From: Margaritispora aquatica
Lineage: Eukaryota > Ascomycota > Leotiomycetes > Helotiales > Discinellaceae
Reading direction: 5' to 3'
Length of the DNA: 64,000 nucleotides
Assembly (NCBI GenBank): GCA_007644065.1
Contig: VJWN01000005.1
Coordinates: 1,426,001-1,490,000 of the forward strand
Positions 1-64,000 of this stretch are shown here, in pieces. The notes beneath the pieces are model-generated. The model made no database searches and had not been told where the DNA came from. It worked only from the letters and a program-made list of their open reading frames with translations. Every line of letters starts with the position of its first letter. Within the stretch, counting starts at the first letter, position 1. The position numbers were made by a program, and so were the translations under genes.

Positions 1-441
1 AGCGACAGCGCGAATAATTCTTCTTCAGAAGGCGAAGGCTGGAAAGCAGATCGATCAGATGGCGCAAGGATTAACAAGGCCCTAAAGCGATCTGGGTCAA
101 TTTCCCGGGCATCCAACGACCTAAATAGACATCGCCGTGCTAGAAGTCCAACTGCTGCGACTATGACTGGCTCTCCGCCAAATGAGAACAATCTATTCAC
201 AGCTAGTCATGCTCGACGCATGGTTAAGAGTGACAAGGAGGGATCTTTCCAGCCGAGTGTCCTGAGCCCACGAACTCAGCCCATCATCAAGAACCACAAT
301 CGACGCACCACAATCAGCGAGAGCCGGCAAGTCAGCGGCTCGATGGGAAGCAGCGCTATAAGACTGACTGGCACGGTTGGGGCTCAACCAAAAACGCGTG
401 AAAGTGTAGCGGGAGTAATGGGCAAGGGAGGATGGCGATGA
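1..441 (+). CDS. 3' end of an uncharacterised Ser/Arg-rich protein (partial)
   Basis: The frame is open from the first base of the window to a TGA at 439-441, giving about 146 residues of the C-terminal part of a gene that starts to the left. The peptide is polar and low in complexity, rich in Ser, Arg and Asn, with short basic stretches such as NRHRRARSP and no recognisable domain or membrane segment. It could be a disordered tail of a larger regulatory protein. I do not recognise it. A spliced alternative cannot be excluded, because only the last exon would be visible. Confidence 0.45.
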   Translation, partial: SDSANNSSSEGEGWKADRSDGARINKALKRSGSISRASNDLNRHRRARSPTAATMTGSPPNENNLFTASHARRMVKSDKEGSFQPSVLSPRTQPIIKNHNRRTTISESRQVSGSMGSSAIRLTGTVGAQPKTRESVAGVMGKGGWR

Positions 442-1579
442 TGACTCGTAATAGTGATGTAAAGATATTGTTGGTGGACTGGGTACGCGTGAACACGGTT
501 TTGCTGCGTTCAGGCGCGCATGATGATAATGACCTTTCTTGTATTTCTTCTGCCTTGCTCTTTTTTGCAGAGGCTTCAGATTGAGGGATGGCGTTTGTCA
601 TTTTGCTATGGATGGAGGGGGAGTATGGTTTGCTTTGGGAGTTGACCCATTGGCTTCATAGGATTGACTGACTGGCCCAGGATGGATGGGCTGCGTCTTT
701 TCTTGTATTCGTGTTTGAGTTTTGAATTAGATCAATTGCATACCGATATCCTCCTATATTATGATGTTGTTGATGACTGTCAAGTCTTGTCTTGCTTCCG
801 GGATTAGTCGTTGTCTTCAAACACGTGTTGGTAGATGCAAGTGAATGAGTGTTAGGTCAACTTAACCCTTACTTGAATGTGACTATGTGAATGCGCAACT
901 ATCCATCTGATCAACACACACTGCCGAGCCCTCATTTCACAACTCCAACCACCCCTTAGAGATGCATACAATTGTTTCATGACACTTCAGTGCAATTGGA
1001 GCCCCAGTTGAGCACACTGAAGGCGAGAGTTCCCCTGTTGAAATACAGAATTTCTCTTGACTCTGTCATCAAGACGAATTGGCACTCTGTGGGAACACGG
1101 GGGGAAATTTTATTCTTTTGTAGTTTTTATTTTGATATTATTTTTTGGCAATAATTTTGCTTGCTTGCTTCCTATTTTATTTTGTTTGGGTAGGAGTTGG
1201 TCGGGGAAGGGCGGGGAAGATCAGGAAACGGGAGTGAAGCGAGATTTTGCCACAGTTGAAGTGCATGTGTATGTCGTGTTGACTCTTTGAAGTTAGGATT
1301 TGGCTATTGGATGTACCTTAGGAAAGAGTATCTTTGCGATTCGGGGTATAAACGTAACGATTGAAAGGAAAGAGCTGCTTGAATCTCTATGAGCCTATCT
1401 TATAAGATAGGAAAGAGCTCAACTGTTGCTCTATCACTACTAACACAACTCTTGCCAATCAATTCTCTTCCATGAAATCGAAATATATTACTTTGCAGAA
1501 AGAAAAACTATCTACTGAATAAGGAACTCTTCCAACTCTCTCAATCCTGCGGTAATATATCTCAAGTTTTCCTCGTCCA
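442..1579. other. intergenic region, 1.1 kb
   Basis: I see no supportable gene here. It is the joint 3' region of two converging genes. It holds an 18-bp perfect palindrome at 1394-1411 (CCTATCTTATAAGATAGG), which could form a hairpin in the 3' UTR of either gene. Confidence 0.5.
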
Positions 1580-3481
1580 TTAGCTCTTGAACGAATGCTC
1601 CACCCAGGACCTCGTAGTGCTCTCCAACCGGCCGAAGAAGGATGGGGATCTTGCATCCAACAACGCAGCATATGACGTCTCCTTGGCGTGCTGTGTCGGG
1701 GACAAGAGCAACATGGATGTCTGCATTAGATCGTCGTGTGGGGCTACCGTGAATGAGCAGATCACTCGAGAATAAGTGTTTTTCTTAAACTCATTAAGAG
1801 TATGCTCAGACGGTACATCTAAATCATCATAGCTAAGACTTGAATCTGACTTCTTATTCTTGTCTATCTTGCGTATCTCATTGATGAGTTCGCATAATCT
1901 GCCTATATCGCGGCCCAAAACGAGAGTTTGGGACATAACTGTGAAAGCTTGCATTTTCAAAGCTTCGTCGTGCGCCTTGCGAATCAATGTGAGAACGAAT
2001 TCGAAAGATTTGCGAATATATTTGAATTCTTTGGCAATATCGTTTTGATCATTGAGGTTCTGGACTTGTTTGTTCGAGCGCGAACCCCGAGATAAAGTAC
2101 GAGCGATCGTACCGATCTTAATCCCACTTACTCTTAGCGTCTTACCATCCTCGAGAAAGCTAATGGTATCTGTCGTGGTGTCTGTCGTGGTGCCGATGAC
2201 AATGTTGCTCGTGTGAGCTAACGAAACACTTTTAACAGATGTGCCAAAATAGGGACACCATGAGGGCATATTGCGCTGCCAGCGTTCTTCTAATCTCGGA
2301 CGCACTTGGCGCCCTCTAATGGTGAGAATGTAGAGGTTCTGTGTCACTTCGATCATGGCACGCATAGCCTGGATGAGAAACTCGTCTGGTGGCATCGAGT
2401 AAACGTCGCTTTGTATGTAGCTTTTGATCCGTGTCTGGACTCCAACGCTGAAGAGATTGTAGAAAGCTAAAACGCTGTCATGGCGTTCAGCACACTTGCT
2501 GCCGATTAAATGATCCAGGTATAATTCAGGGGTTATGCCTTTACCGGATCTAGCAAAACCAGGTTCAAGAGTTTGTATTAAGAAAATCGCCTGGAAATAT
2601 CTGTGCACCGACGCATCTTCATTAGATTCTGAACTTATGACCTTCATGGTACTGGGGAATATTATTCGACCCGAAAGCTTGCAAAGTGCCGAATATGAAG
2701 CTTCATCGGGACCACACCGAATCTGAAAGTTGCGAGCGAGTCCTCTTTCCTGGACAATCCAGGCACGACACCAGTACTCTCGACTTAGTAGCGGCGTCAA
2801 CCCATCGATGCCCTCAAAGAAAAGGTGGCTGGTTTTCAAGTCCTGACCGATATCTCCAGATAAATCTATTATTTTGAGAAGCTCGAAGGTCGAGGCACTG
2901 TCATTTTCATGAAGACCTAACCAACCTATAACATTTACAGCCTTTTCGTACACTGAAACCATGGAAAGGACCTGCACGCTTCGCTCTGCTTTATCTGATT
3001 GATTGATACATAATGCGTCCACCCATAGAATATTATCCGAGTCTGGTAGCCTCAACTCTTGAAGTATTTCAAAAAGGTTTTGGGTCACCCGATACTCATG
3101 AGAATCTAACATTATTCGATTTGTATTGTTCGTTGATCCCCATACGTAAGAGAGGGCATTATATGGTTCGGGCGCTGAAAGGGGGGTTTCCTTCAGCTTG
3201 CATTTAACCATGTCTGAACCTGACCCAGCACAAATAGTGACAAGCCGAATCATCCCTTCTCCTAAGGGAAGTGAGTAAATCCGCTCGGATGCGAAACGGT
3301 TGATGTCTCCCATCATTGGGGCCAGAGCTGGTAACAAAGCTCGGTCGGCATTCTCAGTCCCTAGTTTCGACCTACTACTTCTCTTCACACATCGCGATTT
3401 GTTTTGCCGACCAAACCAAGGCGTTTGGCGCTCATTGGATCTCTTGCTTTTCTTCGAGGTTCGGGGCATGGTTTGAATCAA
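1580..3481 (-). CDS. HET-domain protein (heterokaryon incompatibility family)
   Basis: A single uninterrupted frame of 633 residues. The HET domain lies near residues 107-250. Its three family blocks are visible: YNALSYVWG at about 107, ILWVDALCINQ at about 151, and a later WCRAWIVQERGLA block. The first 60 residues are basic and probably disordered. The C-terminal part has no domain I know. HET-domain proteins take part in allorecognition and programmed cell death when incompatible hyphae fuse; the partner is not evident. The gene sits just outside the metabolite cluster, and I see no cluster-type promoter element near it. The start is the first ATG of the frame; the second Met, at codon 5, is also possible. 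No break is seen. Confidence 0.88.
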   Translation of the reverse strand: MIQTMPRTSKKSKRSNERQTPWFGRQNKSRCVKRSSRSKLGTENADRALLPALAPMMGDINRFASERIYSLPLGEGMIRLVTICAGSGSDMVKCKLKETPLSAPEPYNALSYVWGSTNNTNRIMLDSHEYRVTQNLFEILQELRLPDSDNILWVDALCINQSDKAERSVQVLSMVSVYEKAVNVIGWLGLHENDSASTFELLKIIDLSGDIGQDLKTSHLFFEGIDGLTPLLSREYWCRAWIVQERGLARNFQIRCGPDEASYSALCKLSGRIIFPSTMKVISSESNEDASVHRYFQAIFLIQTLEPGFARSGKGITPELYLDHLIGSKCAERHDSVLAFYNLFSVGVQTRIKSYIQSDVYSMPPDEFLIQAMRAMIEVTQNLYILTIRGRQVRPRLEERWQRNMPSWCPYFGTSVKSVSLAHTSNIVIGTTTDTTTDTISFLEDGKTLRVSGIKIGTIARTLSRGSRSNKQVQNLNDQNDIAKEFKYIRKSFEFVLTLIRKAHDEALKMQAFTVMSQTLVLGRDIGRLCELINEIRKIDKNKKSDSSLSYDDLDVPSEHTLNEFKKNTYSRVICSFTVAPHDDLMQTSMLLLSPTQHAKETSYAALLDARSPSFFGRLESTTRSWVEHSFKS

Positions 3482-4020
3482 AATAGTGGTCGATGATTAA
3501 AAAGAATAAGTAGCCTTCGCTGAAAGCTGTTTCAATAATGAGAAGTAAGAAATTGTGAAGATTGAGAGATTGGTTGCCTAAAGATTACTCGAGTGTGGTC
3601 ACACAAGGCTTAGTAAACAAGAGAATTTCAGATTTTATTGGCGCGCACCATGCTTGTGTATAGTAATAGAAACTGAGACTATGATTGGCTAGTTCATTCA
3701 TGCCTCTTACAAATTGTAGAAGAATTGCGAAGTTGTATTGAGACTTTACCTAGAGACGTTACTGAGAGAGGAGGTATCAACAGGCGTACCTGAATGCTTA
3801 CCTAGTCTATAGCCACGTGATTTGAAAGTTACCTGAATAGAACAACCTCTCTCTTCCATTTCACTCTTCCTTAAGCCAAGCATAGTCTCAGGTCCATCTC
3901 TAACCATCTGGCGACTCCAATATCAGCAATTAACGGCAAACACCGCCATCTTTCAACTTTGCTTTATCTTTTCTTTCTAACGTTACCAATGTCAGGAGAG
4001 ATGGTAAAACTTAACTAAGG
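3482..4020. other. intergenic region upstream of the HET gene
   Basis: About 540 bp, presumably the HET gene promoter. No gene, RNA or clear repeat is seen. Confidence 0.5.
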
Positions 4021-4145
4021 GATCACAGATCAACCCCAGGGCGTAGAGATGGCATGCAATGCATCCAAAGAATCCAGTTTTGTAAGCTTCTCCTCAAATT
4101 TATGTTTGCTGAGCTCAGAGCTGATATCGTATGGAGATTCTTCGT
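4021..4145 (-). pseudogene. relic of the C-terminus of the gene found at 55.2-57.2 kb
   Basis: On the minus strand, a short frame ends ...KLTKLDSLDALHAISTPWG-stop. It matches the last residues of the intact gene at 55247-57193, which end ...ELTDLDSLDAVHATSMPRH-stop. The DNA is also alike (shared GGCATGCA.TGCATCCAAAGAATC). About 22 codons align; further upstream a TAA closes the frame and similarity is lost. I read it as the surviving tail of a paralogue. It lies next to a possible LTR end and an AT-rich island, so truncation by a mobile element is plausible. Confidence 0.65.
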
Positions 4146-4235
4146 GTTACGAATCACCTGACCCATGGCCCTGAGGCTCGGCAGCCTGAGGCTGCACAGA
4201 GAAGCATGAAAGGAAGGATATTCGGTCACGAGACC

Positions 4236-4521
4236 AGGCTGACATAATCATGGGATGGCAACCGAATGGGACACGTGATGAAGCGACCTTGGCAGGAGCG
4301 CCAGAGGAGGAGCGCGCTCCAGCTCCAGCACTCCATAGTCCAGCGCTCCTAAGAGGACGAAGGTTCTATATAAGAGGAAATAGGTTTCATTAGATAGGAG
4401 CTTCGTGCTCAACTTCAAATAGCAATTCATACTTGTTAGTACATACCTGGAATCACTTCGAGTGATTCACCGTACTCTGAATCCTTACCTTTCACCCCAA
4501 ACCAGCGACAGGGTCGTTACA
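4236..4521 (+). mobile_element. possible solo-LTR remnant (low confidence)
   Basis: The segment has a TATATAAG box near 4369. It ends in GGGTCGTTACA at about 4511-4521, the form of many fungal LTR 3' ends (...CA, inverse of TGTAACGACCC). I find no matching TGTAACGACCC start to the left and no target-site duplication, so the left end is a guess. A short GC-rich repeat of GGAGCG/CTCCAG units lies at about 4290-4335. It could equally be a promoter of a lost gene. Confidence 0.3.
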
Positions 4522-4930
4522 CTTCGGTTAGAAGATAGGAAGATAGTAAATTAATATAGACTCCTGTCTGCTTTTAGATATTACTTATAACCACTAAATA
4601 CCTTTTCCAAATAGTATTATATATGAATTCATAGTTAATATAAACTATATAAACTACATAATCCAAGACGAATACTTGATTTTCTTGATATACAATTTTA
4701 GTTAGTATTTTATAGTAAGAATACGCCTATAATAACACATGTATACGGTAGATAGGAATCTAATAAAGAATAGAAGAAGTTAGAAAACATGTTAAAATTA
4801 CGTAAGAATTAAGTCTACCTTAGTTTATAAAGCCTCGTAAAGCGTATTTATTTATATAATTCTTTTATAATACTTTAGTATAGTTAGGGAACTAACTAAT
4901 TACGCTAAAGCGGGAAGATAACATATGTTG
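4522..4930. other. AT-rich island
   Basis: Roughly 400 bp rich in TATA, TTATAA and ATATA steps, much more AT-rich than the flanks, and with no open frame. This is the look of a repeat eroded by RIP (C-to-T mutation of duplicated DNA in ascomycetes). No element type can be recognised. It marks the left edge of the metabolite cluster. Confidence 0.6.
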
Positions 4931-5117
4931 ATTGGCGAAACACTGTATCACTTGAGGTTTCTAGCTTGGAAGGAAACATTTCATTTTGCCATACACTTTA
5001 CATGATATAGGTCTAAGTTCTTGCCATTTTTCTGCACCGGTAAAACACAAAGCCACCAGTCTTAGCGCCAGTAACCCAGGGGGGGCTAGTTCCTTGAGAT
5101 TTATATCACCGCAACCT

Positions 5118-6783
5118 CTAGTAGGAGGTGGCACACTTATAGCTGCTAGCGAGATTTGGATCATGCTTCTTGTCCCACACAGAAACCTGTGGGTAACGGC
5201 ACAAGTTGCGGGTGAGAGTTTGCCCGGTGAAAGGCGAAACAAAAGGTCCCGCGGGCAGTAAATCTGGAGCCTTTCCTTTCTCAACCCAAGCCACAAGTTG
5301 GTCGAGTCCAAAGTTGGTAGGTAGAGGTCCTTCTACACCGTAGCAATGACCACCACCTGGTACGATGAACAAGCGATAGAAGTCTGAAGTCTTGTGTGTA
5401 CCCATAGTCTTCTGGACGCTGTTGTAGTAGTCGATGGTGCCTTGTGGGAAGACAAGATCGTCCGCAAGTCCTTGCCAGGTGATCATCTTGCCACCTGCCT
5501 TTTCAAATGCCGACAAGTCTGGGTTGTTGATTGCAAGGATATCGTCGTACAACGCCTTGGACTTTGTGAAAATATCCGCAAATGAAGCGTAGGTAATGGT
5601 GGAGGTGTCGAATGTATAGTTTTTCTCAATGAAGAGACTGATCCAATCATTTGAAACTGTGAATGGGTATCCAACATTCTTTCCGTTGATAACTTGGGTG
5701 ACTGCTGTTCCCTGGAAATCGGTTGCTGGGTTCAAACCATACCAGAGCTGTTTACCATCAGCACCTTTGGGGCCTTCTTGTATTTTCTGTACAATATCGG
5801 CTGTCTTCTTGGTGATGACGACCTGGTCTGCCAGTTAGCAGGTTCGAGTAACTTTGAGAGCAGGAAGTTATACGTACATCGGTTCCAGCGCAGTTGATCG
5901 TTTGGTTCACAAGGGAGTACGGGCTAAATTTGCAGGCCGCCAAATTGGAAATAATTCCATCTTGGACACCATCAAGAGCATCACACTGGCCAATAGCCGC
6001 AATCAAGAAAGCCTGAAACTCGCATGCACTAGGATAATACCCTTCAACGTTCATAACGACTTGTGGCCATTCATCTGCTACAAATGAACTCGGGGTGTTA
6101 ATGAAGGGAGCAGCAGCTAAGATGCCATCGAAATCTTCCGGATAAATCTGAGCTTCGACAAGACCGGAACGGCCACCAGTCGAGCAACCTTGGAAGTAAG
6201 AGTAAGATGGCTTCTGCCCGTAATAGCTCTTCGTGATGGCTTTACCGACAACGGCCATATCGTGGTAGCTGCGAGACGCCCAGTTCTCCAGAAGACCTGT
6301 GTTGACTTGGCCATTGGCTTTGAGCGCCCAGCTTGTTGCGTGGAAGAAGTCATCCAGATGTCCGCCATCTGTTCGAGCGGCGGCGTAGCCCTGAGCGGCT
6401 TCCCGAGAGATGAAATATTCGACGAAAGAAGTCGCAAGACCTCCACCGCCCGTTGCTTGAAAACGACCATTCCACCCGGTGATTGGTAGAAAGATCTCCA
6501 CGACAACTCTGTCATTGATGCCTGGGTGGGTGAGAATTACGGTGACATTGCAAACGCTGAGTCCCGTGATCGTATCAACGAAGTATGGCGGGAGAGGAGG
6601 AAAAGTGCCGTTGGTGACCACAGACCCAGAGACCGAAAGGACTTCGGCGCCAGGTACGGAAGGCTTAGGGAGGCGGGAGCATGAGTGGGTGTCACTGGTC
6701 AATGCTGCTGCTGAGGTTGTCGTTGCAAAATAGAAAAGAGCGGCGAGCGCTGTCAAGCTGCTAGTCACGGAGGAGGACCACAT
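5118..6783 (-). CDS. tannase/feruloyl esterase-family hydrolase, secreted
   Basis: Two exons (6783-5874 and 5827-5118) around a 46-bp intron give 539 residues, usual for the family. A signal peptide is clear at residues 1-25 (hydrophobic core, then TTSAAA). The catalytic Ser is Ser201 in GCSTGGRSG, next to Cys200. The acid lies in the QGLADDLVFP block, and the His in PGGGHCYG is followed by a second Cys. This is the CS-D-HC arrangement in which a disulfide joins the residues beside Ser and His. The family hydrolyses phenolic or aromatic esters outside the cell. A CGGAGTTTCT element lies about 200 bp upstream, the same as in the pathway promoters, so it may act on the cluster product, for example by removing or exchanging an ester. 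That role is inference; it could also be an unrelated neighbour. Confidence 0.9.
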
Positions 6784-7640
6784 GTTGCTAAGCTTTCGGA
6801 GGTCTGTGTTGGAGACTTCCCCCTGTGACGGCGAGCTCAGAACGATTTATATATCAAAGTCTGCGAGTATATAATCAGAAAACGTGACAGGCGCCATCCT
6901 ACTAGATATGAGTTCTTCAAAGTCCGCCTGGGCAGTGATACAAAAGTCCGCAAAAATTGAGGAGGCAACTCCATTCAATCTCGGAGTTTCTCCCCCTTCT
7001 CGCTGGAGTTTCTACATCCCAGAAGTCTTTCCTAGCCTTACGTGAGGATCTATCATGTACCTGGATGGATACTTTAGCATAGAAATAGACTTTGATAGGA
7101 ACATGATGAAAAGAATTAAAATCTAGGAAACAGAAACAGAATCTAATTCTGAATGTAGGCGTGTAAGGGAGTGTAGATGGGTGCTGGATGGAAGTTTGAA
7201 TTGAGGGCGGTGTATTGCAGCAGAATTACATGCAAGCTTGTGGTTTTGATGTTAACTCTCGAACTTATTACAAAGCTACAGATATATTTAATTTATTAGA
7301 TTCTAAGTAGCTATACTTAACATAATATGTCATGGTTGATCAATTATAGTTCAAAGTGGTACCATAGAGGAAAAGTACAATGTGAGGCATTATAGTCATT
7401 TAAGTAGAGAATAAAGGGCTCGGATTACAAAAGTGGCAAGACGGCTGAAAACCGGAGCGCGAAAGCTGAACACAAAAACGACTGTAATTAGAAATGAACC
7501 TGCCAACGCCAACAACAACGAAAGTTCATCTAATAAACTTGAGCATACAACCAAACCCGTGACACTCCCTTGCCGTAAACTCCATGCCCTGATCGATATA
7601 ATCAACTCTTGATCACGCTTGGAAAATGATTTTGAAGCTC
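6784..7640. other. intergenic region: tannase promoter and NR-PKS 3' region
   Basis: About 860 bp. It holds a TATA-like stretch near 6845, the CGGAGTTTCT element at 6982 and a weaker TGGAGTTTCT copy at about 7004. The right half is AT-rich 3' flank of the PKS gene. No gene is seen. Confidence 0.6.
6982..6991 (+). promoter_or_regulatory. CGGAGTTTCT element upstream of the tannase gene
   Basis: Exact 10-mer about 200 bp from the tannase start codon. One of five exact copies in the cluster. Candidate Zn2Cys6 regulator site. Confidence 0.6.
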
Positions 7641-10600
7641 TCACGACAGAAATCGCACCGCCTTCCATGATTGAACGAACTTCCTTGCAACATCCTCACT
7701 GACTGGCCCCACTGATCTGAGAGTGGCAGAATGCTCTCTACTCTTCGTGGTATCAAGTAGAAGCCCTCCACATGACATCCGAAGGAAATTGGCATCGAGA
7801 AAGTCTATCAGTTTTACAGCTGGGTTATCAGCTTCGACTAGGCCGGCGGAGTTCCGCACAAGCTCAACCCAATTGGGAAATGGGATGCGATTTGCGTCTG
7901 GCACACCAAGCGCTTCTGCTAGCACGGGAATCATCTCACGCCACTGTTGGCGGACAGGATTATCGATGTGGTAGATGGGATATGGATTGTCAACTTGAAG
8001 AAGATCCGAAAGCGTGGCAGCGACGTCGTCCACCGGAGTCCATGACAATAGCCCTTGAAAGTCTGGCAGAGCCTTTAAGGTTTGGGATGACTTCCAGAGA
8101 TAAGAAAGGTGCTCCATAGGGTTCCAGTAGCCACTGCTCTTAGAGCCTGCAATTTGGCCAATACGAACCGAGAATGTGCGGAAGCGATCTGGATGCTTAA
8201 GTAGAGTTTCATCGAGCATCAGCTCGCAGGCATATTTGGCATCACCATATCCATTTGGCAAGACAGATTCTATTGTCATACGCTCTTCGGGAACATTGAT
8301 GTTTTTTGACCACAGAGGATAGTGTCCAACGACGGCAATGGATGAGACGAACTCGAACGTTATCTTCGACCCTCTTGGTCGTTTGGAAGATGCAATACTG
8401 ACCAAGTCAATCATGTTGCGCATAATATGAAACTGAGACTCAAACCCCTTCACCGGTCGTTTCGCACTCATGAGCCACGCATTGTGGATAACATGAGTCA
8501 CCGTTTCGAGCATATAATTGTAGACGTCGTTCGACAAGCCCAACATTGGCTTAGATGCATCAGTTTCAAAGACCTTTAACTTTGCAAGACCCTCTGCAGG
8601 CACGAAAATTCCCTTGGTGATAAGAGCTTGGATTTGCCGCGACCTGGGATCCTGATTACTGCGGCGATTGAGACAGATGATGGTCTTGATATGAGGCAGC
8701 TCCGCGAGATGAGCCACCAAGTGAGATCCTACCGAGCCAGTAGCTCCAGTGAGCAAAACGGTTTGATATTGTGGCTCCGGGATGAAAGCTGTCGTAGGGA
8801 CTGGGCAAATGAACCCCTGAGTTATCTTGCGAATATAATCATCAATAACTGCTTTTCGTGATGCGCAGTCAGTGCTTGGACTTGCCTCAGGTTTTGGGGG
8901 TATTGGTAGACGCTCGTACCTCGATCCGGAGGCCATTGCAATGAAGAACTTTTCCAGTTTGTTCTCAGGACGCGCCCCATCTGTCCAGTCGACATGTCCA
9001 TATCCGACGGATTGAAGCTCTCGCTCCCATCTAGTTTCATTTGTCACAGCATGGACACGACCATCTTCAAACAGCCACCAGCCCTCGAATAAACCAAAGA
9101 TCATATCGCACCAGTACAATGTGCCAGTCATTTCAAGCATTATCAGGAGACCGTCATCTCTTAGAGCTTTGCGGATGTTCGCTCCCGATTTGGTTAAGCT
9201 ATGTGTAGCATGAACTGCATTGCTGGCAATGATAATATGCTGTGTCTTGAGCAAGTCTTCGGCAGGCTCCTTCTCGATGTCGTGCGTTCGGAACTTCATG
9301 AACTTGTACTGTTTGAACAGCTTGCGAGCACTTGCAACAAAAGATGGTGCAAGATCTGTGAAGGTGTATTCGACTGGGACATTTAGACTGTCGAGAAGTG
9401 GGACAAGCCACTTGGTGGTTCCGCCCGTACCAGCGCCCATTTCAAGAATTTTCTATGATCGAGTTAGCGAAATGCGAATTCGACGGTTGAGAATGCTTCA
9501 TAGCTCCCAAGCTCAACATGAACATCAAGTATGGAAGACCGGTCTTGATCAATGAGATCGACTTCCAACTCTGGAACTTGCGCCAGCAAACATAAACTAA
9601 ATTAGAGTCAAGCTTACTAGTGGCCCTTCGTGCATTGATAACTTCGAGACCAGCCGAGTGAGGAACTGTTGCATCTGCTTGTAGAAGACTTTGTTCAATG
9701 GCCAATCCCCGTACAAGCCTGAGACAAGTTTGCGACCCTCCTCAGACCCGAAGATCAATTTGATGCCGTCGGTCTCTCCTTTCAGGACCTTGGCGAGGTT
9801 TACGCCGGCGTAATAAGTCAGATCATTACAACCACGCTCTCCTGGGAATCGGCCATTAAGCTCCTTCACTAAGTCTTTGCTCGATTTCGAGGGTAGTGGG
9901 ACCGCCGTTCGTGCCATGCGACCACTCTTCACTTCAATCAATCGACCTTCTTTCTCTAACATCCCATACAAATATTCCACTAGAACATTGGACATTAGTA
10001 CTCATCTTCTGGTATCTGCAATTCGTGGAGCATTAGTTCAGCGGGTATTTCTTACCAAGTTGTTCATATTCGGGAAGATATTTTATGCGTGAGACCTCCT
10101 CACCAGGTTTTGCGGTTCTAATGGTACACCCAAGTAATTCGAATGTCTCCAGAGTCAACACTATACACATTTCGTTCTGTACCGGAAGGACGGCCTTGAC
10201 ATAATCGCTACATCCGTGATCGGCAATGACCTGGTCTGTGAGCGCCTTCGTTTCTCTGAAAGCTTCCAGGACCTTCGATGGAGGTAGCTTGAGGTCGCCA
10301 GTGGTTGAAGAGGAAGGAGAAATCTTGGCACTGGCTGGAGATGGGTTGGATTCTGCAGATACGCTATGATGCTGTTTTGGTTTCTCCTTGCCAGCTGGAG
10401 TTCTGGTTCCATTGACCATGGAGTCGAGTTGCCCAACAGTCAATTCTTCGATCGCCACATGTTCCGATATCTCAAAGTCGAATTTGGACGAGAAATCTGC
10501 TCGGAGTTCTGTCGATAGCAAGGAGTCAACTCCTAGATCTCGTAGGAGCAAATCCGGCGCCATGTCGCTCTTCTCAATTCCGAGGAACTCTGCAAGATAC

Positions 10601-13600
10601 TCTGTTACGTTTGTCTCGCCAACAGAGCTAAGATTCGTGTCAGAGTCAGAAGGCGTGAAGACGCTGGTCACCTTGGAGGATTCTCGGTCATCCTCGTCAG
10701 AGCTTTCATCTGGGGTTTCCTCTTGAGGCATGCTGCCTGCTGGTAATGCTGCATACACGCACTTCATCAAACCCGGCATATCGGTGATCTCTGTTGAACG
10801 ATATAGTTAGCACATCGTTTTCCATAAGTTTTGTGATGAATTCAGACCGAAGGAAGGAAGGACCGGGTTTCCCCATGACTCTATTGTCTCCTTGAATTGG
10901 TGGATTGCTTTGGGGGGAGTCATATGGCAGAGGTTATTAATGAGGAGAAGTACTTACGAATCAACACATCAGGGTCAAGCGTACACTTGAACTCATTCTC
11001 GATCTCGCGCGACATCTCCATGCCCATTAATGAGTCAATACCCAAGTTGGCTAGCTCACTGTCGTCTCCAATTTCATGAAGCTCAAGACCAGACAGGTCC
11101 GCCAGAATAGCTTTCACCTTTCCTGAAATATCCGATCCCATGGTTGGTTTTTTCTTTTCCTTCTTAATTTTGGAGATCTTTGCTGTTGCTTTCTGGAGAG
11201 AGTTAAATGTTGCAGATGGTAAAATACTTTCGATCTTAGCCGTCATAGCTGCGGTTGATTGAGAGCTATCTGAATTTCCTGCCGAGAGACGGGAAAGCAT
11301 CTTGCTCATGGCAGCTTTGGATACCTTGACATAATTGATGCCTAGTATGACCTCTGTCAATTTTCCGGTGCAGGCATTGAAGATGAATACGTCCGTGAGA
11401 TACGCCTTCTCGAAGGGACCGTGGTGAGAAGCAAAAACGTGCCAAGAATCGGGGCGGGCATCCTCGGATAATCTACCAAATGTCAGCAAACGTCGTTCTA
11501 AGTCGAACGTCTTGGCAATGGCGAATACGTTTAATTCGGGAGATTCATCATCACAAGAAGAGTTTCAAGCTTACCTTGACGAGTCGAGGTTGGGTGAGCG
11601 AACCCACTGCTCGATTCCGTTGGCAATATACATATCAGAGGTAGCTCTGTCCGTCATGCAGTTGACCCAAATGCCGCCCACTTGACAGAAAGCGTCTGAC
11701 AAATGTGCGTCGAGCCATGTTTCGGAATTATATCTCTTCACCACATAGCCAGCAGATTCGTTACCTTTTCCTACCAATCTTTGAAGTCCCTGGTAGTCTT
11801 CGCCATAGTCTACGATCTCGGCAAATGTCTTGTATATGTTGCGCCCCTGAATTATGTCATCTGCATCCACACTTTTGAGCAGCTCTACGCAGCGGTGATG
11901 CCCGATGAGTCGTTCGTACTTAGCGAAATCTCGCTGTACTTGAGCGTCGTCGATGGAGCGAATAATGATCTTACCAGTGGTATGTATAGCTGTTGATGAA
12001 CCCTTGGATCGGGTGCTGATCAGCCGGAAAGCCCAACTTTGGTTTTCAACATCCATTGCTTCTAGCTCGAGCCAGACAGAGCGTGATGGATCAATGCAAA
12101 TAGGAGATTGATTATCCACTCCATGAATCTCTGGCTGCAATCTTGAAGATCCCATATCCGGGCGTAAACTTCGGAGACCTTCGATCGCTAGATCTATCTG
12201 GATGGTCGCCGGACATATTGGTGCGGTTTGAGCGATTTTGTGTCCTGAGATTATTCTTTGATACTTTGGTATCATCGTATTAACGCGGAATCTGGCACAC
12301 CGGTTTAGCTTGTCTTGATAGCCGACGAAGGTCAGTAGACTGTCTGGGAGCTTTTCATCCTCAACTTGTACCGGGACTTCTACCACAGCCTTCGTTACAC
12401 TCTTGAGGTCTATCCAGTGGCGGACTTTCTCGAATTGATATGGTGGTAGAAGCAAGGAAGAGTAGCTGTACGTTTGAGAGTCGTGGTGAGGCCAGAACGA
12501 GATGTTGAGACCAGCCTTCCAGAGACTTAACGTCGCTTCACTTAGACCTGACATGGAGTTATCGCTGATGATGTTGATTGCTTGGAAGTGAGACGTGCTC
12601 TGGCGTCCGAGTGCTCTGTCAGCCATAGCGGTGACAGTTGAGTTAGAGCCTGCTTCGAGCCAGATAGCTGATGGGAACTCCTCGGCGAGTCTGCACGCTG
12701 CTTGATGAAAGTAAACTGGCTGGCGCATGTGCTCAGCTACAAATTTACTGTTGAAATTTTGTCCACTGCGGGAAACAGGAGTCAGCATTCATTAATTCGA
12801 CATCAGTTACAAAACAAATAGAAGATATGACCCTGCTGAGTACAACATTCCTCTTCTATGGCGGTAATCGAAACTTTCAGATTGACTTACTCGGATACGT
12901 GATAGGTGGCCCTAGCAATTGGTATCTGGGCTTCTCCAAAATTCAGTTCTAGAGCTACCCTCTCCAATTCTGGCATCAATGGGTCGACAAGTGCAGAATG
13001 AAACGCGTTTGTAACATTCAGTCGTTTAGTTCTCATCGAGGAAGAGAAGTCCTTGGCGTGAGTCGAAACAGCATCAATCGCCTCGGTCGAACCAGCCAGT
13101 GTAAAACTCCTTGGACCATTGAAACAAGCTATACTTGCTGGAGACAAATTTGGACACGATTGGTTATATTGAGTGATCAATTGCTCTACATCTGCGAGAT
13201 CCTATGGAGCAGAAGATTAGTTTTATTCTGTTGGGGACGCAGAGATAGCAAATGGATTTAGAGATAAGGAACACTTACTGCTTCAACAGCCATCATGGCT
13301 CCCTGATCAGCACCCCACTTGGTTCGAATAATATTGGCACGTCCAATGATCATGTTGAATGTATCTTGGAGTGTCAAAACACCTGACACACAGAGAGCGG
13401 TCAACTCTCCGAACGAGTGTCCCAGCAATGCAACAGGCCGAGCTCCGCAGTCGATCCAGGTTTTTGCACAAGAGTACTGGAATGCAAAGAGCATTGTCTG
13501 TAACTCAACTGCACTTCCAACTGGACTGCGTTGGAAAATCCCTGGGAAGATGCTACCGGCTCCGTTTCCGTGTGCAAGGCAAGCGGCGTTACACGCATCG

Positions 13601-16600
13601 AGATGCTTTCGGAATACTTGTACAGTCTCGTAAATATGGCGATCCAAGCCGACGTAAGTCGAGTTCTGTCCCCCAAAACACATGATAAGTGGCCGTGGTG
13701 CTGGACGTGCAACAGAAGAGAGTGTGCCGTTTTCAAAGTCAGCCAACCTCTCGTCTAAGTCTTGGAAGGAAGAGCAGCTGAACATTAAGCCACGGTCTAA
13801 AACGCGATTTGATTGACGAAATACGTTAAAGGCAATGTTTGGCAAGGAGAGAGTGGATGCTGGCTCGGAGTTCCTCCCTAGGTATCGGCGAAGAGCTGTA
13901 GCGTATGAGCGAAGACTTTTGTCATCGAGCCCAGTTATCCAAAATGGGTACTTGATGCTGGGCGTGGCTGTTGATCCATACTGCGTAATTGTCTTTCTCG
14001 AGTTATTTCCAGAAAACTGCGTCACGACAATTGAAGCATTGGATCCCGATGCTCCATAATTATTAATCAAGGCGGCTCTAAAATCTGCTGTCCACGGCAT
14101 AAGACTCGTTGGGATTCTCATCTTGTCTGCAGGAGTTGCCCCTATTGCCGGATTTATCGTGTCAAAACTTGCCTGAGGGGGAATCGCCGCCATTCGAATC
14201 ATCAACAGGACCTTGATGAGTGAAATAAGTCCACTGGTGCACTCAACATGGCCTACAAGTCCCTTCACTGAGCTCAACATTAAAGGTTCTGGTTTCAGAC
14301 GGTTTGCACCGCCGAGAACTTGTCGTATACTCTCATACTCTGCTGGATCGCCTACAGCTGTCCCAGTTCCATGAGCCTCAACCGCTGTAATTTGGTCAGG
14401 TTTGAGCCTGGCTTGCCGAGTAACAACACGGAAGAGATCAGATAAAGAAGGGGCATTGGGAACGAAAATTGGCGTGCAGTTTTGGTTCTGTTGCACAGCT
14501 GTCCCAGCGATCGTTCCCAGAATCTGGTCGCCGTCCGCAATAGCTAAAGACACTATAAGGCGGAAAAGTCAGCAAACTACTTACTTAGATGTGCCAATAT
14601 GAGACCCTTACTCTTCTTGAGGAAAACGGCAGCCACTCCCTCACCACGACAATATCCATCTGCTTTGATATCGAAGGGCTTGCATGATCCAGTCAAACTA
14701 AGGAAACTTGCGCCTGCCAAGTTCTGATACCACAGCGGATTCGTCATGACGTGCGTACCGCCAGCGAGCGCAGCAGAACACTCCCCGCTGCGAATAGCCT
14801 GGCATGCTTGATGAACTGCAACCGCCGATGAGGAACATGCTGTGTCGATCGTTAATCCTGGCCTACATATCCCACAACAGTCAGCTAATTCTCAAAATGC
14901 GCCAAGACTGAGAATCGTATCATTTTTGGTCCTCATAACCTTATCAGGAGGCACCTCTCCTGGATGACAAAAGCGATCCCAAATGAAATCCTGCAGCTTC
15001 TGGAGATGCTTACCCAGTCCAGCCAAAGTAATGGCTAACTTTGCCGGCGATGAATCCTTTCAAATTGCCTGTTGCAGAAAACGCATTCGGCGCATGGCAA
15101 GCGATGTTATTCTCGTAGTCAACAGCACAAACACCAACATAACATCCAACGCGTCTATCTGCATTTGGTTTATGGAACCATCCTGACTGTTCAACTGCCT
15201 GATAGGCAATTTGCAGAATATGTCGTTGTTGTGGATCCATTGAGGCGACCTCCCGAGGACTTTTCTTGAAGAATTTATGGTCGAACTTGTCGAAGTCGTT
15301 CATGAAATTTCCAAACCATTTCCTCTTCGGATCAGCGTCGCGGAAAGGTGTCTCAAACCCGAAACGCTCTTTGGGAACTTCTTGATGTTGAGACTTTCCT
15401 TCACAGAGTAACTGCCAGAACTCTTCGAGATTATCCGCACCCGCGACCTTGCAGGACATTCCTACCACCGCGATATCGTTATCCGTGTACTGGGGCTCAG
15501 CTTGCAGAAGTTCTGATTCGACATCGGACATTTGAATGACCTGCGAGCTTATTCGACGAATAAGTGATGGAGGAACGCATCTCTCTGGACCAAACGAGAC
15601 CACAAGGGCCCTTTTGTCTTTTAGACTGGATTCCTGAACAGTCAAGAATGTTTTATGCCACTGGGATTGTTCCGTCAAGATAGATCGCAATGCCTCTTGA
15701 TGCAGTGGACCTTGACTTAGGAAGTCTCCGTGGGAATTGGAGCGGGTTGGCATAGTCAGTGCCGATGCATCCGGAAAATTGAAATCCTCATGCGAGGTAC
15801 AGAAGTCTGTGAGTGACTTGAGTAAACTACGGTGTCCATCCCAGTGGAAACGACCTCGCAGTCCAACTTCAGTGGCAATGATCCCGACGGCTCTGAGCTG
15901 GTGCTGCAGCGCCGCAGCATCTTTCGTTGAAGTGGTGACAGTAGCTCGGTACTTATCGTAAGATACAGAAACGTAAGCCTTTTAGATTTTAGGTTAGCAA
16001 AAATTATAAGGCAGGATAAGGAGTGCATAACTTCTTACCTCAGGGAATTTCTTCAATATCTGAGTCACTTCTTCACCAGCCTCATCAGATTGCCAGACAA
16101 CCGCAAGAGATTTGGATGGCCCCACTTCCGACGAAATTTCTTGGGCGTCTACCACCATTCCGATGAGCAAACCTAGTCGCAACGCAACCGCCCCATACTT
16201 CTGAAATTTCTCCTTGCTATTACTGCTAGACACAGCCAGTGCACTCAGAAGACCAGTGCAGAACCCCAGCGTCTCTGTATTTGATTTGGATGATGCATAT
16301 AGATCTTCCCCTCTGTTGGCGGCATCTGGATGCGAAACCTCTAGATATCTGGCGTATTGAACTAACTGCGTAATTATGACAAGTGGTGTGAGAAGTGTAT
16401 TTGGAAGGACGCCGTCGTTTGCCGAAATATCGCCCGTCTTGAGCCAATCATTCAAGTCTTGCAACTGCTTGCGCGTTGTTCCAATGAGCTCAGGAAAGTC
16501 TCTGGAAATGAGATCTAAGCATTGTGTGAATCCCGTAATGGTGTCGAGAATCCATTGATGGTCCTTCGTTGTCAACAGTGCTGTTCTCAGAGCCTGAAAT

Positions 16601-16680
16601 GCGTCTTTGTCAAACGATAGCGCCTGCGGGCCGAACAGTAGTACTGTGTTTCCCCCTGGATGCAAGAGTCGATCTACCAT
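7641..16680 (-). CDS. non-reducing polyketide synthase, SAT-KS-AT-PT-ACP-ACP-CMeT-R
   Basis: Ten exons: 16680-16039, 15978-15014, 14862-14612, 14552-13279, 13201-12891, 12765-11575, 11472-10958, 10790-10056, 9979-9618, 9452-7641. All junctions keep frame and give 2685 residues. Visible sites: SAT Cys141 (GFCTG), KS Cys545 (DTACSSS) with AHGTGT, AT Ser999 (GHSFGE), PT His1323 and Asp1505, ACP Ser1692 (LGIDSLM) and a second ACP Ser1806 (LGVDSLL), CMeT GAGTGG near 2088, reductase TGATGSVG at 2317 and Y2484/K2488. The architecture is that of azaphilone and asperfuranone NR-PKSs: SAT takes a chain from a partner HR-PKS, PT sets the aromatic ring, CMeT adds a methyl and R releases an aldehyde with NADPH. 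The start is the first ATG ahead of the SAT domain. Two CGGAGTTT elements lie 1.2 kb upstream. Confidence 0.95.
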
Positions 16681-17912
16681 GACGAATATCAAGACGGAGT
16701 AATATTTTGCAAGGTCTAGACAATGATTGTTTTCGATGAATATGTCTCACAATGTTAGTATGATGTATGCTGCTGTCCGGAACTTCATAAAGCCAGCTTG
16801 GTTGAATGTTGACAGTGGATTGATGAACTCGAGATTCACGTGCTGGGCTTCATATTTGGCACGTCCAAGCCCTTTAGATAGCTTGGAGTTGGGGAATTCT
16901 TTCAGGAAGGTATCTTTTGGCCAGAGTAGATTTGTGATCCTACTCCCAATATCTGATACTGCACGTAAGCTAGAATCAGCCCTCCACGCTGGTTTCCACT
17001 GACTGTTCACGTCATATCCTTCCACCAACCACTTTCACGGAGTAGATGAGAAACTTCATTGCCGATACGGTTCAAGCATCTACGATACTCCGTACAGTAG
17101 CTGGCTAGCACGGCTAGGGACCTGAGGTGGTTGCCCCATTGCCAAAGGTACTAGGTCTTTAGTGATAAACTTTTCGGACCTTCTTTTGTGCCCTCCCTAA
17201 GACCAGGTTCACTTTGTCAGCGTCTCAAGTTGAACTTAGTTACTCCATGAGTTTATTGGTAGTAGGTAACACAAAGATACGAAAAGTCCGTGCAGAACTC
17301 TTTTGGTCAAATCTGTGGAGGGACGTTTATTCACACGGTTGAGAGGGAATGGGTAGTGACAGACAACTTTGCACATTCATCTCATCTCATCTCAATGTCA
17401 CAGAAGTGCTTGGTAGAGGCGAAAGAATTACAGCGATCCATTTGGTCATACTTTAAAAGTAGGTTGCACCTTGAAAGAAAAATATATATAAAAATAGATG
17501 GACTTTTTTTGAGAAGAGTAAAGAAAACAAACACAAAAGTCCTCTTCCACCTACCTTCATTTACCCAGGAATCTAACACGCCTTCACCTCATCAAACCAC
17601 TCAAACCAAGGTACCTACCTACTTACCTTACACATGATTATTCTTCCTTCCTTCCTTCCTTCACTTCATGAGAATCCCGATTACCCGTACCCACACCACC
17701 ACAGTCTTCGGATTATCTCCTACTCCATACAGCCATACAGTAATGATCATCATCATCGCCCAGGTATATTTCACTTCAATCATCGGGCCGGGGTTCATTT
17801 ACTCCCTCCCCAGGCAGGCAGCTCACTACCTACCTACCTATCACCAGTTTCACGTGTAGTCACAGCCACAACGCTGCTTGTTCTTTAGGGTAGGTTGTGC
17901 AGGTCAGTTATC

Positions 17913-17920
17913 CGGAGTTT
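17913..17920 (+). promoter_or_regulatory. CGGAGTTT element upstream of the NR-PKS (copy 1)
   Basis: The core 8-mer, followed by TCT. It is paired with a second copy 20 bp away in the same orientation, about 1.2 kb from the PKS start codon. Confidence 0.5.
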
Positions 17921-17932
17921 TCTTTTGGCGGG

Positions 17933-17940
17933 CGGAGTTT
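17933..17940 (+). promoter_or_regulatory. CGGAGTTT element upstream of the NR-PKS (copy 2)
   Basis: Second copy, preceded by GGCGGG. The 20-bp spacing is about two helical turns, so two dimers could bind on one face. Confidence 0.5.
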
Positions 17941-18942
17941 GTATTGCTTATCTACAGTTCCAAGCTCGGCCTCGCCTATGATACGAGATACGAGCCACCC
18001 CCCCTTTTCCTAAGCGAAAATACAAACAGAATGAGAAGAAAGAATCAAACAATAATTGAAAGAATACAAGAATACAAGGATGCAAAAAGAACGATCAATT
18101 GATTGATTTTTAGCTTTTTGCCTTTTGAATTTTGCCTATACTGTAGAAACTTTCCTTCCCTTACCTTACCTCGCTTAGCCTTATGTACATGCACTTCCAG
18201 TTGGCTTTTGCCTGCCTCCCTGTCTGCCTTCCCATCCGCACCACTCGTCTCGCCTCACTCGCCTCACTCACCTTATGTGAAACAAAACACGCCAAACGCC
18301 AATCGCAAAAACATTTACCTTAAGCGAGTCCGAAAAAAATCGTCAAGCGAGTCCGAAAACACACTAAGCGAATGCGAAATCCAACCAGTCCAACGACCAC
18401 CAACATGGCAGAAGGCGAAAAGGTTACCCCGAACGTAGATGGGTGGCAGACTAAGCTTCCACAACTCACTCGCAAGTGCTGCTGCCGAGTTGCTTGCTTG
18501 CTTGCTTGTTCAGTATTGTGTATGTATGCGCCTTTGCTGAAACTTTTCGCATTCACTACTTTTTTTAATATTTTTGTCCCAAAAATAATTGTTTGAGGGA
18601 TGGAAAAGGGGGGGTGAGTCACGTGTCACAAAGGTAAAGTAGGTAGGTAGGTAGTTTTGAGTTTTGCCTGGTTTGATGGCTTGATGGTCAGGTTTGATAG
18701 TGAGCGGAGGAGAGAGGAGAGGGGAGTTAGCTAATTGTACAGTTTTTTGGCGGGTGGGTGTCCTGCCTGTTAACTTAAGCCTGGGTGGGATGAAGGCACG
18801 AGAAAATACAAGTGAACGTGAACGTGAAAGTGAAAGTGAAAGAAAAAGAAGTAGATAATGTGTGTCCTAGAAAGGTGGGTGCGAAAGGACGTGAAAGCTG
18901 ATGGGAAGGAAAGTCTCAAGGTTGTCATTGTGCTTCTAGGAA

Positions 18943-18943
18943 G

Positions 18944-18974
<31 letters not shown>

Positions 18975-18976
18975 CT
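18943..18976 (+). repeat. GTTGTC hexanucleotide microsatellite
   Basis: About five to six tandem units of GTTGTC/GTCGTT in the NR-PKS upstream region. Simple repeat, no further function seen. Confidence 0.7.
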
Positions 18977-19610
18977 GTCCTTCCATATTTCTGTCCTTGT
19001 ACCTCTCATCCTTTAGCTTTGTTCGTCCATCCATCCCTCTTTCCTTCTTTCCTTCCTTCCTTCCTTCCCTCTGTGATGGAGGAGACAAGAAAGACAGACA
19101 CCAAAAAAAGTAAGGTACCTACAGCTACCTACCTCACCTTGAGGTTAGCCTCCCCTGAAAGTAAGTAACACCCATACCCAAGATCTCCCTCCATCCAAAG
19201 CTCTGAAAAACAATTCTGGGAGAGAAAAACAATGCTGCATTAGATGCTGAGCGTAAGATAAGAAGCAATCACACGTCTCTCCACTACCTTTAAGAGAAAA
19301 AAGAAAAACGCCCCTTTTCCTGAAAACCAAGATATGCGCCTATCCCCTCCTCGCTATGCAAAATGAGAATACCTAAAAGCATCGTGTCTTGCAAAAACGC
19401 CATATCTGATGCCTAATAGCACACGTTTTCTAATATTCCTTCCCTTCGTTCTTGTCGTGGTTTCGTCTATGCAAATACTGTAAAAAAAAAACACAATCAC
19501 TGCCACTACTTTCTCCTCGATCAAGATCCTCATGTATATGTGGGTGGTCGATTTCTATTGCTCAGTTGAATAATACTTTTGGGGGGGTGGTTGTGGAGGA
19601 GAAACGCTGA

Positions 19611-21737
19611 TCAGCAAGACACTTTTTGCTTGTAAAAGTAGCCTTTAGCTAGATTATTCACACTCGTTATGTCGTGCAACACTTCGACGATTTCTTGCAC
19701 CTGGACTTCCACAGTTTCAGTCAGGTAGCGATGACTGTTGAAGAAGTCGGCACAGAGAAACAATGGTAGTGGGGTAAATGGATGAACCTAGGTTTGATCA
19801 GCGACGAGTCTAACAGGAGAGCCTTTGTTTGGGTGGTGTGATTTGAGAGAATGACGTACCTTGAAATAACTTAGATGTGCTAATGATCTGGACAGGCGGA
19901 CGATTTCCTGGGCGGCAAGTAATGCTCGCTGCTTGAAGTCGACGATGACATTGCGGTAATCGCTCGTCTCCCACGACATCGACTCCATGACTTTGCACAG
20001 ATACAAGACGGTGGTATGCGCTAGCATGTTAGTGAAGAGCAGCATTGAGCCGGAGTTTTGGGAGGGCGATGAGTAGTTTTGCTGGAGTATCTCCACCCTC
20101 GTCCTCAGCATGGTATCCAGCCACTCATGTCTGTCCCAGAAGTGCTGTGGGATGTTGACGTAAGCGCGTTCCACAAACGTCTGTTGGTGGTGTGCCAGAG
20201 CGCGGCCACAAATGGTGGCTAATATGATGGATTCGGTAAAGGGAGACAGCTTGCTGCTCTGGTCGACAGAGCACATGGCCTCTGATAGGAACGGCATTTC
20301 TACATGCTGTCCCTTTTGAAACTCCTCCTCGGCAATGGGGAGGCGGGTGCATATCTGTTCTGCCCATATCAGCGATGCCATTCGTTCGGCGCGGGGGAAT
20401 ATCCATATGTCCATCCCCGGTCCAACTCACCACCTGTTCGTTTAGCGTCAAAGGGAACTCCCCGCGAATGGAGATGAACCTGTCCAACGAGTATGCCATC
20501 CAAAAAGTCCGCCTCTTGCTTTCGGTTGTGATACACTCGTCAGGGTCGGCCCCGCTCTTCCTCTTGACGACCTGCTCCGGAGTGTCGATCTCGTATATTC
20601 GCATCAATTGCAGCAGACGGAAGCAACGCCCAGCGCTGATATATCCGCGTTGGTAATTTGTCCGCATGAACTCATAGATCAGCAGTAGTATCCTGGCTTG
20701 CACATGCTCGATGTCACTGAACTCGGTAATGTCATCTTTGGGCTCCGATAATTCGAGTAACCTCCGCGTCGTATTATAAAGGCCCTCGCGGACATGGGCT
20801 TCTTGGGCGGAAAGTGAGGCTGCGAGCGTCCACATTGCATATTGCAGACAGATTTGAGACTCGGTTTTGGATGCATTTCGTGACCAACAAAAGTACTGCC
20901 GCTGATGCAGAAACGGGACTGACGGGTAGACTCGTTCGAAATACAGCTGGTCACTTCACACACTGTTAATTGCGGGGACGCACACACATATACACACACC
21001 CCTTTGCGTGCCAGCCAGACGAGCGCCGCAGAAGACCGGATCAGGATGTGAATGAAGACTTACAAATCAGTCCGTAGAATGTCAGATACGTAGAAGTTAC
21101 AGTTATTAAACATGACTGACGACTCAACGGCGGGGGGATCAGCCATCCTGAGATCGGGGCATAGGTCCATTTGCAGTGTGCTGCCCTCGGGGCTCATTGC
21201 TCCTGAGGGTGACTCTGGAAGGGCCGCATGATTCATGTTGAGAAAACAGTCGAGAGTTGGTAGGTCGAGCAGATCCATGCTCATGTTCATATTCATGTTT
21301 GGTACGACTCCGGTATGCTGTCGCTGTTCCAGAAGACGTTTCTCCACCAAAGCTGCATCACCAAAACATTAGTCTACATTGATTAGTCTGTTTGAGATTT
21401 ACCCAGCAAGGGCTTTGACTTTGTTTGTATTTCCCCAGCATTTCCTCCAGTTAGAAAGTAGGTAGGTAGGTAGGTAGGTAGGTAGGTAGGTAATTTTATG
21501 CATACCCAATCTTTGCTGCAACGCCTTCAGATGACCCCGTTTGGGGCCTCTCGGAGAGAGGGTGTTGTCATTCACACAATGGACACCTGCTTCATAACAT
21601 GCTGTACAACTGGGTTGCTTTCTATCGCAACTCAGTTTCCGCCTTCGACACTCTTCACAGGCGGCTCCAGGACGTTGTCGGGACTTCTTCTCCCCTGTCG
21701 CTGTCGTGCTTGATGTCGTGATGGTCGAGTCGGACAT
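19611..21737 (-). CDS. Zn2Cys6 transcription factor, likely pathway regulator
   Basis: Five exons (21737-21506, 21352-21064, 20953-20431, 20354-19860, 19787-19611) give 571 residues. The N-terminal binuclear zinc cluster has the spacing CX2CX6CX6CX2CX6C, within CEECRRRKLSC and the following segment. A linker and a short coiled coil (LKALQQRLALVEKRLLEQ, formed across the first splice junction) follow, as in Gal4-type dimers that read paired CGG triplets. The middle holds the fungal transcription factor homology region (DQLYFERVYP, TKRRTFWMAYSLDR-like). The C-terminus reads VHPFTPLPLF. It sits between the two PKS genes and is the best candidate to bind the CGGAGTTT elements. I saw no such element in its own promoter, so it may be controlled differently. 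The first intron carries a GGTA microsatellite. Confidence 0.9.
21458..21492 (+). repeat. GTAG tetranucleotide microsatellite inside the regulator's first intron
   Basis: About eight tandem GTAG units within the 153-bp intron 21505-21353, just inside the donor site. Length variation here could affect splicing of the regulator transcript. Confidence 0.75.
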
Positions 21738-22133
21738 TCTGATATGAGGATGGGGTTAAGACCGCATGAGCCCTGAATTCTAGAATTCTAGAATTCTACT
21801 ACTCTTCGCTCTCTGACTTCCTCTTCCTCCTCCTCTGTGATTGTGATAGTGAGAGTGAGACTACAGTAGTGACTGGGTCGATTCGACTTTGAGTTTTGCA
21901 CGTCGTCGTCGGGCATATCTGTACTTTCTTTTTGGTTTAATCAGTTGGCGGGTTTGGGTTGTTGGGAGTTGGGAGTTGGGAGTAGGGGAGCAGCTTTAGG
22001 AGCGAGTGAGTGGAGTGGAGGGTAGCTGATATAGCCGGAACGTATTTGGACGCATGTTGGGGAACGTGTATAGAATTGGCTGGTTTGCTATCAGCAATAA
22101 CCCTATACCAGTAAAAATCCACCCTTGAGAGTA

Positions 22134-22172
<39 letters not shown>
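22134..22172 (+). repeat. AAT trinucleotide microsatellite
   Basis: About thirteen tandem AAT units roughly 400 bp upstream of the regulator start codon. Confidence 0.8.
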
Positions 22173-22455
22173 TTAATTCTTCAACACAGAAACAGAAAAC
22201 GAATGGATGGATCCACCCCTGGGAGGGGGGGGGGTTCTGGGGTTTGGCGGGCAGGGGGGTAAAGGGCAGGCCAGTACAAGTAAAGTAAAGTACAGTACAG
22301 TGAGGGAATGAGTGAGTGAGTGAGTGACAGGGGCAGGCTATATGCGACGCTTGCGTGTTTCGTTGAAAGAATAGAATTGGCACGATTCATGATTCGGTGG
22401 GCAGGCAAGATCTGGCGGGGGTGGTAGTGGGTAGTGGGTAGTGGGGGAATAGAAA

Positions 22456-22615
22456 GAGTAGAGTAGAGTAGAGTAGAGTAGAGTAGAGTAGAGTAGAGTA
22501 GAGTAGAGTAGAATAGAGTAGAGTAGAGTAGAGTAGAGTAGAATAGAGTAGAGTAGAGTAGAGTAGAGTAGAGTACAGTACAGTACAGTCCAGTCCAGTT
22601 CAGTACAGTACAGTA
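22456..22615 (+). repeat. GAGTA/CAGTA pentanucleotide array
   Basis: About 24 units of GAGTA with a few GAATA variants, passing into a run of CAGTA/CAGTC units. This is 160 bp of five-base periodicity. Both strands read open because no unit frame meets a stop, which explains the Tyr/Ser/Leu-rich spurious frames here. Confidence 0.85.
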
Positions 22616-23637
22616 AGAGTAAGACAAAGAGAGAAATAAACGGTCCAGTCCCAGCTCTAACCTACTACTAACCCACTACTCGACCGAGGAGAGAGAGACC
22701 CTTGAGGGGAACCTAGTAGGGCTTAGAGTCTACCATTTTCCTACTATTCTACTATTCTACTATTCTACTATTCTATTATTCTACTGTACCTCGTCGTGCT
22801 CGTCATGATGCTCGTATGCTACTGTCCGGAGGTAAAACTGTAAACGGTAGACTGTACTCTCCTCGTACTTTGCTGTCGGTCATCCCGCCCCAGTCACGCA
22901 GTCAAGCGGGTGCTACCTTAGGGCTAGGAGGGGCGAGGCCGAGGGGCGAACGCATGGGCATGGGGCATGGGGCATGGGCAAGTTTAGGGGGGTTTTGGTT
23001 GGCTGGTCAGGTACTTCACGCTTACGAGCTGATGACTGACTGTAAGATAAGATCTTACTTTTCACTCCTCCTCCTCCTACTGTACAGTGCAGTACTACTA
23101 CTGCGACTACGGTACTACTACTATTATTACTACGGTACTACTACTACTGTAACAACAACAGACCTGCTCGGCTCGGCTCTTCACTATGGAGGTACCTTAT
23201 TCAACCACACCACCACCTACACCTAGCTTTAGTTTGGAGTCTATTGTATTTTTGACACTGACCTTTGCTGACACTATGACACTTTGACAAGGTGACACGA
23301 TGACACTATGACACTGTACCAGAAAATCAACAAAACTCTGGATGAACACTAGAAGCAGTCTTCTAGACCAAACCAGCACAGTACAGTACACATAATTAAA
23401 TCCCTTCCTCCCTTCCTCGTCCTCACTCGTCCTCACACATTCCAATTCGAGATATCAGGCCCCACCAAAGGTACTGTAAAAGGTACTGTAGAAGTAAAGT
23501 AAGCGCATAATGTAACAGGCATTTGTTCCTTCGCGCCTCACACTTCTGACGCACACTCACTCATCCAGCCCATCCAGCTCATCCAGCTCATCTAGCTCAT
23601 CTAGCCCTAGCCCTACCTTTAGCCTAGCGACCACTCG

Positions 23638-24540
23638 TCAACCTGCTGCTACTGCCGCCGCCGTCTCTTCCCTCAGGTACTCTCCTTCCTCCTCCTCCTC
23701 ATCCTCCTCCTCCTCCTCCTCCTCTTTATCGAATCCGTAATCAATCGCAACAATGGCATTGACCAGCGCCGCCACGTCGCCAGTTCGAATCGGCACTCGA
23801 TGTATCCCGTCCCATTCGAGAACGTGGGCAGCCCGTCGGTCGAAGTATTGGCGCAACATTTGCCTGTGGTGCATCAAGCCCTCGTCTCGCAGCCCATGTA
23901 CATGAACGCTCGCCACACGAATCGGGCTTTCGATGGTCGTCGCACTTGGCTCAAGAGGGGAGGAGGCCAGCGCTGCAGGAGATGCGAGATCCACGAGTCC
24001 AGCCATCCCAAGCGTCTCAGGTCCCAGGGACACCAATGGACCTCGTCCTGCTAAGAGAATGGCAAATCGGAATGTCACCCCAAGAATGCTTGACTGCCCG
24101 TATCGTTCGCGGCGAAGCTGCTGCGAGAGCAATAAGCTCGCGCTGATTTTGGCCCCCTGGCTGAAGCCGAGCAAACCATGCCATTCTCCCGTTGCACCCT
24201 GTGCATCGTCGGCGGCCATGGCTTGCCGCAATGCGCTCTCGATCTCCAGCACCCTGCACTGCGTCTCCACCTCGACAGCATCGTCTGGTCCCCATCGCAC
24301 CCAGCCAAAGAAAGGACCATAACTTCCATACACAGAGGTCACGTCTGGCCCAGGCGCGGATGGGAAAGGGCCTTGAGGAAAACACAGTCTGTATCTGGTT
24401 CGCAATGCTCGTTCGAGTACACGACACTGGGCTCGGAAGATCCTGGCATTGGTACCACCGCCGTGGAGGCACAGAAGGCGGGGCAGATTCAGTGTGGATT
24501 CGTGGGACTCTGCAGCGGGCTGGTGGGTATCTAGTATCAT
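23638..24540 (-). CDS. FSH-family serine hydrolase (AfoC/PigG-like role)
   Basis: Single exon, 300 residues. The alpha/beta-hydrolase fold is shown by LLCLHGGGTN near residue 23, the nucleophile Ser127 in GFSQGAK, the acid in HGLRDEG and the His in DGIHRVP. FSH1-type hydrolases recur in azaphilone and asperfuranone clusters, where they are thought to help release, trim or hand over the HR-PKS chain. The tail from about residue 272 is an almost pure Glu/Asp run encoded by a GAG/TCC-type repeat; it lies outside the fold and looks like a microsatellite expansion in the coding end. The gene is divergent from the acyltransferase and shares an 827-bp promoter with it. Confidence 0.9.
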   Translation of the reverse strand: MILDTHQPAAESHESTLNLPRLLCLHGGGTNARIFRAQCRVLERALRTRYRLCFPQGPFPSAPGPDVTSVYGSYGPFFGWVRWGPDDAVEVETQCRVLEIESALRQAMAADDAQGATGEWHGLLGFSQGAKISASLLLSQQLRRERYGQSSILGVTFRFAILLAGRGPLVSLGPETLGMAGLVDLASPAALASSPLEPSATTIESPIRVASVHVHGLRDEGLMHHRQMLRQYFDRRAAHVLEWDGIHRVPIRTGDVAALVNAIVAIDYGFDKEEEEEEEDEEEEEGEYLREETAAAVAAG

Positions 24541-24750
24541 GATGAATTGGGAACAGCTGCAATGGCTACACTGTTAATTTTGGAACGTTTTCTTTGCCGA
24601 ATTTGGTTCAATGGTGGGTGGTGATGCAGGCAAAAACTTCATCAGTCGCGCACGGAGATTCGATACGCGTCGAGTATAAGACCTTCAACTTCAAGCCCAG
24701 CTTAACAATGCTTCCACACACTGTACGCCAAGTATAGGGCATTCAAATCA

Positions 24751-24761
24751 CGGAGTTATAT
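24751..24761 (+). promoter_or_regulatory. CGGAGTTATAT element in the FSH/acyltransferase promoter
   Basis: Identical over 11 bp to the inverted site at 52970-52980, also in a divergent promoter. A variant of the cluster core. Confidence 0.5.
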
Positions 24762-25120
24762 TCCATTCACGACTGGGATCACCGGCGCCAGGACTTTCCC
24801 GCACGACACATCCGTCAACCAAGAAAGCTTCTCTCCAAAATGCGGGCACTACCCAGAAAGCTTGGACGGGGAAGACAGGTGGAGAAGCTTGGCTGAGGCG
24901 CTATTTAAATTGATTAGAGTTGACCAACAGTACTGGAACCCGCATCGCACCCATTCAGTCTTCCCTTGCAGCAGCAAGCTTCTCATCATATCATTACTAG
25001 TCTTCTCAGGATGCATGCATATCTAACGTGCGAAACCGGTCCAACGGCTAAAAGGCTAAAAGACCGTTCGTAAGCAAATTCCCAATATGCCCCTCGAAAG
25101 GGCCCTCCCGGACTTGACTT

Positions 25121-25130
25121 CGGAGTATCT
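25121..25130 (+). promoter_or_regulatory. CGGAGTATCT variant element upstream of the acyltransferase
   Basis: One mismatch to the exact CGGAGTTTCT element, about 240 bp from the acyltransferase start codon. Confidence 0.35.
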
Positions 25131-25367
25131 ATATTCACTTCGCGATGGACAAACACCAAAGAAATGCATATAGAATTATAGGAATTCAAAAATGCAACAT
25201 TGGATGTTGGTTCGTACAGCTGTCAGGCCTAAAAATATCCATATACATAGGGCCGCAAGATGGATCTGGAAGAAAGTCGTCTCCTCTTTCCACCACTCTG
25301 CTGTCTCGGGAGTGAGTGAGAACATACTGTCCAGAATTCGAACCCTTCAACTTCCCATTCACACAAC

Positions 25368-26753
25368 ATGGAAGGAACCAACGGAAATCCCCCAGATGCC
25401 ATGGCGAAACAGCCCATCTATCTGGAGGTAATGGGCCAATTCCCTCAATTGAAAACCTACAACCACGGAACGGCACTTTTCAAGATCGCTGACGACGTAT
25501 CTCGCGACGTGGTGGTAAAAGATCTCGAGGCAGCGGGGGCGAAGATCGTGGCCAAGATCCCATGGTTGGCACAACAAGTGGTGCGGGAGGGTATGGGTCC
25601 TGACAACTCCGGGACATTCAAGACCGCACCATGGCCAGCTGATCTGCCTCCTAACAGCCTGATCCGGGTAAAGGATTGCTCCGACTTATGTCCAACATAC
25701 GAAGAGTTGCACGCCAAGCAGTGTCCCGTGCAGCTGCTTGATGGCAAAATCCTCTGCCCCATGCCTGGCTTCCCAATTTCCTATGACGAGTCAGTGACTG
25801 GTCCAGCGCCAGCATGTATTATTCAGGTCAACTTCATCAAAGGCGGTGCCCTCTTGACCTTCTCGAATCAGCACAATGTCATGGACGGAACGGGCATATT
25901 CCAAGTAGTCGCATTGGTTGCCATGGTGATGAACGGCGAAGAAATTCCAGAGCAGGCTATTGAGCAAGGAAACCGCGATCCTGCTACGGTCGTACCGTTG
26001 TACGGCCCAGAAGTCAAGATTCGAGATCATGAGTATCTCAAAGCTCCACCGCCAGCTCCGCCAGTCCATCTCGCGCCTGCGAAGTGGGCGCAGCTCAAAT
26101 TTTTCAGGAAAGATCTTCCCAAAGTCAAGTCACTGGCAAGCGATCCCAATGGATACGATGCATCAGTGCCCTTCATCTCGTCTGGCGACGCTGTGAGTGC
26201 GCTTTACTGGAAAACTCTGGCCAAAGCACGAGTTGCCAACGGTCAGGACCCATCTGCCACCTCGAAATTCTCCCGCGCCATCGATGCGAGAGGTGTTCTC
26301 AAGGTGCCTATGTCGTACATGGGCCAGATGGTGTATTTCTCGCCCAGCTGGCTCACCTATCAGGAGCTCATAGATTTGCCCCTCTCCGCCGTCGCTTCCA
26401 AGATGCGGAAGAACCTGAACGAAGTGAATACTGAGTGGGCGGTGCGAAGCTACGCCACGTATATCTCGCAGTTCCCAGACAAGACGAAACTCGCATACAC
26501 AGGTCCTTTCAATCGTGCCATCGACATTGCCTCGTCGTCCATGGCGCAAGCGGCTTTAGTTCTGAAGTTTGGCGTGCTCGGCGTGCCAGAGTATATTCGC
26601 CGCCCCAACATGTGGCCCATACCAGGCACTTTTTACATCTACCCTCCCGAGGCATCAGGAGATCTCAATCTGCTCGTCTGTTTGAACGACTATGAGATGA
26701 ACGCCTTGAGGACTGACCCTCTGTGGGCTCAATGCACGGAATTTATTGGTTAA
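25368..26753 (+). CDS. BAHD-like O-acyltransferase
   Basis: Single exon, 461 residues, the usual length for fungal members of the transferase family (PF02458-type). The catalytic HXXXD is clear: His169-Asp173 in NQHNVMDG. The second family block (DFGWG) is not recognisable near the C-terminus, which is common in fungal relatives. It is cytosolic, without a signal peptide. Homologues of this type in azaphilone clusters (AzaD, CazE, PigD classes) transfer an acyl group to a pyran-ring alcohol, and in some pathways that group then cyclises to a lactone. It lies between the FSH hydrolase and the HR-PKS and probably acts late. The acyl donor cannot be told from the sequence. Confidence 0.9.
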   Translation: MEGTNGNPPDAMAKQPIYLEVMGQFPQLKTYNHGTALFKIADDVSRDVVVKDLEAAGAKIVAKIPWLAQQVVREGMGPDNSGTFKTAPWPADLPPNSLIRVKDCSDLCPTYEELHAKQCPVQLLDGKILCPMPGFPISYDESVTGPAPACIIQVNFIKGGALLTFSNQHNVMDGTGIFQVVALVAMVMNGEEIPEQAIEQGNRDPATVVPLYGPEVKIRDHEYLKAPPPAPPVHLAPAKWAQLKFFRKDLPKVKSLASDPNGYDASVPFISSGDAVSALYWKTLAKARVANGQDPSATSKFSRAIDARGVLKVPMSYMGQMVYFSPSWLTYQELIDLPLSAVASKMRKNLNEVNTEWAVRSYATYISQFPDKTKLAYTGPFNRAIDIASSSMAQAALVLKFGVLGVPEYIRRPNMWPIPGTFYIYPPEASGDLNLLVCLNDYEMNALRTDPLWAQCTEFIG

Positions 26754-28611
26754 TTGATTCCTGATTCTCACTCCGACTGTTTTATTTTATTTTGATATCA
26801 TTAATTGATAACCATCCCGATGTTTTGGCACTACGTGAATTCTACATCTACTCAAAAATTGATGAACGTCGCCCCTTTTTCGCCCCTTTCTCGAAACCGT
26901 GAAAACACGTGATACCACATATTTTTTTTGGCGAGGTTGAACAGTATACCAATGGAAATTTCCAAGAATTGCTTCATTTCAACAGAGATCGTTACTTTAG
27001 CTTGACAAGCATGAAGAAAACTCCCATGATCAAGAATCAATGACACTGGAGCGCTGTTCTTCAGATTTCCCCGCACTGCCTTTCCTCTCATACAATGCAC
27101 ATGTGGCTCGGCTCGCTCTTGATTGATACTGTATTGTATTCCCTAAGGAACAGTAGATAGATAGCTCACTCACTCACTCACTCGCAAGAGGGAAGGAAAA
27201 TTGAGAGCCATCATCTCACGATATCAGGAACAGGAAGAGGAACAGGGACAGAGAATCTAAGTTTCTACCACACGAGCATGAGCACGAACACGAGCACATG
27301 ATAAGATGAGAAGAAGCCAAACTCGCCTGCGATGGAATTGCAAATCGATACAGTAGGTAGATAGGTAGGTAGATAGCAGAGGAAGGATAAGATGAAACCA
27401 AACTCATCTACTCGGTCAAGGGCTAAGAAGATGCCGGAGTTTCTCAACCTACATCTGGACTGAATACTCCGCGCCGTCCCAATTTCTTTCTCCCCCCCCC
27501 CAAAAAATGAAAATCCAACCGTCAACGTAAATGTTAAACACGAATACAGACCAGGCCAGGACAGGACTGACGGGTGAAATAAAAATAGAAATCATGGAGA
27601 ATCTGTAAAAAAAAAAAAAAGTGAGGCTTCGGCTGGACTTGGACCTGGACTTGAACTTGACCCCCCACCCCCCACTCCCCCTCTCTTTCGCTCAGGAACA
27701 TGTGGCTATGGCTCGACCTCCACTGTCTACCTGCATCTTTTGCATCTTCTGCAATCTGCATCTCAGCATATCTGCACACATCTGCACTGCAACGGCACAT
27801 CTGCAATCTGCAGCAGCGCAGAACTGCATGGCGTGGCATGGCATGGCATGGCATGGCATGGCGTCGAGTAGTGGGTAGTGGGTTAGTGGGTAATGCGTAA
27901 TGCGTAATGTGCCTCCCAAGATAGGTAGGTAGGTAGGGTTTATCGGATTGCCCGCCGACGAGGAGGTAACGAGCCGTTCCCTCGCTTATACTGTACTGCA
28001 GTCCTGAAGCGCTTCGATGCATTTTCTCCGAATGGATGGTTTTTGTCGTCCCCGTGGGCGGCTTCAACTTTAGCTTCGGCGTCTGAGAAAGGCAGTAAGC
28101 TCTGGCTCGGAGTATCTTGTCGGCTACTTGGGGTGCTATGGGACCCATTAGAACATGGTGGCTGTCATGGACAGCTACGGTCGGCCGGTCTGGTAGAGAA
28201 CAACAGTCAGTGTACAGTCGAATCAAACTCCTGCGCCGACACCTGGAATATGGAGTTTTGCAAGAGAAACGTTGTATCCAAAAATTGTCCTCGAAGGAAT
28301 GGTGGCCATGGGCACGCAAGAGGGGCTGCCAATCCAAACTTTCCCCCGTAACAAGAGTAAGTGCACTCTTTTAAGATACAATCTACACCCTTTATCAGGT
28401 GAGAAGAGTGAGGAAGGATCGAAAGCAGTTCGACCACCTCTCTCCTTGGGATTCCAATCTCATCACGTATCCAACCCGGCACACCAACATCCTTCTAGAT
28501 AGATAGACCCTTTCACCTACCTACCGCGCTCCTAGGAAAAGAGGTCCAGACTATCGCTATCACGGAGACCTCAACGTAACAGACCAAAACATCTTCATCC
28601 CCTCAACCACG
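26754..28611. other. intergenic region upstream of the HR-PKS
   Basis: 1.86 kb with no gene I accept. It holds one exact CGGAGTTTCT element at 27435, short GGTA and GCATG runs (27830-27862), and C-rich and A-rich tracts. The 800-bp open frame on the minus strand here is built from the repeats. Confidence 0.6.
27435..27444 (+). promoter_or_regulatory. CGGAGTTTCT element upstream of the HR-PKS
   Basis: Exact 10-mer, 1.17 kb from the HR-PKS start codon. Confidence 0.5.
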
Positions 28612-31600
28612 ATGGCAGACCCAAACAATGTGCCGATTGCCATCATCGGCATGGCCTGTCGGTTTGCTGGCGGCGTCGACACGCCAAGCAAGCTCTGGGA
28701 TATCTGCACGGAAGGGAGAAGTGCGTGGAGTGAAATCCCGGCTTCGAGATTCAACCTGCAAGGCATCTACCATCCAAGCGGAGCCAAGGTCAACACAGTA
28801 AGTGCTCCCCTCCGATCACGTGTTCGTGTAATGATGCTTACCTTGTGCGTGAAATAGTCAAATGTGATCGGTGGCCATTTCTTAGAAGAGGATGTCGCCT
28901 TGTTTGATGCGGGCTTCTTCAACTTCCCAGCAGAGCTAGCTTCGGTATGTTTTGTCCAAATCCTGCCAGTCAGCATGATCTAACAGATGGCAGAGTTTTG
29001 ATCCTCAATTCAGGCTCCAACTTGAGAATACCTATGAGGCATTGGAAAGCGGTAAGGAAATACACATAACAAAGAACACGTGCGGTTGTATCAAAGAGGC
29101 TGACTATTGGATACATAGCTGGTCTTTCATTACAAAGTGTTGCGGGATCGAACACCTCCGTATTCGCTGGTTCCTTCTTTAAAGATTACAATGATGCACA
29201 TCTTCGAGATCCAGAAACGCTACCGCGGTCTCTGCTCATGGGAGTTGGAGCTGCGATGGCTTCGAATCGATTGTCTCATTTCTTCGATCTTCGAGGTGCC
29301 TCCATTTCAATCGATACTGGATGTTCCACTACCTTGACAGCATTACACCAAGCTTGCCAGAATTTAAGAGCTGGCGAATCAGATATGTCTATAATTGGTG
29401 GAGCCAATGTGATGCTGAACCCGGACAATTTTATCATCATGTCCTCGTTGACTTTACTTTCTCCAGCTGGAAGATCGTATGCGTTTGACAGCCGTGCCAG
29501 TGGTTATGGTCGAGGAGAGGGAAGTGCCACGGTCATTATCAAGCGTCTCGACGACGCCCTCCGTGATGGTGATCCAATTAGAGCAATCATTAGAGGAAGT
29601 GCCTGCAACCAGGACGGCAAGACCGAAACCATTACGACACCCAGCCAAGAAGCTCAGGAAGAGCTTATTCGCTTGTGCTATTCCCGAGCTGGTCTTAATC
29701 TCTCAGATACAACATATTTTGAAGCACAGTAAGTACTTTCCAAAATTGGCAGCGAGTGTAAAATATCTGTCACTCGACAGATGTTAAAACTTAGCAAAGG
29801 CTTTTCGATTCTGGTTTTCTCTGCTGCCTTACGAACAAAACTAATCTCTCGGTGTTCTAGCGGTACTGGTACGCCTACTGGGGACCCTATAGAAGCCAGA
29901 GCTATTGCCTCAGTCTTCCGGGAGAAGCGATCACCAGAACATCCTCTCCTCATCGGTTCTGTAAAAACGAACGTCGGACATTGCGAGACTGCGTCTGGTC
30001 TCGCAAGCATCATCAAGGTCACCATGGCGCTCGAGAAAGGTGTCATTCCACCGAGCATCAACTTTGAGGAAGAGAACAAAAACATTCATTTGACACAATG
30101 GAACTTGAAGGTAAAGATAAGAAGCTCTGGAAAACGTAAGAAGATTCAAACTAATCAAGTGACAGCTTCCAAGAGAAGTCGAAGTCTGGCCAGAAGTCAA
30201 CGGCATCCGCAGAGCCTCAGTGAACAACTTTGGCTATGGTGGAACAAACGCTCACATCATAATGGAAAGCTATGAATCATATTTGGCTGGCCAAAAACAA
30301 AATGCAACCAAGTTGATCTCTATTCCTGAGAAAGACACAGAGATAGCCAACAGCGAGATCTCAAGTGACGAAGGCATCGTTCTGGGGACTCTGAAGAACG
30401 ACATCGCCGGCTACTACACTCCAAGCGACTCCAACGACTCAGATGAAGAAGGTCATAACAAGACAGATATTTCACTCAAGCTTGCCCAGAGCCAGGCCGT
30501 GGAAAAGCACGCAACTGATCTCATCGTAGTGGATGAGGCAACCGCGAAGGAAAATCAGGACAAGCTTAAATCGCGTGTCATCAGGATCACTGGAAAAGAT
30601 GAGCAGGCAGCTGTGGCAACGGCTACCAAACTGAAGGATTACCTTCAAAGTACCACGATCCAAGACGAGACGAGACTTCTAGATGATCTTGCATATACTC
30701 TGGGACAACGACGGTCCGTCTTGCCTTGGGCGAGCGCTGCCTCTGTGGACAGCATCCCAAGCTTGATCAAAGCTTTAGAATTCGGCAAATTCAAACCCTC
30801 GAGGACAAACGAAACTCCCAAGATTGGCTTCGTGTTCACCGGGCAAGGCGCACAATGGTGGGCTATGGGCCGTGAATTGATCGAATCTTACCCTGTCTTC
30901 AAGCAGACTGTCGTTGAGGCTGAAGGCTACTTGAGCGAGTTCGGCTGTGAGTGGTCGCTGATTGGTAAGTTATCCTTATTTTCATCCGTGCGTCTTCCAG
31001 GAAATGTCTGGTGCTGTACTAATCGCATCTCGGCTATTTGGGAAATGGCAGACTGATTAACATGAAATAGATGAGTTGACCAAATCGGCCGAAACCACCA
31101 GGGTGAACGAGCTTGCTATGAGCACGCCTCTCACAGCAGTGGTTCAGATTGGTGTTGTTCGTCTCCTTCGATCATGGGGAATCATCCCATCGGCGGTCAC
31201 TTCTCACTCTAGTGGAGAGATCGCTGCAGCATACACTGCAGGTGCTCTGACTCTGCGAGCAGCCATGGCTATTGGCTTTGCTCGTGGTCAATGCGCTGGA
31301 AGCCAAGATCCATCCCTCAACCGTAAAGGTGGTATGGTCGCAGTCGGTCTAGGTGCTGACGACGTGCAGAAGTATATCGACCGTGTAACATCAGGTCAAG
31401 TTGTTGTGGTAAGTCCTCTTGTTCTCATATTAGATAGGCCTCAACCGTCAGTCTCTGAAGATATAAGTACGCTTACCACAAAATAGGCTTGTCTGAACTC
31501 ACCAAGCAGTTCTACTGTCAGTGGTGACGTCTCAGGTGTGGAAGAACTCCAAAAGTATCTACAAGAAGAGGATATCTTTGTGAGACGCCTGAAGATTGAC

Positions 31601-34600
31601 GCCGCTTACCACTCCCACCACATGAAGTTCATCGAAGCTCCATACCTTGCTTGGCTGGAGAATCTCATCACTGAAGAGGGCACTCTAGATGAGAATATCA
31701 TCTACTCGTCCCCCACGACTGGAAAGAGAGAGACTTCTGGAAAGCTGATCTCCAGTCCACAGCATTGGGTAACAAGCTTGACGCATCCAGTCCAATTCGT
31801 TGATTCCTTCCGCAACATGTGCTTTGAAGATGCCTCATCTACAGTGTCCAGCGTTGATGTTGTCATTGAAGTTGGTCCCCATGCTGCACTGGGTGGTCCC
31901 ATCCAGGAAATTATCAGTCGACCAGAATTCAAGGGCTGCAAGGTCAAGTACTTCCCCTCTCTCATCAGAAAGAGCAGCGCTGTAGACACAATGCAGGCAT
32001 TGGTCTCTGACTTGATCCGTTCGGGATTTCCAGTCAACATGGAATCCATCAACTTCCCATTCGGGAAACGCGGTGTCTCTGTACTATGCGATCTTCCCCG
32101 CTATCCTTGGAATCACACTATTAGACATTGGTCCGAGCCAAGGATCAACAAGTCTCACAGATTCCGCAAGCATGCTCCCCATGATCTTTTGGGCCACCAC
32201 GTCTTGGGCACCAATATGCTAACACCATCATGGAGACATCTAGTCCGAATTGCAGAGCTCCCAGTAAGTTTCAAGCCAATCTCACATTCCCAATTCTCCC
32301 CATGATATCTCTATGTGTGATGCATTTATAACCAACTTACTTTGACTCTCAAGTGGCTTCGCGATCACGTCGTACAATCCCAGATCCTCTATCCAGGTGC
32401 TGGTTATCTTTGTATGGCTATCGAAGCTGCTCACCAGACAGCCAAGGCCAGCGATAATATTGTCCTCGGATACGAACTCCGTGATATCGACTTTCTACAA
32501 GCACTTGTGGTTCCAGACACTGTAGAGGGAATCGAAGTCCAGATCACTTTCCGTCAAGCTAGTGAAAAGGCCATCTACGCAAAGGGATGGAAAGAGTTCG
32601 TGGTTTATTCAGTAACAACTGATAACCAGTGGATCGAGCACTGCAAAGGTCTTGTCAAAACAAATGTTATCACACAAGTCGGCAATGATGATTCTGCAGC
32701 AGTAGCTGAGGAGCAAGCTCAGTGGAGTCCTCCTGCATCCGCAAAAAACCAGCTTTCCGGACATTCAGAGGCTTCAGAGTACCGCAAATACATCCACCCT
32801 AGGGATGTGTATCAAAGCATGAGCTCGGTAACCATTTGTCATGGACCGATTTTCCAAAATCTCGCAAGCACGAAAGCCCGTGGCAACCAGTCAGTCACCA
32901 CTTTCACAATCGCGGATACAGCAGCCACCATGCCATATCAACACCAACACCCACATGTTATCGACCCAACAACACTCGATTCGCTCTTCCAAGCTGGTTA
33001 CGCCGGATACATTGCGACGCCTGGAATCCCCAAGCTTGCGACACCCCTTGTTCCACGATCGATCAAGAAGTTGTACTTAGCTCACAACATCGTCAGCAAG
33101 GCCGGTGCCGAATTGAAGGCGTTTCTTGATATGAATAAGGCAACCACGCAAGGGTTCGATACTGATATTGTAGTTGTCGATGATGCAATTTCGAGCAGCA
33201 TCCCAGTCCTGAAGATGGAGAATTTCGTTACTCAATCATTGGGTAATGTTCTTGCGCAGACCGATGATTCTTATGAGAATGAAAAATTGGCGACCGTCAA
33301 ATGGGCACCTGATGTTTCACTGGCCAGCTCTGACTACATCAAGAAGCAGCTAGGCGCCACAATCACAACATCCGAGTCTGAGATTATTATGGACTTGAAG
33401 CGTCTAACCATTCATTTTATCAGTGGAGCACTTTCCGACCTGACTGATGAGGACGTCGTCGGAGCAGAATGGTATCATCAAAAGTTTGTAACATGGATGC
33501 GATCCCAGCTTGAGTTGGCACAGCAGAACAAGCTTGCCCATAACAGCTCAGAATGGATCAATGATAGTGCTGAGGAAAGGGCAAAGCTTGTTGAGAAGAC
33601 AAATGCTTCCAGCGTGAACGGAGAGATGGTCTGCCGCCTCGGACCAAAGGTTGTCTCCATGTTGAGAAAAGAGGTGACACCCTTGGAATTGATGCTCGAA
33701 GATAAGCTTCTCTACAGGTACTACGTTGATGCTCTGGGTTGGAACAGATCTAGTCAGCAAGTTGGCAAATTGGTCAAGATGTTTGCCCACAAGAACCCAA
33801 GAGCCAAGATCCTCGAGATCGGTGGAGGAACTGGCGGTACCACCCAATATACTCTCAATGCACTTGGAACATCCAGCACTGGTGGCCCACTTGCAGCTTC
33901 ATACGACTTTACTGATATCTCATCCGGATTCTTCGAGGCTGCACAGCAGAAGTTCGCCGAATGGGAGAGCATTGTCAGATACAAGAAACTAGATATTGAG
34001 CAAGATGTTGTGAAGCAGGGCTTCGAGGCTGGTTCATATGATTTAATCATTGCCTGCCAGGTACTCCACGCAACGAAGAACATGGAACATACCATGACCA
34101 ATGTTCGCAATCTCTTGAAGCCCGGTGGTAAATTGGTCCTCTTTGAGACCACACAAGATCCAACTGATCTATTCTTCACATTTGGTCTGTTACCCGGATG
34201 GTGGCTAAGTGAGGAGGATGAGCGCAAATATGGCCCATCTCTCTCAATCGATATGTGGAATCGCACATTGAAGGCAACTGGCTTCACTGGCGTGGATACC
34301 GAAACACACGACTGCGACAGTGATGCATTGTACTCCTTCAGTGTCATGACCTCAACTGCCAAATCATCTACACCACGAGCTTATGACTCCGATGTCGTTA
34401 TCGTGACTGGCTCGACCGTACCACCACGTCACTGGATCGACCATTTGACAGGCTCTATTGCTAATGTGATCGGAGCTGCCCCAACGGTCGCAAATCTGGA
34501 AACTGTGGATGCCACCGGGAAGATCTGCATCTTCATCGGAGACTTGGAAGGTTCAATCCTCAAAGAGCCCACTCGGGAGCAATTCGAAAACATCAGATGC

Positions 34601-37239
34601 CTAGTTACCAAATCTAAGGGCTTGCTCTGGGCTACAATAGGTGGAGCTGTGAACTGTGAGAACCCACATGCCAGTTTGAGCCAAGGTTTCCTGCGTACTC
34701 TGAGAGTTGAATATGCCGGGAAGAGGTTGATTAATCTCGACCTAGACCCAAAGAAGGAGGCGATGTCCACTCGATCGGTCCAAGCCATCACTTCCGTCTT
34801 CCGAAATATATTCAACTATGGCAAGGACAACATTGTCATGGACTTTGAATTTGCAGACCGCGACGATGTGGTCCAAGTCCCAAGATATTTCCAAGACTCC
34901 CAGAGGAATCAGGTCGTATTCCCCAACTTATCAAAACTAGCAGAGGGAGAGCTCAAGGCATTCAACCAACCAGGCCGCTCCTTGAGATTAACTGTCGGCA
35001 ACCCAGGTCTTCTCGACACCCTTGCATGGAAAGATGATCCTGATGCTGACAAGGACCTCCGAGAGGATATGATTGAGGTGGAGCCAAAGGCCTTTGGTCT
35101 CAATTTCCGTGATATCATGGTCGCCATGGGACAATTGGATGCTGACTATATGGGATTCGAATGCTCCGGCATTGTCAAGCGAGTCGGTCCAGTGGCAGCA
35201 GCTCAAGGCTTTAATGTTGGCGACCGTATCGCAACACTGATGAGAGGTCATTATGGCAGCTTGGTTCGTGTGGAATGGACAAGCGCCATCCACATCCCAG
35301 ACGACATGACATTTGAGACTGCAGCAACACTTCCCATGTCCTTCTCTACAGCCTACTTCGCACTCTTTGAGCTGGGCCGGGTCAAGAAAGGAGAAAGTGT
35401 CTTGATTCATGCAGCTTCTGGAGGTTTAGGCCAAGCAGCAATCGTCTTGGCCAAGCACGTTGGTGCAGAGATCTTCGTTACAATTGGTACAGAGAAGAAG
35501 AGAGAGTTCATCATAAACGAATACAACATCGCGCCCGACCACATTTTCTCCAGCAGAGACGACTCATTCGCAGCCGGCATTATGGCAATGACAAAAAACA
35601 GAGGTGTTGATATTGTACTTAATACTCTTGCTGGTACTCTGCTCCAGGAGAGTTTCAACTGTGTTGCTAGATTTGGACGCTTCGTTGAGATTGGAAAGCG
35701 TGACTTGGAGCAGAACAGTCTGCTTGAGATGGGAGCTTTCGCTCGATCCATCACGATCTCCAGTTTCGATTTGTTGCTCTATGGAGAGTTCAGAGGTCTT
35801 GAAGTCAACCGAGTGATGAAAGACATCATTAATCTTTTCAAGCAAGGCGTCATCGAACCTGTCAAACCAGTCACTGTTTATCCTCTCTCTGAGCTTGAGC
35901 GAGCATACCGGCTCATGCAAGCTGGTAAGCACATTGGAAAGATCATCATCTCTGTCTCAGGAGATGACCTGGTACCGGTAAGATAAACCTCTATTTGTTA
36001 TCTACACGCTTCAGCTTCCTAAACTGACGTCATCTAGATCCTTCCCCAAAGATCTGTTGCCAAATTTCAAGCAGATGCTTCATATCTCATTGTTGGTGGG
36101 GTCGGTGGTATTGGTCGATCCGTTTGCGAGTGGATGATAAGCCGTGGCGCAAAGAACTTGATCGTCCTTTCTCGAGGCGCGAGCCCTGAGAAGATCCGAC
36201 CATTCACGACTGAAATGGCCAAACTTGGATGTAAAGTTAAGGGTGTCGGTTGTGACATTTCGAAGGCGCTGGACCTCGCAATTGCGCTGAACTCTTGTGC
36301 CAGAGATATGCCCCCTATTCGAGGTGTCATTCAAGGTGCCATGGTGCTTCAGGTACATTGCTTTCTGCCCCTTCTGATTCTATCCCATTATATCTTCTCC
36401 TACGGCGGCTGCTAACAAGTATGTAGGATTCTATCATTGAGCAAATGACACTGGAACAGTACAATGCTGCAGTTCGCCCCAAGGTTCATGGAAGCTGGAA
36501 TCTTCACAATCAACTCACAAATTTGGATTTCTTCATCCTCCTCTCCTCCCTGTCAGGTATTGGTGGATTCGCAAGTCAATCTAACTACTCAGCTGGTAAC
36601 ACCTTCGAAGATGCTCTTGCAAGACATCGGGTAGGTAAAGGCCTTCACGGCGCGTCAATCGATATCGGTGTTGTCAAGAGTGTCGGTTACGTCGCAGAGA
36701 ACCGCGGAACAGCAGAAAGACTAAAAAAGTCTGGTTATAAGGAGCTGACTGAAGATGATGTTCTTCAAGCCATTGAGTCGTCTATCGTCTCATCTCCACA
36801 AACGCAGATGTTACTCGGACTCAATGGTGCAGACTGGGAAGAATCGGGATTGGCCAGAGATCAGAGGTTCACAGGATTGACAGCCCGGACATTAGGATCC
36901 GGTTCTACTAGTGTGAGCAAATCTGCCTCGGGTGAGGTTGGTGGGCTCATTGCCGCCGCTGCCACTCTCGAGGAGGCTGCTGCAGTTGTTTTGGACTCGC
37001 TGACGAAGAAACTGATGGACATTTTCATGATTACTGAGGCAGAAGTTGATCCCTCTAAGTCATTGTCAGGTTTCGGTGTCGATTCTCTTGTCGCTGTCGA
37101 ATTGCGAAACATGCTAGCATTGCGTTGCGGTGCTGAAGTCTCAATTTTCGACATCATGCAATCAGCCTCCATCGCAGCACTGTCGGTAACTGTGGCGTCA
37201 AGAAGTAGTCACATCGATCCTTGCTTGGTGCCATCATAA
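28612..37239 (+). CDS. highly reducing polyketide synthase, KS-AT-DH-CMeT-ER-KR-ACP
   Basis: Eleven exons: 28612-28797, 28858-28944, 28994-29051, 29119-29728, 29861-30110, 30166-30964, 31071-31408, 31487-32263, 32354-35977, 36038-36352, 36427-37239. All junctions keep frame and give 2618 residues. Visible sites: KS Cys179 (DTGCSTT) and [13 protein letters not shown] Ser710 (SHSSGE), DH His1040 and Asp1244, CMeT GGGTGG at 1525-1530, ER ASGGLG at about 2056, KR GGVGGIG at about 2263 with Tyr2402, ACP Ser2568 (FGVDSL). All domains keep their key residues, so the enzyme should make a fully reducible, alpha-methylated chain. There is no release domain; the product is expected to pass to the SAT domain of the NR-PKS in this cluster, as in azaphilone and asperfuranone assembly. 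Between KS and AT lies an acidic linker. Confidence 0.95.
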
Positions 37240-38296
37240 ATTCGAACGATGTTCACATATGAGGAAAGTCTTGGGAGATGTCGGATTCTTGGCACAAATT
37301 TGGTGTTTGGTGTTGGCGTTGGCGTTGTCTGATTGGTCTTTGCCATTAGCTTTCCTTATTATGTAATCCGTTGCTTTAGAATGTCCTCGACAAGTAGAAC
37401 TTCAAATGCTACCATTCAAACCATCTTCCTATCTAAACTTTCAATTGCATATAATTATCAATCATTTCGAGAGAAACCCTGATTTCTAAGTTCATGAAGA
37501 CGAACTATCAAGTTATAACCACCAAAATCGGCGGCACAACCTTCACAATTCATGGGAAACAGTGACACAATCCCAAATAAAAGCAAGATATTTCTGCATT
37601 ATTCCAGCGATCATTAATATTCACGAAGATATTCAATCCGTCAAGAAAAGCTTCGCAAGTGGTTATCATGGTTGGTCCTGAAACCTGTGCTGATATGGCG
37701 TGAAAGAAAAGTTCTGGAAAGCTCATCCCAAATCCTAGCCCATCCACTATTCCTCGATAACATGCACGACCTTTCTTGAATCATTTTCATCTATTTAGTA
37801 TAGTGATGCTGCAGCAATAGCGTACCACAATTTTCGAGCGATTCAGTCAGTCCAAGCAGTGCTTTACCTTCTCAACTATACCCTTCATGCATAAACTTGT
37901 CCATTATAACAGATGAGGAATCAGGTCACAGAAACATTTAAATCTCACATGTCGGACTTTATTCTCGGGTCGGAGTTTCTAAAGATCTCGTATCCTTCCT
38001 TTATCTTCTGCTCTTCAGGCTCACTTGAGTACACATACGCGGAAAGTGGGCCATTGAAGATACGAAAGTAGTGTCCAGCGAACCTCTAATCACTATTTTA
38101 TTCCCACATATGACTCGCATATCTCCTGGATGCACTTTCTTAATCTCCACCAAAGTAACTCTTATGGTATGGGCATCATCTCGGTTCCATCATCTGATGA
38201 TCTTGGCTGTGAGTTGATTCTTCTAGGTATCCTTTTGTCAAGCCAAGCTTATTCATATTTATCGCGAGTTTCAAAATCACTTTACAGACATCTGAT
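37240..38296. other. intergenic region: HR-PKS 3' flank and FAD monooxygenase promoter
   Basis: 1.06 kb, no gene seen. It holds one exact cluster element at 37971, about 320 bp before the monooxygenase start. Confidence 0.6.
37971..37980 (+). promoter_or_regulatory. CGGAGTTTCT element upstream of the FAD monooxygenase
   Basis: Exact 10-mer. With its left flank (CTCGGGTCGGAGTTTC) it closely matches the site at 49640 (CTCGGGCGGAGTTTC). Confidence 0.65.
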
Positions 38297-39690
38297 ATGC
38301 CGAGTACCATCGAACCCGAGCAATCCGTGGATGTCGCCATTGTCGGAGGCGGCATCATCGGTCTAGCTCTTGCACTGGGTCTCATCAAGCGTGGGATCAA
38401 TGTGAAGGTTTACGAGCAGGCAACGAGTCTTCGAGAGATTGGTGCTGGTGTCGCATTTACGGCTAATGCCATCCGTTGCATGGCTTTGCTTGACCCGAAT
38501 ATTGTCACCGCGTTGAGATCCGTTGCGACATCGAATGGTGACCCAAACAATCCGAACGACTGGCTGCAATGGGTAGATGGTTACAATCAAGATCCAGTGG
38601 ATCCCTGGAAGGAGGAGCTTCTGTTTAAATTGTACGCTGGAGTCAAAGGTTTCGAAGGATGTCACAGAGCACATTTCTTAGATGCTCTAGTGAAGAGCGT
38701 ACCGGAAGGTGTGGTCCAGTTCCAGAAGCGTCTCGACACCTTGTCGGAGGATGGTAGTGATGAAAAAGTTGTTCTTAAATTCTTCGACGGGACAATGGCC
38801 GAAGCCGATGCTGGTATGTTTTAACATCCAAAAATACACGAGTACGCCACTAACAAAGTGATTATGTAGTCATTGGTTGTGACGGAATCAAATCACGTGT
38901 GAGACAGATTCTCCTTGGGAAGGGTAATCTCGCCTCGTATCCTCATTATAGCCACAAAGTAGCTTATCGAGGCCTTATACCTATGGAAGCAGCAGTCAAG
39001 GCTTTAGGAGAATATAAGGCCAAGAATCAGCACATGCACATCGGACCCAAGGCACACGTGCTTCACTTCCCAGTCGCAGGACAAACTCTGGTCAACTTCG
39101 TTGCCTTTGACACCGATCTCAACGAGTGGAACGACAATGAGAAGATGGTAGCACCAGCTACGCGGCAAGAGGTGGAGAAAGTCTTTGCCAACTGGGGACC
39201 AACAGTACGTACTGTTGTCAGTTTGTTACCAGATCATCTCGACAAGTGGGCCATCTTCGACAGCTTCGACCATCCAGCGCCGTACTACAGCCGCGGGCGG
39301 ATCTGCATCGCAGGAGATGCTGCACACGCAGCGGCACCCCATCACGGCGCCGGTGCGGGAATCGGTATTGAGGACGCCCTCTGTCTCGCTACGCTCATGG
39401 AGAAGGTCATGATCTCGTTCCAGGAAAAGCGTGTGAGTAAAGCTCGCGCTTTGAGCTCGGCATTCGACACTTTCAATTCCATCAGACATGAGCGAAGCCA
39501 GTGGCTGGTCAATAGCAGTCGTGGTATCTGTGAGGTGTATGAATGGGCGGACCCGAAGACGGGCGACGATCCCGAGAAGTGCTTCCAGGAGATCGAGTGG
39601 CGATCGCATAAGATCTGGTATTTCGATTATGAAGGCATGTTGAAGGATGCGAGTGCTGCTTTCGAGCAGAGACTTCAGAGTGTCTCATGA
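38297..39690 (+). CDS. FAD-dependent monooxygenase, salicylate hydroxylase-like (AzaH/AfoD/PigN class)
   Basis: Two exons (38297-38813, 38870-39690) give 445 residues. FAD-binding motifs are intact: GGGIIG at residues 17-22, the DG motif in [10 protein letters not shown], and the GD motif in [17 protein letters not shown]. This is a group A flavoprotein monooxygenase that uses NAD(P)H and O2. Its relatives in azaphilone clusters hydroxylate and dearomatise the NR-PKS benzaldehyde so that the pyran ring closes, the step that defines azaphilones. It follows the HR-PKS directly. No membrane anchor or signal peptide is seen. This is the strongest single enzyme clue that the product is an azaphilone or an asperfuranone-like compound. 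Confidence 0.93.
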
Positions 39691-40455
39691 GTATTTTCGG
39701 TTAATTAGACAATGATGTACTACAATCACTTTTCTTGTTCTATTTTGCGAGCTATGCTATTTCACGTGTCGTTATGGATTAATTACCGTTTGAGATTGAA
39801 GTTTGACGCACATTAAATTACTTTACTAGTCTAATAGCGAATTTGAACCACACTGAACGGTCCTTATAACGAGTCTTCTCGTCACGTGACATTTCTGTTT
39901 TCATTCCTTTGATATACCTACCTACCTACCTATCAAGTTGTCATGGGAGCTTTGGTTACAAGTAAGTGCCATGCTCACACCGCTCTGGAGGAATCTTGGC
40001 TCAATTATCAACACATCTCTCTGCCTCTGTACCTAATGCTCGTCAGAGTCATCAATTCTAGGAATACTCTATTGCATTGTTGCCTGCTTCGTCTTTACTA
40101 TTCTTCACTGAACTTCATCTCATTCCTATCCTCCCAGCACAGACCTGTTTTGGCGAAGCGAGCCAAGGAATCCGTAACTGCAGACGCCACATAAATCCAT
40201 CTCCAAGCCTAGCCCTAACCTTTTGAACCTCGCCTCCCTCTCATTAAAAAACCGTTAGCAATGTTTAACATGAGGTGCCTATTTAATCTTTTTTAGGTAG
40301 ACAAAGGTGCGGTTATTATGATATAATAGGGCTCTAATCGGTAGGGTAATAAAAACTGTGATTCCAAAAATCATTCCGCAAAATTCTGATTTTCGCACTA
40401 ATTATAGGAACTGCTGCAGCAAACGCCACTGACACCGTAAGCGAGGGAGAATCTC

Positions 40456-40463
40456 AAACTCCG
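40456..40463 (-). promoter_or_regulatory. CGGAGTTT element (inverted) upstream of the FAD oxidase, distal
   Basis: Reads AAACTCCG on the plus strand, about 264 bp from the start codon. Confidence 0.5.
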
Positions 40464-40536
40464 AGAACTTCTACATCAACAGATATCAGTGTGCAACACT
40501 AGTGCTTTCGGCTTTGCCCAGTAATATGGGAACTCA

Positions 40537-40544
40537 AAACTCCG
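40537..40544 (-). promoter_or_regulatory. CGGAGTTT element (inverted) upstream of the FAD oxidase, proximal
   Basis: Reads AAACTCCG on the plus strand, about 183 bp from the start codon and 81 bp from the distal copy, same orientation. Confidence 0.5.
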
Positions 40545-40726
40545 AAAAGTGTCTGACGCCGAGCCTTTTGGTGGGATCTGAAGATGCTTTTCAGTGAGTA
40601 GTTGATGACGGTGAGCAGTTTTTTCTCTTGGGCTCAATTTCGCAGTCTACCTTATATATCAGCGTCGCCGTATGTCATGATCTTTATGTTTCATTTCGAT
40701 ACCTCATCCAGACAATAATCGCAATC

Positions 40727-42515
40727 ATGTTTTCTTCGGCGAATTGTCTCGCATTGGTTGCGCTCGGCTTCTCTACCTTTACTGCTGCCACCAACACTGA
40801 TCTGAAGAAGATTTTTGGTTCAAGTCTCTCACCTGATGCGCAGATCTATCAAGCTACTGATCCCGCTTTCGCGACGAACGTCACCCAGAGATGGACCCTC
40901 CATGATGCTCCTACTTACTTTGGCGCCATTAAACCCGCCACAGAGCAAGATGTACAGAACATCGTAAGATACACATCTCTACCACTCATGGCATTGTTTT
41001 CTAAATACACTTCCAGGTGAAAATCGCCGTCAAAAAGAATATCCCTTTCCTGGCCACTGGTGGAGGTTATTCAGATTCCATCACTCTCGGAAATTTGAAC
41101 AGTGGTCTCGAGATTGATCTCAGTCTGTTGACCTCTGTCAGCCTAGACGCAAAGAGAAGTCTCCTCACCATCGGTGGAGGAACTCGGTTTTCACAGGTTC
41201 TCGCTCCCTTGTATGCCGCAGGAAAGCAGATGGGTACGTGACATCCTTCAAAATTCCGAAATACACACGTGAAGCTAAATTCTCACAAGCTATTGGCACT
41301 GCCGATTGTGTTGGCATTATCGGAACTACCCTTGGGGGCGGTGTTTCCTCATACCAAGGCCGTCACGGTCTTTTGATCGATACCCTCAAGTCGGTTAGAT
41401 TGATCACTGCTGCGGGAGAGGCCATCACCGTCTCCAGCAGCCAGAACTCAGATTTGTTCTGGGGCATTCGTGGCGGTGGTGCCAATTTCGGCATCATCAC
41501 CTCGGCTGTGTATGAAGTTTTCGACGCTGACAACGATGGGTTAGTTATGGTTGCTGATTTTGAGTACTATGGTTATTCCAATGTTTCGGTTTTCAATGCT
41601 TTGAAGACTTTCGATAACCATCTCCCATCCAAATTGGGCATTAACATTGGAACGATCTTTGATCCAGCAAGCCAAGGAGTAAGTCATCCATCAAAATCAT
41701 CTTTCTTACTCTTTTCCCCACTTATATTCTCATCGAAACCTCTTCGATTTCTTCTGAACTCCGAAATACTAACAAATGCCCCTAGCTCGGAATGATTGTC
41801 AACATCAACTACTTCGGCAACGCGACCGAAGGTCTCAAACTCGTGCAGCCCTTTATCGACGCCGGACCAGTCCTGAGCAACGTACAGTCAGTTCCCTGGA
41901 CCGACGTTATCAAGAGCTCATACTTCGGACTCGACGGGGGAGCCTGCAACTACGGCCAATACGCCAATGCCTACACCGTCGGCGCCAAGCAGACCAACGT
42001 GACTACTCTGAGCAAGTTCCTCGGAACTTACCTCACGTACGCGCTGGAGAACCCTACTGTGCGCCCTAGCTTCGTCATTCATAGATGGCCTCAACAAGCT
42101 GTTCTTGATGTGAGGGATGACGAGACTGCGTATCCTTATCGTGATTTGAAGATGCACTTGTAAGTCCCTTTTCCTTTTCTTCCAAGCCTACGAAACCCAA
42201 CCATCCCTCGATCCTCCAAACATATCTGGTGTGTAACCCTGACTGACGCGTTTACAAAGCCAACTCGAGACCTACTACGCACCCAATCAACCCGCTCTCG
42301 ACGCCACAGTAGACACTTTCTCGAAAGGTGCGCGCAGCCTACTCCAATCTACCAGCGGCTACCCTACGCTAGCGACATACGTCAACTTCGCACACGGCGA
42401 CGAGGGACCCATCGCTTGGCACGGCGCCAACAAGTTGGATAGACTCATCTCGTTGAAGAAGAAGTGGGATCCTAAACAAGTGTTTGGCTTTTACAATGCC
42501 ATTCCCACGAAATAG
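40727..42515 (+). CDS. secreted FAD-linked oxidase, berberine bridge enzyme-like
   Basis: Five exons (40727-40963, 41017-41233, 41290-41678, 41786-42159, 42260-42515) give 490 residues. A signal peptide covers about residues 1-20, so the protein enters the secretory route. The PCMH-type FAD domain shows LATGGGYSDS, TIGGGTRFSQV, GTADCVGIIG and GIRGGGANFG; the BBE tail is YVNFAHGDEG and KKKWDPKQVFGFYNAI. The Cys that binds flavin in bicovalent members is present (ADCVG). The His partner expected after GGG (usually GGGHGY) is not seen. Relatives in asperfuranone and azaphilone clusters (AfoF, CazI, AzaG/AzaL classes) oxidise alcohols or the side chain. I chose the ATG at 40727 for the signal peptide; an in-frame ATG upstream at 40628 is less likely. 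Confidence 0.9.
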
Positions 42516-43625
42516 ATAGCGAGCGCAAAGTTGAATGTAAAAGAAGGACGAGATGGAAATGGAAAATAGAGGCGGGAAAGCGCCCCTTTCCCCCAAAAAG
42601 CGAAATGGAAGGGAAGGTGGCGTCAAACTTTAGATTCTATGACCATCAATATGATCTCCTCTACATACATACAAGCCAGGTACTACCAGAAATCAGAACT
42701 AGCGGAATCTATTCTTGGTCTGCTCAAGCCCTCATCAATTCTACATTGCTCAAGTTAGCCTCCTATAGAATGCCGGCACGAGAGGTGTTAGAATGACACA
42801 GACGAAACTGAAATGCTTAACTGCCCAGCCCTGTGATAATCCGGGCGTGGATCAAGGGATGATTTGAGGACCACAATCTAACCGTGCAATGAAGCTGGAG
42901 ACGAGGCGCGCTTAACTCAAACAGTGACGATTGGGTGGGTTATGGAGATGCGGGAATGCTTTGCCACCATATGATATGGTAAGGAGTGAATTAACCTAAA
43001 CTCTTTACGTGACCTGGCTTTCATGAACTATACTTATCGACAAGAGGTATCTATCTTACTGTAGGGTTCAACAAGTCTCTCCCCACCCAAGTCATATTTA
43101 AACGATCCAACCAAAAGTTTTCCCGAATAATTTTCAGCTTCCGATTGGTCTGGGATAATCTTTGCAGAGGGGAGGGGGGTTGGAGGCCCAACTGTACAGA
43201 TTTGAGGAATGCGAGAACGTCATTACCTACAACTCGCTGCTATTATTTAATTGCTCGGATAGGCTCGTGGTGATTCCTCAATCTCAGAGGTGGAAATTAG
43301 GAAAGGATTGGTGCATCAATATTGACCTCCATCCATCATTTCGTAACTGATAAGCAAGATCTTTCACAACCTCCGAAGTATATTCCATCATACTGTCAAA
43401 CATCGAGAATCGACACACGCTCTGTTGCTTCTTTCATTTTATCTATTCAGATCTATCCAGATATTTTTGCTTCATATAATCCATATGCTTTACATGGATT
43501 AAATGCTCCATTATACCAATGTTAATTCCAACAAACTCCTTCATTTTAACACCATCATATACCTTACCGAGCCTCGCCAAAGTGAAATATATCATCGCAT
43601 GTATTGCATACCGACCTCACGAACT
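42516..43625. other. intergenic region between two convergent genes
   Basis: 1.1 kb of shared 3' flank of the FAD oxidase and the MFS transporter. No gene, RNA or strong repeat is seen. Confidence 0.55.
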
Positions 43626-45622
43626 TTATACAACATTCTCCTCATCAGTTACTGTCGCGGCCTGCTTCTCCTTCACCGATCTCCACTCCATCCCCGCTGC
43701 CCCAATAATCGCAAAACAGCTCATGATCAGTCCGACCTGGAAAGCCTTCGTGATAGCGTTATTGTAGGCCACCAATATCTGCTGCAGATATTCGACGGGG
43801 ACTAGCCTCCTAATCTCCAGCGCTCCCGCTTTCAGAACAACATTTGGGTCAAATCCAGGTATCCTCGCCGCTTTCAAGTTCGTGCGCAGATGGTTGGCGA
43901 AGACGTTCTCAGCTACGGAGAGGAATATGGTGCCTCCGAGGAACAGGGCGGAGAAGACAACGGCTACTCCTGTGGGCGTGTCTTTCATGGAGAGTACGAC
44001 TTGTGCAGCGACGTTTGCTTGTTGGAAGCCGAAACCAACGCCAAAGCCGATGATAATCTGGAAGCCGATCCATTTCGACGTGGCGAGTCCGACGGAGAAG
44101 GTCGTCAAGAGCCCGGCGCCGATGGGCATGAGGACGGCGGATGCGATTATGAATGGCATATAATAGCCGATTTTGTTGGTTAGACCACCGGAGGAGACCA
44201 CACCTGTCAGTTGAGAGAGGATCATTGGTAGTGTGTGGACGGCGGATGTGATTGGGTTTACGCCTTTGACGACTTGGAACCAGATTGGGAGATAGTAGAC
44301 AATAATGAAAACAGTAGCACCGACGCAGAATGCGAAAAGCGCACCAAAGCGAATTGATCGTTGTTTTGCAACTCTGGTTGGTACTTATACATGTCAGTTT
44401 TGCCACTATGAGGAGTGGGACACCATACTTGTAGCGTTTTCTCCATTGTATACCTCGACCGCTATAAACGCAAGCAATAAAATACCGAACAAGGTGAAGA
44501 GAGCAATGATTCTTCCATCAGAATATGCATATGTTGTACCACCCCATTGAAGCCCTAGTAACAGGCATATGACGCAGGAGATGAACAAGACATTTCCGAT
44601 TGGGTCAAATTGCATGATACGAGCGAGAATTTTCCCCTCAGTTTTCTCAAGTTCTTGATCGACACTGAGGAACAAAGAGACACCTACGGCTGCGACTACG
44701 CCGATGGGCAAGTTTATATAGAAACACCACCTCCAAGTCGCCTTATCGGCGAAAACACCACCCAGCTAGAGGATGATGAGCATTTTCGTATTCAACGAGG
44801 CATAAGGGCACTTTACCAGAGGTCCGAAGACTGAGCAGAAGCCAAACAAACCGCCCAATAATCCAGTTATCAAAGGTCTGGCAGAGATTGGTGCAACCTG
44901 GGAAACAGCAGTTGTTGCTCCTGTGAACATACCGGCAGATCCAAGCCCAGCTATGAGGAGTCAATTTGATGAAGTTTGGGAGAAGATGTGCTACAAACCT
45001 ATGGCTCGGCCTGCAATTAAAGCTGTCGATGTTGGAGCAACACCACAGATTAGAGAACCGAGTTCGAAGATGAAAAGAGCCATCAGGAAGACCCATTTAA
45101 CATTGAAGTAGGTATAAAATTTGGCGTAGAGAATTTGAAAAGCTGTGGAAAAAATCAGTATTGGGCTGGAAATTAGTTCATAGCATCGCACTTACAGCAG
45201 GTGGTCAAGAGGTATGCGGAGCCATACCATCCCACATCATCGATCGTATGGAAAGAATCTGTGATGCGAGGAATTGCTGTTGTGAGGACTATTCGTTCAG
45301 ATTTAGCATCAGTATCTTCAAATTAGCTAGACGAGAACTAACTTGTATTATCCAACGCTACACAGAAGATAGCCAGCATCAGAGATCCAACCACAGTGGC
45401 AAGTTTATAGCCAGCCAGATGTTGGGAGTTAACTTGATCCGTATCAGAGAGGATGGCTTCGCTCTTCTCTGGATCTGGTGATGCTCCGCCACTACTGTCA
45501 ACACCACTCACCCTTTCTATGTCGGAATCTTTCTCGATAGACACCATTTCCAGACTCGAACCTTCCGTACCTTCTTTGGAAAGGGTGTTGTGGATCGCTG
45601 GAGGAGCCGTTGTCGTCACCAT
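43626..45622 (-). CDS. MFS drug-efflux transporter (DHA2-like, 14 TM type)
   Basis: Six exons (45622-45343, 45288-45196, 45142-44999, 44950-44817, 44765-44429, 44371-43626) give 577 residues. A hydrophilic N-terminus of about 70 residues precedes the first membrane span. Family blocks are [40 protein letters not shown], and [13 protein letters not shown]; the repeated hydrophobic spans fit 14 TM helices with proton antiport. Such pumps are standard in polyketide clusters (AfoB type) and export the product or protect the producer. The ATG at 45622 is used because the upstream part of the frame opens only with GTG. It shares its promoter with the 2OG oxygenase, which runs the other way. Confidence 0.92.
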
Positions 45623-45898
45623 GGTTGCCACTCACTGATAATTGATACTCAATGAAGCTGGAGCGTGATACTCAACCAAAAGCCTCAAGAGAATAAGAAC
45701 TTGCCGACGATGAGTCAATACGGGTCAGATTGAAGAGAGATTGCATAGGCCAAGTTGGTAAGAGGACGAGGGTGAGTTGGTTGGTGGATCAAAGACGTGT
45801 CATCGAGAGCGTCGGATGGGATGATTGGCTCCATTGTTTCAGGCTTTCAGGAAGCGAGATGATGGGCAGGACATCGGATGAGAAGACGAAGTTGCATT

Positions 45899-45982
45899 GT
45901 TGATGATCGATGGTTGATGATCGATGGTTGATGATCGATGGTTGATGGTTGATGGTTGATGGTTGATGGTTGATGGTCGATG
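45899..45982 (+). repeat. GTTGATG 7-bp/14-bp tandem array in the MFS/2OG promoter
   Basis: Three 14-bp units (GTTGATGATCGATG) followed by about six GTTGATG-type units, ending in GTCGATG. It ends 3 bp before the CGGAGTTTCT element. The inner ATCGAT makes each long unit partly palindromic. Confidence 0.8.
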
Positions 45983-45985
45983 TTG

Positions 45986-45995
45986 CGGAGTTTCT
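45986..45995 (+). promoter_or_regulatory. CGGAGTTTCT element between the MFS pump and the 2OG oxygenase
   Basis: Exact 10-mer, 364 bp from the pump start and 512 bp from the oxygenase start. One site could serve both genes. Confidence 0.6.
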
Positions 45996-46506
45996 ATCTC
46001 TCCATGGGAGAAGTGCAGGCCCTCGCACTCGCTTCTCGTCCCCACTTCTCGCCCCCTTGCAGGTGCATGCTGTAGCTCCCGTTACTGCAGCCTGGAGCCA
46101 AGCCGCGATGGCTGCAGCACAGCACAGCACATCACATCATAAATAAGCACGGGAATTATCAAAATCATCAAAGCCACTACGGACTTTGGAAGTTGAGATA
46201 GATAGTCCGATCGATATCAACCATCCTCCATGTAAATATAGACACCACATACTATGGCCGTCGTATGATGTGAGAAGGATTACCCGGCTGGTCCTGCTAG
46301 ATATGGATAAGTTAGTTGAAAAGCATCCGGCTGATGAGCAAATATATGTGTGTGGATAATGAAGTAAACGCTGTTTTTCGAGAAGACTGGAAGCATCGCC
46401 AAGTTGTCGGATTGTTGAACGCCTCAATCGTCGCCAGTTCGTCAGATTCTTGCCAATATTTGCGTGCCAAGTAAGTCAAGGTCCAGATCGATCTTCGAAG
46501 TAGCAG

Positions 46507-47792
46507 ATGAGTTGGATCTCCCACCTCCTTTGTTGTTGGAGCAGGAGAATTCGAGATGGAGCTCCCAACCCGGGAGTGGAAGCTCCTAAGACGATAGAAA
46601 GTCCCAAGTCGACGGGATCGATAGAGACGCCGACAGTGAAGGTAGAAGTAGAAGATGATGCGAAAACCATCCCAACAATCGACATCAACCCGTGGATAGT
46701 GAACTCGTCGGCTACCTCTCGAGATGCGGTCGTGGAGCAGATTCGCGATGCGTGCGTTACCTATGGATTCTTCTCGCTCGTCGGTCACGGCATTCCTCTG
46801 AAGCTGCAAGAACGAGTCTTCCAATGCGCCGAGACCTTCTTCGCCTTACCCGTGGAGGAGAAAATGGAAGTGTCGATAAAGAAATCGCTCGGATTGAGCA
46901 ATCGAGGATACGAGACCATCCAAGGACAGACATTACAGACAGGCATGCTTCCGGATCTGAAAGAGGTGAGTTTTCATTTTCATGTCCCCTCCCGGCGAGA
47001 GAAAACATCATCACTGGCAACATGGCAATCACAAGAAAAAAACACCCAAAAATCAAGCCTTTCTTTCTAATAAGATCCACACAGGGATTCTTCATCGGCG
47101 CCGAAGTCCCACGGGATGACCCACGAGCAGGAAAGTTCCTGACGGGACCGAATCAATGGCCGTCATCTCTACCACCAGAGGAATTCGAGAAACCGCTGCA
47201 AGAGTATCGCAACCGGATGGTACTGCTCGCTGAGGCGGTGCTGAAAATCCTCGCCGCGGGACTTCCAGAACATCTCAGTTCGCCGCACGTCTTCGACGAG
47301 TTTACCATCCAACCATCTGGAAACCTGCGGCTGCTGCATTATCCGCCGCAGACGAGCACGGACAAGAAACAACTCGGAGGTGTGTTGACTCTTTCTTCAA
47401 CTCCAATTGACATTCCTTCGTGCTGACAGTCGTGCTTTCTAGCGGGCGCCCACACCGACTTTGGCGGCATAACCTTCCTGCTCCAACAACCCGGGACCTC
47501 AGGACTCCAAGTCTTCTACCCCCCGACCTCAGAATGGATACCCGTCCCGGTGAGAGAGGACTCGTTCGTCATCAACATCGGCGACCTATTGCAGATGTGG
47601 ACCGGTAACTACTATCGCAGCGCCGTGCATCGTGTCATCAACACGGGAACCAAGCATCGATATAGCGCGCCCTTCTTCTATAATGGAAATCTGAATCTCA
47701 AGTTTACGCCGTTGAATGGTGAGGGTCCTGAGACGACAGCCGAGGAGCATATTAGGGGCAAGTTCTTAGCGAGTCATAGACAGTCGAAGTGA
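46507..47792 (+). CDS. 2-oxoglutarate/Fe(II)-dependent dioxygenase
   Basis: Three exons (46507-46965, 47085-47379, 47443-47792) give 367 residues, normal for the isopenicillin N synthase-like family. The N-terminal block (KTIPTIDINPWIV, then GFFSLVGHGIP) and the catalytic C-terminal domain are both present. Iron ligands are His255 and Asp257 (AHTDFGG) and His314 (SAVHRV); Arg324 with Ser326 (RYS) should hold 2-oxoglutarate. It can hydroxylate, desaturate or close rings. This enzyme class is not part of the usual azaphilone set known to me, so it may add a step that makes the product different. The first 55 residues are poorly defined, and a downstream start is possible. Confidence 0.92.
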
Positions 47793-48224
47793 GGCGGGAG
47801 GTGTGATGGGCTGGGACATGATGAAGGTGGAAATCTTATGACGAAATGTATACTTTAGATGAGATCAATGACCATATTGAAAAAGAGAGCCCCGTCAGAA
47901 TATAATTCATTTATGAAGTTGTGACACGATATGCAGTTGTAACGCGGTATCCAGATTTGCGGCAGAGTGGTCTTGGTCAAACATAGAAGGATCAATGCGT
48001 AGGAAGGAAATACAAGGGTCTCAATAGCCCGTGTTGAGATGATGAGCTAGGCCATTTCTATGAATCCCAAATGAAGTTTGGGTCTTTAACCATTTCATTG
48101 AAAAAAAAAAAAAACTATGTGGTCTTGCGCATTCTAAAGCTAAAATCCCACAATAATGCATTCTCGTAGCGATCTGTGCCACATTTCACAACATAATCTT
48201 GATCAAATCACAACCTTCAAAGCC
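47793..48224. other. intergenic region between convergent genes
   Basis: About 430 bp of shared 3' flank, with an A-tract near 48102. Nothing else is seen. Confidence 0.55.
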
Positions 48225-49276
48225 CTAATACTTGGCCTCCACCGGTGGGCTATCCAATCCATCGTGTGAAACAGTCTTTGTCGGCGTGAAGACCCAACCT
48301 GGATGAGCGACCAATAGAAAGAAGACGGCGATGACAATCACGCTGTGGAAAATCGGATTAGCAAAGTTCTTACACTTGAGAGTACCATAGGTAGCACTTA
48401 CACTCCCTCCAGCCCAATGAATAATCCTTCATTGTGAATCAGAGGTCCAGAGTATCCATCGCTTAACTCATCGATACGATAGACACATCTGACCAAGATA
48501 GAGATGATAGCAAGAGTCAAGAAAACCACGAAGAGGGTGAACTTGTTGTCTGCGTGTGTGCCCTGCACTACTCTTCCAAGCTTAACGTCCTTTCGATAAC
48601 GGATAGCATAATCGAGTGAAAGGAGGATGAAGACAGTAAGGGTGAAGACTTGGAAACACAATCCAGCGAGAGCAATGTTGACACCAGCCTGAGATGACCC
48701 TTGGGAGTTTGTCGACATGGCGCCTCCGACGGCTTGAAGGACGAGAGAGATGATGTCACATGGGATGAACAGGATATAGTAGAGTTTGGGTGCGAAGCGC
48801 GAAGAACTGGGTGAGAGGTACACGATGCTGGAAACAGTCAGAAAACTCTCTCTCTTTGCATGTGGGTAAGCAGAAATCCACACATTTTGTACAGAGTGAC
48901 GTAAATTGCGGCCGTGAAGAATACAGGTGCGAAAGTGATGCAAACTAATTCGAGAAGCTGTCAGTAAACATTCTTTTGAAGGTCGACAGGGGTCAATCAA
49001 TATCTACATACCGATCTGCATCATGAATCCACCGAAGCTGAACGGATTGGCATGCATGATGATTCTACCTCCGTAACCGACCATTTCAATTACACAACCG
49101 GCCGTCATACAGCTCATGAAGACCCATGCTTTCCATCTCAAACCTAGGACAAGGTGGCCGATGAAAGCGATGCCGAAAAGCGCAATGAAGGCAGCGTTCG
49201 CAGGAAGGCTGGGTCGATATTGGAATATACTTTCATCGATTGAGCATGTATCGAGGGTGCAGTCAATGGAAGACAT
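48225..49276 (-). CDS. RTA1-like membrane protein (lipid-translocating exporter family)
   Basis: Four exons (49276-49012, 48944-48884, 48827-48402, 48342-48225) give 289 residues with about seven hydrophobic spans. Family blocks are seen: GYGGRIIMHANPFS, VCITFAPVFFTAAIYVTLYK, IVYLSPSSSRFAPKLYY, CDIISLVLQAVGGAMS, and a late RCVYRIDELSDGYSGPLIHNE block, with VAHPGWVF near the end. RTA1/RSB1 proteins are fungal plasma-membrane proteins linked to resistance to 7-aminocholesterol and to sphingoid base movement. Within this cluster, and with the regulatory element upstream, it may protect the producer or move the lipophilic product; that is inference. It could also be a passenger gene. Confidence 0.92.
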
Positions 49277-50038
49277 TTTGATCGTGTTGATCTTTTGGAG
49301 GTTAGTTGGGGAAAAGGCTGTCGATCAGGAGGAATCGTGGTTATGGTTATTTGAAGGAGGAAGAAGGGAAGAGGACGAATGTTTGGTATTATATGTTGTA
49401 CATACAGTATCTGATTCGATTCAAAAGGGGGTTAATGATGACCTTGGCGCATTCAGTTGCGGTTCGTCTTTGGCCCGTACATATATATACAAGGTTCGAT
49501 GCCTACAGTATATTACCCGCAAATTCCAACATTCCACGCGTTCGTCACTACAGTAGTACTCTAAGTTTAAGTGAGTGGCAGCGCAGATGATTTAAGACGA
49601 TACATCGCATTCGCTTAGAAATCCTTCCTAAGACTCGGGCGGAGTTTCATCCGCCCTCTGTCTTCGAAAGTTAGTCCGGCTGGGTGATACTGTATCAATC
49701 ACTGTGCGGGCTCAACTAGGTCGATCGCTTGGCTTTCGCACTCGGTTTTTCACCAATGAATTAGGTGCTACGATAATATTAACAATTGAGGCTGAAATTC
49801 GACAGCACACAATCGCCATAAGTCACGTGATGAAAGCAATATGTATGGAATTTATGTTGGTCGATCAGTTTGGCGATTTATACGGACCGTAAATTCTGCT
49901 GACATGAAACCCAGGTGAATGTTCTGATGTACAAGCTTGTTTGTTTGAATTCACACATAACAGCTTTGTTGTGCGAACGTGAATAAATTCCATTCTCATA
50001 CTAACTCACCATCGCTAGGCTGGCCATTCTACGCCAAT
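49277..50038. other. RTA1-like gene promoter and SDR 3' flank
   Basis: About 760 bp, no gene seen. It holds the palindrome-embedded cluster element at 49637-49656. Confidence 0.55.
49637..49656 (+). promoter_or_regulatory. CGGAGTTTC element inside a GGGCGGA...TCCGCCC inverted repeat
   Basis: The core starts at 49640. Two perfect 7-bp arms with a 6-bp gap give CGG and CCG triplets in inverted order, the layout of a Zn2Cys6 dimer site. It lies about 360 bp upstream of the RTA1-like gene. Confidence 0.6.
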
Positions 50039-51264
50039 CTATCCCAGGTTGATGTTCAATGCCAGCTGCTCCATGGGATACATAACATCATCCTCCTTAT
50101 AGTCATCCGAATTCAGATCCATATACCCTTCAGAGGCTCGTTCTCTGCTCACGATACCAAGTGATCGTCCTAGAACTCGGGTCAACAAATCCTCTCACAT
50201 GGCTATTTGATGTACATACCATTGACACTCTTGTCAGTAGCAACTCTGAGAACAGCCTTCACAGCGTCGTCGAGTTCTCCAAACTCCACTCCTGCTGCCA
50301 TCAGTTTCGTCTTGATTAAGGGAGGGATCAGTCCAGTGTCGACATATCTACTCGCAGAAAAATCAGCGTGAACCTCCCAACCCAAAAAAGCTTACTCCAT
50401 TCTCATGCATGTGATGGGTCCTGAGTAAAATGAGATGATGCTAACCCAGGAGTAACGAGATTGACTCTAATACCATCCTGCCATGTGGTTCTCCTCAGAC
50501 ACTTCATCAATCCTCTAATCGCAACCTTCGAAACAGGGTACTGAATGTTCATCTTCCAATCCACATAGGCAGAAAGACTGCTCTTCAAGATCAAGCACCG
50601 ATCACTCTGACTGTCCGGCTTCAACTGAAGCCTCTTGAAATAGTGAAGAGCGAGACGCGTGGTATACAGTATGCCGGTAAGATTCACGTCCAGAATATTG
50701 AGCTTTGGCATGGTTGGAGGATCATTTGGATCTTTTATTTGAGTAAGCAAAGTTTCAAAATGAGAGGAAGGCGACGGAGGAGGATGAGGTACCTTCTGGT
50801 GCAACCATAGAGTCTCCCATCCCATTGAGTCCTGCATTGGCTACTACAATATCGATACTCTTGTGTGGAGAGTTCAGCAGAGCCGCTTCGAAGACTGCAA
50901 CTTGCTCCTCCCAGTTACGCACATCGCTCTTCACAAATTGCACGTTTTTGCCTAGTTCAGCAACGGCTTTTTTTCCAGCTTCTTCGCTGAGATCTCCGAT
51001 TGTGACATAGGCTCTGCGTGGGGAATCAGCCGACTGTCCATATAGGCTGTTCTACCTCAATACTTACCCTGCTTCGAGGAAGGCTTTGGCATAGGCTTTG
51101 CCCAAACCGCCGGCACCTACGACTGTCAACGGCAAAATTCCTGAATGCATAATCTCGTGATACGTACCTCCAGTGATAATCACTGATTTTCCCTCTAGGT
51201 TCTCGGGGGTGAATTTGGATGGCACCTCGATCGGGCCAGTGTTTTCATACTTTGGGACCGTCAT
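50039..51264 (-). CDS. classical short-chain dehydrogenase/reductase
   Basis: Six exons (51264-51168, 51116-51068, 51013-50793, 50731-50446, 50347-50220, 50169-50039) give 303 residues. The Rossmann motif TGGAGGLG is formed across the first intron; then come NAG (VVANAGLNG), the catalytic Ser region (KSSLSAY), the active-site YPVSK (Tyr-Lys), and the PG motif (NLVTPGYVDTGL). The C-terminus reads GRSLGIVSRERASEG. All catalytic residues are there, so it should oxidise or reduce a hydroxy/keto group with NAD(P)(H). It resembles 15-hydroxyprostaglandin dehydrogenase-type SDRs. A cluster element lies 135 bp upstream, so it is probably a tailoring ketoreductase or dehydrogenase of the pathway. The last exon is short and was placed by splice signals and frame only. 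Confidence 0.9.
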
Positions 51265-51659
51265 AATGCAAGTAGGAGCTATAGCATTGAAACACTATGA
51301 TTGAAGAGATGCCTATGGCTTTTGTCGAATGTTGCCAGTTACTTATTTCCCTGTGACATGTGTGACTCGCATGTATGAGCTTCAGCTTACCTAAACGTCG
51401 GAGTTTCTTGACGGACTTGCGTTGAATCTGAGAATCTATGCTGACAACCTATAGATAAGCACAAGCTCGAAATTGAATTACACGTATTGATTCTTCTTCC
51501 CCATGACCTCCTTCGCGTGTGATTATGTCATACGTTTCTACGTCCTTATTGCTATATGATTTATTGTGAGTGCTGTTTCAGCTGTTTCAGCTGCACCAGT
51601 TTGAGATTCATCCCCGATCCTCTGTAAAAAAAAAAAATAATAATAATAATAATAAAAAA
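51265..51659. other. SDR promoter region
   Basis: About 395 bp with the cluster element at 51399 and an A-rich AAT tract near 51627-51660. No gene. Confidence 0.55.
51399..51408 (+). promoter_or_regulatory. CGGAGTTTCT element upstream of the classical SDR
   Basis: Exact 10-mer, 135 bp from the SDR start codon, the closest of all copies. Confidence 0.65.
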
Positions 51660-52737
51660 TCATTTCTTTCCTGTAATCCGTACGAATTCCTTCTCAATAT
51701 TTTGCCAAACCCAGTCTACCATTCCTTCCGACCTATATTCCGTCAGAACTTCTGCAACATGAGGTTTTGAACACTCTCCTAGCATGTCAATCGAGTATGT
51801 GCCACTTCCTTGTTCCCCATTGGTTCCTCTAGCAACTTCCATACCCCCAGCCAACGGGACTCCATCTGCCTTCTCGTCCTTTTTACCCGTGGGATACTTG
51901 GCACTTGTTGCCAAAAACACATGTCTCTCGCCAGCATCCACGAAAGGAATTTGCACCAAAGGACCCAAGAGCATAAATAGCGCTCTGAAAATCGACTCGA
52001 GAGCCCCACCAGTCCCACGGGCGATTCCAGATTTCACTGGGCCTGGAAAGTTGTGAATGAAGGAAACTTCCGGGGCATCTCTTGCGTGTTTTTCGAGAGC
52101 CAAACTGACGATAGATGCAGCATGACCACGCTGTGCCATGAGTCCACGGTTCCAGCCTTGGAAATTCTCCTTGTCGATAACACCTTCCATCGTAGCTACA
52201 AAGACGCTGACAACTCGGCGTAGCGAGGTTGCATTTTGCAGAAGAGGAAGTAGGTTAGAAATGAATCTATGCCTGCAATAAACTGCCAAAGCTGCAGCGT
52301 AATGGAGACCTTCTTCGGTTTCTACAAGTATAGTAAGCGATTGAGCCTCATGATGTCTCTTAGTGGAGGAGCAGGAAATCCTTACTAAGCCCAGTCTGTA
52401 ATGTGCCAATTGTGAGAAATAACAAATTGATGCTCTTCTCCTTGCTTTTGATGACTTCACATATTTCATCTACGTTCTTCAGAAGACTCGTCTCTTTCTT
52501 GATGAAAATGAATTCTCCCTTGGCATTAATCTTCTGGCATTCTGCCTTGATGCGATCTCCAGCCTCCTGGGATCGACCAATAAAGTAAACCCGAGGCTGG
52601 ACGGCATACTTTGCAAATTGCTTCAACGTAGTTTCTCCAACTCCCGATGTCCCGCCTACGAAAACTGCAACAAGACCAGGAATTAGGGTGGAAGCAATAC
52701 GGGAGTTTGAGGCTTGGACATCTTTAAGAAGCACCAT
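51660..52737 (-). CDS. atypical SDR-fold oxidoreductase (1 of a divergent pair)
   Basis: Two exons (52737-52386, 52321-51660) give 337 residues. The nucleotide-binding motif VGGTSGVGE is near residue 28, and YFIGRSQEAG follows as the second strand. The region that should hold YxxxK instead reads HAASIVSLALEK, with no Tyr; the next block is FIHNFPGPVKSG. It shares this plan with its divergent neighbour at 53294. This subgroup of fungal SDR-like proteins is common in metabolite clusters, where members are labelled ketoreductases or are of unknown use. It is likely part of the pathway, given the shared promoter and cluster element. Whether it is catalytic is open. Confidence 0.85.
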
Positions 52738-52969
52738 GGTACACGTGAATTGGTAATGCGAGAAAGGAGTAAGGTAGGAACACAGTAAATTATGATGTAT
52801 AAGGTGCAAGCTTCAAATTAAAACAAACGTAAGCTGGAAGAGGGTCAAACGATGTGTCGCTTCGTTGGATGATTCTCTCCTTTGATGTAAAGTCTGTAAA
52901 GTCTAAAGAAATGCTATTTAAGACATGTCCTTTGTCGTATTTGGCGCAAGGAGGGACCCCGGCGGGGTG

Positions 52970-52980
52970 ATATAACTCCG
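52970..52980 (-). promoter_or_regulatory. CGGAGTTATAT element (inverted) between the SDR pair
   Basis: Reads ATATAACTCCG on the plus strand; the same 11-mer as at 24751. About 230 bp from one start and 310 bp from the other. Confidence 0.5.
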
Positions 52981-52998
52981 TCCCCTGTATGTTCAGAT

Positions 52999-53030
52999 CA
53001 TAGACGACCCGACGGGTCGGGTCGTCTATG
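52999..53030. repeat. perfect 15-bp inverted repeat with 2-bp gap
   Basis: Arms CATAGACGACCCGAC (52999-53013) and GTCGGGTCGTCTATG (53016-53030) are exact reverse complements around GG. It can form a cruciform or bind a large dimer. The related string CGACCGACCCGG follows near 53069. Its position midway between two divergent genes suggests an operator, but no known factor is matched. Confidence 0.85.
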
Positions 53031-53293
53031 CTCATAAATAAGCGAATGCGAAAGTCGCGACCGACCCGGGATCCACGAAGCTTGATTACCCCAGACAAAG
53101 ACAAACGTAGGATGTAGTACAGTAGCTTCCCTGAACCACGCTTCTGCGATGAATGTGAACTTTCATTACATGTGAAGCTGCAGGTACTGGCTAAGTTCTT
53201 AAGGCTGCTTCTGTTCTCTATCTAGTCCTCGGTCTCTACCTCCTCTTCTCTCCTCATTATCTCTCTCTTCCATCCCACAAGCATATACCAAGC

Positions 53294-54409
53294 ATGGTCA
53301 GCCTCCACACCGTTCGCGCAGCTAATGCAGCGCTGGTAAAGTTGCAAAGCCTCGTAGTTGTCCTGGTGAGCACATCAGGAATCGTGTCTTACGCAGCAAA
53401 AGCTCTCGCAACTCACGCCAAAGACGGGAAAGGTCTTCGTGCCTACATCGTTGCCAGAAAGAAGTCTGCAGCTGAGAGTCTTATCGCAGAGTGCCAGAAA
53501 GCTTGTCCACGGGGGCAATTCCTCTTTGTTCAAGCCAACAATCTTGCGCTCATAAAAGATGTGGACAGTGCCTGCGCCGAAATCACAGAGTTGGAGACAA
53601 AGGCAGCAGCAGATGGTGAGAAGCCGCGGATAGACATTCTGATCATGGGTCAGGCTTATCTAGCATTTGATGGCCGACATGGTACGTATCCTGTCCATAT
53701 TTAGAAGCTTGGTAACTAATTGAACTTCACCTCAGAGACTACAGAAGGCATTGACGAGCTTATGAGCCTGCTGTATTATGGCCGCATGCGTTTCACCAAC
53801 AAACTCCTACCTCTTTTGCTCGAATCTCCTTTACCCGCGCATGTCATTTCAATTTTTGGTCCTCAGCGAGACGAAAAACTCTTCCTCGATGATATCTCCC
53901 TTCGAAACCCTAAGAACTATGGTTTTGGCCCCATGGGTTCTCACGCAGCCTATATGAAGACATTTTATATGGAATATCTAGCTGCAAAATATCCTGGAAA
54001 GATCGCTTTGATACATTACTTCCCGGGCCTTGTTGTCACAGACGCTTTCCAGTCCAATACACTACCAAAGTGGTTCAAATACACCTGGAAAATTGGGGTA
54101 GCACCATTCACACGACTTTTCACCGTTGCAAAGGACGAATGTGGAGAACGAGTCATCTTCCTCGCCTCAAAACGTTTCCCCGCCCAAAGTACCACACAAG
54201 GTTTGAAGACTACAGATGGTCTCGAAATAGCTGAGGCATCTAATGGTGTGCTTGGCGGAGGTTGTTACAGGGTTGATTGGGATGGAGGGATGATCCCAAT
54301 CAAGCAGAATTATAAGCAGCTGAGAAAAGATGGATGGGCGGAGAAATTCTGTGCTCATACCGAACAGGCATTTACGGATATTGAAGCTGGAAAGGCTTTT
54401 ACTGGTTGA
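53294..54409 (+). CDS. atypical SDR-fold oxidoreductase (2 of a divergent pair)
   Basis: Two exons (53294-53681, 53736-54409) give 353 residues. It is the divergent partner of the gene at 51660-52737 and aligns with it block by block: IAECQKACPRGQFLFVQ with IKAECQKINAKGEFIFI, and ALIHYFPGLVVTD with SFIHNFPGPVKSG. The glycine motif is eroded (VSTSGIVSYA in place of TGGTSGIG), and the active-site segment reads HAAYMKTFYMEYLA, where Tyr is followed by Lys at +2 instead of +4. It may be a non-standard reductase, or a dehydratase- or cyclase-like protein that keeps the fold. It is the rightmost gene that I assign to the cluster. Confidence 0.82.
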
Positions 54410-55246
54410 TTCCACGTTGTGATGGGAGGATGTCTTTCAACCTTCGGACAGCGCCAAGATGAAGAGTAGACGGGCATCTTTGAAACTTTTATACATGTTT
54501 TTTGTCGGATTCTACCACTGGCTGCGGAAGGGAACGTATGGCGCGATGTGGTGATTTGAGCATACCCATTTCTTCTAGTAGGAATACACTTAGCGAGCAT
54601 GGAAATCTTTTTGGCCGCTGAAAATTTGCCAGCGGTCCTTCTCCTTAGTACCTTTCATGGAGAGTAACAGAGCTTCCATGGAGAATATCACATGCAAGAC
54701 CAGTGCGTTGCAATGATACTAAATTTAGCACCATCTCCATCATATCTGAACCCGACCCAATATGTCCCAATACCAGTGAGTAGACATACACACTCGAGAA
54801 AGCCACCACGATTAGAGAGCAAACCTACTCTCAAATCCACATCCACTATATAAACAAACTCATCTTCAGCTATATCTTCTATTCAAATAATAACATACAT
54901 TTATCTCGATCTTAAGATGAGCAGCACCTTGTTGTTCATGGCGCGGCGTGGGTTTACTGGGTGAAAGAGAAAGGATTGCGTAAAATATCAGGATTTCAGG
55001 GGCAGGGGCTGAAGCGAGCATCATGTTGACGTTGGCATTGGGTAAGTCAGCGATACTGCTCGGATTTCCATGTGCTATATCATGATATTCCTGGAATCTA
55101 AAACATGACTTCTCAGTACGAAACTCGTATTTCATTCTATTTTTAGCTACTTTGCAGACAATTTCCACCATCCTACTCACAACACCCAACACAACATCAA
55201 TAGTAGTACCACGAGAGGTAACAATACTAGACTCAAGGACGACAGA
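54410..55246. other. intergenic region at the right cluster edge
   Basis: About 840 bp of shared 3' flank of convergent genes. No gene, element or strong repeat is seen. Confidence 0.5.
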
Positions 55247-57193
55247 TCAATGCCTGGGCATAGAGGTGGCATGCACTGCATCCAAAGAATCAAGATCTGT
55301 AAGTTCTGTCTCGATGCGAACAGTTAGTTTGCGCTCGATTTGCCGCTGGTAACTGAGCAGTTTTTTGCAGTTGTCTCTGACTGTTGAATTTGGTGCAATC
55401 ACAGCAGTTGAAATTTCCAAGTCATGGGCTAGACTTTGCAGGTCGGCCGCCAGCTCCTTTATCATATTGAGTGACTTGAGAAGGAGTTGCCGTGCCACAA
55501 ACCGTTTTTCTTGCGCCTCAAAGTCACCTCGAATCAAATCTCTGCGTTTAATTGGGTCAAGAACATCTCCGATCTGGCAATAGCATCAGCCCTCACGTCA
55601 TGCACAATGTTCTGGAAGCAGTTTCTTTACCTCGACTCTGGATATGCTCGAAATAAGCTTCAGAGATAAGTCCCAATGCTTGCTCCATTCGGTGATCAAA
55701 CGCCCAACTGCACATAGGAAGATAGTAACTCCAGCAAATTCTTGACAAGGGCTGAGTCCCAAAGCAGTCCAAGTCGTTTGATCCCCGATACAATCAAGAG
55801 AAAAGTCCGGAGTATCAGTGTGCGTCACCAGACTGTAATCTGGTAACGGACTCCACAGCGTTGTGAGGATTGCAGTCGATGACCGGGTCTCAAAGAGGGA
55901 AAAGTCAGTGATTCCCCTGAATCCAGCAATCTGCCAGCAATCTCGTTCGAATCGTAGTCCCGATTTTATAGGCTGTGAATGAGAATCCGTGATAGCGTTT
56001 CGTATGGGCGACATATAGCGGACGTGAAATTGGGCGTGTAGCCTTGTCTGTCCTACGCAGCACCAATTCGTCCATGTTGTGGTCGGGCATGGCCCGGCAT
56101 ACCGTATGGGAAAGACTGCAGCACACTCACCAACCTTCACAGTGCTGAGATCATGTCCGAGAATCACTTGTGAGACGGAAAAGGCGTATGTGGGAAAAGG
56201 CATCGTTTGACCATCAGGGCAAATTGTCCTGTTGGGCAGTCAGCCAAAATTCCACGTCTCTCCGAGTAAACCTTGCCCTTACCAACTTCTGCCCGAGATA
56301 CTTGTTCCCAGTGGTTGGTCAGGTGTTTGTGCTGCTACATATAGCCATGGCTTTGGCCAAATGATCGTCATTGAACCATCGCTTTGCACACATCTGCAAA
56401 ATTCAGGCGAAGGATATCCGAACCTGGTAAACGACAACTCCGTCACACCTACGGAGGCTCCCTCAAAAAATCCCCAATTGGTTACAAAATGTCCCGGGTG
56501 CTCAAGAACACTTCTCTTATATGGCGACATGGTCCACCAGGATTCCTCCACACTCGGGATCTCATTCGGCCAACATTCTCGTAGCTGTTCTTGTATCGAC
56601 TCCCAAATGTCCCATGTCTGATACCCACCCAGCCGTAACGTGGCGATAGACAGTTTTGTGAGGTCCCACTCCCCCGTGGTACTTTCTTCGTTCATACATA
56701 AAAGAGTGTTTGGGTTGTCCTCCTTGCTCGTGAGGTCCGGATCAGCCCTAACTCCCAGGAGTTTGTGGTTTGGTCCATAAAGGACAACCTGTCGAAAATT
56801 CACCTGAATATTCTGTAAGCTTATATTATTAGGCCGTTGTCTGCTCCAGAACTCCTGCGATTTAGCACCTGCAGTGACTTCTCGGTCGTCGCTGTCCGCA
56901 TTAGTGCTTAGTACACTGTAGTAGTATGATTCATCGGACTAAGTAGCGAGGTCAGATAACAAGCAGCAAGACATGGAGAATATACTAACGAATGTGTCTG
57001 AAACGGCATCATCCGCTTCTTCTACCTGCGCTAACAATGTTGGCGAATACCATGCTGTTGAGTCAGGTATTTCGAAATCTTCCCTGGCCTGATCATCGTA
57101 CGAATGTCCGATTCCCTCTTCATATCCAGAGACGGGAGAATGGGAAGCCTCAATGTGTGAAATTATATCTCGATTGAAACTCGCTGGAGTCAT
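55247..57193 (-). CDS. uncharacterised fungal protein with C-terminal helical region
   Basis: Five exons (57193-56990, 56938-56283, 56228-56131, 56052-55631, 55573-55247) give 568 residues, all junctions in frame. I do not recognise the family. The first 90 residues are acidic and probably disordered. The middle is Trp-rich (WDLTKLSIATLRLGGYQTWD, ESWWTMSP). A near-terminal block (AVGRLITEWSKHWDLSLKLI) and a long charged helix (about residues 460-560) resemble the architecture of large unnamed fungal families, sometimes called CorA-like, but no membrane pair is evident. It is outside the cluster by promoter evidence. A relic of the same C-terminus lies at the other cluster edge (4021-4145). 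Confidence 0.75.
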
Positions 57194-58515
57194 TTTGAGA
57201 TCGATATATGTCGAGGCTATTGCGAGGCGTGGTGCTACAGATCATAAAATGAGGCTATGAGCCAGGTTTGTTTGCAAAAAGAGAGTTCCATGCTCAAGGC
57301 CTTAAATATGCTGGTTTGGCATACATGTGACAATACCCCACACATCGCGTTGTATGAGAACAAGAATTAAAGTGAAGAATTGTTTGGCTGACAATAGTGA
57401 GGCTGTCCGCGAATGATTATTGAGAATCTCAGTGTCAAGTGTGTGTTCTCTGCATGAAAAAACGTCACATGAAATGCTTTCCCCAATTGCAGCTCAGACA
57501 GTTGGCCCATTTTCACTTGCTGGACTAAGCCTCGCAGTTTACGGTGGTGTGTTACACGATCCAACGAGATTTAGGTTCTGTGCCTCCCATATCATCCACA
57601 TACTATACGGGCCACAAGAGCAGTAAGAGTCGGGAAGGTAAGCCTATCTAATTATGAGGACCAACCAAGAGATGAATTAACTCGGATTGTGAATTCGGAT
57701 TGAGCCTAACAGAAGCTGCCCGCCCTGCATGCCAACCCGATGCCTTTGGATGATTCATGTCGGTGTGTCTCTATTCTGTAGACTAAGAGGCATATACATG
57801 AGGTTGGCTCAGGCCGTATGGTGCGGAGCATCTTCGAGTTTTAGGCATCGCTACCTACCTACCTACCTATCTGATTCTGATACAGGCTGATCATGTGATG
57901 CATAGCCTCTCTGATAGGACAACCTTAATGAACTTCACATTGAAAATACATCGCAAAGAGCGAGAATGTCATTTTTAGAATTGTATTGATGGTTCTTAGT
58001 GTAGACGTCTCAGATAAACGGTACAAATCGCTTGGTTAGTCTCATGGTAAACACATCAACGCATAAAAGGAACTGCTATGTCAAAGTCTTCTAGTTTTGC
58101 CATGCTAGTTAGTTAGTGTATCGGTGGCATATTTTGATGGTCTGTCGGGTTCAGAACGTATCTCAATCCCGATAATATCTATAGGATCCACCTTTTGATC
58201 TGTGAAACGATTCCCTTATACCTTTGCGAACGTAAAACTTTGAGGTTCAACTGAAGATCTTGCTATCCACCTTAGACGGGAAAGGGGCTCGCTTAAAGAC
58301 GAGTCAATCATATCAGGGTGAGGACAAAGAATTACATACTACTATATGCTACAGCAACTACAATGCAAAGAGAAGTGGTTCTTTGATACCAGCAAAATTC
58401 CTCGGAAATAATGACAAAGAGATGATACAAGATGCTATCATTGAAAGTTTACTTTGAGTATGTGCTCTTATCACTTGCAACCACTTCGGTCTCTAGATGA
58501 ATAGAACGCAATGAA
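57194..58515. other. intergenic region, 1.3 kb
   Basis: No gene I can support. There is a TACC run near 57850-57870 and an AT-rich right half. Promoters of both flanking genes must lie here. Confidence 0.5.
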
Positions 58516-59980
58516 ATGAGTCTCGACCTAACAGAGAACTCGCCGTATACCAAACACCTCGGGCCCGGCTGGAAAGGCATCCGAATCCTCGGCAAAGGCA
58601 GCTTTGGCATCGTGGGATTGTGGGAATGGACAGCTCCCACACCAGCCTCTCCCTCTTCCACTTCCCTATCCGACACCAACAGCACTCCTCCCCCTTCCCA
58701 ACCAGCAGCAATAAGCCGCCTAGCAATCAAGCACCTCCTCGCCACACCCAGAACCCTCCCTTCCATCCTGTCCGAATCCACTCTCCTCTCCCAACTCGGG
58801 CTCCCCCGCTCAAGACACATCATCCGTCAGTACGGGGCGCCGCATCAGGTGCGTCTCAAGAATGGGAATGTTCAAGTTGGGATATTCCTTGAGTATTGCC
58901 CGGGTGGTGATGCGCGGTGCTTGGTTCCTGATATGGCGTTCGAGGGCATGCAGTTGATTGATGAAGGGGATTTGTGGGATATGTTTTTTTGCTTGGTGTG
59001 TGCGGTTGCGGTTATGGCGATGGGGAGGGAGGATGTGGATCTTGAGGGTGAGAATGATGGGAAGACGGAGGATTGGGTTGTCGGGAGTGGGCTGGGAGAG
59101 CTGGTGCACTATGAGTGAGTTCCCACTATGTTCTTTAGGGTAGGTGTGTGTATATGTGCGAGGTGAGAGGTGAGAGGTGAGAGGTGCTAATGACTGCAGT
59201 ATCAAGCTAGATAACAGTTAGTAAGCTCTACTCAGTGGAGGTAACACTTTCTTACAATTCACCAGTATTTCTCGGCTATCGTGACGCAGAGCACGAGCGG
59301 TATCCCATCATGAAGGTACATGCCACCGTTCTCCAATACTTCAAAAGTACGAAGTAGTCTCAAGTGCTAATCGAACCAGCTCGCCGACTTTGGAAGCGCT
59401 CAAATTGAACCGAAATGCTTCAAAAGCATTTTACGCCGCAGCCCGCAACAACGGGGCAAGCGGATGGCGATGTCCCGTTCGTCCTCTCTGTTCCCCTTCT
59501 TCTTTCCCGCCCCATTCACTCCACTCCAAACCAGATGCAGCCAAACCCACCTAATATTCCTCCCTCTGCATAGGAAGATTCCACGCCCTCCCCCGCCCTC
59601 CGAACCCCGCAAAAAGGCACCTGCTCCAACATCTTCCAAATCGGCCTAATCATGCACTCCCTGCTGCTCCGGCGGAACCTCTACCCGGCCAGCACGACCG
59701 CAGTGGCATGGAAAGCACCGTTCACACGCCCGCGCTACAAGGCGGATTTCACGCACGGTGGTGAGCTGTTTAAGAGCAGATGGAGGGAGACGTATTCCAA
59801 GGGCCTGAGGGAGCTGGTCATGGAGTGTTTGGCTAAAGAGCCGAGGGCGTCGTGGAGTTGATGAGAAGAGTGAGGAATGGCAGGGATGCTGCGAGGGTGG
59901 AGGAGCGGGTGAGAGGGGATACGGTGGTGGACTTTTGGGGGGTGGATTTTGGTGGGATGGAGTGGGTAGATTGGGTTTGA
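58516..59980 (+). pseudogene. serine/threonine protein kinase gene with two frameshifts
   Basis: Exons 58516-59114, 59200-59216, 59266-59315, 59380-59476 and 59574-59980 rebuild most of a kinase. Seen are the Gly loop LGKGSFGIVG, AIKHLL with the ATP Lys, the catalytic loop HYDIKLDN (formed over a 17-bp micro-exon), DFG in LADFGSAQ, the activation end GWRCPE, and a C-lobe (NIFQIGLIMHSL, ECLAKEP). The frame fails twice. After DFG it must shift by one base within the AAAA or TTTT runs at 59422-59432. Near 59848 it shifts again to reach the tail VELMRRVRNG, which ends at a TGA at 59978. I read it as a recent pseudogene; two assembly errors are the alternative. The first part also lacks the Arg of HRD (HYD). 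Confidence 0.7.
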
Positions 59981-60819
59981 TTGGGGAGTTTGGCGTCGAG
60001 TTTGGGGGAGGTGGTGATCGTGTATACTTACTGACTTGCCGTAGTTTGAGTGGAGGGGTGAGAGATGAATGGCAATGATGAAAACGAAAATCGGCAACCG
60101 GCAACACACTGCAACTCCCTTGCGTCATGCGAGTTGTGCCCTGCATGTTGCTTGCCATGTTGGCCCTCATGTTGGTGAAGTGCCATGAATAATAAAAAGT
60201 GCAAGCGTGAAAGCTACAGGGCATGTGAGGATTGGTTGTTGTGTTGGTAGAACGCCACTGGGATAGCCGCTGGACTAAAAGCAGTGTGATGAAGATCTGG
60301 AAGCAAGATGAAAAGTAGACGGGATGACTTTTTGATACGTTGACGTAGCACAAAGACTGTAATGAGTCAGTGGATGTTGGTTTGAACCTAATTACGAGTC
60401 ATTATTGAGAAGTCTCTTAGTATATGAAGCAGAGATCAAACGGCAAGTAAAAACGGCTTTCCAATTGACGCAAGATGTATTGCCCACTGACTGCCTAGCA
60501 TGGATGCATCCCATGCGTACAAATCGAACCAAGTTCACTGAGGACACCTGAGTATCATATCTAAACTACGAGGGTATACCCAACACCCAACGCCTACAAG
60601 ATATTCACAAATCCAGCATCCAAGACAGCGCCGCGCATATCAAATTTAAGACCTCTGCATCCTAGCCAAACCAATCCATCCCAACTTTGCATTTCCATCT
60701 CAGTAGTAGGGAGATTGAGAAACGTCGCAATTCTAGCAGTAATTATGTCAGCTAGCAATCGTCTGCATCATAATATTCACCCTATTCCTGGCTTTATCGA
60801 TGAAATTGGCATTGGCTGA
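59981..60819. other. intergenic region
   Basis: About 840 bp. No gene is seen; the open frame antisense to the kinase end reads through low-complexity codons only. Confidence 0.5.
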
Positions 60820-62144
60820 CTAGACCTGATCGTTCGAATTCGTGTACGAGTGTCGACGACACCGTCGTTGAAATCTACATTCAGTACATGCTGTACCCCA
60901 TTGGTATACGGACTTATCGTTTGGAGCCGCATTGTTAGAGTTCGCCCTACCGTTCCAACTCGCAGCGGCTGCAGAGGCTAAAGAGTTAGAATATTGTCCG
61001 TGGGCCAGAACATCATTAGGCAGTGTTAGTGGAAGCCCGTTAAATGCTTGTGAAACTCCTGTGTCCACTAATTTATTCATATAAGCAAGGAAGCATGAGG
61101 CAAGGTGAGATGCTACGAGATATATGCTTACCTCCTGCGGAGGCCGGTGGGATGGGATAGTAGCGTATGTAGTCTAGAATATTATTTGGTAGTGTTATTG
61201 AGGACTCATCAAATGCCGGTGAAGGTCTCGTATACCCTGTGTCATTCATGTAAGTAAATAATCATGAGACCAGATAGATATTCAGGCGAGATATGCTTAC
61301 CTCCTGCTGAGAGGGAATTATCCCTCGCTCTCTTGCGACTCCTGGTAGTACAATCGTCATCACCCTCGTCATCACCATCATCATCCTCATCTAATTTAGA
61401 AGATAGTCGTTTACCGGATTCGCGGTGAAACTCTAAATCAGAAGAGGCCCTCTCCGCTCTATACGAATGAGATAATCTCTTGTCTCGAGGGGAGAAATAG
61501 GCGGGGGTAGACGGTCGTACCGAATGACTGAGCGTATGAGGTGATGACATCCACGGCTGGTAAGGGTTTGGAGTGTCGAGATACGACGTTTGTTGAGTCT
61601 GCCCTTGAGTGTGGCCTCGAGGTCGTATGCGTTCATATTCGTACTGAGACTGGTGTGGGCTGGATGGGAACGGGTAAGATGAAGACACCTGCGATAAAGG
61701 GGTTGGATAGTCGACATTTATATTTGTTCGAGAAGTCTGCTCTTGGCTTTGGCGTTGGCTATGGGTTGGTGTGGACGTAGTTTCGTATTGGAGCTGATGT
61801 GTGAGAGATGGGAACGGTGGAGATGGATATACCATAGAGTTGTGGTCCCCATTGCTGTAATATGAACCTGATCCAGGATCTCGCCCTTGACTGTCGCTTT
61901 GCAATTGCAGCCGCATAGATCCGGCGTCGTATGGTCCCCGGCGTCTAAGAGATGGGCGCTCTGAGCTACGTGAATGGTTTGTCTCGAACTCAGAGAACAT
62001 TGGCGCTATGGGTGCTATGTGCGCGGGCATTGGAGGGTTGGTCATAGGCACGACTGGTGAGGTTGCCACTTCCTCATTGGGAGGACCTGGAAGTTTCGGC
62101 TCCGATGAAAGGGGGAGATGATCGGCTGAGAATGGTTCTTCCAT
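60820..62144 (-). CDS. uncharacterised low-complexity protein with tandemly duplicated exons
   Basis: Three exons (62144-61301, 61236-61132, 61058-60820) give 395 residues. The first 280 are Pro/Ser/Gln/Tyr-rich and disordered, and end in a strongly acidic stretch (DEDDDGDDEGDDD) followed by a basic TRSRKRAR, which could be a nuclear signal. Exons 2 and 3 are alike, with FDESSITLPNNIL against FNGLPLTLPNDVL. The end holds CTECRFQRRCRRHS, a Cys/Arg motif too short to assign to a zinc finger class. It could be a nuclear regulator of unknown kind. I do not recognise a family, and the last exons were placed by splice signals. Confidence 0.65.
60995..61301 (-). repeat. tandem duplication of an intron-exon unit
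   Basis: Two diverged copies, each a GCAGGAG|GTAAGCATAT donor, an intron ending GACACAG, and an exon with CACTACC(A)AATAAT/CACTGCCTAATGAT. The unit is about 170 bp. Confidence 0.7.
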
Positions 62145-62744
62145 GGTATCTCAGGTGATCTGGGATAAGAGAAAGTAGCAACAGGTTATTATGTGAAGGA
62201 GAATGAGTGAGTTAGTGAAGAAGGAAGAGCAAGAGTGAAAATATTTAAGCAGAACCTCGAAGCTAAAGACGTCAAGCGTATAAGGCTGGCCAAATTCGTC
62301 TTCGGGAGAGCTAAAACCAAACTAATATACAATTGTCCGATTAGGTGTCGAAATGGATTGAAGGAATCTGGCCCCAGATGTTGCATTTGTGTAATTCGCT
62401 AATGTGTGACCCATATCCCAGTCCTGAGAGCACAACCAAAATTTCCAACCCTCTCACTAGGTAGTCCAATGATTTGTTTTAGTTCTGCTTAGTCTCAACT
62501 CGGGGGGAGGGGTAAAAGCGGATAATGCATTTGTAGTGACGCCAGTTGGAAATTAATGATGTATTGTTGGCTTTTGGTAGTCTCTCAGCCCTACCCTTCG
62601 GACAGGGACCTTAGTGAGGTAAGTAATTATGCACATGGGTTCCAAGAATATTGCGTGCTGAGCAAGTCGGATATACTGTATCGTTGACAGGAATCCCTAT
62701 GCCACCGAAATGCCACTGCCCTTGTCCAGACAAGGCCAACGTCC
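62145..62744. other. intergenic region, 600 bp
   Basis: 5' flank of the low-complexity gene and 3' flank of the partial gene at the edge. No gene is seen. Confidence 0.5.
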
Positions 62745-64000
62745 TCACCACTCCTCCTCAGAGGGAGTATCCCACCCAGGAACCGTTATTAAAATTACAA
62801 ACTCTTTCAGATCCGGCATGAAAGCCTTCGCCTTTGTACATTGGACCTTGATATCCTTCCGCATTAACTTGAAATGGTCTTCGTTGCCTCTCATGATTTG
62901 CGTGGATGTGGGGACCGGCATGGCGTCTTTGAATGTGAACTTCAATGAAGAAGGGCCAGGTTTTGCATAGCCAGTCCTGCTACCGAACCATGCGAAAAAC
63001 TCCCCCGCAGTAATACTTGGTCGGAGATAGGATTTGTCGTATGGAACGCTGAACTTTCCTGAGCGTTCTATTTGCAGTCGCATGCAAATATCAACATCGT
63101 TAGCACGTGCACCAGCAAGCGCATTTGACAATAATCCTTTTGGTGAGATTGTCTGGGAAGCTTCTGCTGGAGGTGTATTGACTTTCGGATCAATGGTTGG
63201 AGATGGATCCCCTAGTTTGGGTGGCGATTGTGGATTAGAAAAGGCGGCATGTGATGAGTGTTGGGGAGACATCGTCGAGTCCGAAGGTTCACGATTCTTG
63301 TAGTAAAGCACAATCGCGCCTTTGTGAAGCATACAAGTTTGCTTCAGATTGATGTGTACCCTCTGGTAGCGGTCTTCAACTTCCTCCGGCCCAGTTGGAA
63401 TTTTGAGAGTGAGGTAGCCTTTCCCTGTAATCTCTACCATTCCCAGGCCACTCATCTTGTCAATGATCGCCCCCAAGACCTGACCACCATTCTTGTATGG
63501 GAATTTATCGTACACGCTAGACTCTTCGGGAAACAATTCCATATTTTGAGGAAGCTGTCCGAGATGTCAGCAACGCCACTTGCAATAAGACAGAAATACT
63601 CACTAGCTCTGATGCACGCTTACGCAAAGCTAGCTTCTCAGAATCCGTCCGTGTATACTCAAAACTAGATTGGTTCGAGGACTGAGTGATGAGATTTTTA
63701 GACTTGTCCACTTTCCTCTTCCCTGTATCTTGCATAGTTTGATTTGGCATACGGTGTGAATGCCAGCTCGTGGGTTCTGTAACTCGATGCAGACTGCGAG
63801 TTGCGCTTGATGGGGAAATGGACGCAGGACTGGCCGCAGAGCTTGATGTAAGTCCGGAGATTGCTAACATTCCAGGTTTGCTACCAGAACCAGACGACTC
63901 TCTTCTATGACTCGAGATATACCTTGACAAGCTGTCGTTTATCGCATGTGATCTTGGCTCATCTGGAACTTCGTGAAGGACATCAATACTTGGTAAAGTG
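62745..64000 (-). CDS. uncharacterised protein, C-terminal part (runs off the window)
   Basis: Two exons are visible (from the window edge to 63604, and 63554-62745), joined over a 49-bp intron. The frame is open to base 64000, so the start lies to the right. About 400 residues are seen: a Ser-rich disordered part, then a folded-looking block (SSVYDKFPYKNGGQVLGAIIDKM, GMVEITGKGYLTL), a Pro-rich linker, and a second block ending in EFVILITVPGWDTPSEEEW. I know no family with these blocks. There is no signal peptide or membrane span in the visible part. Confidence 0.7.

Follow-up and report, generated by a model that had tools for sequence, protein, structure and literature searches.

A CGGAGTT word as the likely operator of a Zn2Cys6 regulator in a fungal polyketide gene cluster

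Zinc-cluster proteins read CGG, and operators read by cluster-specific regulators of this class are well known. According to the available part of PMC4360782, TerR, the regulator of the terrein cluster of Aspergillus terreus, binds single CGG half-sites as a monomer and direct CGG repeats with a second monomer. The same text describes a Zn2Cys6 regulator inside a polyketide cluster, with a motif derived from intergenic regions, TCGGHHWYHCGGH, that has a fixed 5-bp spacer; three promoters of the cluster are without it. Short asymmetric words are also described. Yeast Gsm1 and Rds2, which regulate gluconeogenesis, bind CCGGAGTTA in the FBP1 promoter, as told in the accessible sections of a review (PMC12719309). 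Pho7 of fission yeast, a phosphate-starvation regulator, has the in silico consensus TCG(G/C)AxTTTxAA, and two sites in a promoter are bound independently (PMC5559640, in the portion available).

We analyzed a 64-kb stretch of fungal DNA, here called the window, which holds a polyketide cluster with its own Zn2Cys6 regulator. A preliminary description of the window had reported a recurrent 10-mer, CGGAGTTTCT, with the core CGGAGTTT, and had read it as a regulon operator that fits this regulator. The locus resembles the TerR system in both the setting of its regulator and the derivation of its word, CGGAGTT(T), from intergenic regions. A TerR-type operator was nevertheless rejected, as HHWYH does not allow the G that follows CGGA and the same-strand pairs found here stand 13-24 bp apart, start to start; the region without the word is the one upstream of the regulator. 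The Gsm1/Rds2 site contains CGGAGTT and the Pho7 consensus contains CGGAxTTT. However, the cluster copies end mostly in T rather than A (10/12), the trailing AA of the Pho7 consensus is absent here, and Pho7 is not a cluster regulator.

A literature text search for CGGAGTTT returned no fungal regulator, judged by title, among the matches listed. When CGGAGTT was searched together with zinc-cluster terms, the Gsm1/Rds2 review (PMC12719309) was the sole holder of CGGAGTT among the matches listed.

Gene content of the locus

A tropolone-type set of enzymes was found together in the window: a reductive-release NR-PKS, a TropB-like enzyme and a TropC-like enzyme, all assigned by sequence similarity only (Table 1). 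With an HR-PKS besides, this set suggests a tropolone-type pathway. Azaphilone clusters carry an HR-PKS, an FSH1 hydrolase and an acyltransferase. As far as the accessible text of PMC8403587 goes, fungal tropolone formation uses a set of NR-PKS, FAD monooxygenase and 2-oxoglutarate (2OG) oxygenase, and tropolone clusters (Hypoxylaceae, dba) share with our locus these three genes together with a regulator, a transporter and an FAD oxidoreductase. Unlike those clusters, the locus described here also contains an HR-PKS, an FSH1 hydrolase, an acyltransferase, a tannase, an RTA1-like gene and three SDR or SDR-like genes.

Table 1. Genes and sites of the cluster, in window coordinates
Feature	Position	Strand	Remarks
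CGGACTT same-strand pair	6920 and 6944	-	tannase region; 24 bp apart
CGGAGTTTCT	6982..6991	+	about 199 bp upstream of tannase ATG (6783, -)
NR-PKS	7641..16680	-	SAT, KS, AT, ACPs, methyltransferase, NAD_binding_4 reductive release
Tandem CGGAGTTT pair	17913..17940 (17913 and 17933)	+	20 bp apart; about 1.23-1.25 kb upstream of NR-PKS ATG (16680, -)
Zn2Cys6 + Fungal_trans regulator, CtnR/AfoA-like	19611..21737	-	5 exons, hand-spliced; proposed binder
CGGAGTTT	20051..20058	+	within regulator coding sequence
CGGAGTT(A)	24751..24757	+	divergent FSH1 hydrolase (ATG 24540, -) / acyltransferase (ATG 25368, +) region
CGGACTT	25109	+	FSH1 hydrolase / acyltransferase divergent region
CGGAGTTTCT	27435..27444	+	about 1.18 kb upstream of HR-PKS ATG (28612)
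HR-PKS	28612..37239	+	KS, AT, DH, MT, ER-type dehydrogenase, KR, ACP
Tandem pair CGGACTTT (37953) + CGGAGTTTCT (37971)	37953..37980	+	18 bp apart; 37971 site about 326 bp upstream of FAD monooxygenase ATG (38297)
FAD monooxygenase	38297..39690	+	closest solved relative TropB, then AfoD
Two CGGAGTTT	40456-40463, 40537-40544	-	about 270 and 190 bp upstream of FAD oxidase ATG (40727)
CGGAGTTTCT	45986..45995	+	between divergent MFS (ATG 45622, -) and 2OG oxygenase (ATG 46507, +)
CGGACTTT	46180	+	MFS / 2OG oxygenase divergent region
2-Oxoglutarate oxygenase	46507..47789	+	closest solved relatives SpoC and TropC (ring expansion)
CGGAGTTTCA	49640..49649	+	364 bp upstream of RTA1-like gene (ATG 49276, -)
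Tandem pair CGGAGTTTCT (51399) + CGGACTT (51412)	51399..51418	+	13 bp apart; 135 bp upstream of SDR1 (ATG 51264, -)
CGGAGTT(A)	52974..52980	-	between divergent SDR2 (ATG 52737, -) and SDR3-like gene (ATG 53294, +)

Recurrence and placement of the word

A word search of the window recovered all of the positions reported earlier, with the five CGGAGTTTCT copies on the + strand and the CGGAGTTT-core sites among 11 window copies (Table 1). The one additional copy, at 20051 within the regulator coding sequence, is taken as a chance copy. Shuffled sequence would be expected to hold 0.14 copies of CGGAGTTTCT and 1.77 of CGGAGTTT per window. The genome (42.36 Mb) contains 74 copies of CGGAGTTTCT, 930 of CGGAGTTT and 3353 of CGGAGTT; at these rates, 64 kb would carry 0.10, 1.39 and 5.04 copies, compared to the 5, 11 and 20 that we found. 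The genome-wide concentration of CGGAGTTT was judged by rates, from the total of 930.

Although the five copies of the 10-mer are real, their number is weak as a lone proof. Quite apart from the 10-mer having been picked after reading, a further 10-mer that is no simple repeat, GTCCATGACA, with 5 dispersed copies in the window and 79 in the genome, is enriched in the window as much as CGGAGTTTCT, and four of its five copies lie in coding models. Another such 10-mer, CTCGAGAAAG, also has 5 dispersed window copies, and 187 genome-wide. We therefore made gene models and ran a blind word test on the intergenic regions.

The test set consisted of 11 intergenic regions upstream of cluster genes (13,229 bp; gene models made by hand), and the test asked which words recur across most regions, with minus log10 of P as the score. 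Among 7-mers, CGGAGTT ranked first (10/11 regions, 0.97 expected, score 10.1). The first-ranked 8-mer was CGGAGTTT (8/11 regions, 0.32 expected), the first-ranked 9-mer CGGAGTTTC (6/11) and the first-ranked 10-mer CGGAGTTTCT (5/11); scores of the top words for lengths 7 to 10 ranged from 10.1 to 10.7. Simulated controls were generated with region-by-region second-order Markov chains, in 60 sets for lengths 7-9 and 40 sets for length 10, and the best score of any word in them was 4.7, 5.6, 6.9 and 7.4 for lengths 7, 8, 9 and 10, respectively. For genomic controls, we sampled 200 kb of the same genome for non-coding-like pieces of matched length, in 100 draws each; the best scores here were 5.3 for 7-mers, 7.4 for 8-mers and 6.4 for 9-mers.

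These tests bear on whether we are dealing with a selection effect, in which a scan of any 64 kb yields some over-represented 10-mer, as the equal enrichment of GTCCATGACA (5/79) would allow. The blind tests correct for the choice of word. The observed score was reached in none of the 60 simulated and none of the 100 control sets for 7-mers, the same held for 8-mers, and the Bonferroni-corrected P for CGGAGTTT is ~3e-8. A selection effect is thus extremely unlikely.

With its presence in 10 of the 11 cluster intergenic regions, compared to 5 of 11 for CGGAGTTTCT, CGGAGTT is a better description of the word than the full 10-mer. The earlier claim that the motif occurs in nearly all cluster promoters agrees with this count; only the region ahead of the regulator gene (21738-23640) lacks CGGAGTT, and it contains no CGGA(G/C)TT in either form. 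The second-ranked 7-mer was CGGACTT, found in 6/11 regions with a score of 4.3. As this score exceeds the simulated 95% point (3.9) and falls short of the simulated maximum (4.7), the result is, taken alone, only suggestive of CGGACTT as a weaker second form of the word.

The persuasive evidence is the location of the word, not its count. Within the cluster intergenic regions (13.2 kb), we found 10 copies of CGGAGTTT against 0.29 expected, an enrichment of about 35-fold, whereas the remaining 50.8 kb of the window contain 1 copy against 1.10 expected. For CGGAGTT, the cluster regions hold 12 copies against 1.04 expected, and the rest of the window shows a mild excess (8 against 4.00). We also defined non-coding-like DNA with a mechanical open-frame mask, applied in the same way to the window and to controls. 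The preliminary description had named equal density in random promoters as evidence against its reading. The densities in our sample were not equal: the masked window carried 10 copies of CGGAGTTT in 22.3 kb and the control 2 in 82.7 kb (Fisher P 8e-6); eight flanking 10-kb pieces that form part of this control contain 2 copies in all.

Four intergenic regions of the window had been set aside, one upstream of a HET gene, two convergent and one to the right of 54.4 kb. CGGAGTT was not found in them, but at 4.5 kb in total they are too short to inform. The earlier statement that the motif is missing from 1-5 kb and after 54.4 kb holds for CGGAGTTT and fails for the 7-mer CGGAGTT, which has a copy at 56436.

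Other words also recur in the cluster regions. TTGGCG is present in 10/11 regions at 3 times the control density (score 4.7, compared to 3.2 or less in simulations), and GCATTCGCTTA is present in three regions; each is a candidate for a second motif.

Arrangement of the sites

In the 12 CGGAGTT copies of the cluster regions, the following base is T in 10 and A in 2, the next base is most often C or T, and the base ahead of CGG is not fixed. Site orientation is independent of gene direction. The distance to the ATG is about 135-364 bp for the tannase, FSH1, monooxygenase, FAD oxidase, MFS, RTA1-like, SDR1, SDR2 and SDR3-like genes. It rises to 0.5-0.6 kb for the acyltransferase and the 2OG gene, which both lie at shared divergent regions. 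The sites of both PKS genes stand about 1.2 kb from the ATG, which we counted against the operator reading.

The CGGAG portion of the word raises the question of carbon repression. The CreA consensus is SYGGRG, with no known requirement for TT after CGGAG, and CGGAG preceded by C or G fits it. Since C or G precedes just 5 of the 12 promoter copies, and CreA does not account for the TT, we rejected CreA and regard CreA sites as most improbable.

Four same-strand CGGA(G/C)TT pairs, with spacings of 13, 18, 20 and 24 bp, occur in the cluster regions. At distances of 11-27 bp these regions contain no opposite-strand CGGA(G/C)TT pair, and the window contains no inverted pair with a gap of up to 30 bp; one everted opposite-strand pair, at 38 bp, lies in the tannase region (6944/6982). 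A classic inverted or everted CGG dimer site made of two CGGA(G/C)TT words was rejected, as no opposite-strand CGGA(G/C)TT pair occurs at a fixed spacing. When 19 sites were placed at random, at least four same-strand pairs arose in 0 of 20,000 trials, for a distance range and a CGGACTT form that were chosen after the pairs had been seen. Genome-wide, the pair pattern had 39 matches, of which 4 are in the window, compared to 38 for the reversed control; tandem pairing is therefore not a general feature. The pattern CGGASTTTNCGGASTTT had 0 matches genome-wide.

By eye, about 15 of the 39 genome-wide pair matches belong to two repeat families, as would be expected if a dispersed repeat or promoter duplication had given rise to the copies. 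By eye, however, the four window pairs all fall outside those families, and around the 12 promoter copies little is shared past 7-8 bases plus a weak following C/T. On these grounds, we rejected an origin from a dispersed repeat and give descent by copying, whether from a repeat or from promoters, very little probability.

The regulator and other possible readers

The features of a cluster-specific Zn2Cys6 regulon found here are a regulator within the cluster, a shared CGG word above background and the concentration of this word in the cluster. The regulator scores above the cut-off for both Pfam PF00172 (Zn_clus) and PF04082 (Fungal_trans). When the window was scanned by pattern together with the 40 kb to either side of it (144 kb), the regulator's zinc-cluster motif was the only one. 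Among the 120 listed of 475 database relatives, the best is from Phlyctema vagabunda, with 55% identity, and Glonium stellatum also has one of the closest regulators. Of the known systems, CtnA/CtnR and AfoA, of citrinin and asperfuranone, are the closest by sequence, with proteins named CtnR or afoA among the relatives listed (40-57% identity in the alignment). In a 10-sequence alignment, neither the cysteines of the zinc cluster nor the basic RRRK stretch varies. PDB entry 6e33, which we take to be Pho7, matched the N-terminal part of the regulator at E = 0.91 only.

The word is real, and its interpretation as an operator is probably right. In the reading that we consider likely, CGGAGTT(T) serves a local regulon as its operator, CGGACTT being a weaker version, and the Zn2Cys6 regulator of the cluster reads it. 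The earlier proposal to this effect gains support from the blind test and the roughly 35-fold enrichment. We observed directly the word with its positions and intergenic concentration, the lack of it ahead of the regulator gene, the tandem pairs and which domains the regulator has; to these we add by inference binding by the regulator, activation, monomeric reading and outside control of the regulator; neighborhood and class are what point from the word to this protein. The regulator would read CGGAGTT(T) as an asymmetric CGG half-site on either strand, each site probably taking a single protein; some promoters offer a second same-strand site close by. Once bound, it would jointly activate the cluster's genes for the PKSs, tailoring and transport. 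Its own gene would be driven from outside and not by itself.

The reader could instead be a zinc-cluster protein encoded elsewhere, such as a relative of AcuK/AcuM (Gsm1/Rds2) or of Pho7, acting on a real cis-element, with the cluster regulator working via another site or upstream of that reader. The Gsm1/Rds2 site shows that recognition of this word by a different zinc-cluster protein is possible in principle: in the accessible parts of the sources, Gsm1 and Rds2 bind CCGGAGTTA and Pho7 reads CGGAxTTT, nearly the same word. Consistent with a distant reader, 22 of the 27 genome stretches that match the regulator lie outside its locus, and the word is missing upstream of the regulator gene. A wide-domain regulator, however, should show dense sites elsewhere, and 5 of the 74 genome copies of CGGAGTTTCT fall in the window, whereas the densest other place has 3 in about 60 kb (by eye). 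As a regulator of the right class is also present within the cluster, we judge a reader encoded elsewhere to be unlikely.

If the cluster regulator does read the word, a concrete operator would be available for a clade whose CtnA/CtnR and AfoA members have no recognized DNA word stated in the available portions of PMC8406171 and PMC8395729. The sites would also suggest how far the cluster extends, about 5.1 to 54.4 kb for its genes, and shared control would place the tannase, RTA1-like and SDR genes in the pathway. It is conceivable, though doubtful, that regulators of the CtnR/AfoA clade all read asymmetric CGGA(G/C)TTT as monomers, with flexible same-strand tandems and with their own genes outside the loop. 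Targets in clusters of the citrinin, azaphilone, asperfuranone and tropolone types could then be predicted from one word.

We also rejected the idea of a paralogous cluster sharing the word, as 10 kb around each of the two nearest regulator paralogues contain 0 copies of CGGAGTTT; the same 20 kb hold 3 copies of CGGAGTT and 2 of CGGACTT. The hand-spliced regulator has 567 aa, and its relatives carry a three-residue insert at the exon 2/3 junction. Our model thus probably misses three residues there, with a slightly earlier acceptor possible and the zinc cluster unaffected.

Words shared by the cluster intergenic regions

Besides the proposed operator motif, CGGAGTT(T), the word TTGGCG was found in 10 of the 11 intergenic regions upstream of cluster genes (for example, near 17920), at a density of 1.29 per kb in cluster regions; the non-coding control DNA had 0.44 per kb. 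TTGGCG is a possible second element common to the cluster regions, and the region upstream of the gene for the Zn2Cys6 regulator also contains it. A longer word, GCATTCGCTTA, occurs in three cluster regions (at 18365, 49607, and 53039), and the non-coding control DNA had no copy of it. Some control draws, too, have the shorter CTCGCTTA as their top word, and it seems to be common across the M. aquatica genome.

Repeats near motif sequences

Immediately before the motif site at 45986, GATGGTTGATG-like units form a short tandem array (45899-45980). Elsewhere, CGGACTT and CGGAGTT flank a ATTAATTAT-like core in a dispersed genomic element, of which we counted approximately 11 copies in the genome by eye.

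Enzyme genes of the cluster

In the window, the NR-PKS and HR-PKS genes are accompanied by genes for a TropB-like monooxygenase and a SpoC/TropC-like oxygenase; this gene content suggests a tropolone-type pathway with an additional reducing PKS.

Locations of enzyme genes and example copies of the dispersed element
Feature	Position	Basis or remark
TropB-like monooxygenase	38297-39690	sequence similarity
SpoC/TropC-like ring-expansion oxygenase	46507-47789	sequence similarity
SDR1, SDR2, SDR3 (SDR or SDR-like)	50206-54409	three consecutive genes
ATTAATTAT-core element, examples	C1:2077827, C7:52185, C46:1565246	

Pfam supported SDR1 and, weakly and under its cut-off, SDR2; a Pfam search of SDR3 gave no support for the SDR assignment. 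SDR2 and SDR3 are divergent and, by eye, similar to each other. At the window's left edge, beyond the stretch carrying the motif, lies a HET-domain gene (1580-3496).
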